Assembly: GCA_003022945.1 (NCBI GenBank)
Contig: PXRZ01000049.1
Span: 1-45,308, forward strand
Direction of reading: 5' to 3'
Length of the DNA: 45,308 nucleotides
DNA from: Halobacteriales archaeon QS_8_69_73
GTDB lineage: Archaea > Halobacteriota > Halobacteria > Halobacteriales > Haloarculaceae
A model generated the notes under the pieces. It made no database searches and was not told the DNA's origin. It saw nothing but the letters and a program-made list of their open reading frames with translations. Made by a program: the position numbers and the translations under genes. Positions 1-45,308 of the stretch are shown here, piece after piece. The stretch's first letter is position 1. Every line of letters begins with the position of its first letter.

Positions 1-182
1 GTGTGCGAACGAATCGCAGAGCGATTCGTTAACGTCCTCAGAACGCTTCGCGTTCTGATGTGCGAACGAGACGCGAAGCGTCTCGTCAACGCCGTAAACA
101 GCGTGGCGTCTCCGACGCCACGGGCAGACGGCGCGAAGCGCCGTCGACGGCGGGATTCCCTCGCTGTATTAGGTGGTACTGG
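1..182. repeat. Array of short inverted repeats (hairpin cluster)
   Basis: At least five short perfect or near-perfect palindromes follow one another: CGAATCGCAGAGCGATTCG, AGAACGCTTCGCGTTCT, GAGACGCGAAGCGTCTC, GTGGCGTCTCCGACGCCAC and GGCGCGAAGCGCC. Loops are often GCGAAGC-like, while stems differ from one hairpin to the next. Reading frames through it are arginine-rich and unlike protein. The style matches the repeats at 1.0-1.4, 2.7-3.05 and 43.8-44.2 kb. It may be the end of a repeat element cut by the window edge. Confidence 0.6.
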
Positions 183-575
183 TCAGTCGGCGGCGTCGCC
201 GCGTCTGTGGACCGACCACCCGCAGTCGGTCGCCTCTTGAAGCCGCTCGTAGAGCCGGCGCAGCCCCGGTGGCTCCGTCGCCGGCAGGACGTGGAACTCG
301 ACGCGACCGTCCCGGACGGCGACCCGGAAGGTGTCGCTGGTGTCGTCGTCGTGGACGAGATACAGCGGCATCGGCAGGTCGAACCAGTCGCCGTAGCGGT
401 AGCCGTCGGCCGACAGCACCGACTCCAGCAGGTCGGCCAGCGCCGCGTCGTCGACGTCGGCCGCCGGGACGAGCCGGAAGACGGACTCGCCCTCGTACTC
501 GACGCCGCCGCGGCGCGGGTAGCGGCGGGTCGGCCGCTGGCGGATGGCGAAGGTCGGCGTCTCCTCGTCGGCCAC
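183..575 (-). CDS. Conserved-looking haloarchaeal hypothetical protein, 130 aa
   Basis: An acidic, GC3-rich frame of 130 residues starting at GTG (575). I do not recognise a named family. It has no membrane segment or signal peptide and looks cytoplasmic. The middle (about residues 30-75) alternates acidic and hydrophobic residues, and the end contains the segment LRRLYERLQEATDCGW, a likely helix. The start is supported by a TATA-like TTTAA about 25 bases upstream, which suggests a leaderless transcript. The gene is flanked by the hairpin cluster downstream and a weak membrane-protein frame upstream, and no operon partner is clear. Confidence 0.75.
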   Translation of the reverse strand: MADEETPTFAIRQRPTRRYPRRGGVEYEGESVFRLVPAADVDDAALADLLESVLSADGYRYGDWFDLPMPLYLVHDDDTSDTFRVAVRDGRVEFHVLPATEPPGLRRLYERLQEATDCGWSVHRRGDAAD

Positions 576-598
576 ACCGTCTGTACGGCCGCATACCG

Positions 599-606
599 CT
601 TAAATA
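599..606 (-). promoter_or_regulatory. TATA-like box for the 130-aa gene
   Basis: On the minus strand the sequence reads GGTATTTAAGCGG, centred about 27 bases before the GTG start. This is the spacing expected of an archaeal TATA box feeding a leaderless mRNA. Confidence 0.5.
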
Positions 607-637
607 CCGGGGCGTCGGGGGTCGACCGGATGGCCGG

Positions 638-1009
638 TCATCCGGCCGCCCCGAAATCGGTCACCCGGTGGATCGACGGTGGCAGCGTCACCGGCGCCAG
701 CAGGGCGAACTCCGGGCCGTCCGGTGAGAGGACCGACAGCGTCACCGAGACGCCGAACGGCGACGGCACGCCGACCGATGGCGCCGACCCGCAGGCCGCA
801 CAGCCGGCCCCCAGCACGCCCAGCACCGCCCCGACCGCGGCCGCCGTCGCCACCCCGGCCAGCAGCGACCGCCGAGTTCGCGTCGTGTCGCCGGCTTCGA
901 GCGGGGCGCATATCGATCCGTCGACCGTGTGTGGGCCGGCGACACCGCCCCACGAGTAGTGGCGTTCAGATGAGTGCCGACCGACGAGCCGGGGTCTGCT
1001 GTCCGTCAA
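638..1009 (-). CDS. Possible small membrane protein with a CxxC motif (start uncertain)
   Basis: The convincing part is one hydrophobic segment (LLAGVATAAAVGAVLGVLG) preceded by an arginine-rich TRTRRS stretch and followed by CAACG and about 45 mostly apolar residues. That suggests an N-in membrane anchor followed by a short tail. The frame stays open to 1186, but its N-terminal part runs into hairpin repeats. No ATG or GTG lies close before the hydrophobic segment; the nearest candidate is a TTG at 1009, used here with little confidence. It could be a gene that has lost its start to the neighbouring repeat. I do not recognise a family with certainty. Confidence 0.35.
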   Translation of the reverse strand: MTDSRPRLVGRHSSERHYSWGGVAGPHTVDGSICAPLEAGDTTRTRRSLLAGVATAAAVGAVLGVLGAGCAACGSAPSVGVPSPFGVSVTLSVLSPDGPEFALLAPVTLPPSIHRVTDFGAAG

Positions 1010-1020
1010 TCGACTCCTGG

Positions 1021-1440
1021 CGGACTGAAAGGGCGAGATGCTCTCGGCGAACCCGGACGTTCGCGGCGCCGTGCGCCGCGAGCTCGGGAGAGCGACGCTC
1101 TCCCGGCGACGCAAGCAGCGAGGGAGCCGCAGGCTCTCTCGGCCCGCTCGCGCGGCAGCACCGCGCGAGGACACTACAGGCCGCATCGCGGCCGAAGCGC
1201 GTCGTTCGGAAGATCTCTAGTCTTCCGTGATCACGAAAATCTCCGATTTTCGGACGACAGCGAGTGCGGGCAGCGAGGCGACGGAGTCGCCTCGAGGCGG
1301 GCGAGCGGGCGGCGAGGCGGCTTCATCGCCTCGAATCCGTGGCGCGTAGCGCCGCGCATAGCCCGCGAGTAGAAGCCGAGAGCGCCGAAGGCTTTCTCCT
1401 ACTTTCCGCTCTCTCGATCCCCTATTCAACCACCCCCACG
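1021..1440. repeat. Hairpin-rich intergenic repeat region
   Basis: About 420 bases of consecutive inverted repeats, for example GGGAGAGCGACGCTCTCCC, GAAAATCTCCGATTTTC and GGCGATGAAGCCGCC-like stems, with no credible gene. The block at about 1198-1281 (CGTCGTTCGGAAG, then TCCGTGAT, ACGAAA, then TTTCGGACGACAGCGAG) recurs at about 43927-44009 with the same order and spacing. Unlike the other two copies I see no GTGTTTAG ends here, so this may be an older or truncated relative. Confidence 0.6.
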
Positions 1441-1453
1441 AGTCTGACGCACA

Positions 1454-1460
1454 TTTATAC
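1454..1460 (+). promoter_or_regulatory. TATA-like box of the RDD gene
   Basis: TTTATAC lies about 27 bases before the ATG at 1484, the spacing of a leaderless haloarchaeal promoter. It is the first AT-rich element after the repeat region. Confidence 0.55.
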
Positions 1461-1483
1461 GACCGCCCGGCCGAGAGACGACC

Positions 1484-1936
1484 ATGACAACCTTCGAGCG
1501 CCCCGCGCCGGACCTGGGGACGGAGGACGACGTCGTCGGAAAGCGCGCGCTCGCCTTCGTCATCGACGTTATCGGCGTCGGTGTTCTCGCGAGCGTCGTG
1601 ACGAACTTCGCGTTTCTGATTTCGGTGCCGCTCGGCACCCTCGCGAGCGGTCTCTCGACGATCGCCTTCTTCGCCTATCTCGCCTACTTCGAGGCCAAAT
1701 ACGGACAGACGGTCGGGAAGATGCTCGCCGACGTCGTCGTCGTCACCGAGGACGGCGACGCCATCGGCTACCGCGAGTCGGCGCTTCGGACACTTCTCCG
1801 GCTCGTCGACATCCTCCCGTTCTTCTATGTCGTCGGGATCGTCGTCATCTACCTCACCGGCCGCCGACAGCGGGTCGGCGACCTGGTTGCCGACACCGTC
1901 GTCGTGCGGGCCAAGGACAAACCCGACCCGCTGTGA
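1484..1936 (+). CDS. RDD family membrane protein
   Basis: A 150-residue protein of the RDD family, small multi-helix membrane proteins with mostly unknown function. Three or four hydrophobic segments lie at about residues 22-44, 48-65 and 110-128. Family hallmarks are the early conserved arginine and aspartate in KRALAFVIDVI, the GQTVGKMLADVVVV segment, and the closing QRVGDLVADTVVV motif. The length is usual for single-domain RDD proteins. The start is the ATG 27 bases after a TATA-like box. The next gene has its own TATA-like box, so the RDD gene is probably monocistronic. A link to transport or ion stress is only inference. Confidence 0.9.
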   Translation: MTTFERPAPDLGTEDDVVGKRALAFVIDVIGVGVLASVVTNFAFLISVPLGTLASGLSTIAFFAYLAYFEAKYGQTVGKMLADVVVVTEDGDAIGYRESALRTLLRLVDILPFFYVVGIVVIYLTGRRQRVGDLVADTVVVRAKDKPDPL

Positions 1937-1999
1937 GCCGGCGCCGGCCGCGTCACGGCGCGTCGGCCACGGCGTCGACGCCGACGCCGAGGTCGTCAC

Positions 2000-2006
2000 T
2001 TATAAC
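2000..2006 (+). promoter_or_regulatory. TATA-like box of the SRAP gene
   Basis: TTATAAC lies about 28 bases before the ATG at 2031, the usual spacing for a leaderless transcript. Confidence 0.5.
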
Positions 2007-2030
2007 GAGCCGGAGAGCCTATCGAGGGGC

Positions 2031-2750
2031 ATGTGCGGCCGATACAGCCTCTTCGCCGACCCGGAGGCCCTCGAGACGCGGTTCGACGCCGAGTTCGCCG
2101 CCGAGTTCCGGCCCCGGTACAATGCGGCCCCGGGCCAGGAGCTGCCCGTCATCACCGGCGCGGAGCCGGACGCCGTCCAGCGGCTGGAGTGGGGGCTGAT
2201 CCCCCGGTGGGCCGACGACGGTGCCGACGGCCACATCAACGCCCGCGCGGGGACGGTCGACGAGAAGCCGGCCTTCCGGCGAGCCTACGCGGGCGACGAC
2301 GATCCGGCGGCCTGCGGGCGGTGTCTCATGCTCGCCGACGGCTTCTACGAGTGGACCGAGACCGCCGACGGAAAGCGACCCTACCGGGTCGCCCTGGAGG
2401 ACGACCGGCCGTTCGCGATGGCCGGGCTGTGGGAGCGGTGGACGCCCGATACCGTCCAGGCCGGCCTCGGCGCCTTCGGGGACGGCGACGGCGGCGGCGG
2501 CGACCCCGATCCCGTCGACACGTTCGCGATACTGACGACGGAGCCGAACGAGGTGGTCGAGCCGCTGCACCACCGGATGGCGGTGGTCCTGGAGCCGGGC
2601 GACGAGGCCGCCTGGCTCGACGGCGGGTCGGTGTCGCTCGAACCGGCGCCGGCCGAGGAGTTCCGCGCCTATCCGGTGTCGACGGCGGTCAACGACCCCG
2701 CGAACGACCGGCCGGAACTCGTCCACGAGGTTGAGGCCGGCAGTGTTTAG
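2031..2750 (+). CDS. SRAP domain protein (YedK/HMCES family)
   Basis: A 239-residue SOS response associated peptidase (SRAP) protein. Bacterial YedK and eukaryotic HMCES form a covalent link through Cys2 to abasic sites in single-stranded DNA and shield them. The sequence starts MCGRYS, so Cys2 becomes N-terminal after Met removal; this also fixes the start. Other family residues are Asn31 (RYNAAPGQ), the HINARAGT motif at 68-75, Glu107 in DGFYEWTE, and the late histidines in PLHHRM. A glycine/aspartate-rich insert at about 145-165 is lineage-specific. The TAG stop lies inside the left end of the repeat at 2743. Confidence 0.93.
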   Translation: MCGRYSLFADPEALETRFDAEFAAEFRPRYNAAPGQELPVITGAEPDAVQRLEWGLIPRWADDGADGHINARAGTVDEKPAFRRAYAGDDDPAACGRCLMLADGFYEWTETADGKRPYRVALEDDRPFAMAGLWERWTPDTVQAGLGAFGDGDGGGGDPDPVDTFAILTTEPNEVVEPLHHRMAVVLEPGDEAAWLDGGSVSLEPAPAEEFRAYPVSTAVNDPANDRPELVHEVEAGSV

Positions 2751-3050
2751 TTAATCCGGAGCAGCGCCCTTCGGCGGTGATGGTGGCGTTTCCGAACGCC
2801 CCCTCCCACTCGCGGGCTGTGCCTCGCTACGCGCGACCTTCGGCCGTGCTTGCGTCGGCTCGCTTCGCTCCGCGGCTCCCTGCGATCGCCGGCAGAGCGT
2901 CGCTCTACCGAGCCCTTGCTCGCTTCACTCGCGAGGACGCCGCTCCGCCTCGAGGCCTCCTCGCTCCGCTCGCTCGGCCTCGCCCCGCGAGCGGTCGGTC
3001 CCGTTCGAGTCCCCGCCCGATATCGGCTGAGTTCTCGCTTGATTAAACAC
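2743..3050. repeat. MITE-like hairpin repeat, copy A (GTGTTTA inverted ends)
   Basis: A 308-bp non-coding element bounded by GTGTTTAG (2743-2750) and TAAACAC (3044-3050), an inverted pair. The inside is a string of palindromes such as TCGCTCGCTTCACTCGCGAG-like stems. The same sequence order appears on the opposite strand at 43782-44241: GTGTTTAG, a GCGGTGAT block, CCGAACGCCCCC, GGCAGAGCGTCGCTCTACCG, then GGCCTCGCC and CGCGAGCGGTCGG. Position identity is partial but runs over most of the length. There is no transposase, so it would have to be moved in trans if mobile. The left end overlaps the SRAP stop codon. Confidence 0.65.
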
Positions 3051-3102
3051 TATCTTGAGATCCGACCGAACACCTAAGCCGCCGGCCGCCGACGGACGAC
3101 CG

Positions 3103-4674
3103 ATGCGTCTCACCGACCGGCTGTCGCGGGGCGACGATCCCGACCTGGCGCCGTTTCTCGACCGGGCGGCCGCCTGGGCGGCCGACCTGCGCTACCGCGA
3201 CCTGCCGGCGTCGGTCCGCCGGGCGGCCGCCGCACAGCTGACCAGCACCGTCGGCGCCGCCGTCTGGAGCCTCTCGCATCCGCTGGGGTCGGGAATCGTG
3301 GCGGCGCTCGACGACGACGGCGAGAAGGCGACGCTCGTCGGCGGCGAGCGACTGTCGCCGGCGGCGGCGGCGCGTGCCAATGCGGCGCTGTCGATGGCGC
3401 TGGACTTCGACGACACGGTGCTCGGCGGCCACACCGGCCACAGCAGCGTCTTCGTGCCGCTGGCGTACGCCGAGGCGACCGGCGCCGACGGCCGGCGCGC
3501 CCTCGTCGCCCAGGTCGCCGCCAACGAGGTGGCCGCGCGGCTGGCCTCGGCGGCCGCGATCGGCCCGTTCCGGGGCCAGCAGACCGCCTACGTCCACGCC
3601 GTCGGCGCCGCCGTCGCCCGCGCGGTCGTCGAGGGCGACGACGCCGGCACGCTCGCTCACGCCCTGGGAGCGGCGCTGCTGCAGCCGCCGTGGCCGCTGG
3701 AGCCGCCGTTTCTCGGCAGCGACGCGAAGGTCTACAGCGCCGCCGATGCCGTCGGGACCGGCCTGTCGGCCGTCGACGCCGCCCGCGCCGGCCTCACCGG
3801 AGCGCCGCGGGTCGCCGAGGCCGACGGCGGCTTCCTGACGGCGTTCGCCGACCGCCCCCTGCCGGAGTTCCTCGGCGGTCTCGGCGAGCGGTGGCACACC
3901 CGCGCGCTGACGGTCAAGCCGGTGCCCGGCTGCGCCTACGTGACGGCGCCGGTGCAGGCTGCCCTGGCGGCCCGCGGCCGGCTCGACCGCGGCCGGACGG
4001 CCGTCGAGCGCGTCGACGTCTACGGCTCGCTGTTCACGACCGAGGTCGACGACCGGGCGGCGCCGTACCTCGACGGCCCGTCGAGCCCCGTCGCGGCGCT
4101 GTCGTTCACCGTCCCGTACAACGTGGCCGTCGCGTTGGCCGACGGCGAGCACACGCCGCGACAGGTGGGCGAGCGGACCGACGACCCGGCCGTCTGGGAG
4201 CTGGCCGATCGGGTCGTCGTCCACCACGACCCTGCCTTCACCGTAGCGGCGCTGGAGTCGGCGGTCCCGGTCGGGGCGATGCTGCGGCGGCTCGGCCCGG
4301 CGGTGCTCGCCTACGCCGCGAAGACGGTCGGCCCGGCGGCGACGCTGCGGCACCTGCCGACGCTGGCGCGGTTCCTCCGGCGGCGGCCGCTGCCGGCGAA
4401 CCTCGGGGCGGCCGACAAGCGGATGGGCGCCCGCGTCGCGGTGACGACGACCGACGGCCGGACCGTCTCGGCGACGGTCGATCACCCCTCGGGGTTCGCC
4501 GGGAAGCCGCCCGGGGAGATCCGGGCGGTCGCCCGCGAGAAGTGCCGGACCGGGCTGGCGGCGGCCGGTCTCGGCGACGCGCGGGCCCGCCGCCGGACGG
4601 ACGACCTGCTGTCGCTTCCGGACGCCGGGACCGTCTCCGTAGCCGGGCTGACCGGCCTGGAGGCGGCCGCATGA
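3103..4674 (+). CDS. MmgE/PrpD family protein
   Basis: A 523-residue member of the MmgE/PrpD superfamily (2-methylcitrate dehydratase and cis-aconitate decarboxylase relatives), usually cytoplasmic lyases acting on tricarboxylic acids. The helical N-terminal domain includes the family's DFDDTVLGGHTGHSSVFVPLA segment at about residues 101-121. The smaller C-terminal domain begins around residue 310. The substrate cannot be told from sequence and no citrate synthase or CoA ligase is adjacent, so a methylcitrate role is not supported by context. The start is the ATG at 3103. The stop overlaps the next gene's ATG by four bases, so the two are probably translationally coupled. Confidence 0.82.
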   Translation: MRLTDRLSRGDDPDLAPFLDRAAAWAADLRYRDLPASVRRAAAAQLTSTVGAAVWSLSHPLGSGIVAALDDDGEKATLVGGERLSPAAAARANAALSMALDFDDTVLGGHTGHSSVFVPLAYAEATGADGRRALVAQVAANEVAARLASAAAIGPFRGQQTAYVHAVGAAVARAVVEGDDAGTLAHALGAALLQPPWPLEPPFLGSDAKVYSAADAVGTGLSAVDAARAGLTGAPRVAEADGGFLTAFADRPLPEFLGGLGERWHTRALTVKPVPGCAYVTAPVQAALAARGRLDRGRTAVERVDVYGSLFTTEVDDRAAPYLDGPSSPVAALSFTVPYNVAVALADGEHTPRQVGERTDDPAVWELADRVVVHHDPAFTVAALESAVPVGAMLRRLGPAVLAYAAKTVGPAATLRHLPTLARFLRRRPLPANLGAADKRMGARVAVTTTDGRTVSATVDHPSGFAGKPPGEIRAVAREKCRTGLAAAGLGDARARRRTDDLLSLPDAGTVSVAGLTGLEAAA

Positions 4675-5582
4675 GGCCGGAGCAGGTCGGCGCCGTCGTC
4701 AACCCGCGGGCCGGCGGCGGCGACGCCGCAAGGATGGTCGCGGCGCTCGCCGATCGGTTCCCGGACGCCGAGGTCGACGCCCGGATCACGACCGGGCCGG
4801 ACGACGTCCCGGCCGTCGCCGTCGAACGGGCCGCCGCAAGCGACCTCCTGGTCGTCGTCGGCGGCGACGGGACGCTCCGGGAGGTCGTCGCGGCGCTGGT
4901 CGACGCCGACGAGGGGGCGCCGCTGTTCGTCGTCCCTGCGGGTCGGGGCAACTCCACGTACCGGCACCTCTACGGCGACGACGACTGGCGGGCGGTCGCC
5001 GCGGGGCTGGCCGACGGCGTCGATCCCCGGCCGCTGGAGGTCGGCCGCATCGAGGCGACGCCAGCCGTCGAGCCGACGTACTTCGTTTTGGGGTTCACGG
5101 CGGGACTGTTCCGAGCAGCCCTCGACGGCGCCGAGCGGCTCCGGCGGCTCCCCGGTCCGGTCGCGTACCTGCTGGCGACGGTCGGCGCCGCGGTCGGTGC
5201 CGACCCGGTGGAAGCCTCGGTGTCGGTCGACGGCGAGGCGCTGTTCGACGGCACGGCGCGGCTGGTGGCCGTCGGCGGCGGCCGCTACCGCGGCGGCGCG
5301 TTCGCGCTACTGCCGTCGTCCCGCCGTGGCGACGGGCGGCTCCACGCCCTGACCGTCGAGCCGGCCGACCTCGGCGGATCGGCGGCGCTCCTCCGGGCGG
5401 CCCGGGCGGGGCGGCTCCCCGACCATCCCGCGGTCGGCTACCGGGTCGGCGAGACGGTGACCGTCGAGTCCGACGGCGGGCTGCCGGTCGAGGTCGACGG
5501 GACGCGGGTCCGGACGGCGCCGACGACCGCCCGGCTGTCGGTCGTCCCCGCGGCGGTCCGGGCGGCGTACCCGCGGGAGTAG
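4671..5582 (+). CDS. Diacylglycerol/lipid kinase family protein (YegS/DagK-like)
   Basis: A 303-residue protein of the DAGK catalytic-domain family, soluble enzymes that phosphorylate lipid or sphingoid-like alcohols with ATP. Motifs are NPRAGGG at 11-17, the nucleotide-binding VVGGDGTLREVV at 62-73 and PAGRGNS at 89-95, which stands where the family usually has a PxGTGN motif. The C-terminal beta-sandwich half ends with the typical EVDGTRV. It overlaps the MmgE/PrpD stop by four bases, so co-expression is likely. A role in archaeal isoprenoid lipid phosphorylation is possible but is inference. Confidence 0.85.
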   Translation: MRPEQVGAVVNPRAGGGDAARMVAALADRFPDAEVDARITTGPDDVPAVAVERAAASDLLVVVGGDGTLREVVAALVDADEGAPLFVVPAGRGNSTYRHLYGDDDWRAVAAGLADGVDPRPLEVGRIEATPAVEPTYFVLGFTAGLFRAALDGAERLRRLPGPVAYLLATVGAAVGADPVEASVSVDGEALFDGTARLVAVGGGRYRGGAFALLPSSRRGDGRLHALTVEPADLGGSAALLRAARAGRLPDHPAVGYRVGETVTVESDGGLPVEVDGTRVRTAPTTARLSVVPAAVRAAYPRE

Positions 5583-5622
5583 CCGCCAGCCGGTCGCCGG
5601 GGCCACGATGGCCGAAAAGAAA

Positions 5623-5629
5623 TTTAACC
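5623..5629 (+). promoter_or_regulatory. TATA-like box with purine-rich BRE-like stretch
   Basis: TTTAACC is preceded by CGAAAAGAAA, resembling a B-recognition element plus TATA box. It lies about 28 bases before the ATG at 5654. Confidence 0.5.
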
Positions 5630-5653
5630 TTTAGCGTGTGAATAACAGTCATA

Positions 5654-6892
5654 ATGTCGCTTGAGCCGGGGTTGCCGACCGTCGACGAGACGACGTCGGA
5701 GATATCGGTCGTCTACGTCGACGACTACCGGGAGCTATGCGAGCTGACGGCCGAGGGACTAGAGCAGGCCAACGGCCGGCTGACCGTCGAGACGACGACG
5801 GAGCCGTCGATCGTCGCCGACCGACTGGAGGAGTTCGACTGCATCGTCGCCGACTACGACATGCCGGAGACGGACGGAATCGAGTTGCTCCGGCGCGTCA
5901 GAACGGTCTCCGAGGACATACCGTTCATTCTCTACACGGGGAAGGGCGACGAGGACATCGCCAGCGAGGCCATCTCGCTGGGCGTCACCGACTACCTCGC
6001 AAAGCGCGGCGGTCCCGAGCGATTCGTCCGGTTGGCCCACCGTATCGAGAACATTGTCGACGCGCGGCGGGCCTCCGCGGAGGTGGCCGCCACGCGAACG
6101 AAGGCCCGGACGGCCGTCGAGCGCGAGCAGCGCCGACTCCGGGCCCTGCTGGAGCACTCCCCGACGGTGACGTGCGTTCTCGACGAGTCGGGCCGGTTCC
6201 GGTATCTCAGCCCGGCCATCGAGGACGTCACCGGCTTCACGCCGCAGGAGCTACAGGGCGAACCCGTTTTCGATTACGTCCACGACGAGGACCGAGAGCG
6301 GGCCGAGCGGGCGTTCTCGCGGCTGCTGGACGCGCCGGGGGAGACCCACGCCGTCGAGTTCCGGTTCGACACGCGGGACGGCGGCTGGCGGCACACCGAG
6401 CTCCGCGGGACGAACCACCTCAATGACCCCGCCGTCGAGGGAATCGTCATCAACGCACGCGACGTCACCGAGCAGAAGCGCATCGACAGGCGGCTCCGCC
6501 GCGAGCGCGAACTGATCGAGCGGCTGTTCGAGGTGACGCCCACGCCGCTGCTGCTGATGGACGGCGACGGCCGCATCCGGCGGCTGAACGACCGGGCGAC
6601 GGAGGTGTTCGACACCGAGCGGTCGACGCTGCAGGGTCACGCACCCGAGGAGTCGTCAGTGTCGTTCCGGGGGGAAAACGGCGAGACCATCGTCGACGGC
6701 GAGGACCTCTGGGAGGTCGTCTCCCACGCCAAGCGGGCCGTCCACGGCGCGGAGTGCGAGGTGTCGCTGCCGAGCGGCGACTACCGTCTGGAGGTCAGCG
6801 CCGCGCCGCTCCCGGAGACCGACGAGCGGTTCGTCGTCGTCGCCGTCGAGACGGTCCAGCCCGCCGAGGCCGGCGCCGATGGCAACACGTAA
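5654..6892 (+). CDS. Response-regulator receiver protein with two PAS domains
   Basis: A 412-residue cytoplasmic signalling protein. An N-terminal receiver domain (about 15-135) has the acidic YVDDY, the phospho-acceptor Asp in CIVADYDMPETDG and the conserved Lys in LAKRG. A coiled linker (about 140-165) follows. PAS domain 1 (about 165-280) contains FRYLSPAIEDVTGF and ends in the DVTEQKR linker. PAS domain 2 (about 285-400) contains LMDGDGRIRRLNDRATEVF. No histidine-kinase ATPase or DNA-binding domain follows, so the output must lie in a partner or in PAS-PAS contacts. It probably receives phosphate from an orphan haloarchaeal kinase. It stands alone, with its own promoter. Confidence 0.88.
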   Translation: MSLEPGLPTVDETTSEISVVYVDDYRELCELTAEGLEQANGRLTVETTTEPSIVADRLEEFDCIVADYDMPETDGIELLRRVRTVSEDIPFILYTGKGDEDIASEAISLGVTDYLAKRGGPERFVRLAHRIENIVDARRASAEVAATRTKARTAVEREQRRLRALLEHSPTVTCVLDESGRFRYLSPAIEDVTGFTPQELQGEPVFDYVHDEDRERAERAFSRLLDAPGETHAVEFRFDTRDGGWRHTELRGTNHLNDPAVEGIVINARDVTEQKRIDRRLRRERELIERLFEVTPTPLLLMDGDGRIRRLNDRATEVFDTERSTLQGHAPEESSVSFRGENGETIVDGEDLWEVVSHAKRAVHGAECEVSLPSGDYRLEVSAAPLPETDERFVVVAVETVQPAEAGADGNT

Positions 6893-6916
6893 GCCGGCGG
6901 CGGCCCCCGCCCCGGC

Positions 6917-7627
6917 ATGAAGCTCGCGCGCGTCGAGACCGACGCCGGCGTTCTCGAAGGCGAGTACGATGCCGACGGCACCGTCCGCACCGACGAGGGT
7001 AGCTTCGCCCCCGAGGAGTACGACCTGCTGCCGCCCTGCGAGCCGTCGGCGTTGTACTGCGTCGGGCGGAACTTCGGCGAGACGATCGAGCAGATGGACT
7101 ACGAGGCGCCCGAGGAGCCGGACTTCTTCATCAAGCCGCCGACCTCGCTGCACCCGCCGGAGACGCCGGTTCCGTACCCGACGTTCTCCGAGGAGCTGAC
7201 CTACGCCGGCGAGCTGGCGGCCGTCATCGGCGAGGAGTGCAGCCACGTCGCCGAGTCGGCAGTCGACGACGTCGTCCGCGGCTACACGGTGCTCAACGAC
7301 CTGGACTGTCTGGACCAGCAGGGCCGGACGGCCCGAAAGGCCTTCGACGCCTCGGGGCCGCTGGGACCGGTCGTCGCGACCGACGTCGACCCCGTCGACC
7401 TGGAGATGGAGACCCACATCAACGGCGAGCGTCGCCAGCACGATACCACCGACAACATGCTCGTCGGACCCCGCGAGGTCGTCGCCTTTCTCTCCGAGCG
7501 GGTCACCCTCCGGCCGGGCGACGTCGTCTCCTTCGGCAGCCCCGCCAACCCGGGCCTGCTGGAGCGGGGCGACGAGATCGAGATCCGCTACGAGGAGGTC
7601 GGAACGCTGCGGAACACCGTCAGATGA
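6917..7627 (+). CDS. Fumarylacetoacetate hydrolase (FAH) family protein
   Basis: A 236-residue FAH-fold protein. The family hydrolyses or decarboxylates beta-diketone acids with a divalent metal held by two Glu of an ExE motif and an Asp. The segment YCVGRNFGETIEQM matches the family's conserved YxxVGxNYxxH region, although His is not at the usual place. The metal region reads TYAGELAAVIG: the second Glu is present, while the usual first Glu is Ala. FDASGPLGPVV and the DVVSFGSPANPG region are typical. I recall the same AGEL spelling in other haloarchaeal homologues, so it may be a clade trait rather than damage. The substrate is unknown. Confidence 0.82.
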   Translation: MKLARVETDAGVLEGEYDADGTVRTDEGSFAPEEYDLLPPCEPSALYCVGRNFGETIEQMDYEAPEEPDFFIKPPTSLHPPETPVPYPTFSEELTYAGELAAVIGEECSHVAESAVDDVVRGYTVLNDLDCLDQQGRTARKAFDASGPLGPVVATDVDPVDLEMETHINGERRQHDTTDNMLVGPREVVAFLSERVTLRPGDVVSFGSPANPGLLERGDEIEIRYEEVGTLRNTVR

Positions 7628-7705
7628 GGCCCGGGAGCCCCGCGACGGTCAGGCGCCCTTCGACGGCCGGCAGTCGGACGACCCGGCGAGAACGACCCGC
7701 AGCGA

Positions 7706-8164
7706 TCACCTCGACCCGTCGCCGATGTCGACGACGAGCAGCGGTCGGTCGGCGTCCGTAACGACCCGTTCGGTGGTGCTGCCGAGGTTGAGCCGTCGCT
7801 CCCGGCCGGTCCGGCCGTAGGTGCCGATCACGAGCAGGTCGGCGTCCGTCCGGTCGGCGTAGGCGCATATCTCCCGGTGGGGCACGCCCTCGGGGATGGC
7901 CGTCGTCGTCTCGACGCCGGCCTCGCGGGCCCGGTCGGCCAGCCGCTCGACCGCCTCCGTCGCCTCGTCGGTCAGGTCGGCCCGGATCGACTCCTTCTCG
8001 TCGGGATCGGCCGCCAGCACGACCCGGCGGTCGACGACCGACACGACGTGCAGGGCCGCGCCGTACGCCTCGGCGGCGCCGACGGCGTGGTCCAGCGCCG
8101 CCGTCGCCCCGTCGCTGCCGTCCGCCGGCAGCAGCACCGTCTCGTGAACCTGCCTCGGGGTCAA
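7706..8164 (-). CDS. Universal stress protein (UspA fold), 5' end interrupted by an IS element
   Basis: A single UspA domain: VLLPADGSDGATAALDHAV at the start, and the ATP-type signature VIGTYGRTGRERRLNLGSTTERVV, which is close to the G-2x-G-9x-G(S/T) nucleotide-binding pattern. The usual start for this family lies a few residues before ETVLLP. Here no ATG is found, because the IS200/IS605-type element ends about 6-10 bases upstream. The frame stays open through the element's terminal hairpin, so a TTG at 8164 inside that hairpin (or a GTG about 36 bases further up) could serve as a replacement start. The original promoter would now lie beyond 9600. Expression is doubtful. Confidence 0.72.
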   Translation of the reverse strand: MTPRQVHETVLLPADGSDGATAALDHAVGAAEAYGAALHVVSVVDRRVVLAADPDEKESIRADLTDEATEAVERLADRAREAGVETTTAIPEGVPHREICAYADRTDADLLVIGTYGRTGRERRLNLGSTTERVVTDADRPLLVVDIGDGSR

Positions 8165-8330
8165 GCCCCGAGGCTTCCTGCTTCGATGACGCACTTTGCA
8201 TCCACAACCTCTCGCTGAGGCGTGAACGTAGGGAGCGCAGTCTGCACAGGCGTTGATTCGGAGCGTCCCGCCCCTAACTGCCGGAGTCCTCTGTTGAGAA
8301 TATTCTTTGCCGCATTCAAATCCCGGTCGT
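8150..8330 (-). ncRNA. Expected TnpB guide RNA (omega/reRNA) region, overlapping tnpB 3' end
   Basis: Inferred from family knowledge only. TnpB elements produce an RNA that overlaps the 3' end of tnpB and runs out across the right end, with the first flanking bases as guide; sense-overlapping RNAs at tnpB 3' ends have been reported in haloarchaea. Here it would cover the zinc-ribbon codons and the CCTCGGGG hairpin. The guide would come from the first codons of the universal stress gene. Boundaries are approximate. Confidence 0.35.
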
Positions 8331-9400
8331 CCGTGTGCCCACACGCCGGACACGAATGCTCGCGCACCCAGATTGGCTTGGCCGTCTCAACGCTACAAAC
8401 CACGCACTCTTTGGTCGTGCCTTCTGGATTCACTGTTTCGACGTGTGTTCCGTGCAAGTCAGCCTTGTATTCGAGTAATCCAATGAACCGTGACCATGCG
8501 GCATCCTGCTTATTTTTCGCGTTCTGACTGTCTTCCAGCATTGGCTTCACGTCCAAGTCTTCGACGGCCACAACATCGTATTCTTGGACGAGCCACGTTG
8601 TGAGCTTGTGCTGGTAGTCCAGTATTTTCCGCTTGATTGTGCGTTTCGCTTGGGCTACTTTCTGGCATTGTTTCTCCCAGTTGTTCGACCCGTGTTCTTT
8701 CCGGTCGAGTTTCCGCTGTTCACCTGCGTAGCGGTCGTACTCATCAGACAGGTCAAGGGTATCTACTGAGAGGTTCTCTGAGGTGTGGATGTAGCTGGTG
8801 ATGCCGAGGTCAACACCAATACAGTCCTCTGGTTCAATCTCACTCAGTGACGGTTTCTCAGGGGTGTCTTCCACAGTGGTCACCAGTGAGACGTACCATC
8901 TGCCAGTTGCTTCTTTTTTCAGGATGACTTCATCGATGTCTTCTGCTGGTGGAACGTCGCGTTTGGCTCGGATTTTGAACCAGCCAATCTTTTCGAGTCG
9001 AAGTCGCACGAATCGGTCGTCGCCCGTGTTGTGATCCACGTTGAAGCGACTGGACTGATTGTACGACACTGAGCGAAACTCTCCTTTGCCTTGCCACCGT
9101 AATCTCCCAACACTGTAGCCTTCATTTCGACGCTCTTGGAGCGTTTCAAGATCGTCGTGAATTCGGCTGATAGCCTGTTGTGCGGCGTGTTGTGATGGGG
9201 TCAGCAAAAGTCGGCCAGCGGTCTGCCCACTCGGTGAGTTTGTTATGTTGGTCGTAGTCCGAGGGGCGGTCGTTGTAGTCCGAGTTATAGTAGTCTCGGA
9301 CGGCGTGATTGCGAATCTGTCGAAGAATGTCGATGTGACGCCACGCTTCGCTAGCCACGTCATCAACAAGATACGCGCGGAAGCGAAGCGTGTGTTTCAT
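8161..9400 (-). pseudogene. tnpB: tnpB, RNA-guided nuclease of IS1341-type element (frameshifted)
   Basis: The N-terminal 67 residues (MKHTLRFRAYL to RWPTFAD) lie in one frame from ATG 9400. From PSQHAAQQAISR on, the protein continues in another frame to 8161. The shift falls in a run of four C (minus strand; plus 9197-9200) where three would keep the frame. The rest looks complete: RuvC residues in GVDLGITS, VAVEDLDVK and DRDLNAAKNI, and a zinc ribbon CVVC...CPAC. The TGA stop lies inside the terminal hairpin. Intact homologues are programmable nucleases guided by an RNA from the element's 3' end. A single-base error in the sequence is an alternative to real inactivation. Confidence 0.85.
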
Positions 9401-9403
9401 TCT

Positions 9404-9532
9404 TCAGTCGAGCTTTTCGATAGTGAGTTTCAACTGGTCGCCCTCCTCCAGATTAAGGCCTTCACGGACTTCCTCTGGAATCGTAACGACACCTCTCTGC
9501 CGTATTTTCGGGTAACATTCCATCTGGCTCAT
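9404..9532 (-). CDS. AbrB/MazE/SpoVT-like swapped-hairpin protein, 42 aa
   Basis: A very short gene: ATG at 9532, TGA at 9404-9406. It begins MSQMECYPKIRQRGVVTIP and continues with EEVREGLNLEEGDQLKLTIE. The pattern of a basic strand, GVVTIPEEVRE, GLxxGD and a final strand is the AbrB/MazE DNA-binding fold (QVTIPKEIRE, LGxKxGD). It ends three bases before the tnpB start, so the two should be co-transcribed. Both the gene and a palindromic region upstream lie between the element hairpins, so it is carried by the element. Likely role (inference): an autorepressor holding tnpB and guide-RNA expression low, or half of an addiction module whose toxin partner is absent. Confidence 0.75.
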   Translation of the reverse strand: MSQMECYPKIRQRGVVTIPEEVREGLNLEEGDQLKLTIEKLD

Positions 9533-9566
9533 ACTGCATTATACAGTTTGAACCAGTATAAGACTG
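9531..9566 (-). promoter_or_regulatory. Promoter and putative operator of the AbrB-like/tnpB operon
   Basis: Minus strand: GTCTTATACTGG about 30 bases before the ATG gives a TATA-like box, followed by TGTATAAT. The stretch carries inverted copies of ATACTG/CAGTAT flanking an internal CAGT, a plausible symmetric operator for a dimeric AbrB-type repressor. Confidence 0.45.
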
Positions 9567-9732
9567 TCGGCTTCAACCATGGGGTCAAGCCCCGTGGCAG
9601 TCGCCTCGTACCGCCTGTACATGCCGCCGACTCGCGGCCGCACTCACTTGAACCGTCGTGCCGGTCCGGCGGGTCGCCTCCGGGCCGGCCGGGCCGGAAG
9701 CCATATGTCACTGGGGTACGAGTCGTTCTGTC

Positions 9733-10083
9733 GTGGAAGAAGACCGGAGCATCGAGGACATCCTCAACACCATCGGCGACGAGCACGCGCGCACGGTGCT
9801 GGCGGCCATCAGCCGGGAGCCCCGGTCGGCAAAGGAGCTCAGCGAGCAGTGTGACCTCTCGCTGCCGACCATCTACCGTCGGCTGGAGATCCTCCAGAAG
9901 CACGACCTGGTGACCGAGGAGACCGCCGTCGCCGACGACGGCAACCACTACAACGTCTACAACTGCAACTTCGACAGCACGGTCATCCAACTCGAAGACG
10001 AGGAGTACCGGGTTCGGATCTACCGTAAGGGAAACATCCCGGACCGGTTCACGCAGCTGTGGGACGACCTCAGTCCCGAGTGA
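9733..10083 (+). CDS. Winged helix-turn-helix transcriptional regulator
   Basis: A 116-residue protein starting at GTG 9733 (VEEDRSIEDIL). Residues 1-75 form an ArsR-like winged HTH: RTVLAAISREPRSAKELSEQ (helices 1-2), then CDLSLPTIYRRLEILQKHDLV as recognition helix and lead-in to the wing. The tail (NHYNVYNCNFDSTVIQLEDEEYRVRI) looks like a dimerisation or ligand part seen in haloarchaeal HTH proteins. The GTG is chosen because the HTH begins just after it and a CATATG element lies about 27 bases upstream. It is followed 47 bases later by a three-helix membrane protein, a pairing I recall as frequent in haloarchaea. The signal is unknown. Confidence 0.83.
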   Translation: MEEDRSIEDILNTIGDEHARTVLAAISREPRSAKELSEQCDLSLPTIYRRLEILQKHDLVTEETAVADDGNHYNVYNCNFDSTVIQLEDEEYRVRIYRKGNIPDRFTQLWDDLSPE

Positions 10084-10130
10084 CCCCTGCCGTCACCTGG
10101 TTTTAAGACCCAGCGTGGGGTTGCCGGCAC

Positions 10131-10421
10131 ATGGTCAGTGTCCTGCAGGGGGTGCTCATCCTGCTGCGGCTGACGCTCTTCGGGCTCTCGTTGGGGCTCA
10201 CGCTCATCAGCTTCCAGGCGTACTCGAAGCGGCAGAGCGAACGGCTGCAGTTCGCCTTCATCGGCTTCGCCTTCATCAGCATGGGCGTCGCCATGACGAA
10301 CCTGACGACGCAGGTGTCCGTCGGCGGCGGCCTCAGCCGGGAGCTCCTGCTCCTGCAGATGGCCGAGACGGTGCCGTTCATCGTCGGCTTCGTGATGATA
10401 TACCTCTCGTTGTACCGCTAG
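10131..10421 (+). CDS. Small three-helix membrane protein (DUF7521-like)
   Basis: A 96-residue protein with three predicted membrane segments at about residues 5-28, 40-58 and 75-94, joined by short polar loops (YSKRQSERLQ and a glycine-rich SVGGGLSREL loop). I believe it belongs to the haloarchaeal DUF7521 family, from the length and the QAYSKRQSERLQFAFIGFAF pattern, but cannot verify it. Its position behind the winged HTH gene suggests a membrane-sensor or regulated-partner relation (inference). Its TAG stop and that of the opposing zinc-ribbon gene share one CTAG palindrome, so the genes converge with a four-base overlap. Confidence 0.75.
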   Translation: MVSVLQGVLILLRLTLFGLSLGLTLISFQAYSKRQSERLQFAFIGFAFISMGVAMTNLTTQVSVGGGLSRELLLLQMAETVPFIVGFVMIYLSLYR

Positions 10422-10615
10422 CGCCACGCCTCGATGACGACGGCGCCGGAGCCGCAGAACAGACAGGAGTCGTCGTGCCGGAGCGCGGCGAGCTGGCGGC
10501 CGCAGTTCAGACAGTGTAGCAGTTCACGCTCTCCCGCCCGGAGCTCCTCGCGGATGGCGTCGCTCTGCGGGGGAATGGCGTGGTCCGGCCGGCGGAGGTC
10601 TCTGTCCTCGGGCAC
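10418..10615 (-). CDS. Small zinc-ribbon protein
   Basis: A 65-residue protein whose second half has two CxxC knuckles: CLNCGRQL and CLFCGSGAV, fourteen residues apart, a zinc-ribbon typical of small haloarchaeal proteins. The N-terminal half is charged and probably helical (DAIREELRAGERELLH). No catalytic residues are evident. Function is unknown; RNA, DNA or protein binding are all possible. It converges on the DUF7521-like gene with overlapping stops. Confidence 0.75.
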   Translation of the reverse strand: MPEDRDLRRPDHAIPPQSDAIREELRAGERELLHCLNCGRQLAALRHDDSCLFCGSGAVVIEAWR

Positions 10616-10894
10616 ACACGATCTACCGGCCGACGGGATAAGTACCTCACCCTCGCATCGAGTCGCCGTCGATGGCTCTCGCTCGCACTGTTTGCGGTCC
10701 GTTCGGCGGCCCCGCTCGGAGTCACCGTCGTCGTGACGCCCCGACCCGTCGGGCGCAGACGAGGCGCTCAGGGCCGCTGCCGGGGACCAGTGGCTGCTCC
10801 GGGGGCCCGGGACTGGGCGACCGTATCGGTGGCGCTGGTCGTCGTCGGCGCGGCCGTTTCGCTGTGGAACCCGACCGTCGTCGTGGGCCGGTGA
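10580..10894 (+). CDS. Doubtful two-helix membrane protein
   Basis: The frame has two hydrophobic segments, LSLALFAVRSAAPLGVTVVV and WATVSVALVVVGAAVSLWNP, separated by an arginine/glycine-rich stretch, and codon use fits moderately. No good start is seen near the first segment. The ATG at 10580 lies inside the opposing zinc-ribbon gene, and the nearer ATG at 10672 is in another frame. It may be a real gene with an unusual start, a decayed gene, or chance. Confidence 0.25.
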   Translation: MVRPAEVSVLGHTRSTGRRDKYLTLASSRRRWLSLALFAVRSAAPLGVTVVVTPRPVGRRRGAQGRCRGPVAAPGARDWATVSVALVVVGAAVSLWNPTVVVGR

Positions 10895-10900
10895 CGCCGG

Positions 10901-11023
10901 TCACAGCACGGTGCCGACGGCCGCGTAGACGAGTCCGACCGCGAAGGCCACCAGCAGCACGCCCGTCATGGTGACGACCACGGGCGAGAGCTGCTCCTCG
11001 CTCTCGACGATGTATCCGTCCAT
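10901..11023 (-). CDS. Forty-residue single-span membrane protein
   Basis: ATG at 11023 opens a 40-codon frame: an acidic MDGYIVESEEQ, then one hydrophobic helix from about residue 13 to 39 (VVVTMTGVLLVAFAVGLVYA). The length and layout match the tiny membrane proteins common in haloarchaea; no function is known to me. The frame upstream of the ATG, although open, is the antisense of the P-loop kinase gene and is rejected. Confidence 0.6.
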   Translation of the reverse strand: MDGYIVESEEQLSPVVVTMTGVLLVAFAVGLVYAAVGTVL

Positions 11024-11113
11024 AGCCGGGCGGAAGGCGGCGGCGGGAAAAAGCGTTGTGTCGCGGAGCCGGACGGAAACGTTCATGTCTCCGACCTCGC
11101 TGTACACGCGTAG

Positions 11114-11632
11114 ATGCCGGGAGGAAAGCGAGACGGCGACTCGACGGCGACCCTTATCGTGGTCTGTGGGCTGCCGGGCGTCGGCAAGTCGACCGTTTCG
11201 CGGGCCGTCGCCGACCGGCTGGAGGCCGCGGTTCTGCGGACCGACGTCGTCCGAAAGGAGCTGTTCGACGATCCGGAGTACGCCGCCGCGGAGACGGCGA
11301 CCGTCTACGACGCGCTGCTGGCCCGGGCCCGGGAGCGACTCGCCGACGGCCGGGCGGTCGTTCTCGACGGAACGTTCAAAGACCGGAAGCGACGCACCGA
11401 GGCCAGCGACCTTGCGGCCGCGGTCGGCGCGCGGCTCCGACTCGTCCGCGTCCGGTGTCCGGAGACGGTCGTCGAGGAGCGCATCGCCGACCGCGAGGGG
11501 GTCAGCGACGCCGACCTCGCGGTGTACCGCCGGCTCCGCGACCGGTTCGAGCCGGTCGAGATGGACCACCTCGTCGTGGACAACTCCGGCACCGAGGCGG
11601 CGACGGAGCGGCGCATCGCCGAGGTCTTCTGA
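11114..11632 (+). CDS. P-loop AAA-type kinase (zeta toxin/AAA_33-like)
   Basis: A 172-residue ATP-binding protein with Walker A GLPGVGKST at 19-27. It then has an RTDVVRKELF segment, whose Asp and Arg in this family bind magnesium and substrate, and a Walker B-like AVVLDGTFKDRKRR. LVRVRCPE followed by EERIADREGVSDADLAVYRRL forms the lid. This resembles the AAA_33 group, small kinases of sugars, nucleosides or protein residues. Some relatives are zeta toxins, but no antitoxin gene is adjacent. The start is the ATG at 11114. The substrate is unknown. Confidence 0.82.
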   Translation: MPGGKRDGDSTATLIVVCGLPGVGKSTVSRAVADRLEAAVLRTDVVRKELFDDPEYAAAETATVYDALLARARERLADGRAVVLDGTFKDRKRRTEASDLAAAVGARLRLVRVRCPETVVEERIADREGVSDADLAVYRRLRDRFEPVEMDHLVVDNSGTEAATERRIAEVF

Positions 11633-11721
11633 GCCGGCGCTGGCGCCGACGTTCTCGACGGCAGTATCCGCCTCCGGCCGGTCGGCGGAACCGTTAGGCC
11701 CTGCCGGGGCGACGAGCGACC

Positions 11722-12516
11722 GTGTACCGGTACGTGGCCGCCGTCTGTCTGCTCGCCGTCGCCGGATGCGGCGCCCCGGTCGGCGCGCCGACCGACGACC
11801 CCGCGGCGGCGGAGACCGTCACCCCGGCGCCGGTGCCGTCGACGTCGACATCGCCGTCACCGTCGGCGTCCGTCGACCGGCCCGTCGGCGTCGACGGCCC
11901 CGGCATCGACGACGGCGTCGTCGACGGGGCGGCGCTGGGTGCGGCACACGCGAGCGCTCTCTCCGGGACGTACACCCGGGTCGTGACGCTCCGCGTCGAG
12001 ACCGACGACCGGACGCTGCTGACCTACCGCGAAAGCCGGGCGGTGACCGACGACGCGACGACCCGGCGGCGGAGCTACCGGGGGCCGGCGACGGCCCGGT
12101 TCGTGTCGGGGAACGCGACGGCCACGACGGCGCGGACGGTCCGGTCGACGGACGGCAACGCCACGCGACGACGGACGTTCGTCGGCGGCGACCCCGCGCC
12201 CGGGACGCGGGTCACTGCACCGGTGGCAGCCGACGACCGGACGGTCGTCGCCTCCCTTCTCGACGGCGCGGTCGTCGCCTCCCGGACGGAGTCGCCGGAC
12301 TACCGGCTGTCCGCCGGCACCATCTCCGGAGAGGCGGTGCCGGACCCGCTGGCAGCGCCCGAGGGTGTGACCGTCGAGGCGGCGGTCCGGCGGACCGGAC
12401 GGGTCGACCGGGTCGTCGTCCGGTACAACGCACGGCTGGACGGCCGGCGGGTATCCGTTACACAGCGGGTCTTCTGGATCCGGGGCGGTGACTCGTTCCC
12501 GTCTACCGGGGAATGA
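11722..12516 (+). CDS. Haloarchaeal lipoprotein (DUF7537-like)
   Basis: A 264-residue secreted protein starting at GTG 11722. A short signal peptide (VYRYVAAVCLLAVAGCG) ends in a lipobox AGC, so it should be lipid-anchored at Cys16 outside the cell. A low-complexity Pro/Thr/Ser/Asp linker at about 20-70 is typical of haloarchaeal surface proteins. The rest, with repeated R-x-T and YR strands, resembles the DUF7537 lipoproteins (an LolA/LppX-like beta fold that could carry a lipid), from memory. It has no obvious operon partner. Confidence 0.75.
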   Translation: MYRYVAAVCLLAVAGCGAPVGAPTDDPAAAETVTPAPVPSTSTSPSPSASVDRPVGVDGPGIDDGVVDGAALGAAHASALSGTYTRVVTLRVETDDRTLLTYRESRAVTDDATTRRRSYRGPATARFVSGNATATTARTVRSTDGNATRRRTFVGGDPAPGTRVTAPVAADDRTVVASLLDGAVVASRTESPDYRLSAGTISGEAVPDPLAAPEGVTVEAAVRRTGRVDRVVVRYNARLDGRRVSVTQRVFWIRGGDSFPSTGE

Positions 12517-12636
12517 CCGTCGACGGGTCGCCCGGCGTCGCGCGCACCCACCACGGAGACCGCGGCGTCGCCCGGCCGTCACCCGTCGGTCCATCCACAT
12601 CGGCCGGGTAATGATCCACGGCACTGGTATCCACAC

Positions 12637-13052
12637 ATGGACGAGGTCGACGACGGGCTGTTCGTCGGGACACTAAGCGACGCCGGCACGTCGAGGCTGC
12701 TCCGTAGGAAGGACGTCTCGGCGGTCGTCTCGCTGACGCACGGGCCGCCGGCGGTCCCCGGCGCAGCCGGCGTCGAGGTCGTGCGCGTCCCGATGACAGA
12801 CGACGGAATGAGGCGACGTCGCTCCGGGAAGCCGTCGACGCGACACGGTGCCGACTGGCAACTGGCGAGCGGGTGCTCATCTACTGCCCCGCCGGCGCTT
12901 CTCGGAGTCCGGCGGTCGCGACCGTCGTCGCGCTCCGCCGCAGCGTCGACCTACAGGCGGCGTTCGAGCAGGTGTCGGACCGCCGACCGGAGACGGATTC
13001 GCACGAGTCGCTGGTCCGGCGGGCGGCGACCGTTTACACGGAGACGACCTAA
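12637..13052 (+). pseudogene. Dual-specificity-type protein phosphatase, frameshifted
   Basis: ATG 12637 opens MDEVDDGLFVGTLSDAG, a DSP-like N-terminus, continuing to VVRVPMTDDG. The C-terminal half is in another frame: TSLREAVDATRC, the catalytic CPAGASR loop (Cys-x5-Arg) followed by SPAVATVVALRR, and an end at TAA 13050. Joining the two gives a normal 138-residue cyclic-loop phosphatase. The shift lies near 12800-12815 and equals one missing base. The general-acid aspartate is probably in PMTDD. Real mutation or sequence error are both possible; the intact catalytic loop favours recent damage or error. Confidence 0.75.
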
Positions 13053-13082
13053 TAGTGCATACGACGAAACCCGGCGTGCCGG

Positions 13083-13325
13083 TCAGGCGGTCGAGACCCG
13101 CCAAGTAGTTGCGGAGGTGTACGACCACTTTTCGATCGTCAGCCCGGGGACCGACCCCTGCAGTTGGACGAGGAGGGCGCCGATCTCCTTCGGCGAGAGG
13201 TCGACGTCGTCGGCGATGAACTTCCCCTTGACGTAGAGGTCGCCGTCGGTTCGGTCGGCCTCGGCCCGCAGGTAGCGGGCCAGGCGTTCGGCCTTCGGCG
13301 ACGTGTATGCGGGTTCCGTGCTCAT
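13083..13325 (-). CDS. DUF7123-like small winged-helix protein
   Basis: An 80-residue protein starting MSTEPAYTSPKAERLARYL at ATG 13325. It has a helix, then FIADDVDLSPKEIGALLVQL (HTH-like) and EKWSYTSATTWRV, a wing-like ending. This matches my memory of haloarchaeal DUF7123 proteins, which end in a similar STTWRV. It may bind DNA. The start lies five bases after the stop of the upstream membrane-protein gene, so both are likely on one transcript. Confidence 0.75.
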   Translation of the reverse strand: MSTEPAYTSPKAERLARYLRAEADRTDGDLYVKGKFIADDVDLSPKEIGALLVQLQGSVPGLTIEKWSYTSATTWRVSTA

Positions 13326-13329
13326 GGAT

Positions 13330-13569
13330 TCAGTTAGGGGAGTGACCGTGACCGATGACTGCACACAGGAGGTTCAGGCCGACGGCACCGCCGATGACGT
13401 CCGGCTGCGGGTCGGTCGCGCCAGCGAAGAGGGCCGCGAGGAGCGCGAGCGGCAGCAGGGCCGTAGTCCAGAAGGCGGCTGCCCGGACGCCACCGACGAC
13501 GACGCGTGCGGTGCTGCTGAGCAGGCGGGACGGGTCGAACGTGGGAAGGGTCTCGCTGGCGGTCGACAT
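13330..13569 (-). CDS. Two-helix membrane protein, 79 aa
   Basis: It starts MSTASETLPTFDPSRLL at ATG 13569. It has a hydrophobic stretch at about 30-50 (AAAFWTTALLPLALLAALFAG) and a second at about 57-72 (VIGGAVGLNLLCAVIG). The tail is short and polar. The family is not recognised. A TATA-like box (TTTATATGC on this strand) lies about 40 bases upstream, and the DUF7123-like gene follows five bases downstream. Confidence 0.65.
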   Translation of the reverse strand: MSTASETLPTFDPSRLLSSTARVVVGGVRAAAFWTTALLPLALLAALFAGATDPQPDVIGGAVGLNLLCAVIGHGHSPN

Positions 13570-13606
13570 GTGGATGCTCGTACTACACCGGTGGGGCCCC
13601 CACCCG

Positions 13607-13615
13607 CATATAAAC
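13607..13615 (-). promoter_or_regulatory. TATA-like box of the two-gene unit 13569-13083
   Basis: GTTTATATGC on the minus strand, about 40 bases before ATG 13569. It is the only AT-rich motif in the surrounding GC-rich sequence. Confidence 0.5.
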
Positions 13616-13864
13616 GGCAGAGCCTTGCGGTCAATTCGGCTCCCTTCGTGCCTTTCACGCCGCCGTCGGGGGTCCGGTGCGGATGTCAGCGACGGTTTCT
13701 GAGACGTTTAGACGTTTTACGCGGCGCGCTGTTTCTTTGCCGTCGCTCGAGACCGGGGGTCGCTCCTGGCCGTCGGCGTCCGAGGGGGCAGCCCAGAAAT
13801 CCGGCGATCGGAGCGGTCGCAGCGTCGGGGCGCACTCTCCGTGCCGTCACCCGGACACCACCAA

Positions 13865-13873
13865 GTTATATTA
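13865..13873 (+). promoter_or_regulatory. TATA-like box of the THI5-like gene
   Basis: GTTATATTA lies 24-32 bases before the ATG at 13897, so the transcript should be leaderless. The remaining 250 bases between this site and 13607 hold no gene that I can support. Confidence 0.55.
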
Positions 13874-13896
13874 TGCGGTGGTATCTACGCCGTGTC

Positions 13897-14802
13897 ATGG
13901 ACGAGATCACGCTCGGGCTCGAGTGGTTTCTCAACCCTGACCACGTTCCGTTCGTCGTCGCGGACGAGCGCGGCTACTACGAGGCCGAGGGCCTCGACGT
14001 CGAGCTGTGGGAGCCGCCGGAGCACCACGACACCCTCGAGATGCTGGCCGCCGGCGACCTCGACTACGCCATCACCGAGCCGATCCACCTGGTACCGGAG
14101 CGCTCGGCGGGCGTCCCGGTGACGGGAATCGCCCGGTTCCTGCACACCCGGGGGGGCATCCAGTATCCAACCGACCGCGGGTGGGAGTCGCCGGCCGACC
14201 TCGAGTCAGGCGTCCGGCTCAACTACCCGGGCGCGCCCGGGCCGGGCGGGCGGCGAATGGTCGCGCACATGGCGCAGGAGGCGGGCGGCGACCTGACGGC
14301 CGACGAGATCGAGCCCGTCGACCGGGGGTTCTACCACACCGACGCGCTCGTCGAGGGCGACGCCGACATCGCCTTTCTCGCGTTCTACAACTTCGAGATC
14401 GTCGAGAGCCGCCACCGGGGGTTCGACGCCGATCTCTGGGAGCTGGCCGACTACGGCGTTCCCGACTTCAACCAGCTCGTTCTCGCGGCGGCCGACGGGA
14501 CCGCCGAGGACCGACCGGACGAAGTACGGCGATTCCTCGATGCCACGCGGCGGGGCGTCGCCGACGCCGCCGAGGACGGCGAGGCCGCCGTCGAGCTGTT
14601 CTTCGAGCGACACCCCGGACTCCGAGACGACGACCCGGAGCTGATGGACGAGATCGCGGCGGCGACGCGGGAGTTCTTCACGCCCGATCTCTCGCAGGAC
14701 GTCGAGATGTACCGCGACCTCGTCGGGTTCTGCGAGGAGCTGGAGCTTACCGACGGCCCCGTCGACGTCGACGAGATGGTCGACGAGCGCTTCGTCGGGT
14801 AG
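13897..14802 (+). CDS. NMT1/THI5-like protein (periplasmic-binding fold, no signal peptide)
   Basis: A 301-residue protein with the NMT1/THI5 fold, shared by ABC-type HMP or nitrate binding proteins and the yeast HMP-phosphate synthase Thi5. There is no signal peptide or lipobox, so it looks cytoplasmic, and no permease or ATPase gene is near. Aligned by eye with yeast Thi5 from memory, DHVPF matches YHIPI near the start and EPIHLVPERSAGVPVTGIA matches MIHTLAAKARGFPVTSVA. This places His64 on yeast His66, the residue consumed as substrate. The yeast CCCFC motif is absent; the equivalent place reads GVPDFN. It may take part in thiamine pyrimidine synthesis or simply bind a ligand. Confidence 0.8.
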   Translation: MDEITLGLEWFLNPDHVPFVVADERGYYEAEGLDVELWEPPEHHDTLEMLAAGDLDYAITEPIHLVPERSAGVPVTGIARFLHTRGGIQYPTDRGWESPADLESGVRLNYPGAPGPGGRRMVAHMAQEAGGDLTADEIEPVDRGFYHTDALVEGDADIAFLAFYNFEIVESRHRGFDADLWELADYGVPDFNQLVLAAADGTAEDRPDEVRRFLDATRRGVADAAEDGEAAVELFFERHPGLRDDDPELMDEIAAATREFFTPDLSQDVEMYRDLVGFCEELELTDGPVDVDEMVDERFVG

Positions 14803-14906
14803 CGACGCCCTCGGACGCGGGGGCGTTAAGTCCGTCCCGGACCGAGCGAGGCCGTGGTCGTGGTTCGACGGCAGATACCGACGACGGGCGCCGCCGGGGG
14901 TGGAGC

Positions 14907-15359
14907 GTGAGCCGGCTGGGCCGGTCGCTGGTGCTCCGGTTCGACGGGAGCGTCCGCTACGGCCCGGACAACGCCGACCCGCGGGCGGCGGCCGTCGGCT
15001 ACGTCGTCGAGGAGGCCGCGCCGGTGCTCGAGGGCTGCCGGGAGCTGTCGGCATTCGTCTCGAGCACGCACGTCGAGTTCCGGGCGCTCGTCGCCGGCGC
15101 CCGAGCGGTGGCGGAACTGGCCGAGCGCGACCGGGTCAGCGACGTCCACGTCCGCGGAGATTCGGCGGCCGTCATCGAGACGGTCGACCCCTCGCGCCCG
15201 ACCGGCGTCGGCGGCGACGTCTGCCGCCGCCGCGCCGAGCGCGTCCGGGAACTGCTCGAGCCGGTTCCGACGGTCACGTACCGGCGCGTGCGCCGCGAGA
15301 AGAACGATCGAGCGCACGAACTCGCCGTCCGGGCGTACGACCGTCCCGGCAGGGGCTGA
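14907..15359 (+). CDS. RNase HI-like protein
   Basis: A 150-residue RNase H-fold protein starting at GTG 14907 (VSRLGRSLVLRFDGSVRYGP). The acidic active-site residues of type 1 RNase H are visible: Asp in LRFDGS, Glu in THVEFRALVAGARA, Asp in VRGDSAAVIETV, and a final Asp in KNDRAHELAVRA. Family members cleave the RNA strand of RNA-DNA hybrids using two metal ions. The start is uncertain because a longer open frame precedes it; GTG is chosen since the first strand begins directly after. It is convergent with the tRNase Z gene, with a 12-base gap. Confidence 0.82.
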   Translation: MSRLGRSLVLRFDGSVRYGPDNADPRAAAVGYVVEEAAPVLEGCRELSAFVSSTHVEFRALVAGARAVAELAERDRVSDVHVRGDSAAVIETVDPSRPTGVGGDVCRRRAERVRELLEPVPTVTYRRVRREKNDRAHELAVRAYDRPGRG

Positions 15360-15371
15360 GTGTCGCTATCG

Positions 15372-16283
15372 CTACTCCGGGGTGACCTCCGTCGACTCGC
15401 CGTCGCGGACGGCGACGACCTCGCCGTCGAACTCCGTCTCGGCCTGCGAGGCGAGCCGTCGCTCGTCGTCTTCGTGTCTCGGAGAGATGTGCGTAAGCCA
15501 GAGCCGTTCACTGCCCGACGTCGCGGCGACCGCTCCCGCCTCCGCGGCGGTCGAGTGCCCGGTCGAACGGGCCCGGTCGGACTGCTCCTCGGCGAACATC
15601 GCGTTGTATATCAACAGCGAGGCGCCCGAGGCGGCCTCGACGACCTCGGGAACCGGTCTGGTGTCGCCTGTGTAGACGATCTTCCGCCCGGCGACCGGCT
15701 CCGAGAGGACGTCCGCGGGCTCGACGACGTCCCCATCGTCGGCCTCGACGGTCTGGCCGTCCTGCAGCCGGCCGTACTTCGGACCGGGGTCGACGCCGAG
15801 CGCCCGCGCCTCCTCGACGAGGAACTCCCGGCTGTCCGTCTCCTGTACGACGAAGCCGTGGGAGTACTCGGTGTACGGCGTCTCGAACGGGCGGATCGCG
15901 TATTCGTCCGTCTCGACCGCCGGGCCGTCGGCGGCGTAGCCGTGGACCTCGACCGGGTAGCTGGGCCGGCCGTAGGCCCCCTCGATGGTGTCGACCGCCC
16001 GGCCCGTCCGCCCGTCGGGGACGTAGACGTCGAGCGGCCGCTCCCGGTCGTTCATCTCCAGGGCCTGCACGAGCCCCGGCAGGCCGAGCGTATGGTCGGC
16101 GTGAAAGTGACTGACGAAGACGGCGTCGACGTCCGGCGAGGCGTCGTACCGCATCAGCCGCTGTCCGGAGCCCTCGCCGCAGTCGAACAGGAGCTCGTCG
16201 CCGAACAGATTCAGGTAGACGCAGCTGGTCCCGTACTGCGCGGTCGGGACCCCGCCGCTCGTTCCGACAGCAGTGACGCGCAC
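15372..16283 (-). CDS. rnz: tRNase Z (ribonuclease Z)
   Basis: A 303-residue metallo-beta-lactamase-fold endonuclease that removes the 3' trailer of pre-tRNA. The start MRVTAVGTSGGVPTAQ is characteristic of the family. The zinc motif HFHADH is at 59-64, followed by TLGLPGLVQAL. YTGDTRPVPEVV supplies the bridging Asp and HSTAAEAGAVA and LTHISPRH the later His ligands. The usual EATF before AEEQ reads NAMF, a substitution near but not in the metal site. The length is normal and the start is the ATG at 16283. It is probably functional. Confidence 0.94.
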   Translation of the reverse strand: MRVTAVGTSGGVPTAQYGTSCVYLNLFGDELLFDCGEGSGQRLMRYDASPDVDAVFVSHFHADHTLGLPGLVQALEMNDRERPLDVYVPDGRTGRAVDTIEGAYGRPSYPVEVHGYAADGPAVETDEYAIRPFETPYTEYSHGFVVQETDSREFLVEEARALGVDPGPKYGRLQDGQTVEADDGDVVEPADVLSEPVAGRKIVYTGDTRPVPEVVEAASGASLLIYNAMFAEEQSDRARSTGHSTAAEAGAVAATSGSERLWLTHISPRHEDDERRLASQAETEFDGEVVAVRDGESTEVTPE

Positions 16284-16404
16284 GTATCGACCTGGGAGCG
16301 ACGACGACTAAAACGTGCGCACTACGGGACCGTCCGGGCCGGGCGACGGCGCCGGGGCCGCCGGGCCGTCGCCGGTCGTCCGGCGCGTCCCCGACGCAGC
16401 GCGG

Positions 16405-17208
16405 CTACTCCGGCGGGCGAACGACGGCCCCGAGGTCGTGGAGCGTCCGCTTGGTCGCGTACACCCGCTCGCCCCGGTGGTCGACGACGCGGGTGTTGCG
16501 CAGCGTCGCCGTGCTCACGTCCGTCGCGCGGAGGGTTGCCCCGGAGAGGTCGGCGCCGGAAAGGTCGACCTCCCGCAGCGTGGCGTCGGTCAGGTCGGCG
16601 TCGCCGAGGTCGGTCTCGGCGAGGTCCGCTCCCGTCAGGTCGGCGCCGGCGAGGGAGATGCCACGGAGGTCGGCGCCGGCGAGGGAGGCGTTCCCGAGGT
16701 CGGCCCCGGCGACGTAGGCGCCCCGGAGGTCGGCCGTCCCGAGGTCGACGCTCCCGAGGGCGGCCGCCCTGAGGTTCGCCTCGACGAGGTCGGCGTTCTC
16801 GAGACGTGCGTTCCGGAGGTCGCTTTCGTAGACGACGGCGTCGGTGAGGTCGGCGCCGGCGAGGGTCGCCTCCGGTAGGGCGGCGTCCGGCGCGTGCGCC
16901 CCCGCGAGGTTTGCGTGGGCGAGACGCGAGCCGGTGAGGTCGGCACCCGTCAGGGTCGCGTCCTGGAGGACCGCGTCCCGGAGGTCGGCGTTGTGGGCGC
17001 TCGCTTTCAGGAGGTCGGCCCCGGCGAGGTCCGCCCCTCTGAGGTCGGCCCGCGTCAGCGTGCAGAACCGCAGTACCGTCTCCGTCAGCGTGGCGTCGGT
17101 GAGGGTGGCGTCGGCGAGGTCCGCGTTCGTCAGCTCGAGCCCGCCCAGGTGAGCCTCCCCCCGGATCAGGCTCTCGTCGACCGGGTGTTCGTCCGCCAGA
17201 TCGACCAT
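16405..17208 (-). CDS. Pentapeptide-repeat protein
   Basis: From about residue 27 almost to the end the 267-residue protein consists of A(D/N)Lxx five-residue repeats (ADLADATLTDATLTETVL, ADLRGADLAGADLL and so on), more than 35 consecutive units. They build a right-handed quadrilateral beta-helix. The last 25 residues (VVDHRGERVYATKRTLHDLG) form a cap. Some such proteins mimic DNA and protect gyrase; this cannot be inferred here. There is no signal peptide. The start MVDLADEHP at 17208 is preferred over an ATG at 17256, since the extra residues are unlike the domain. The repetition makes the locus prone to length change. Confidence 0.88.
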   Translation of the reverse strand: MVDLADEHPVDESLIRGEAHLGGLELTNADLADATLTDATLTETVLRFCTLTRADLRGADLAGADLLKASAHNADLRDAVLQDATLTGADLTGSRLAHANLAGAHAPDAALPEATLAGADLTDAVVYESDLRNARLENADLVEANLRAAALGSVDLGTADLRGAYVAGADLGNASLAGADLRGISLAGADLTGADLAETDLGDADLTDATLREVDLSGADLSGATLRATDVSTATLRNTRVVDHRGERVYATKRTLHDLGAVVRPPE

Positions 17209-17323
17209 ACGGTCAGTCAACGAGCCAGCCGAATCAAGCTTCGGACATCGCAGCACATCGCGGCGTCGGCCCGAGCCGGAGTGACGGCGAGACTCCGGTC
17301 GGTGACCGGGAGAGGACCGCCGC

Positions 17324-19731
17324 TTACCCCTCGAACGCCGCCAGTACGTCGTCGAGGATCATCGTGCCGGTCGCCCGGTCCAGCGGGTCGTTGTTGTTGC
17401 CACAATGCTCACTCATGACGCACATCGGACAGCCGCGGCGGCGCCGACAGTCGCAGGAGTCGATATACTCGCGAGTCCGGCGGGCCAGCGACTCGAAGTG
17501 CTCGTAGATGGCCTTCGAGAAGCCGATGCCGCCGTCGATGCCGTCGTGGACGAACCACGTCGGGCCGGGGATCGTCTCGTGGCCGTGGGACGGCGTCGAC
17601 AATCCGCCGATGTCGGCGTTGTCGATCATCAGCTCCAGCGGCGCCAGCCCGATGACCCCGTGTTCGGCCGCGTGCAACCCGCCGCCGTAGGTGTACATCG
17701 CCTTCGCGTCCGGTACCGCGCCGTCGCGTTCGGCGCGGGCGGTCGGCTCCAGAAGCGGCGCCTCCAGGGCCTCGATCGTTTGCTCGGCGTGACCCTCGGG
17801 CAGCGCCACCCACAGCAGTTCGGTCTCGAGGTCGAGCGGCGGCGCCTCGGTCGGAATCGGCCCCTCGACGACCTCGCCGCCGAAGACGTTCCGGACGAGG
17901 TACTCGTCGTACCGGATCCGGACGGTCCCCTCCCCGAAATAGAGGCCGTAGTCGCCGGCCAGCGGCGTGTGCTCGCGGACCGACAGGTCCTGGACGCGCT
18001 TCGTCGACATAGTCTGGGTGTACTCGTCGGTCGCGACCGTCTCGACGGTGATGACGGGGCGGCGGTCCTCGTCGATGTCGACGACCTGGTACTGCTGGCC
18101 GGCGTGGAGGAACAGCGCCCCGACGTGGTAGTCTCGGTAGGCCCGCTCCCGGGCGACGGGGTCGTGGTCGATGTCGCCGTCCCGGCAGACGACGCGGAAC
18201 TCGGTCGTCCCCGTGCCGTAGATGGACAGCCGACTCTGTGGCCGCCGGTCGCCGTCGTAGGTTACGCCGCCGGCGTCGAGGTCGCCGGCCGGCTCGAGGA
18301 CGCCGGCGTCCTGCCACATCGAGACCACCTCCCGGAACCGGGTCTCGTCGCCGAGGTACGCCGCGTCGCCGGCCGACAGCGGCCGCTCGGCGGCCGCCGC
18401 CAGTACGTGGTCGGCGTAGACGCGGTCATTGTCGACGGAGACGACGGCGTCCTCGACGGTGTCGTCGTCGAAGAGGTAGCCGGGGTTGCGGAAGATGTAG
18501 CCGTCCATCGCGTCGGTGCCGCCGACCAGCACGGAGACGGCGTCGCTGACGCCGCGGCCGGCGCGGCCGACCTGCTGCCAGAAGGACTGCTTGGTCCCCG
18601 GGTAGCCGGCGGTGACGGTCGCGTCCACCGAGCCGATGTCGATGCCCAGCTCGAGGGCGTTCGTCGTCGGCACGGCGTCGAGATCGGCGCCTTTGAGCTT
18701 GTTCTCAACCGCGCGTCGCCGCTTCTTGCCGAGGCCGGCGTGGTACGGCTCGGTCTCGACGTAGGGGTCCAGCGGGTGGTCGGCGGCCGCCCGGACGATC
18801 TGTTTGGCGGCGATTTCCGTTCCCTGGCGGGCCGAGCAGAACTGCAGCGTCTGGGTGTCGTGGGCCGCCAGGTGGGCGGTCACCGTCGCCGCCTCGGTCC
18901 CGGTCGAGGCGCGGGCGGCCTCGAAGTCCGCGAGCGGGTCGTCGGCCGCCTCGTCGAGGTCGTCGTCCTCCAGCGGCGGCTCCCAGAGGACGATGTCGCG
19001 GGCGCCGCGCGGCGAGCCGTCCCGGTCGACGACCGCGAACTCCGCGCCGGTGAGGTTGCTGGCGTGCGTCGCCGGGTTGCCGATGGTTGCCGTCGTCAGC
19101 ACGAACTGCGGGTCGGCGTCGTAGTACGACAGCAGCCGGCGCAGCCGCCGGAGGATGAACGCCACGTGCGTCCCCGTGACGCCGCTGTGTCGCCGTCGTA
19201 GACGCCGATCGTCGCGTCGACGTCCCAATTCCCGCGGAGCTTGTCGTTCAGCGTCCGCTCCTGGTCGCGGGCCAGCGCCTTCATCGGGAACAGACACAGC
19301 GCGGTGCTTTCGGGGTTCGCCAGGTGGTTCCGCGCCATCTGCAGCGCGTAGATCCATGTCTTCCCCGACGACGTCGACGTCGTGACGACGACGTCGTCGC
19401 CGTCGGCCAGCCGCTGGAGCCCCGCCGCTTGGTGGGAGAACAGCTCCCGGTCTACCCGGTCGGCCAGCGCCGGTCGCAGCACCTCGTCGGCCGGCACCGT
19501 CGACGCCTCCCGTGCCGGGACGTCCTCGGCGTGACTGACCTGCTCCCGGTAGTCGGGGTAGCTATCCGCCAGCGCCTCCCGGTTCAGCACCCCGTCGGCG
19601 ACGGTGCCGCCGCTGTCGTCGCCGCCGTCGGTCAGCAGCCGGCCGCCGGCCGGCCGGTCGTCGGTCGTCGTCTCGGCACGGTCGCCCCCGGTCGGCGCCG
19701 GGTCGGAACTGTCGTGTGATCGCATCGTCAT
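17324..19731 (-). pseudogene. MrfA/YprA-like DEAD/DEAH helicase with DUF1998, internally deleted
   Basis: The N-terminal part (ATG 19731, MTMRSHDSSD) carries Walker A STSSGKTWIYALQ and LFPMKALARDQ, and runs to GVYDGDTA. The sequence then jumps to GVTGTHVAFILRRLRRLL in another frame and continues to the end: LTTATIGN (motif III), ALELGIDIGS, QQVGRAGRG (motif VI), and the DUF1998 cysteine cluster CDCRRRRGCPMCVMSEHC. In homologues roughly fifty residues including the DEAH box lie between the two parts. Deletion plus frameshift is near 19180-19190. Bacterial MrfA unwinds DNA in mitomycin C excision repair. The ATG overlaps the stop of the upstream exonuclease gene, indicating an operon. Confidence 0.82.
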
Positions 19732-21242
19732 GAGAAATCGGAGAGTGCACCCTGCGTGCCGGCGGCGTCGTCGCCCGTCGGGTCCGGCTGGTGGCCGTCG
19801 GACAGCCCGCGGGCGGCGTCGTCGAGCGCCTCGTAGATGACCGCGAGCGCCCGGACGTCGTCCTCGCAGTACGCCTCCAGCCGCCGCCAGTCCGGTCCGT
19901 CGACGGCCGCGGGGTCGGCCGCCGCCTCGAAGGCCCGGCGGTAGTCGTTGTAGACGGCCGCCACGGTCGCGCCGTCGAGGCCCGTCGTCGCCGGCGTCCA
20001 GCCGAGCCCCTCGGCGACGGCCTCCAGCTCGTCGGTCCGGCCCGGCAGCGCCGCGTTCCCGCCGTTCTGCCTGCGGGCCCACCACAGCGGGTCGAAGGTG
20101 TAGAGCCCCTCCCACAGGTCGGCGTACTCGGGGTGGTGCCGGCGGATCTGCGTCTCGAGAACGGGAAAGTCGAAGCGGTAGCCGTTCCAGGCGACGAGCG
20201 GCCGGCCGCCGGCGTTGGCGTCCAGCCACGCGAGAAACGCCTCGAGGTGGTCGGTCGTCCCCGGTGCCCCCTCCGTGAACGGCATGTACCGACCCTCGGA
20301 GCCGCCGGTCAGCACGCCGACCAGCCAGACGACGGACGGTTCGAGCCCGTCGGTTTCGATGTCGACGAAGATGGGCTCCCGGTTCGGCAGCGAGTCGTCG
20401 CCCGTCGGCACGACCCGTCCCTCGGCGCGGGCGGTCGCCGCCGCCCGTACTCTCGACGCGACGGTCGGGCCGATGCCGTCGAGGGCCGCCAGCTCCCGGG
20501 TCGGGGCGTCGGCGACGGCCTCGACGGTCCGGTAGCCGGCCCGTCGGAGCGTCTCCGCGCGCGTCTCGCCGACGCCGTCGAGCCCGGTCAGCCCGAAGTC
20601 GTCCGGCGACAGTGCGGTCGTGTCCGCGGCGCCGTTCAGGTAGACCTCGACGACGGCGGCGTCGGGCTGGTCGCCGGCGCCGACGCCGAGCGTCGCCTCG
20701 GTCCGCCCGACGCCGACCAGCGACAGCGTCCGCCCGCCGGCCGTCGCGGTCGTCCGGAAACCCGCCCGGAGCCGCGTCGAACAGTGGACGGTCCCGTCGG
20801 GCAACTCCGGCGGCAGAGCCTCGGCGTACGCCGACAGGCCGTCGACCGCCGTCGTCCGGCGGTAGGGGTCGACGTCCAGCGTCAGCCGGTCGGTGAGGCA
20901 AACGACCTGCTTCGCGTCGGCGGGGTCGGTCGGCAGGTCGACCGGACGGCCGGTCGTCGAAGGGACGCTCATCACGTGTCGCGAGCCGTCGCCGACGGTC
21001 GTCGCGTGCGGCGGCCGGCCGGTGCCGGGTATCAGCACATCGGCGTCGACGTCCCGGGCGAGACCGGCCCGGACGACCGGCGTCTGCGGGCCCACCCCGA
21101 CGACCGCGTCGGGCGCCGTCGCCGACAGGAGGCGGCGCATCGACGGGCCCGGGGTGTCGGCGACCGCACGGCCGGTCAGCGAGAGCAGCCGCACCGGGTC
21201 GGCGTCGGGCGGCGGCAGGACGGAACGGGAACCTTCGGCCAC
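19728..21242 (-). CDS. MrfB/YprB-like HhH plus RNase H-fold 3'-5' exonuclease
   Basis: A 504-residue protein from GTG 21242. Residues 1-215 form a domain I do not recognise. Residues 218-268 hold two helix-hairpin-helix motifs (LTGLDGVGETRAETLRRAGY, LAALDGIGPTVASRVRA), which bind DNA. Residues 289-480 form a DEDD exonuclease: Asp294 and Glu296 in FVDIETDG, Asn353-Asp358 in AWNGYRFDFP and Asp461/462 in YCEDDVRAL. Bacterial MrfB/YprB has this exonuclease domain next to helicase MrfA. Here the helicase gene overlaps the stop by four bases, so the pair is a likely archaeal counterpart. The start fits a TATA-like GTGTTTATG about 28 bases upstream. Confidence 0.82.
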   Translation of the reverse strand: MAEGSRSVLPPPDADPVRLLSLTGRAVADTPGPSMRRLLSATAPDAVVGVGPQTPVVRAGLARDVDADVLIPGTGRPPHATTVGDGSRHVMSVPSTTGRPVDLPTDPADAKQVVCLTDRLTLDVDPYRRTTAVDGLSAYAEALPPELPDGTVHCSTRLRAGFRTTATAGGRTLSLVGVGRTEATLGVGAGDQPDAAVVEVYLNGAADTTALSPDDFGLTGLDGVGETRAETLRRAGYRTVEAVADAPTRELAALDGIGPTVASRVRAAATARAEGRVVPTGDDSLPNREPIFVDIETDGLEPSVVWLVGVLTGGSEGRYMPFTEGAPGTTDHLEAFLAWLDANAGGRPLVAWNGYRFDFPVLETQIRRHHPEYADLWEGLYTFDPLWWARRQNGGNAALPGRTDELEAVAEGLGWTPATTGLDGATVAAVYNDYRRAFEAAADPAAVDGPDWRRLEAYCEDDVRALAVIYEALDDAARGLSDGHQPDPTGDDAAGTQGALSDFS

Positions 21243-21265
21243 ATCCGTACCAGCCGAGTGCGGCG

Positions 21266-21274
21266 CATAAACAC
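21266..21274 (-). promoter_or_regulatory. TATA-like box of the exonuclease-helicase operon
   Basis: GTGTTTATG on the minus strand lies 24-32 bases before the GTG at 21242. It would serve both genes of the unit. Confidence 0.5.
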
Positions 21275-21279
21275 TTCGA

Positions 21280-21800
21280 CGGCCCTGCCGGCCCCGAGCG
21301 AGCCGCCGCTCCGTCGGCCTTGCGGGTCGCATCGCCGTCAGGACGCCACGGCCCGCAGCTCTCGGTACCACTTCGGAGCGGTACGGTCGGCTCACGGCAA
21401 CCGGCTGGTCGGGCGGGGTGCTCCCGGGAGTACGAACGTCCTGTCGGTCGTACCGAACTCGGTTCGGGTCGCCGACCGCTCGCCGTTCGACGGCCCGCCG
21501 GCGACGACGGCGCCCGTCGCCGCGCCGAGTCAGGCGAGGACGTCCGCCATATCGGTAGTGCCCGGTAGCCGCGCTCGCTCCCGACGTCGTCGGGTTCCAT
21601 CGGTTCCACGCTCGCCGGCGCGCTCGAACGGATCCATGATTGACGTACGTGGCCGACCGGAGCGCACGTCACACGAACGTATCACGTACATCTACGCGAC
21701 GCGGTCGACGGTCCCGCCGACCGCACGCGAGCCGGCAACCGCCCCGACGGACGCGACGGAGGTCGCCACGCCCCGAACGCCGGCGTCGTTCCGTATTCGT
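21280..21800. other. Gene-free stretch with possible decayed coding sequence
   Basis: About 520 bases without a convincing gene. On the minus strand short frames look protein-like, such as AGVRGVATSVASVGAVAGSR (plus about 21740-21790) and LGAATGAVVAGGPSNGERSA (about 21470-21530). They are separated by stops in and between frames. They may be remnants of a decayed gene. No RNA gene or repeat was seen. Confidence 0.4.
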
Positions 21801-21835
21801 GTCACTTAATTGCCGCGCGCGCGTGTATAACAGCA

Positions 21836-22918
21836 ATGAGGTCCGAGGGCGGTACGTTCGACGAGAGGCAGGCAAAAACCGGCGACCACGACGGGGCGAC
21901 CGGCAGTCTCGAGCGCGACGGCGCGGGTCGAGTGGGTCGTCGCGAGTTCCTGGCGGCCGGCGGGACGGCGGCGACCCTGGCGGTCGCCGGCTGTGCCGGC
22001 GGCGGCGACGGCGGCTCGCTGACGGTCTCGACGTGGAGCGGTGCCAACGAGGAGGTGTTCCGGGAGACGATCAGGCCGATGTACGAGGAGCGGACGGGCA
22101 ACGACCTCGAGGTCGTCGGCAGCTGGACGAACATCCTCGGGCAGCTCCGTCAGTCGCCGTCGGACGACCCGCCGTTCGACCTGACCGTCGGCAGCAGCCG
22201 CGATCACTACCTCGGCACGCAGGACGAGCTGTGGGAGCCGATCCGGTACGAGAACGTTCCGAACGCCGAGACGATCAAGCCCGCCGTCCAGGGCAACCTC
22301 GACAGCGACCTGGGGGTGCCGGTCGCCTACGGCATCATGGGTTACGCCTACGACGCCGACGCGGTCGACTTCAACGCGGTGATCATGGGCGCCATCGCCG
22401 CCGACGAGGCACCGATGGCCGAGGAGATGTACGACGAGGACCAGCGCGACGCCATCTTCGACACCCTATCGGAGATGCCGGTGGCGAAGTTCTACGAGGG
22501 CGCCGAGGACATGTGGACGTCGATGAACGGCGGGATCGCCGACGCGGGGCAGTACTTCTACGCCTACAGCCGCCGACGGGACGAGAACGACCCCGAGCTG
22601 AACGTCGGCTTTCACGTCCCCGACCGGACGCTCGGCTACGTCGACCACTACCAGGTCGCCCGCGGCAGCAGCAACCGCCAGCAGGCCGAGGAGTTCATCG
22701 ACTTCCTGCTGGACGAGGAGGTCCAGACGGCCTACGCCGAGGCGTTCAACCTCGGGATGGCGAACGAGAACGCCGACCACCCCGAAGCGACGCGTGAGGA
22801 GGTCCCGATCGAAAACGACGAGCTGGACGAGGGCATCGTGTTCAAGCAGTACAGCCGGGTCGCCGAGGTCGCCCCCGACCTCGACGAGCGGTTCAAAGAG
22901 TTCCAGAACCAGTTCTGA
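21836..22918 (+). CDS. ABC transporter substrate-binding lipoprotein (PotD-like), Tat-type signal
   Basis: A 360-residue extracytoplasmic binding protein of the polyamine/iron/thiamine class. The long acidic leader contains the twin-arginine VGRREFLAAGG, a hydrophobic stretch and lipobox AVAGC, so it should leave folded by Tat and be lipid-anchored. TVSTWSGANEEVFRETIRP opens the binding fold, and QVARGSSNRQQAEEFIDFLL is the typical late helix. Between AYDADAVD and FNAVIMGAIAADEAP homologues usually have a longer stretch, so a small in-frame loss near 22370 is possible. It is first in an operon with ATPase and two permeases. The ligand cannot be told. Confidence 0.87.
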   Translation: MRSEGGTFDERQAKTGDHDGATGSLERDGAGRVGRREFLAAGGTAATLAVAGCAGGGDGGSLTVSTWSGANEEVFRETIRPMYEERTGNDLEVVGSWTNILGQLRQSPSDDPPFDLTVGSSRDHYLGTQDELWEPIRYENVPNAETIKPAVQGNLDSDLGVPVAYGIMGYAYDADAVDFNAVIMGAIAADEAPMAEEMYDEDQRDAIFDTLSEMPVAKFYEGAEDMWTSMNGGIADAGQYFYAYSRRRDENDPELNVGFHVPDRTLGYVDHYQVARGSSNRQQAEEFIDFLLDEEVQTAYAEAFNLGMANENADHPEATREEVPIENDELDEGIVFKQYSRVAEVAPDLDERFKEFQNQF

Positions 22919-22946
22919 CCGTCGTCGACGACCCACCACACACCAC

Positions 22947-23078
22947 ATGAGCTCAATCGGAACCGCGGGCGCTCGGCGAGACGCGACGGGCCGGTCGACG
23001 ACCGCCGGGATGGGCCGGACGCCGACGGCTGCGGCCCCGGCCTCGACCCCGGACGGCGCCGCGGGTGGTGCGTCGTGA
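22947..23078 (+). CDS. Possible 43-residue leader or linker ORF
   Basis: ATG 22947 opens MSSIGTAGARRDATGRSTTAG, rich in Gly, Ala, Thr and Arg, ending at a TGA that overlaps the next gene's GTG (GTGA at 23075). The position between binding-protein and ATPase genes and the coupling overlap are in favour. The low-complexity composition and lack of family are against. It could couple translation of the ATPase, or be chance. Confidence 0.3.
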   Translation: MSSIGTAGARRDATGRSTTAGMGRTPTAAAPASTPDGAAGGAS

Positions 23079-24130
23079 CGGGGGTGGTCGACCTCGACGG
23101 AATCCGGGTCACGTACGGCGACGTGACGGCCGTCGAGGAGCTGTCGCTGTCGGTGCGGGACGGGGAGCTGTTCTGTCTGCTCGGGCCGTCCGGCTGCGGC
23201 AAGACGACGACCCTGCGGGCGGTCGCCGGCTTCGAGTCGCCGGCCGCCGGCCGGGTCGTCCTCGACGGCCGAGACGTGACCGGTCTCGCCCCGTACGACC
23301 GCGGCTGTGCGACGGTGTTCCAGGACTGGGCGCTGTTCCCGAACAAGACCGTCGCCGAGAACGTCGCATTCGGGCCGAAGATGGCCGGCGTCCCGGCCGA
23401 GCAGCGGCGGGAGCGGGCCCGCGAGCAGCTGGCGGCCGTCGAGATGACCGACCACGCCGACGACCCCCCGGGGCTGGAGATAAAGAAGATCCAGGAGCGG
23501 CTGGAGACGCCGATGCTGTACGTCACGCACGACCAGGAGGAGGCGTTCACCCTCGCCGACCGCATCGGGATCATGAACGACGGCGAGTTGGTCCAGGTCG
23601 GCGCCCCGAGGACGGTGTACGACGACCCCGTCGACCGGTTCGTCGAGGCGTTTCTCGGCAGCACCAACTTCCTGTCGGGACGGGTGGTCGCCGGCACCGG
23701 CACCGGCGCCAGCGTCGGGGCCGACGCCGTCGCCGTCGAGTTCCCGGCTGCGGGGCTCCAGGCTCCGGTTCCGGCCGACGACGACCTCGCCATTGGCGAC
23801 GACGTGACGGCGTCGGTCCGGCCGGAGGTCGTCGACCTCGCGCCGGCGGTCGACGGAGCGGCCGCGAGCACCGACGGCGGTGCGGCGTCGGAGCCGGACG
23901 TCACCGGCCACGCCGACGGCCGCGCGATTCTCGCCGGGACCGTCTCGGAGGTCGTCTACCGCGGGTCGAACGTCCGGCACCACGTGGCCGTCGGCGACGG
24001 CGCGGAGCTGTTCGTCGAGCGGCCGGTGACCGACGCGCCTGGCCTGGCAGCGGGCGACGCGGCGCGGCTGTCGTGGGACGTCACCGACGCCTACTACTTC
24101 GGGCCCGACGGCGCCCGGATCCGGCTGTGA
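23075..24130 (+). CDS. ABC transporter ATP-binding protein (PotA-like), missing signature and Walker B
   Basis: A 351-residue importer ATPase starting at GTG 23075. Walker A GPSGCGKTT is at 38-46, the Q-loop VFQD at 81-84 and the H-loop Asp-rich VTHDQEEAFTLADR at 150-163. A TOBE-like C-terminal regulatory domain occupies about 215-351. Between HADDPPG (about 127-133) and LEIKKIQERL (134 on) the LSGGQ signature, the Walker B LLLDEP and the D-loop are absent. Homologues have some 35-40 residues there. The reading frame is kept. Without these the protein should not hydrolyse ATP. It overlaps the following permease gene by four bases (GTGA). Confidence 0.88.
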   Translation: MTGVVDLDGIRVTYGDVTAVEELSLSVRDGELFCLLGPSGCGKTTTLRAVAGFESPAAGRVVLDGRDVTGLAPYDRGCATVFQDWALFPNKTVAENVAFGPKMAGVPAEQRRERAREQLAAVEMTDHADDPPGLEIKKIQERLETPMLYVTHDQEEAFTLADRIGIMNDGELVQVGAPRTVYDDPVDRFVEAFLGSTNFLSGRVVAGTGTGASVGADAVAVEFPAAGLQAPVPADDDLAIGDDVTASVRPEVVDLAPAVDGAAASTDGGAASEPDVTGHADGRAILAGTVSEVVYRGSNVRHHVAVGDGAELFVERPVTDAPGLAAGDAARLSWDVTDAYYFGPDGARIRL

Positions 24131-25038
24131 GCGACGCCGACGCGGTCGAGGAGGGCCGACCCTCGAGGCCCGCGCTGCCGTCACCGCCGGCGGTCACGCG
24201 GACGCGGCTCCTGTTGGCGCCGCTGGTACTGTTCGACCTGCTGGCGTTCGTCGTCCCGATGGGCTATCTGCTGCGGGTGAGCCTCTCGGAGCGGTCGACG
24301 GGGCAGGCGCTGGTCCGGGGGACGTGGTCGGTCGACGGCTACCGGTTCCTGCTGGAGTCGTCGCTGCTGCGGCGGGTGTTCGTCTTCACCGTACTGTTCG
24401 CCGTCGTCGCGACGCTGCTGGCGGTCGGGCTCGGGACGGCCTACGCCTACGCCGCCTGGCGAGCCTCGGGAGCCGTCCGGACGGTGCTTCTGGCCGGCAT
24501 CGTGATGTCGATGTTCACGACGCTGGTGGTGAAGCTGTTCGCCGCGCTCGTCGTCTTCTCGCCGAGCGGCGTCGTCAACGACGCGCTGGTTGCGTCGGGG
24601 CTGGTCGGAACGCCGCTGCGGCTGATCAATAACAAGATCGGACTGGTGATCGGACAGCTGTACGTCGTGCTACCGTACATGGTACTGTCGGTGTATTCGG
24701 TGCTGACGAGCCTCGACGAACACCTCGTCGAGGCCGCAAACGACCTCGGGGCGACGCCGGCCCGGGCGGCCCGCGAGGTGGTCCTGCCGCACGCCGTCCC
24801 GGGGATGGCCGTCGGCGGCGTCATCGCCTTCGCCTGGAGCGCCGGCGCCTTCGCCGCGCCGGCGCTGCTCGGCTCGGCGTCGGAGCTGACCGTCGCCGTG
24901 GAGGTCCAGAACCGTCTCACGAGCTTCGAGTACCCGGTCGCGGCCGCCCTCTCGGTCGTGCTGACGGTGGTCGTACTCGTCGTGCTCGCGGCCGGGCTGT
25001 ACGGACTGCGCCGCCGCGGCGGAGGGAACGATGTCTGA
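24127..25038 (+). CDS. ABC transporter permease (PotB-like)
   Basis: A 303-residue membrane protein from GTG 24127, with six hydrophobic segments starting at LLLAPLVLFDLLAFVVPMGY and a periplasmic loop before the second segment. The conserved EAA loop that docks on the ATPase reads EAANDLGATPARAAREVVLPHAVPG at about residues 202-226, shown here to locate the coupling helix. The first permease of polyamine-type importers has this layout. It overlaps the ATPase stop and the next permease's ATG, consistent with tight translational coupling. Confidence 0.9.
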   Translation: MSDADAVEEGRPSRPALPSPPAVTRTRLLLAPLVLFDLLAFVVPMGYLLRVSLSERSTGQALVRGTWSVDGYRFLLESSLLRRVFVFTVLFAVVATLLAVGLGTAYAYAAWRASGAVRTVLLAGIVMSMFTTLVVKLFAALVVFSPSGVVNDALVASGLVGTPLRLINNKIGLVIGQLYVVLPYMVLSVYSVLTSLDEHLVEAANDLGATPARAAREVVLPHAVPGMAVGGVIAFAWSAGAFAAPALLGSASELTVAVEVQNRLTSFEYPVAAALSVVLTVVVLVVLAAGLYGLRRRGGGNDV

Positions 25039-25909
25039 CTCGACCCCGCGGACCGACGGCGGGACCGAAACCGGGACCGGCAAGGCACCGGCGGCCGGCC
25101 GCCGACTGGTTGGCGGCGCCGCCGTCGGCCGGTGGCTGTTTCGCGCCGGCGTCGGCGCCGTCTTCGCGTTCCTGCTGGCGCCTATCGCCGTGGTCGTTGC
25201 GACGTCGTTCGCCGAGACGGGGTCGCTGACGTTCCCACCGAAGGGGCTGTCGCTGCAGTGGTACGGGGAGTTCCTCGGCAGCTCCCGGTGGCGGCGGGCG
25301 GCACTGAACAGCCTCATCGCGGCCGGCGGAACGACGGTGCTGGCGACGGTCGCCGGGACGACGGCGGCCCTCGGCGTGAGCGACCTCGGCGGCAGTCGCG
25401 AGGCGGCCGTTCTCGGGCTGGCGGTGCTACCGCTTCTGGTCCCTGGCGTCGTCCTCGGCAGTTCGCTTCTGGTCTTTCTCGGGGAGTTCGACCTCCAGCA
25501 GACGTACACGGCCGTCGTCGCGGCGCACTCGCTGTGGGCGACGCCGCTGGCGTTCTCGGTCGTCCGGGCGGCGCTGTCGCGGTTCGACCCACGACTACGC
25601 GAGGCGGCGCTCGATCTCGGGGCCAGCCCGTTCCGGGCGTTCTTCGAGGTCGTCGCGCCGAACATCCGATCGGGGCTGTTCGCGGCGGCGCTGATCGCCT
25701 TCGTCGTCAGCCTCCAGGAGTTCATCATGACGCTGTTCGTCTCCGGGCCGGACACCCGCACGGTGCCGGTGCTGGCCTGGAACTCCCTGCGCGGCAGCCT
25801 CGATCCGCTCGTGAGCGTCGTCTCGACGCTGCTGGTGGCCGCCGTCGTCGTCGCGGTGGCCGTCGGCGCCGCGGTCGCCGGCCTCGAGCGGCTCGCGACG
25901 GACACCTGA
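25031..25909 (+). CDS. ABC transporter permease (PotC-like)
   Basis: A 292-residue permease with six membrane segments. After a polar 30-residue head, the first helix is VGAVFAFLLAPIAVVVATSF. The loop WYGEFLGSSRWRRAALNS is typical of PotC-type proteins (usually W followed by Y/F, then NS at the helix start). The EAA loop reads EAALDLGASPFRAF followed by EVVAPNI. The ATG at 25031 overlaps the upstream permease by eight bases. As the last gene it completes the binding protein-ATPase-permease-permease order. No terminator motif was recognised. Confidence 0.9.
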   Translation: MSDSTPRTDGGTETGTGKAPAAGRRLVGGAAVGRWLFRAGVGAVFAFLLAPIAVVVATSFAETGSLTFPPKGLSLQWYGEFLGSSRWRRAALNSLIAAGGTTVLATVAGTTAALGVSDLGGSREAAVLGLAVLPLLVPGVVLGSSLLVFLGEFDLQQTYTAVVAAHSLWATPLAFSVVRAALSRFDPRLREAALDLGASPFRAFFEVVAPNIRSGLFAAALIAFVVSLQEFIMTLFVSGPDTRTVPVLAWNSLRGSLDPLVSVVSTLLVAAVVVAVAVGAAVAGLERLATDT

Positions 25910-26102
25910 TACTGTCGGCTGTAACCGCATCGACGGTCGTATCCAAAGTACGGCGTTGCGGAGCGTACCCACCGCGAGCTCTCGGTGCAGTCATCATGAA
26001 ACTACGGCCGACAGTACGAGGGCGTCGCCCACCGGATCGGCGACCCACGCTGATCGCCCGCCGCCCGGCGAATGTTCGCCCGCCGCCCTCGGCCGCGAGA
26101 AG

Positions 26103-26110
26103 ACACTTAT
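26103..26110 (+). promoter_or_regulatory. TATA-like box of the zinc-ribbon membrane protein
   Basis: ACTTATTC lies 24-31 bases before ATG 26134. The 220 bases between the permease gene and this site show no gene. Confidence 0.45.
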
Positions 26111-26133
26111 TCTTGGCTGCCGTCCGGAGTCTC

Positions 26134-26475
26134 ATGGCCGCTGCCGCGTCGCTGTTCGTCCTCCTCTCGGTCGTCGGCAGCACCGCCGTCGGCCTCGACG
26201 CACGGAAGAACAGCTCACAGAGCGCACTCCTGTGGGCCCTGGCGGTTCTCCTCGGGTCGGTGCCGATACTGCTCGTGTACGTCCTTCTCGGCCGCGACGC
26301 GACGGACGACCCGACCCCCGAATCGGCCTCGGAATCCGACCTCGTCGAGTGCCCGAACTGCCACGCCATCGAGGAGCCGACCGCCTCCGTCTGTCGGTTC
26401 TGCGACGAACCGATCCGAACGCCCGACGGGCCCGACCGCGGCTCGCCCGGCGACGACGTCGAATCCCCCGGGTGA
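26134..26475 (+). CDS. Two-helix membrane protein with zinc-ribbon tail
   Basis: A 113-residue protein. Two hydrophobic segments, MAAAASLFVLLSVVGSTAVG (1-20) and ALLWALAVLLGSVPILLVYVLL (about 31-52), are followed by an acidic linker and a zinc-ribbon knuckle pair, CPNCHAIEEPTASVCRFCDEPI (CxxC-x11-CxxC, about 74-95). The layout is common among haloarchaeal proteins of unknown role. The ribbon is probably cytoplasmic. It stands alone with its own promoter. Confidence 0.75.
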   Translation: MAAAASLFVLLSVVGSTAVGLDARKNSSQSALLWALAVLLGSVPILLVYVLLGRDATDDPTPESASESDLVECPNCHAIEEPTASVCRFCDEPIRTPDGPDRGSPGDDVESPG

Positions 26476-26628
26476 GGTCGGCTCCCGGGTCGTCCCACAA
26501 TCCGTGGAAACGGGGTATGGAGCCCTCTGGCGGGGCAACCGTACAGCTCTAAGAGCGGCCTCGGTACTCGCGACCTGCAGTCCGTCCACCAGTCACGACC
26601 GGAGGGTGGAGACGGATCGACAGAGACG

Positions 26629-26856
26629 TTAGCCGTCGAGAAGCGGGGAGTCCTCGAACGTTTCGCGATCGGGACGCTCGTCTTCGAGGTGGCGTGCGGA
26701 CTGGAGCTGTGAGTTCACCAGCGTGTTTACCTGCTCTCCCCAGTCCTCGTCGGGATGCGTTCGGACGTACGCTGCCCACTCGCGGATTTGGCGGAGCCGA
26801 TTCTCGCGGTTGCGGGCGTGTTTGTCATCACGATTCTCTGAGTTGTTCGTACTCAT
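26629..26856 (-). CDS. Small hydrophilic partner of the nucleotidyltransferase gene
   Basis: A 75-residue highly charged protein (MSTNNSENRDDKHARNRENR start, ending TFEDSPLLDG) with a helical RLRQIREWAAYVRTHPDEDW core. No family is recognised. The ATG at 26856 lies 29 bases inside the 3' end of the upstream nucleotidyltransferase gene, so the two are coupled. Small partner plus nucleotidyltransferase resembles MNT-type toxin-antitoxin layouts, but the typical HEPN signature (RxxxxH) is not seen here. Confidence 0.6.
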   Translation of the reverse strand: MSTNNSENRDDKHARNRENRLRQIREWAAYVRTHPDEDWGEQVNTLVNSQLQSARHLEDERPDRETFEDSPLLDG

Positions 26857-27421
26857 TCTCAACCCCGAGTTTCGTGACGTATCCTTCGAGTGCAGTCGTA
26901 TTAAGGCTTGGTCCCGCGACTTCGTGGAGATAGAGCGCGTCCTCGTAGTCCTTCTGGGCACCCATATCGAGCTTGTAGGCAATCTGGAACTCCAGCGAGC
27001 CGACACGGAGGGCTTCCCCGCCGAGACGGACGGAGATGGCGTTCTCGAGCGAGATGCGGTCGGACTCGTCGGACGCGAATTTGAGCTCGACGTTTGGAAC
27101 CCGGTGTCCCTCTTCGGCGATACGGGCCGGTAGGTCGTCGGCCAACGTTTCATGTAGGTCGCCGAGTGGCATCGCCGAGCCCCAGTAGCCCGCCTTCCGG
27201 AGTCGCTTCGCCAGCTCATCGGCCGTTTCCTCGTCGAACCGTTCCGTGATCACGTCGATGTCCTCGGTCGCACGCGAGCGACCGAACAACACGGCCACGT
27301 AACCGCTCACAATGACGTACTCGATACCGACATTGTCGAGAAGACCACCGGCATCTAGCATCAGTCTGTCGAGGTCACTGGGTGGTTTGTCGATGACGAC
27401 CCCATCCTTGGTGAACTCCAT
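26828..27421 (-). CDS. Nucleotidyltransferase of the MNT/AbiEii-like type
   Basis: A 197-residue protein. VGIEYVIVSGYVAVLFGRSRATEDIDV (about 31-57) holds the family motif: a G-x-x-A element, GRxRxTxDID, and the metal-binding Asp54 and Asp56. The downstream LEFQIAYKLDMGAQKDYEDALYL resembles the AbiEii/DUF6036 pattern in which a conserved Lys and a KDxxD-like segment support nucleotide transfer. Such enzymes act in antiviral or toxin-antitoxin systems by adding NMP to RNA or protein. The TATA-like box sits 27-35 bases before the ATG. A small charged protein gene overlaps the 3' end, and VapBC lies 280 bases upstream. Confidence 0.75.
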   Translation of the reverse strand: MEFTKDGVVIDKPPSDLDRLMLDAGGLLDNVGIEYVIVSGYVAVLFGRSRATEDIDVITERFDEETADELAKRLRKAGYWGSAMPLGDLHETLADDLPARIAEEGHRVPNVELKFASDESDRISLENAISVRLGGEALRVGSLEFQIAYKLDMGAQKDYEDALYLHEVAGPSLNTTALEGYVTKLGVENEYEQLRES

Positions 27422-27447
27422 GCGTTGATGACCTGTGCGTCTGCTAT

Positions 27448-27456
27448 CCTTATATG
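27448..27456 (-). promoter_or_regulatory. TATA-like box of the nucleotidyltransferase pair
   Basis: CATATAAGG on the minus strand about 30 bases before ATG 27421. The remaining sequence up to 27701 shows no gene. Confidence 0.5.
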
Positions 27457-27701
27457 CGCGGGGAACCCGCCGGTCCCTGTCGAGGAGACGAGCGGGAAAA
27501 CACGGCAGCTCGTTCGCGCAAGTGATGCAAGACTAATCAGTCCCCCGATATTTTCCTCGACGGCCTCACGTTTTGCTCTGCCCGCCCAGCGGTGCCCGAT
27601 TAGATCTGCACATATCATGGCAACGATCAGACCACCGCAGAGACGCCGTTGGCCGTCGAAACGGATGTCTCCGCACTCACGACTCGAGACGTATCAATAT
27701 C

Positions 27702-28094
27702 TCAGTACGTCTCGACGTCGACTCCGAGCGTCGTGAAGTCCTCGACGTCGTCGGTGAGGACGGGTTCGTCGTAGACGTCGGAGACTGCCGCAACCATCGG
27801 ATCGACCTTGTCGATGCCGCTTTCGCCGTCGGCTCGCTGGTCCGCTCGTGCGAGGAGTTGTCCAGCGCGGTGAGCGATCGTCTCGTCCTGCTCGACGACC
27901 GGATACATTCGAAGCGCGTTCCCGACGTTCCGCCGTTCGTCCTCGTCGCCGAACTCGGCACCGTACGAGAGCTCCACGACGACCGGTGACGGAACCCGCT
28001 GGACGGTGTTCGCCTCCGAGAGTTCGGTGCCTCTCTCGAAGGCACCCTCGTGACCGTCGAAGAGATCGATCAGAAACGACGTATCGAGGATCAC
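27702..28094 (-). CDS. vapC: PIN-domain ribonuclease toxin (VapC family)
   Basis: A 130-residue PIN domain protein. Acidic active-site residues are Asp4 in MILDTSFLIDLF, Glu41 in VVVELSYGAEF, Asp in KVDPMVAAV and Asp in VLTDDVEDF, which form the Mg-dependent RNase centre of VapC toxins. Typical targets are tRNA or rRNA loops. The ATG overlaps the antitoxin stop by four bases, so it is the second gene of a vapBC operon. The length is normal and nothing looks broken. Confidence 0.9.
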   Translation of the reverse strand: MILDTSFLIDLFDGHEGAFERGTELSEANTVQRVPSPVVVELSYGAEFGDEDERRNVGNALRMYPVVEQDETIAHRAGQLLARADQRADGESGIDKVDPMVAAVSDVYDEPVLTDDVEDFTTLGVDVETY

Positions 28095-28321
28095 TTGAAC
28101 CGCTCCCGGAGTTCGTGTTTCGCTTCGGTATCAGTCTCGTGCGTGCTTTCGAGACGATCCCGCATGGCCGTCGCCGTTTCCGACGAGAGTATCCCGGCGA
28201 CATCCTCGGGACGAGGTCCCCCGATGAGCCGGCGGAGCGTCTCCTCCATCGTCTCGTCTTCGCGCTTGTGCGCCGTCACGAATTCGTGGAACTCCTCGGA
28301 GATACGGACCGACTTGCTCAT
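28091..28321 (-). CDS. vapB: VapB-type antitoxin (UPF0330/DUF217-like)
   Basis: A 76-residue protein starting MSKSVRISEEFHEFVTAHK, a ribbon-helix-helix-like N-terminus. EETLRRLIGG follows, characteristic of archaeal VapB of this family. The C-terminal half is charged and helical (AKHELRERFK), the part that would block the toxin. It lies directly before vapC with a four-base overlap. A palindrome covering its start codon is the likely autoregulatory operator. Confidence 0.85.
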   Translation of the reverse strand: MSKSVRISEEFHEFVTAHKREDETMEETLRRLIGGPRPEDVAGILSSETATAMRDRLESTHETDTEAKHELRERFK

Positions 28322-28341
28322 ATACCGTATATTCGGGTATA
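28321..28341 (-). promoter_or_regulatory. Palindromic promoter/operator of vapBC
   Basis: ATACCGTATATTCGGGTAT is an inverted repeat (ATACC/GGTAT arms around an AT-rich centre) touching the vapB ATG. Its centre could also act as the initiator region. Autoregulation by VapBC complexes through such palindromes is established for the family. Confidence 0.5.
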
Positions 28342-28580
28342 CGCACCTATCAACTTTCGGCTATTGTTCGGGAGTATCGTTCTCTCTGTCAGGCGACCGT
28401 CTTCGGTCCAGCGCGGCGGGCGGGGGTCGAGCTGACCGGGACCTGCGCCTATTGTGGCAACAACTGATACGCTCGGAGACACCGTTTACCGTCAAAATAG
28501 ACGGCTTGATACTTACAATCACAATCTATCTATATAAAGCATCATTAGCGACTGAATCGAGTCAGGAATAATACGTTACT

Positions 28581-28874
28581 ATGGATAATACAGAACGACC
28601 CGAACGCCTGCTATCCGATGCTGATGCCGCCGAGATATTAAGGCGGATGGAAGAGGACTTGAAGTGGGCGCTAGTGAAGTGTGTGAGAATAGCGGTTGAA
28701 GATGATGAGAAAGAGTACAAGCACAAGATCGTTGAGGTTGAGATACCCAATCGCGAGCAGGGTGAGGTTGTCGAGACAATAGACACAGACGGGAATCCCA
28801 ATACAGAGAGCGAGGCACTATATGAGGTCTCGCAGAATTATCTTGAGAGGGTATCCCCGTGTTTGCGCCTATGA
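28581..28874 (+). CDS. Unknown 97-aa acidic protein in the AT-rich island
   Basis: It starts MDNTERPERLLSDADAAEIL at ATG 28581, 15 bases after AATAATACG. It is charged and probably helical in the first half, then IVEVEIPNREQGEVVETIDTD looks like two strands. No family is recognised. Codon use is more AT-rich than that of the core genes, suggesting acquired DNA. Its TGA overlaps the ATG of the following 54-residue gene (ATGA), so they form a coupled pair. The next gene beyond is the opposing DUF262 relic. Confidence 0.6.
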   Translation: MDNTERPERLLSDADAAEILRRMEEDLKWALVKCVRIAVEDDEKEYKHKIVEVEIPNREQGEVVETIDTDGNPNTESEALYEVSQNYLERVSPCLRL

Positions 28875-29035
28875 CCTACGAGAACGAGGACGGTGAAACG
28901 GTACATGCTGACGGTGAGATAATGGTCAAACCGGGAACCATGGAATTCATTCCGGCTTCCGTTGACGAACTCCCGGGTTTGTTTCACTGTGACCTGGAGA
29001 TGCTAACTGACCTGCCGGTTCACAGTGAGGAGTAG
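28871..29035 (+). CDS. Unknown 54-aa protein coupled to the preceding gene
   Basis: ATG 28871 opens MTYENEDGETVHADGEIMVK, followed by PGTMEFIPASVDELPGLFHCDLE and ending at TAG 29033. It is acidic, with a beta-rich look and no membrane part. The four-base overlap with the upstream gene and consistent codon use support it. No function is known. A two-gene unit of small acidic proteins next to VapBC and a DUF262 gene may be a toxin-antitoxin, anti-defence or regulatory module, which is speculation. Confidence 0.55.
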   Translation: MTYENEDGETVHADGEIMVKPGTMEFIPASVDELPGLFHCDLEMLTDLPVHSEE

Positions 29036-29194
29036 GATCGATGGCTGAGCGAACGTCTTAGTCCTACTGTTCCGAAATTTTGAACCAGAGCAATTTGGAA
29101 TTCCTCACGCTTAGAGCGACGCCTACTTACTAACTAGTTTATCGTGGTTACGGAATATTGACAAGATCCTGAGTGAGCAGTCAGTAGTTCATGC

Positions 29195-30886
29195 TCAGAG
29201 CGACCAGCGTTCAATAAGCTCATTTGTCAACTCTCTTGTATGCTCATTGATATCCTCACTTGTCCAGTCATCATACCTTGCTACATTTTCAGCAATTTTT
29301 ACATCTGAATCGGAGTACGTCCTCTTCTTCGACGCGAACGATGTCTCCTCAATCGACGCGTGGTCGCCGTCAAGTAACAGAGTGAGGTTACCGATGAGGT
29401 TTTTCTGCTGTTCGAATCGGCCGTCGTCCAATTTCTTACGCCACTCTCGGTACTCCGGCTTCTCGTACGTCCGGCGTGGGGCAATATGTTCAACGTGTAG
29501 GTTGTCCAGTTCCATTCGCCACGGACCACGTCGCTCTTCTTCTATGCTGACCAGTGTCAGCGTGGTTCGGAACTGCCATGAGCCAAGGACGCTCATTCCG
29601 TTCGCTTTTAGATATTCCTCTATCTCACCATCTGTCGGGGTGTACTCCCTAATAGCCTCACGGAGCTTTTCTCGAATTTCGTTTTCATCTTCCGTCTGCT
29701 GAACCTCTGCCGACGTGCTATAAATAGCATCCCGCATATCTGCGGACGACATTGAACTCAACTGCATCCGCATCGCCAGAATTGAAGCGAGCCTGAAGTT
29801 CTCCTTTAGCAAGATTTCTCTGTTGATGTTGTTATAGATGGCGAGCGACAGAACCTCAGAATGCGTAGAGGCAGAGTTGAGGTACTGCAGATGACGGATA
29901 GCATCGTCAGGGATGTCTTGACCCTCTACTTCGTAACTGTCACTGGTGATCTGAAGATAGATATCGACCTGTCGTTTGAACCACTGGACGAAATCGTACA
30001 CGTCGTCGTAGTTCTCCAGAACTTTCTCGAAGTATCGATACAGCTCGCTCTTGTCTATCTGCCGTGGAGTCGGGACGTCCGAATTGATGAGAATCTGTGT
30101 CATCGGACGACGAATACGAAGCCGTCGCTGGAATCTTGGACCGCCTAAGTTGTCTTCAAGCAATTCGTAGGTGTAGTCCCATACACGGGTGATTTCACGA
30201 GCCCTTCTCAAATCATCTATGTCATCGGCTTCACCGTGAATCCGCGCCTTCGCAAGAATCTGTGGTGAGACGTCTTTCCCACGCTCATTCTGCGACTGAA
30301 AGATAGCGTACGCAAGACTGGAATCTGTAGCCTTCGTCTCAACCACCTTCAGGAAGTCACAAATATCGTCGAGCAGACCTTCTATTTCCTCTCCATCGAG
30401 ACCGCTGATTTCAGTGACATAGTAATCGTAAGCGTTCCGGACTCGTCCATTTGCCTCCTCAATATCACCTTGTCATAACTTATCGAACTCTTCTTTCGTG
30501 TCCTCGTCCGCAAGTTCTACTTTCGACTCAGGACTCCCGCCTCTGTTTACCTCCAGAATATCCTTCATCCGCACATCGTTTAATCCTCCATCCTCATTGA
30601 CATCAAAGTCACCTACATCACGAATCGCCATCGCAAGAATCGAGATAGTCACTATCCGCTGTTGACCGTCCACAATCTCGTACGTTCGTCCCGTGTCCTT
30701 CTCAAGTAGAATGATATTACCGAGGTAGTGCTGGTTGACTTGGTCACCAATACGATTTACATCCGTCCACAGGTCTCGCCAGTGCTTCTTTTACCACTCA
30801 TATCCCCGTTGATACTCAGGTACGGCAAAGATAGCACCCCTCTTATCCCCGAGAAGGTCTCTGACCTTCTTATAACGTGCCCGCAT
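29195..30886 (-). pseudogene. DUF262/DUF1524 restriction-type protein (GmrSD/SspE-like), two in-frame stops
   Basis: Reading the minus strand from ATG 30886 (MRARYKKVRDLLGDKRGAIF), one single frame runs to 29195. The N-terminal DUF262 part has VPEYQRGYEW and the nucleotide motif VDGQQRIVTISILAMAI. The C-terminal DUF1524 part has the HNH-like DNLHVEHIAPRRTYE and NLIGNLTLLLDGDHASI. It is broken only by a TAA (plus 30791-30793) after GYEW and a TGA (plus 30473-30475) after EEFDKL. Each can come from one base change. GmrSD and SspE relatives use NTP in DUF262 and nick or cut modified DNA with DUF1524. The intact length would be about 563 residues. Confidence 0.8.
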
Positions 30887-31552
30887 AACATGACCAAACG
30901 AAAGGACGAATTATAAATATAATTGAGAGCTTCTCGATTGATACTAATTTCATCAGAGGATACGACCTCTAAGTTAGGAGCACCGCTCGCGTAATTCTGT
31001 TATAAGGAGAATAATGCTCCGTAATCACAGACACTTGAATATCGACTTTGGATTGACATAGATGCATATTTTTATTTTAATTTCAAATCGTCTCCACTCC
31101 CTGCACCCGCAATTAAAAGTCGGAATTGAGCTATGACAGCCGATTAGATATATTCAGGGTACGCCCGACGCTATTGCATCTTCGTCTGCTCGGAACCCCT
31201 GTAGTAATGTTTACCAAGCACGTCCATGGCCCACATTCATCAAGTCACCAATGACCTTCTCTGGGATATCGATGAGTAACTACGCCTATGTGACGCCTCA
31301 GAGTGTACTCTATTCGATCGTAAATGACGACTGTCCTCTTCAAAGTGACAGACACGATTCTCCCACGTCCATTCGCTTCTCCTTGCAAACCTATGGATAG
31401 AAAGCCGGCCTCGGCACTCATAGGGCTCGTCACCGCCGGGTGCCTACGCCGGCTCGGCCCGGTAGGTCGTCATCGGCCGTTCGTCCGTAGGCGCTCCCGT
31501 GTCAAATCGCTTCGGCCCGCCCGCCGTAGCGGTGCCCGCGGCGCCGCGCGGC
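30887..31552. other. AT-rich stretch without supported genes
   Basis: About 670 bases. The first two thirds are AT-rich (for example ATGCATATTTTTATTTTAATTTC near 31062) and all frames are short or implausible. From about 31400 the composition becomes GC-rich again, which probably marks the island edge. No repeat, tRNA or attachment site was recognised. Confidence 0.5.
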
Positions 31553-32281
31553 TCACAATTCGATCTGGCGCAGGTCGTGCTCCAGCCCCGCGACGTGGTC
31601 GTTGTACGCGTCGACGAAGCCGCCGAACCGGGGGGCGTACTCGCGAAGGTCCGTCGCCGACGGCGGGCCGTACTGCGAGACGAGGTAGACGCCGCCGGAG
31701 CCGCCGACGCGGAGGTACGAGACGTCGTCCCCGTCCCACTTCAGCTCCCAGCGCGTGCCGTCGACCCGCGCGGCGTAGCTGCCGTACTCGGAGGACTCAC
31801 AGCGACGGAGCTCCCGCGCCATCGTCTCACAGCAGCGCTCGATGGTTTCGAGAATACGGTCCCGTTCGGCGGCGATGCCGTCGGTCGACTCGACGGGCGC
31901 ACCGGACGCCTCGGCGCCGTCGAGGATCCCCGCCAGCGAGTCGACGTACTCGTTGTAGGCCTCGAGAAACGCCCCGTAGTCGTCCAGCGCCGCCGCGAGC
32001 GGCTCCGGGTCGGCGGCCGCCTGCGTCGAAACCACGTACGTCTCGCCGCCGCCGCGCGGCTCGTAGCGGAGGTACTCGACGTCGCCGGCCTCGTAGCTGA
32101 GCGTCCACTCGCCGCGGTCGGTGGTGAACGAGCGGCTGCCGTAGTCGCCGCCCTGCAGCCTGGCGAGACCGTACGCCACCCGGCCGGCGTGGTCGCGGAC
32201 CGCCGCGAGCACCTCGCTGCGCCGCTCGGCGACCGCGCTCGCGTCGGCCAACTCGACATCCAGGTTTGCCAACGAACCCAT
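31553..32281 (-). CDS. Unknown protein with tandem duplicated domain, 242 aa
   Basis: ATG 32281 opens MGSLANLDVELADASAVAER. The protein consists of two similar halves. Each has a helix with AxxLxR, then YGS-plus strand, then a W-L strand and YLRxxxxGGxYxVS (residues about 47-89, DYGSRSFTTDRGEWTLSYEA; and about 168-208, EYGSYAARVDGTRWELKWDG). A helix with YNxxVxxL closes each half. Internal duplication is therefore clear. There is no signal peptide or membrane segment. I do not recognise the family. It stands at the GC-rich side of the island boundary, without operon partners. Confidence 0.75.
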   Translation of the reverse strand: MGSLANLDVELADASAVAERRSEVLAAVRDHAGRVAYGLARLQGGDYGSRSFTTDRGEWTLSYEAGDVEYLRYEPRGGGETYVVSTQAAADPEPLAAALDDYGAFLEAYNEYVDSLAGILDGAEASGAPVESTDGIAAERDRILETIERCCETMARELRRCESSEYGSYAARVDGTRWELKWDGDDVSYLRVGGSGGVYLVSQYGPPSATDLREYAPRFGGFVDAYNDHVAGLEHDLRQIEL

Positions 32282-32489
32282 ATCGTATCGACGCCGCCGA
32301 CGGGGATAATCACCCCGATGGGCCACGGTCCGGCGGGTCTTCGAACGGGTCCGGTCACCCGAACGCCTTACCGGCGACCGCACGACCGGTCGCGCTCGAC
32401 GGCTCCGGCGTCGGACGTCGCCGGGAGCAGCCGCGAACTCGGGGTCGTCGTCGACCGCCCGTCGCTACGGCGGCGGGCCAAGTGCGTTG

Positions 32490-32870
32490 TCACTCCTCGT
32501 CGCCGGACTCGACCAGCCCGAGTTCCTCGCCGACGCCGAGGACGTCCAGCTGTCGGAGGAACTCGTCGTCGGTGGGGTCCAGCGGCAGGTCGGCGTTTTC
32601 GAGATCCAGCAGCATTTGGTCGTCGCCGGTGTCGACCAGCAGGTCGCCGTCGGCGACCTCGCCGACGATGTCGTCGCTGGACTCGACGGCGTCTTGGAGC
32701 AGTTCGCCCAGCGACTGGCCGGTCTCCTGGGCCTCCTGTAGCAGGTCGACGACGACGTCCGGCGCCGAGGAGGGGTCCTCGACGGCCTGCTGGAGCAGCT
32801 CGCCGAGCGTCTGTCCGGTGTCCTGGAGTTCGGACTGCAGCTCCTCGAAGAGTTCTTCGGCATCCGTCAT
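32490..32870 (-). CDS. Acidic helical protein with internal LxELLQ repeats
   Basis: A very acidic protein of about 126 residues from ATG 32870 (MTDAEELFEELQSELQDTGQ); an ATG at 32906 is possible. The segment TGQTLGELLQQAVED is followed by TGQSLGELLQDAVES about 30 residues later, so the helix-forming unit is duplicated. The second half (DGDLLVDTGDDQMLLDLE) is acidic and beta-like. No known family or cofactor motif was recognised. It may be an adaptor or small-ligand protein; no neighbour helps. Confidence 0.65.
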   Translation of the reverse strand: MTDAEELFEELQSELQDTGQTLGELLQQAVEDPSSAPDVVVDLLQEAQETGQSLGELLQDAVESSDDIVGEVADGDLLVDTGDDQMLLDLENADLPLDPTDDEFLRQLDVLGVGEELGLVESGDEE

Positions 32871-32906
32871 GATAGGCGCCAAATCGTCCCCCACCGACAT
32901 AGGCAT

Positions 32907-33230
32907 GATGGTCGGCCGGCGGCCTCGCTTTCTCCGGCGGTGCCGGCGTCCGGCCCGCGGCGGCGGCCTCGCTGTCGGGCGATCATTTCGGCGACGGCTC
33001 CAGAGGTAATCGTAACCGCTCCGGCCATAGAGGTACGCGTACGTCGGTACGTACCACACACCGGCGTCTGGAGTGCGGCTTCGAGGCGGTGGCGGGCACC
33101 GGCGAGTGGGCGGCCGTCGAGCACCCGCCGCTAGGCGAGCTCACGCGGCGTCCGGAGTGCGACAGCGCGAACGCACGGACGCCGTAGCCGGGCGGGGTGG
33201 GCTTTTGTTCGGCCGGAGCGTGGGGCCGAC
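32907..33230. other. Intergenic stretch with no supported gene
   Basis: About 320 GC-rich bases. The one notable item is the inverted repeat GTACGCGTACGTCGGTACGTAC at about 33031-33054, whose role is unknown. All frames are arginine-rich shadows. Confidence 0.5.
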
Positions 33231-33440
33231 ATGGTCGACGAGGAGACGACCGAGCGCATCGTCGAGGTGCTGGACGAGGCCGACGAGCCGCTGACGGCCG
33301 GGGAGGTCCAGCGTCGCATCGCCACGCAGAGCCGCGACGTGACGACGGGCGTGATACGCGACGCCTGCGGCGAGTTGGTCGACGCCGGTCGCGCCGAGGC
33401 GACCGACGACCTGCCGCCGGCCTACCGGCTCCTCGAGTAG
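33231..33440 (+). CDS. Small winged-helix protein, 69 aa
   Basis: MVDEETTERIVEVLDEADEP leads into LTAGEVQRRIATQSRDVTTGVIRDACGELVDAGRAE, a complete HTH plus short wing (YRLLE end). It is typical of stand-alone haloarchaeal wHTH proteins acting as regulators. The start is the ATG at 33231. The following 500 bases hold a non-coding element. The target is unknown. Confidence 0.78.
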   Translation: MVDEETTERIVEVLDEADEPLTAGEVQRRIATQSRDVTTGVIRDACGELVDAGRAEATDDLPPAYRLLE

Positions 33441-33500
33441 GAGCGACTGCTGGACGGGGAGTCGCGGGCGCGAGCGCGGGCAGTCGCGGCCACGGTCGGT

Positions 33501-33966
33501 TTGACCTCCTCCCACGGCTGAAGCCGTTGGATTCCTCACGCGGTGGGCAACCCGGTGTTGCCGCACCCGGAGGCAAGATTCCCCACGTCGTCGTGGGTAC
33601 TCCGGTCTGCGGGTTCCGCTTCGGCCCCTCGAGTGGGTCTGGTGTGGTTGCCCTCCCGGGGTATCCGCTCGCGGCAACCCCGCTTCGTCTCGGCGACGAC
33701 ACGGTGGTTCCACCGTCGTGTTCTCTCGGGTGGCCGGCGGGCCGGGCCATCGGCCCCACCGCCGTTTCAGTCTCAGGTAGCGGTGGCAAGTGCGGGCGGG
33801 CTCGCTTTTTGCTGACGGAGACACCCATCCAACTCCACGTTTCCCGACTTGCTTGCCGCGTTATACCACACCCGGCAGAATAAAATATGGGGATTGCAGC
33901 CACGCTAAAGCAGCGGAAGGCAGCACTATGTTGTCGCTCGCACCCACCCGTGAACGGGTGGGCTTC
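33501..33966. mobile_element. Putative non-autonomous IS200/IS605-derived element
   Basis: About 466 bases without a gene, bounded by two hairpins sharing the loop TGAA: CCACGGC/GCCGTTGG at 33512-33530 and the perfect CCCACCCG/CGGGTGGG at 33943-33962. Such end hairpins are characteristic of IS200/IS605 elements. The interior has further stems (for example CCCCACGTCGTCGTGGG). Neither TnpA nor TnpB remnants were found. It lies between the wHTH gene and the stop of the deoxyhypusine synthase gene. True ends are unknown. Confidence 0.45.
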
Positions 33967-33979
33967 CGCTCGCTACGTG

Positions 33980-34910
33980 TCAGTCGCCGTCGACCCGGTC
34001 GCGCGCGGCGGCGACGACCAGCGGCAGCGTGATGGTCGCGTCGGCGTAGACGGAGACGCTGCGGGCGTCCCGCTCGAGTTTGCCCCACGAGCGGGCCTCG
34101 TCCAGCGTCGCCCCCGAGAGCCCGCCGGTCTGCGGCGGGTCCATCGTCAGCTGGACCGCGTAGTCGTAGGCCCCCGGCGTCACCAGCATCGTCTGCAGGA
34201 CGTAGTTCTTCGGAACGCCGCCGCCGACGACGATGGCGGCCGTCGAGTCCGCCTCGTAGGCCAGGTCGTTCAGCGGCGACATGTCGGCCAGGGCGTCCAG
34301 GGAGAAGCCCGACACCTGCGAGCGGAGCCACGCCTGCAGCCCGAGCACGGAGTCCTGGACGGCCGGCACGTGGATCGGGACGTCGTGTTCGAAGGCCGCG
34401 GCGGCGATGCCGGCGTCCTCGTCGACGCCCTCGCGGTCGTTGCTCTTCGAACAGCGCGAAGTGCTCCTGCGGCAGATAGACGTTGTAGATGCGGTCGACG
34501 CCCTCCTCGCGCAGCCGCTCGTCGAACGCCCGGTCGTCGAGGGCGGGGTGGTCCTCGCGGCCGTGGTGGTGTTTGCCGCCGATCGCCTCGATGGTGTCGT
34601 GGGTCAGCGTCGCGCCCGTCGTCACCAGCGCGTCGACGTAGCCGTCCCGGATCAGGTCGGCGACGACGGCCCGCATTCCGGCCGGCACCATCGCGCCCGC
34701 CAGCCCGATGAAGGTCGTCGCCTCGCCGTCGAGTATCTCGCCGGTCACCGCGACGGCCTCGTGGAGGTCGGCGGCGCCGATACCGGCCTTGCCGTACTCG
34801 GCGGCCAACTCGGCGACGGTCATCCCCGCCGAGACGCTCGCGTGCTCGACCGGGTCGTGTCCGAACTCCTCGCGCCCTGGTGCGTCGTCATCGTCGTCGC
34901 CGTGGCTCAT
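33980..34910 (-). pseudogene. dys: Deoxyhypusine synthase, internally deleted and frameshifted
   Basis: The N-terminal part from ATG 34910 (MSHGDDDDDAPGREEFGHDP, then SAGMTVAELAAEYGKAGIGAADL and LIRDGYVDALVTTGATLTHD) reads to YLPQEHFALFEEQ. The C-terminal part in another frame reads REGVDEDAG, VPAVQDSVLGLQAWL, VGGGVPKNYVLQ, TGGLSGATLDEARSWGKL (with the catalytic Lys in SWGK) and YADATITLPLVVAAA. Homologues have an estimated 25-35 more residues at the join near 34440-34446. The enzyme transfers aminobutyl from spermidine (or an equivalent) to aIF5A and is generally essential in archaea. So a second gene elsewhere, or a sequence artefact, is expected. Confidence 0.85.
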
Positions 34911-34986
34911 TGCCGGCACATGGGACAGCGCGCGCTTCAAGGACGCGGTTCCGGCGGCGCCAGGGTGTCCGGCGTCGCGGGGCCGG

Positions 34987-37101
34987 TCACGCCGGCGGCA
35001 ACCGCACCCGGACGCCGTCGTCGAGGGGGTCGACGCTCCCCCCGGCGTACCAGACGTGCCAGTAGACGTTCCAGACGCCGAGTCCCTGTGCGTGCCGCAC
35101 CTGGTCGAGTTCGATGTCGCCGGTGAGCACCTCCCGCTCGGCGGCCGGAAGGGCGCAGTCGTCGGCGGTGATCGTCAGGATCGCGTCGTCGGCCTGTACC
35201 TCGACGTGGAGCGTCGGTCGGTCGGCATTGGCGTGCGACAGTATCAGTTCCAGCAGGTCGGCCAGCGCCTCGTGCAGCGACGCTAGCCCGGCCACCGGGA
35301 CCGACCCCGACTCCGGTCGTCGGACGCTGAGCTCCGCTTCCGGATGGCCCTGCTCGACGGCTTGGACCGCGCGGTCGAGGTACACGAGGAGGTCGACGGA
35401 CCGCGGGTCGGGCTCCTCGCCGATCAGCTCGTGGACGTCCCGGGCCGTCTCGGCGGTCTCGTTGAGCTCGTCGGCCGCCTCGACGATGGTCTCGCCGGCC
35501 GACCGGAGCCGGTCGTCGTCGCGATCGGCGACCAGCGTCGCGTGCCCGCGGACGGTGTTCAGCTTGTTGCGGATGTTGTGCCGGAGAAAGCGGTTCGTCA
35601 CCCGAAGCTGCTGTTCCCGCTGTGCGAGGCGGGTGATGTCCCGGCCCTCCGGGATGAGCAGGTCCACCTCGCCGCGGTCGTCGGTCACCGGTCGGACCGA
35701 GAAGTCGATGATCGCGTCGCGGTCGGCGCCCTGGACGGTGATCCGGTCCCGGAAGAACTCCCCGCCGCGTGCGGTTGCGACGGCCTCCCGGGCGACCTCG
35801 CGGGTCGTCTCCTCGGGTTCGAACCAATAGGCGTCCCACAGCTTCTGGCCGACCAGCTCCGCGGCGGGGCGGCCGGCGAACTCCGCGGCCGTCTCGTTGA
35901 CCTCCAGCAACGTCCCGTCGGGCGACATCAGCCCCGTGAACTGGTAGGTGTTGTCGAAGACGGCCTCGAAGCGCCGCCGGCGGGCCCGCCGGTCGGCGAT
36001 GTTCCGCCCGATACCGGTCACCCCCCGGAGCTCGCCGTCGGCGTCCCGCAGCGGGCCGCCGGTGAACTCGAAGGGGACCCGCTCGCCGTCCGCCGTCTCG
36101 AAGGCCGACTCCACGGTCACCGAGCGGCCCTCTTCGAGGATGGCCTGGAAGCTGTCGGCGATCCGCTCGACCTCGTCGTCCGGCACGAAGTCGGTGACGT
36201 ACATCTCCTCGAGTTCGCCGGCGTCGTACCCGGTTTCGGCCTCGAGCCGGTCGTTCCACCGGAGGAGATACCCCGCGGTGTCGAAGGTGTACAGCACGTC
36301 CGGCAGCGCATCGAAGATGCTCTCGACGGTCCGCTGTTCCTCCTCGAGGCGGCGCTGGCGGGCCCGCTGTTCCGTGATGTCGCGGGAGGCGCCGGCGAAC
36401 CGCTCGATCGAGCCGTCCCGATCGGCGATCGGCTCGGCCTGCACGAGAACGTGCCGCTGGAACCCCTCGTCGGGGTTGACCCGGAGTTCGATCGATTGCG
36501 GCTCCCCGTCGGCGAGCCGCGCCATCGCCGCCGCGGCCCGGTCGCGGTCGCCCGGATGGACCGCCTCGAGAAACGCCCGCGGCTCCGCGCGGAGCCGCCG
36601 TTCGGGCTGGCCGAACAGCTCGGAGTACGCGGAGTTGACGAACAGCAGTTCCTCCCAGTCGGCGGAGATGAGCCAGAGGACGTCCTCGGTCGCCTCCGTC
36701 AGCTCCCGAACCCGCGCCTCGGGGTCCGTCGGTTCCGACGCCGCCGCGATTCGCTCCGCGACCGCGTCGGAGTCGCCGTCGCGGTCGACCGGCACGTAGT
36801 CGGTGACGCCGGCCGCGACGGCCCGGCTGGCCAGCCGCTCGCTGCCGTCCGACGCCAACAGGACGAACGGGAACTCCCCGTCGAGGTCCCTGACGCGCCG
36901 CAGGAGCGTGAGCCCGTCGCCGTCCGGCAGCGCCTGCGCCGAGACCACGCAGTCGACGTGCGTCGACACGAGTCGGTCGAGTCCCGCCTGCATCCCGCCC
37001 ACCGCGTCGACGGTCAGCCCCTCGGCGCCGAGAGCCGCCGGCTCCGGGGCGGCCGCGTCGTCGGGGTCGCGGACGTAGAGAATCCGGTCGCCGCCGTCCA
37101 T
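34987..37101 (-). CDS. Sensor histidine kinase with receiver-like and three PAS domains
   Basis: A 704-residue cytoplasmic kinase from ATG 37101 (MDGGDRILYV). A receiver-like domain (about 5-120) has CVVSAQALPDGDGL with Ser/Gln where the phospho-Asp is expected, so it is probably degenerate. Three PAS domains follow (about 130-250, 260-385 and 385-505), with the linkers DITEQRARQRR and NIADRRARRRR. The H-box is RFLRHNIRNKLNTVRGHA (His near 526) and the ATP domain ends QGLGVWNVYWHVWYAGG with a weak N-box. The layout is typical of haloarchaeal orphan kinases. The signal and cognate regulator are unknown; the REC-PAS-PAS protein at 5.7 kb is a conceivable partner. Confidence 0.88.
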   Translation of the reverse strand: MDGGDRILYVRDPDDAAAPEPAALGAEGLTVDAVGGMQAGLDRLVSTHVDCVVSAQALPDGDGLTLLRRVRDLDGEFPFVLLASDGSERLASRAVAAGVTDYVPVDRDGDSDAVAERIAAASEPTDPEARVRELTEATEDVLWLISADWEELLFVNSAYSELFGQPERRLRAEPRAFLEAVHPGDRDRAAAAMARLADGEPQSIELRVNPDEGFQRHVLVQAEPIADRDGSIERFAGASRDITEQRARQRRLEEEQRTVESIFDALPDVLYTFDTAGYLLRWNDRLEAETGYDAGELEEMYVTDFVPDDEVERIADSFQAILEEGRSVTVESAFETADGERVPFEFTGGPLRDADGELRGVTGIGRNIADRRARRRRFEAVFDNTYQFTGLMSPDGTLLEVNETAAEFAGRPAAELVGQKLWDAYWFEPEETTREVAREAVATARGGEFFRDRITVQGADRDAIIDFSVRPVTDDRGEVDLLIPEGRDITRLAQREQQLRVTNRFLRHNIRNKLNTVRGHATLVADRDDDRLRSAGETIVEAADELNETAETARDVHELIGEEPDPRSVDLLVYLDRAVQAVEQGHPEAELSVRRPESGSVPVAGLASLHEALADLLELILSHANADRPTLHVEVQADDAILTITADDCALPAAEREVLTGDIELDQVRHAQGLGVWNVYWHVWYAGGSVDPLDDGVRVRLPPA

Positions 37102-37173
37102 GGGCACATATGTCGTATCGGACGAATAGTTCCTTTGACGAGGTCGGGAGTCCGAACCCTGCAACGGCGGCGG

Positions 37174-39087
37174 TCAGTCCTCGGCCGACCGGACGGCGGC
37201 GTCGGCGCCGCCCTGGGCCCGCCAGAGGGCGGCGTACTCGCCGTCGCGGGCGAGCAGCTCCTCGTGGCTACCGGACTCGACTAACTCGCCGTTTTCCATG
37301 ACGACGATGCGGTCGGCCGTCCGGATGGTCGACAGTCGGTGGGCGATGACGAAGGCGGTCCGGTTCTCGATGAGCCGATCGAGGCTCTCCTGAATCAGCT
37401 CCTCGGTCTCGGTGTCGACGTCGCTCGTCGCCTCGTCGAAGACGATGATCGACGGGTCGTTCAGTAACGCCCGGGCGATGGCCAACCGCTGGCGCTGGCC
37501 GCCGGAGAGCTTGACCCCCCGCTCGCCGATGAGCGTGTCGTACCCCTCCGGCAGTTCGCTGATGAACTCGTGGGCCTCGGCGGCCCTCGCGGCCTCGACG
37601 ATCCGCCCGCGGGCGTCGTCGTCATCGTCGGCCTCGTCGTCCCACTCGGCGGTCAGCACCTCGCGGTCGCCGTAGGCGATATTCTCGGCGACGGTACCGG
37701 AAAAGAGGTACGGGTTCTGCTCGACGACGGCGATCTCGTTCCGCAGCGCCCCGAGGCCGTACGTCCGGACGTCGGTGCCGTCGACCCGGACGCTGCCGGA
37801 ATCGACGTCGTGGAACCGCGGCAGTAGCTTCAACAGCGTCGACTTCCCCGCGCCGGTCGGCCCGGCGAGGCCGACCGTCGCCCCCGCGGGTACGTCCAGC
37901 GATACCCCCTCGAGGACGGGCTCGCGGTCGCCGTAGCCGAACGTCACGTCGTCGAAGGTCACGTCGCCGGCCACCGTCTCGGGGGTGTGTGGGTCCTCGG
38001 GGTCGGTGACGGTCGGCTCCCGGCCGAGCAGGCCGAACACCCGCTCGGCGCTGGAGACGGCGAGTTGGTATTTGTTGGCCGACCGGCCGACCCGGCGCAT
38101 CGGCGAGTAGAGCCGCCGGAGATAGAGGAAAAACAGCGCGAAGGCGCCGGCCGACAGCGCCTCCGGCGCGCCGACGATGCTGTCGGTGCCGCCGACGTAC
38201 AGTACCAAGACGAAGACGACGCCGGTGGTCAGCCGCAGCGACGCGAAGAACGCCCGCCGGACCCGCAGCGCCGCCACCTTCTCGTCGTGGTAGCGCTGGC
38301 TCTGGTCGGCCACCCGCTCGCGCTCGAAATCGTAGCGGTCGAACGTCTTGATGACGGCCGTTCCGCCGAGGTTGTTCTCCAGGCGGGTGTTCAGCCGTGC
38401 GACCGTCTCCCGGATGGACTTGTACCGCGGCTCGATCCACCGGAGGAACAGTGCGCTGGCCAGCCCGATGACCGGCACCGGCGCCAGCGCGATCAGCGCC
38501 AGCTTCGGCGAGTACGTCCACAGCACGACCGCGATGCCGCCGACCGTCGCCACCACCCGGATCATCTGCCGGAACTCCGTGTTGAGGAACTGTTCCAGCC
38601 GGTTGATGTCGCTGTTGAGAACGGACATCATCGCGCCGGTCTGATGCGACACGAAGAAGTCCATCGAGAGGTGCTGGATGTGGTCGTAGGCCTCGTTGCG
38701 GAGGTCCCGCTGGACCTTCTGGGCGGTCGACTGCAGCAGGTACCGCGAGGCGAACCGCGTCGCCGACCGGACGAGATACGCCAGCACCGCGAGGATGACC
38801 AGCTGCTCCAGCAGCGCGATCCGGGCCGCTCGGCCGGTTATCTCGCCGGCGGGGACCAGCCCGACGTTCGCTAACAGCCCCGGCTCGCCGGATTGCAGAA
38901 TGATCCGGTCGATGGCCGTCGCGACGATGATCGGCGGCACGAGCCGGGCGAACCGCGTACAGAAGGAGGTGACGATCCCGGACAGCAGCCGGGGCCAGTA
39001 CGGCAGCGCGTAGGCGAGCAGACTCCGGATCGGGTGGCCGTCGAGGGACGCCCGGACGTCCTCGAAGCCACCCCGGTCGTCCGACAT
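37174..39087 (-). CDS. ABC exporter, fused membrane and ATPase domains (MsbA/MDR-like)
   Basis: A 637-residue half-transporter that would work as a homodimer. Six membrane helices occupy about 30-330, with the exporter coupling region around DRYDFERERVADQSQRY. The ATPase has Walker A GPTGAGKST, Q-loop VVEQNPYLFSGTV, signature LSGGQRQRLAIARALL, Walker B IIVFDEATSDVD and the H-loop IAHRLSTI. An acidic insert (EWDDEADDDDDARG) before the signature helix is a halophile feature. All catalytic motifs are intact, in contrast to the importer ATPase at 23 kb. The substrate is unknown; lipids or drugs are typical. It is followed by the kinase gene on the same strand. Confidence 0.93.
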   Translation of the reverse strand: MSDDRGGFEDVRASLDGHPIRSLLAYALPYWPRLLSGIVTSFCTRFARLVPPIIVATAIDRIILQSGEPGLLANVGLVPAGEITGRAARIALLEQLVILAVLAYLVRSATRFASRYLLQSTAQKVQRDLRNEAYDHIQHLSMDFFVSHQTGAMMSVLNSDINRLEQFLNTEFRQMIRVVATVGGIAVVLWTYSPKLALIALAPVPVIGLASALFLRWIEPRYKSIRETVARLNTRLENNLGGTAVIKTFDRYDFERERVADQSQRYHDEKVAALRVRRAFFASLRLTTGVVFVLVLYVGGTDSIVGAPEALSAGAFALFFLYLRRLYSPMRRVGRSANKYQLAVSSAERVFGLLGREPTVTDPEDPHTPETVAGDVTFDDVTFGYGDREPVLEGVSLDVPAGATVGLAGPTGAGKSTLLKLLPRFHDVDSGSVRVDGTDVRTYGLGALRNEIAVVEQNPYLFSGTVAENIAYGDREVLTAEWDDEADDDDDARGRIVEAARAAEAHEFISELPEGYDTLIGERGVKLSGGQRQRLAIARALLNDPSIIVFDEATSDVDTETEELIQESLDRLIENRTAFVIAHRLSTIRTADRIVVMENGELVESGSHEELLARDGEYAALWRAQGGADAAVRSAED

Positions 39088-39150
39088 ATCTCCGGTTGTG
39101 CGCCCGCGCTCAAAGGCCCGCCGTTCGCGGCCGAACCGTCGCCGACCCGG

Positions 39151-39648
39151 CTACAGTTCTACCTTCGTCGTCGGGTCGTCCAGTTCCCACAGCAGCTCCG
39201 GCAGGAAGGCGTCGAGGTGGTCGACCACCCGCCGCTCGCTGACGTCCAGCCCGTCGCAGTGCTCGTGGGCCTCCTCGCGGACCGACACGTGGATGTCGTC
39301 GGACTCGACGGTCACCGACAGCGGGAACACCGAACACCGGGTCGGCTTCCAGTCGTGGGCGTCGTGCAGCGCACAGAGGCCGTCCTCCCGGAGGAAGAAA
39401 CACGCCTGGCCGTCGTCGGCGGTGTGTGGGTGGTCGTCGGTCTTCTCCTCGCGACGGACGAACTCCCGGCCCCGGAACTGCGTGACCGCCTCCGACAGCG
39501 ACTCCCGCTCGGCCAGCGCGAGGAAGTCCTTCTCGTACAGCAGCACGCCGTGCCGACAGCACCACGTGCAGTCGTCGACGCACTCGAAGGTCAGCGAGGG
39601 GTCGAAGTCGACGACGGCCTCCTTGCCGGGGTACACCTCAACGCGCAC
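39151..39648 (-). CDS. YkgJ-type cysteine-cluster protein
   Basis: A 165-residue protein from GTG 39648 (VRVEVYPGKEAVVDFD). The cysteine cluster FECVDDCTWCCRHG (C-x3-C-x2-CC) followed by ACFFLREDGLCALHDA and RCSVFPLSV is diagnostic of the YkgJ/CxxCC family, which likely binds zinc or an Fe-S cluster. The biochemical role is unknown. It stops 64 bases after the ABC exporter start on the same strand. Confidence 0.85.
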   Translation of the reverse strand: MRVEVYPGKEAVVDFDPSLTFECVDDCTWCCRHGVLLYEKDFLALAERESLSEAVTQFRGREFVRREEKTDDHPHTADDGQACFFLREDGLCALHDAHDWKPTRCSVFPLSVTVESDDIHVSVREEAHEHCDGLDVSERRVVDHLDAFLPELLWELDDPTTKVEL

Positions 39649-39740
39649 ACCGACCGTCCGGTGCCCACGGGCAAAGGGGTGTCGCGTCGGTCGTGTCGCG
39701 CCGGGGCCGGGTCGGTTGCGTCGCGCCGCGTTACGCCGTA

Positions 39741-40442
39741 TCAGCTCCGGAGGGCGGCCAGCACGGTCCCCGCCTGCTTTCGACCGTGGGCCGCGAGCGC
39801 CCGCGGAAGCCGCCGCCGGGCGTTGGCCAGTGCCTCTTCGAGCGCCGCGGCGGCGTCCTCGTCGACGCTGGGACCATGGCCGCACCGAATCCGCTCGGGG
39901 GCGAGGCCGCCGAGACCGTCCCGCGGCGGCGTCGGCCGGCGCAGCAGCATCACGCCGGGTCGCTCGTCGCCGACGCGCTGATAGTCGGCGCCGCCGACTG
40001 ACTCCGAAACCACCAGCGTCGTGCCGTCGTAGAGAGCGTACTCCTGCCAGATGGCGCCCGTTTGGGCCACCGCGAGCAATTCGTAGCCGCCGAGAGCGTC
40101 GCCGACGGCGACCCGCTCGACCGGCGCCGACAGCCCGTCGGCGACGCCGGTCATCGGCTTCGGCAGCGCCACCGGCACGTCGTGCCGCCGGGCGAAGGCG
40201 TTCGCGTCGCGGGCGTGGTGGTTCGACAGGACGACGACGCCGGCCACCTCGCCGAGCGACTCGACGAGCGTCTCGACGCCCGCGGCGTCGAGCGGGTCGA
40301 CGAGCCACACTCCGTCCGGCGTCGCCAGCGCGTGACTCGCCCGCTCCACCGTCTCCTCGGGGTGGGCGATCCAGCCGACTCCGTCGGCCGCGCGGTCGAC
40401 GACCGCCGGGTCCGGGGCGGGGCCGGTCGCCTTCGCCGGCAT
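39741..40442 (-). CDS. Metallo-beta-lactamase-like protein with degenerate metal site
   Basis: A 233-residue protein from ATG 40442 (MPAKATGPAPDPAVVDRAAD). GVGWIAHPEETVERASHALA, GVWLVDPLDAAGVE and GVVVLSNHHARDANAFARRHDVPV follow the MBL beta-alpha pattern. The canonical HxHxDH reads NHHARDAN, so zinc binding may be altered. GHGPSVDEDAAAALEEAL resembles the late MBL segment. I recall haloarchaeal relatives with similarly changed motifs, so it may be a non-hydrolytic branch. Function is unknown. Confidence 0.7.
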   Translation of the reverse strand: MPAKATGPAPDPAVVDRAADGVGWIAHPEETVERASHALATPDGVWLVDPLDAAGVETLVESLGEVAGVVVLSNHHARDANAFARRHDVPVALPKPMTGVADGLSAPVERVAVGDALGGYELLAVAQTGAIWQEYALYDGTTLVVSESVGGADYQRVGDERPGVMLLRRPTPPRDGLGGLAPERIRCGHGPSVDEDAAAALEEALANARRRLPRALAAHGRKQAGTVLAALRS

Positions 40443-40699
40443 GCGCGTGTCGACCGGCGCCGGCCGCAAGAGAGTGACGCTCAGCTGTACCCTCGCCAGC
40501 GGTTGCCGCACTCCTTGTAAGAGGAAAAGAGATTGATTCGGAGGCCGTCGGGGGCCTACTCGTGTTATCTATCTCTATCTTCGTGACAGGGAAGTTCCGA
40601 CGGCAGGCGGCTTCTACCTCATGTTTCCCAAAACCACCCCGTCGTAGAGAGGATTTCAGTGACGTCGAGACAACCTGTACCAATAGGCAGTCCGAGGGG

Positions 40700-41089
40700 T
40701 TACGAGCCGTACCCCATCTCCACGTCGCGCAGTATCGTCCCCGTCCACAAAACAATAACAAGACTACCAAACCATACCAATGAGGCAAGCAGAAGAATCT
40801 CGTTCCCAAATCCAAGGCTCAGGAGTCTCGATATATTTGAGCCCAACAATACGCTACCTCCACCGACAACACCGCCGAACGCACCACTCCAGTAATTCAG
40901 TTCATTACGTACGAAGAATGTCGGATAATCAAACGTCCGCCCAAAGCCTTCGAGCGTCAAGAGCAACGCGCAGAACAATGCCACAGCAACAGCACCATAC
41001 ACTGCTGTTGCCTCACCAAACACCACGAGCGCAACTTGCCCTAGACAGCCTACGATGCCGAGCAACACTAAGGCCAGCTGTCGTTTCAT
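40700..41089 (-). CDS. Four-helix membrane protein in AT-rich islet
   Basis: A 129-residue protein from ATG 41089 (MKRQLALVLLGIVGCLGQVA). Hydrophobic segments lie at about 4-27, 30-50, 63-85 and 97-120, with short loops. The family is not recognised. Its codons are more AT-rich than those of neighbouring core genes. It is divergent from the small gene at 41246. The frame upstream of this ATG continues but looks non-coding, so the start is chosen at the hydrophobic segment; ATG 41101 is an alternative. Confidence 0.6.
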   Translation of the reverse strand: MKRQLALVLLGIVGCLGQVALVVFGEATAVYGAVAVALFCALLLTLEGFGRTFDYPTFFVRNELNYWSGAFGGVVGGGSVLLGSNISRLLSLGFGNEILLLASLVWFGSLVIVLWTGTILRDVEMGYGS

Positions 41090-41245
41090 ACACCGTATCA
41101 TAGCACAGCAGCGTAAAAATCTAGCTACACGAACGTTGACACAACCACACATCAAAACGATTTCTACAGTTCTGAGACGAACTCCAGCACGTCGATTCTC
41201 GACAAGGTTCGAAGTATCCTTTCTGGAGAAGATGTATAGGCACAG

Positions 41246-41473
41246 ATGCGGGAGAGGGCCGAGGATATTGAAGTATCGTTCGACAGAATCGTAGGTGAAA
41301 TAGACGACGTGACATATCCACACATATCCGAACGAATTGTTCAACTGAAATCTGAGTGTCGACAGGGAAACTACAAGAAGAGTATTAGATTGGCGGACTC
41401 TATTGTCGGAGAATGTGAGTACAAGATGGACGTCGGGACACTGTACGAAGGAGGTGACCCATTCGGTGAGTGA
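41246..41473 (+). CDS. Unknown 75-aa protein in AT-rich islet
   Basis: MRERAEDIEVSFDRIVGEID opens a charged, probably helical protein; a Lys-rich EYKM segment near the end is the only other feature noted. No family or motif is recognised. Codon use is AT-rich and consistent with the following gene on the same strand about 100 bases later. It may be of plasmid, viral or integrated origin. Confidence 0.5.
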   Translation: MRERAEDIEVSFDRIVGEIDDVTYPHISERIVQLKSECRQGNYKKSIRLADSIVGECEYKMDVGTLYEGGDPFGE

Positions 41474-41576
41474 GCTCTGTCTTACAGGATTTCGGTAAGA
41501 CGAGACGTGTCGGGGAGAGGCTCATTATATGGCTCCAAAGTAACTGTTTTTGTAGTTGTGGGACTGCTGTCGTTGT

Positions 41577-42077
41577 ATGTATGAGAACGTGGAGCAGTAC
41601 GATGACAGCACCATCATCAAGTATGACCACGATATCCTAATCCCAGTCAATAGAGAGATAACAAGGAACCACGACACAGTTAGAATCTATCACGACGAGG
41701 GTACAGTTATGTATAAATCAGACGAAGGTAGCTGGGAGTATGCGTATCTTGATCTAGATGGCTGCGACGAAGGAGAAGCAACAGCGTTGATTAACACGCT
41801 GTACAAAGGATATGAAGCAGTAGAGGAGGGATATTTAGTCCCATTAGATGCCGCGCAATGTGACAGTGTGTGCGATTTAAGAGAAGAGATTGAAATCTTT
41901 GATATTCGGTATGTTTGCGGCGACACGCTGTATGTTCGTAAGCCCAAAAGTGCAGACGACAGCATCGAATTAGAGGAGTGTCAACAGAAAAAGCTGCGGG
42001 CTTTCATGACAAGTATCCCAATGCACTTTTTAGTTAGTCCACTAGCAGTTATCGTGGATTTGGACGACTACGACTAA
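41577..42077 (+). CDS. Unknown 166-aa protein in AT-rich islet
   Basis: It starts MYENVEQYDDSTIIKYDHDI at ATG 41577; a TTG at 41556 would add seven residues. It is strand-rich, with the segments VRIYHDEGTVMYKSDEGSW and LYVRKPKSADDSIELEECQQ. The end is hydrophobic (MHFLVSPLAVIVDLDDYD). No family is recognised. A TATTATATGG element lies about 50 bases upstream, suggesting a short leader. It is the last gene before the truncated transcription factor S gene, which points the other way. Confidence 0.6.
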   Translation: MYENVEQYDDSTIIKYDHDILIPVNREITRNHDTVRIYHDEGTVMYKSDEGSWEYAYLDLDGCDEGEATALINTLYKGYEAVEEGYLVPLDAAQCDSVCDLREEIEIFDIRYVCGDTLYVRKPKSADDSIELEECQQKKLRAFMTSIPMHFLVSPLAVIVDLDDYD

Positions 42078-42263
42078 TGCCACAAAAAACACTACAGCGA
42101 CGGACGATAATCCTTGTTTGCTTGTCGTAACTGTTCGTCTCTAACCTGTAAATAGGTCTTCACTGATTCACGCGTCGAGAAGAGGCTCATTTAGACCAAT
42201 AGCCGAGTGCGGAGGAAGCAGTGGCGTCCCAGAGTTTCAGGACGAGCGACGAGAGCCGTAGTC

Positions 42264-42530
42264 TCAGTAACTATCATTTTCTTTATTCTGCTTGATCGTG
42301 TACCAGGCTTCGCCGTGGCCGCAGTCGTCGCAGGTGACGTCGTCGGCGGTCGGCTTGCCCTCGAAGTCGGCGTCCGGCGACGACTCGATGACGTCGTCGT
42401 CGGACTGCGCTTCGGTCGTGACGAGTTCGTCCCCCCGGTCGGCGTCCTTCGACCGTCTCGCGCCGCAGGACGAACAGACCATCTCCCCGCCACGGGAGTG
42501 CATCATCGAACCGCAGTCGTCGCAGAACAT
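42264..42530 (-). CDS. Transcription factor S / RpoM-like protein, C-terminally truncated
   Basis: An 88-residue protein. It begins MFCDDCGSMMHSRGGEMVCS, the N-terminal zinc ribbon of TFS (CxxC-x14-CxxC), followed by the acidic linker and NFEGK-like DADFEGKPTADDVTCDDCGHGEAWYTIKQ. In full-length TFS (about 105-110 residues) the second ribbon continues with an acidic DE hairpin tip and a final CxxC, which drive transcript cleavage by RNA polymerase. Here translation ends NKENDSY, so the catalytic hairpin and two cysteines are missing. The break coincides with the edge of the AT-rich islet, as if recombination replaced the 3' end. Confidence 0.85.
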   Translation of the reverse strand: MFCDDCGSMMHSRGGEMVCSSCGARRSKDADRGDELVTTEAQSDDDVIESSPDADFEGKPTADDVTCDDCGHGEAWYTIKQNKENDSY

Positions 42531-42575
42531 ACTGGTCGAAGAACTCGTGCGGCGAAAAGCGTGTCGCGCGGCGGC

Positions 42576-42947
42576 TCACCCCAGGTCGAGGAGGTCGGTC
42601 GCCTCCTGGCGCTCGGCGACGACGGGGCAGTTGCGGACCCGGAAGTGCTCGCTGTCGACCACCTCGACGATCTCGGTGTCGGGGTTGAGACACCGCGTGT
42701 CCGGCGGGTCCGAGAGGAACCGACACCCCTGGCAGTAGCGGCCCTTCGGGACGACGGCGTCCTCGCCGTCGCGTTCGATCTCCGGGGCGGCGTCGGTACC
42801 CTCCTCGGCCAGCCGCTCGAAGAGGTCCCCGTCCTCGGCGGTCGGCCCGCCGCCGCCCGACAGCTTCGCCCAGACGTCCTCGTCGGCCGGCTCGACGTCG
42901 GCGAAGGGGTCGTCGGGATCCTCGGCGTCGTCTGGCTCCTCACTCAT
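42576..42947 (-). CDS. Four-cysteine haloarchaeal protein, unknown function
   Basis: A 123-residue protein from ATG 42947 (MSEEPDDAEDPDDPFADVEP). The acidic N-terminal half contains DEDVWAKLSGGG, and the C-terminal half has RYCQGCRFLSDPPDTRCLNPDT and FRVRNCPVVAERQEA. The four Cys (CxxC, C, C) probably hold zinc or a small Fe-S cluster. It overlaps the 3' end of the upstream coiled-coil protein gene, so the two are coupled. I recall this pair as conserved in haloarchaea, unverified. Confidence 0.72.
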   Translation of the reverse strand: MSEEPDDAEDPDDPFADVEPADEDVWAKLSGGGGPTAEDGDLFERLAEEGTDAAPEIERDGEDAVVPKGRYCQGCRFLSDPPDTRCLNPDTEIVEVVDSEHFRVRNCPVVAERQEATDLLDLG

Positions 42948-43728
42948 CGTCGTCTCCACCTCCGCCGGACGACGTCTCCGGCCCGACGAGCGTCGCCCGG
43001 GTGAATATCAGTCCGGCCGTGGTGACGTCCCGCAGCTCGGCGTCGCAGTGCGGGCAGGCCGGGTCGGTCAGCAGCGGCACGGAGACCGACTCCCCGCAGC
43101 TGTCGCAGCTGGCGTCGGTGACGTCCTGGCGGTTCGCCGTCCGGCGGAGCCGGTCCAGCTGGCGGGTCCGGTCGTCGCCGCGGTCGACCGTCCGGTCCCG
43201 TAGTTCGAGGACGACCCGCGCCAGCGTGTCGAGCTTCGCGCCGACGTCGTCCAGGTCGGCCTCCTGCGTCGAGACGTCGTCGGACAGCTCCGTGGCGTCC
43301 GCGGCGACGCCGTCGAGCCGGTCGGCAAGCCGGTCGAACTCCTCGTGGGTGTGATCGGCGTCGGCCCGGCTCCGGAGCGCGTCCCGGAGCTGGAGCACGC
43401 GGTTGCGGACGGACTTGAGGTCCTCCTCGATCTCCGACTCGAGAGTGTCGACGCGGTCGTCGACGGCCCCGGCGTCGACGTCGCGGTCGGCGAGCTGTGT
43501 TTCGACCTCCGTCCGGACCTCCTCGCGGAGCGTCTCGAGGTCCGGAGCGGAGCCGCCGGCGTCGGTGTTTCCGTCGAGGTCGGCCGCCGCGCGGTAGGCG
43601 CTCACCACCTGTACGAGCAGCTCCTCGCGGTCGACGTCGAGCGAGGCGGCGTGCTCGTCAACCCACTCCTCGAGCGGCGGTGGCAGCGAGACGGACAACT
43701 CCGGCTCATCGGCCGACTCGGTCGCCAT
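42940..43728 (-). CDS. Coiled-coil protein with C-terminal zinc ribbon
   Basis: A 262-residue protein. Residues 8-50 (ELSVSLPPPLEEWVDEHAASL) look like a small binding domain. Residues about 65-195 form a long coiled coil with heptads (LESEIEEDLKSVRNRVLQLR). A zinc ribbon CDSCGESVSVPLL...CPHCDAELRDV follows at about 209-235, and the tail is acidic. No membrane segment is present. The architecture suggests an oligomeric scaffold or DNA-associated protein; the exact role is unknown. It is first in a two-gene unit, with a TATA-like box at 43753-43760. Confidence 0.75.
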   Translation of the reverse strand: MATESADEPELSVSLPPPLEEWVDEHAASLDVDREELLVQVVSAYRAAADLDGNTDAGGSAPDLETLREEVRTEVETQLADRDVDAGAVDDRVDTLESEIEEDLKSVRNRVLQLRDALRSRADADHTHEEFDRLADRLDGVAADATELSDDVSTQEADLDDVGAKLDTLARVVLELRDRTVDRGDDRTRQLDRLRRTANRQDVTDASCDSCGESVSVPLLTDPACPHCDAELRDVTTAGLIFTRATLVGPETSSGGGGDDDE

Positions 43729-43752
43729 CGAGCCGGTTTAGACGCGGTGTAC

Positions 43753-43760
43753 GGTTAAAG
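43753..43760 (-). promoter_or_regulatory. TATA-like box of the coiled-coil/four-cysteine operon
   Basis: CTTTAACC on the minus strand, 25-32 bases before ATG 43728. It fits a leaderless transcript for both genes. Confidence 0.5.
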
Positions 43761-43781
43761 ATTCGCCCTTGCTCGGGAGCC

Positions 43782-44241
43782 GTGTTTAGCTACGCGAGAG
43801 CCGGTCGGTCGGCCGGCGTCGGGGGACCTCGGACGGGGCCGACCGCTCGCGCGGCGAGGCCGAGCGAGTGAAGCGAGCGAGGGCTCGGTAGAGCGACGCT
43901 CTGCCGGTGACCGCAGGGGGCCGCGGAGCGTCGTTCGGAAGCCCGCCGGTCGTCCGTGATTACGAAACTCTTCGAGTTTCGGACGACAGCGAGCAGTAGC
44001 GAGGCGCGACCTGCGAGGCCGACCGGAGGGAGGCCTCGGTTGAGCCGAGCGGTGGGAACCGCGAGGCAGGGAGCGCCTCGACGCGAACGGGGTCCTCGCG
44101 AGTGAAACGAGCGAGGGCTCAGCAGAGCTCTGCTTTGCCGGTGAGCGAAGCGACCCGTGAGCCACAGCCCGACAGCGGAAGGGGGCGTTCGGGCACGCCG
44201 CTATCACCGCCAAGGACGCTACTCCTTCCTCACTAAACACT
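43782..44241. repeat. MITE-like hairpin repeat, copy B (GTGTTTAG inverted ends)
   Basis: A 460-bp non-coding element with perfect 8-bp inverted ends, GTGTTTAG (43782-43789) and CTAAACAC (44233-44240). Its minus strand aligns with copy A (2743-3050) through most of its length. It also contains about 80 bases (about 43927-44009) shared with the region at 1198-1281, so it is longer than copy A. The interior is a chain of palindromes, such as CGAAACTCTTCGAGTTTCG and AGCAGAGCTCTGCT. It separates the coiled-coil gene from the shikimate kinase gene. Confidence 0.65.
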
Positions 44242-44293
44242 ACTGTCGTGGCAACCGCCACCGATTAGTAGCCGCCGCGGCGAGCTACGGGCG

Positions 44294-45142
44294 ATGGAAG
44301 GCCGCGCAGCGGCCCCGGCGGCGGGCACCGTGCTGAACGCCCTGGCGAACGGCTACGGCGCCGCCTTCGCCATCGACGCCCACACCGAGGCGACCGTCGA
44401 ACTGGACGGGACGGGCGAGGTGACCGCCGAGGTCGCCGGCGCGCCGGACGCCGACACGGGATTGATCGAGCGGTGCGTGGCGGCGGCCGTCGAGCGGGTC
44501 GGCGACGGCGAGGGCGGCCACGTCCGCACCGAAAGCGACGTACCGATAGCCGCCGGGCTGAAGTCCTCCAGCGCCGCCGCCAACGCGACGATGCTGGCGG
44601 CGCTGTCGGCGCTCGACGCCGCCGACGAGCTCTCCCGGAAGGCTGCCTGCCGGCTCGGCGTCGACGCCGCCCGCGACGCCGGCGTCACCGTCACCGGCGC
44701 CTTCGACGACGCCTCCGCGTCGATGCTCGGCGGCATTACCGTCACCGACAATGACGCCGACGAGCTGCTCCGGCGGGACGAACCCGGGTGGGAGGTCCTC
44801 GTCTACACGCCCGACGAGCGGGCACTATCGGCCGACGCCGACGTCTCGCGGTGCGAGCGCGTCGCCCCGGCGGCCGACGTCGTCCGCGAGCTGGCCGTCG
44901 GTGGCGACTACGAGCGGGCGATGTGCGTCAACGGTCTCGCCTTCTGTGCGGCGCTGGGCTACCCGACGGAGCCGCTCCTCGAGGCGATGCCGGAGGCGGC
45001 GGCGTCGCTGTCGGGGACCGGCCCGAGCTACACGGCCGTCGGCGACCGCGAGACGCTATGCGAGCTGGAGACGGTCTGGGCGCGACGAGAGGGACACACA
45101 TGGCTGACAACGACACACCCGACGGGAGCGAGGACGCTGTGA
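44294..45142 (+). CDS. aroK: Archaeal-type shikimate kinase (GHMP superfamily)
   Basis: A 282-residue enzyme that makes shikimate 3-phosphate for aromatic amino-acid synthesis. It belongs to the archaeal GHMP group, unrelated to bacterial P-loop AroK. Marks are GTVLNALANGYGAAFAID at the N-terminus, the GHMP ATP loop PIAAGLKSSSAAANA at about 84-98, VTVTGAFDDASASMLGG and the C-terminal LSGTGPSYTAVG. The start is the ATG at 44294. The stop overlaps the chorismate mutase gene, which serves the same pathway, as in many haloarchaea. All motifs are intact. Confidence 0.95.
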   Translation: MEGRAAAPAAGTVLNALANGYGAAFAIDAHTEATVELDGTGEVTAEVAGAPDADTGLIERCVAAAVERVGDGEGGHVRTESDVPIAAGLKSSSAAANATMLAALSALDAADELSRKAACRLGVDAARDAGVTVTGAFDDASASMLGGITVTDNDADELLRRDEPGWEVLVYTPDERALSADADVSRCERVAPAADVVRELAVGGDYERAMCVNGLAFCAALGYPTEPLLEAMPEAAASLSGTGPSYTAVGDRETLCELETVWARREGHTWLTTTHPTGARTL

Positions 45143-45308
45143 GCGACGACCACGACGGGCGAGCCGACGACGGCGGCGCCGGCACCGACCCCGCGGAGAT
45201 GAGCCTCGAGGAGCTCCGGACGGAGATTCGGGCCATCGACCGCGAGATCGTCGAGCTCATCGCCCAGCGGACGTACGTCGCCGAGAGCATCGCCGCGGTG
45301 AAACGCCA
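45100..45308 (+). CDS. Chorismate mutase (AroQ class), partial at window edge
   Basis: The N-terminal 69 residues are visible. After an acidic low-complexity head (MADNDTPDGSEDAVSDDHDG), SLEELRTEIRAIDREIVELI and AQRTYVAESIAAVK match the first long helix of AroQ-type mutases, with the conserved Arg and Asp in L-x-x-x-R-x-x-I-D and Arg in QR. The enzyme converts chorismate to prephenate. The ATG at 45100 lies inside the shikimate kinase gene; a GTG at 45139 would give a GTGA four-base overlap and is equally plausible. The C-terminus lies beyond the window. Confidence 0.88.
   Translation, partial: MADNDTPDGSEDAVSDDHDGRADDGGAGTDPAEMSLEELRTEIRAIDREIVELIAQRTYVAESIAAVKR

Follow-up and report, generated by a model that had tools for sequence, protein, structure and literature searches.

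The closest described case for the locus analysed here is a Genome Research paper of 2020 on scaffold gaps, of which we take Chen et al. to be the authors. In the passages that bear on this work, that paper (PMC7111523) describes metagenome drafts as carrying scaffold gaps and local assembly errors, with errors left uncorrected leading to incomplete or incorrect protein-coding genes in public databases. Our locus would resemble that description in its scaffold joins between contigs and in the faulty genes that uncorrected errors leave in a public draft, but differs in that many joins are without Ns and in a preferred loss of ~75 bp, neither of which is described in those passages; one of the errors described there is the reverse, Ns being inserted despite overlapping flanks (PMC7111523). 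Many artefactual pseudogenes in microbial assemblies are also reported by Cooley and Wright 2024 (PMC11017572), who, in the part of their paper relevant here, give assembly-caused apparent pseudogenes comparable to ours, and unequal numbers of pseudogenes in near-identical genomes; theirs are frameshifts and internal stops, whereas here we find mostly holes of tens of codons. A likeness of a different sort is to pseudogene-rich reductive genomes such as that of Mycobacterium lepromatosis, in which many damaged genes likewise lie close together. Such genomes typically spare indispensable genes, whereas in the draft studied here indispensable genes are struck.

The window, i.e., the whole 45,308-nucleotide stretch of DNA that was analysed, is one contig (C49) from end to end. 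Its source draft (G000) comprises 2.63 Mb in 79 contigs, with a completeness of 76.3% and a contamination of 0.35%, and this fragmentation suggests a metagenome bin. Judged by deoxyhypusine synthase, the nearest named relatives are Natronomonas species (81-83% amino-acid identity), followed by Haloglomus and environmental haloarchaeal drafts, among the best 80 loci listed. We compared the draft with G011, in which positions 16135-54686 of contig C14 are colinear with the window at a mean identity of ~94% where aligned, and, inside the window only, with a third genome, G007; both are related genomes and not assemblies of the same population as G000. Outside the window, the direction of a gap rests on the wholeness of the G011 protein. 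Measured against G011, the window differs in length at the following places:

11063..11072, no strand: not a hole; G011 longer by 76 bp, the same bases being absent from G007
17324..19731, minus strand: DEAD/DEAH-box helicase with an MrfA-type Zn-binding domain; 160 bp absent at about 19187
21282..21291, no strand: join; G011 longer by 284 bp, in a variable region, as a length difference only
21501..21516, no strand: join; G011 longer by 174 bp, in a variable region, as a length difference only
21836..22918, plus strand: extracellular solute-binding protein; 75 bp absent in frame at about 22369-22372
23075..24130, plus strand: importer ABC ATPase; 123 bp absent in frame at 23473
33980..34940, minus strand: deoxyhypusine synthase; 92 bp absent at about 34441/34442
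40666..40667, no strand: join; G011 longer by 73 bp, outside the G011 called genes, from a two-genome comparison
42264..42530, minus strand: transcription factor S (TFS); 78 bp absent at 42286/42287

All five of the holed genes are open frames in G011, and for the helicase, the solute-binding protein, the importer ATPase, and the deoxyhypusine synthase the missing segment is present in both G011 and G007. The hole in the helicase removes the DEAH-box region and breaks the frame, leaving residues 1-191 and 236-855 in different frames, at a site where G007 carries 159 bp. The importer ATPase, a whole open frame in G011 and in G007, has lost what we take to be the signature and Walker B region, these motif names being our own attribution. 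In the deoxyhypusine synthase the frame is broken and 31 residues are lost from the interior; as for TFS, the G011 protein has 106 residues, of which the last 20 find no match in the window, and it matches TFS_arch end to end. The gap in the solute-binding protein amounts to 25 amino acids, its site measuring 78 bases in G007 vs 3 in the window; this hole and the gaps at 21.29, 21.50, and 40.67 kb are additions to the lesions first reported. The difference at window position 11072 was considered as a hole and rejected, since G007 is also without the 76 bp; on this three-way sequence comparison it is probably an insertion in G011, and it is still counted among the 34 gaps given below.

The initial annotation had called several genes core-deleted or broken, and as facts of sequence its descriptions of the helicase, the importer ATPase, the deoxyhypusine synthase, and TFS stand, while that of the phosphatase at 12.8 kb has to be amended, the gene being broken but not core-deleted. 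Its wider statement, that several genes lose only the catalytic core, does not carry over to the other holes, which remove N-terminal, C-terminal, or internal parts, and the catalytic-core pattern looks like a selection effect.

The holes extend throughout the draft. An alignment of 576 kb of G000 with 933 kb of G011 gave 240,391 aligned bases in 12 chains, within which clean gaps of 60-200 bp number 34 in G000 and 5 in G011 (binomial p = 2e-6). The 34 gaps range in size from 64 to 174 bp, being exactly 75 bp in six cases and 70-78 bp in 16, a peak at 75 bp with p ~0.005 against an exponential. At 28 of the 34 joins only 0-2 bp are common to both sides, and at the other six 3-6 bp; recombination between direct repeats was considered and rejected on the strength of those 28. 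Of every 100 flank positions, 91-99 agree with G011 at 29 of the gaps; the other five gaps are less well placed, the figures there being 64, 67, 67, 84, and 85. Shorter pieces of 20-59 bp are absent 18 times from G000 vs 4 times from G011, and pieces longer than 200 bp 7 times from G000 vs 17 times from G011. Frame-breaking indels of 1-19 bp in the genes called in G011 go almost equally in both directions (G000 is shorter at 72 and longer at 58) and are therefore uninformative on G000 alone. As a control on a small sample, G007 was aligned with G011 over 24.5 kb; two gaps of the 60-200 bp range turned up, a clean one of 78 bp and a near-clean one of 94 bp. The impression that the window holds more lesions than a normal chromosome should was thus right in that their number exceeds chance, and too narrow in that the excess is spread over the draft and not confined to the window (the raw rate being higher in the window, with 8 gaps in 33 kb vs 26 in 207 kb in the remainder).

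We ran NCBIfam models on ten of the 27 distinct G011 proteins found at gaps, picked as recognisable. Seven of the ten pass their family cut-off nearly end to end (ribosomal protein uL1, cysteine--tRNA ligase, dihydroxy-acid dehydratase (IlvD), TFS, CofD, deoxyhypusine synthase, and a geranylgeranyl-reductase-family protein) and, being full-length by the family model, indicate that the missing part is truly missing in G000. The G011 helicase falls below the family cut-offs, as does an Obg/DRG-like GTPase apart from passing a general small-GTPase domain model, and the G011 solute-binding protein has no NCBIfam match. In G000, the cysteine--tRNA ligase is split over two frames by a hole near its C-terminus, uL1 is without 34 residues near its N-terminus, and further holes lie in the genes for the Obg/DRG-like GTPase, IlvD, CofD, and TFS. 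The deoxyhypusine synthase, of which one whole copy is present in each of the 19 other genomes of the genus (19/19), is represented in G000 by two pieces only. We found no second copy of uL1, no whole copy of deoxyhypusine synthase, and, besides the broken cysteine--tRNA ligase, no whole one (only a sub-cut-off match of 140 positions) in the 76%-complete draft; second copies could be hidden by its incompleteness, which would need to hold for several genes.

Where the draft declares its gaps, they are too short. Nine runs of Ns lie in the G000 stretches examined, and in all six of those compared with G011 the declared length is below the G011 distance, assuming that distance to be the true one (78 Ns for 159 bp, 96 for 194 bp, 159 for 411 bp, 124 for 173 bp, 73 for 252 bp, and 204 for 347 bp); at the run of 204 Ns, the distance in G007 is 230 bp, near the 204. 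On these sequence comparisons we consider it highly likely that the "core-deleted" genes are assembly artefacts arising from undersized scaffold joins, because the holes are one-sided against a colinear relative, belong to a size class, and strike indispensable genes, and because the N-runs of the same draft are short. In this process, the assembler would have been unable to read through some places, at which two contigs would then have been abutted with the gap between them declared as zero, so that the draft would lack 64-174 bp (most commonly ~75 bp) of real sequence with no N to mark the loss. At longer gaps, Ns would have been written, but too few. Gap sizes would thus have been underestimated throughout, with gaps of up to ~170 bp reduced to zero. 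We infer that the sizing of scaffold gaps is the step that failed, and the living cell probably carries whole genes.

Of the origins proposed in the initial annotation, this supports an assembly artefact, which had been put forward there as a strain mixture collapsed by assembly. In such a mixture the assembly graph would branch where strains differ and the branched segment would be skipped, and joins without homology as well as undersized gaps would result likewise; a source that resembles a metagenome bin and has close relatives would suit this reading. Being an artefact too, a mixture is a sub-case of the undersized-join reading, the sole difference being the reason for which the assembler stopped, and the chances of the two overlap. 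Mis-sized scaffold joins fit better and are preferred, given that the N-runs of this draft likewise fall short; the 29 of 34 flanks that match G011 closely show, moreover, that most sites are not unusually variable, and we hold a strain mixture to be possible but unlikely.

If the lineage were in rapid decay, as was also proposed, real deletions would account for the clean joins in otherwise good sequence and for the weak excess of gap sizes that are multiples of three (17/34, the other two classes having 12 and 5; p = 0.04; 11/28 when the six 75-bp gaps are left out), and the lesions in the phosphatase, DUF262, and tnpB genes listed below are of ordinary pseudogene kinds. Against decay, cysteine--tRNA ligase, uL1, and deoxyhypusine synthase are each struck in the one copy that could be found, G011 and G007 show no damage at the main sites in the window, and the sizes peak at 75 bp. 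Nor do the holes seem to avoid genes: 27 of the 34 gaps overlap called genes by at least 10 bp, or 28 counting the importer ATPase, at a called coding fraction of 0.74 (the gene caller, which uses GC by codon position, is crude and missed the importer gene, whose G011 open frame was looked up separately). Furthermore, in the portion of the literature bearing on this point the deoxyhypusine pathway is called essential for archaea (PMC5178350); the corresponding passages of Prunetti et al. contain no account of the archaeal deoxyhypusine synthase gene itself being deleted. If the deletions were true, this would be a free-living archaeon without a whole cysteine--tRNA ligase, uL1, or deoxyhypusine synthase, which would be remarkable, and we judge decay to be very improbable.

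The third of the proposed origins, that sequence was lost in library preparation or amplification where GC-rich DNA forms hairpins, might be expected of a high-GC genome. We compared the DNA folding of the 34 missing stretches with that of random aligned stretches and found one of the 34 in the most stable 5%; in addition, the GC content of the missing stretches is slightly below that of the background (0.680 vs 0.704), and the joins mostly have no more than 2 bp in common, all of which speaks against such deletion and leaves it very doubtful. A natural process that removes stretches of roughly constant length (~75 bp) at random places and without homology in some cells, the consensus having recorded the shorter alleles, is barely credible.

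With undersized joins as the cause, any gene loss or "catalytically dead" protein claimed on the basis of this draft would be an error, and the figure of 76% may in part understate its completeness, since marker genes are among those holed. Where gaps close to one size pile up on one side only of a comparison with a colinear relative, and N-runs are undersized as well, silent scaffold gaps can be suspected; this offers a cheap test for other drafts.

The density of damaged genes is thus real in the sequence and very probably wrong for the organism, with a few ordinary lesions mixed in. Three lesions of the window fall outside the class of holes and may be real:

8146..9616, no strand: insertion of ~1.47 kb with an IS605-type tnpB (tnpB on the minus strand); absent from G011 and G007
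12637..13050, plus strand: phosphatase; net loss of 4 bp near 12799 vs G011, frame broken
29195..30886, minus strand: DUF262/GmrSD-type gene; in-frame stops at 30473-30475 and 30791-30793

The name of the phosphatase rests on the signature CPAGASRSP, which we take to be diagnostic; its two pieces have no Pfam match. Contrary to the loss of its core that had been supposed, this signature is still encoded, in another frame. The DUF262 gene is damaged as had been described, by two nonsense codons in a single frame that is open apart from them; it has a Pfam match to GmrSD_C in its C-terminal part and sits in an AT-richer stretch without alignment to G011. The tnpB, likewise noted as broken, has its N-terminus out of frame on our reading of the translation but keeps both Pfam domains. 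The insertion that carries it adjoins a UspA-like stress gene at its 5' end; the gene is so named from a reading of its translation and not from a family search.

Deoxyhypusine synthase is single and whole in all 19 of the 19 other genomes of the genus. In the colinear relative G011 it occupies the following interval of the stretch we call L030:

L030:5136-6182, deoxyhypusine synthase of G011

G011 also carries a 76-bp segment, at window positions 11063-11072, that is close in size to the holes of the draft (clean gaps relative to G011). Since this segment is missing from both the window and a third genome, G007, it is probably an insertion specific to G011. Three places in the window hold ~320-590 bp more than G011, possibly reflecting gaps in the latter:

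957-1432, extra window sequence relative to G011
2737-3064, extra window sequence relative to G011
4745-5322, extra window sequence relative to G011

A UspA-like gene has at its 5' end an insertion of ~1.47 kb (8146-9616) that is found in neither G011 nor G007. The insertion carries an IS605-type tnpB with an out-of-frame N-terminus, and its two ends look similar to the terminal hairpins of IS605-type elements. The AT-richer stretch at 28534-31406 (GC ~0.51-0.54 in the 2-kb bins spanning it) fails to align with G011, as a strain-specific island would, and contains a DUF262/GmrSD-type gene with two stop codons.
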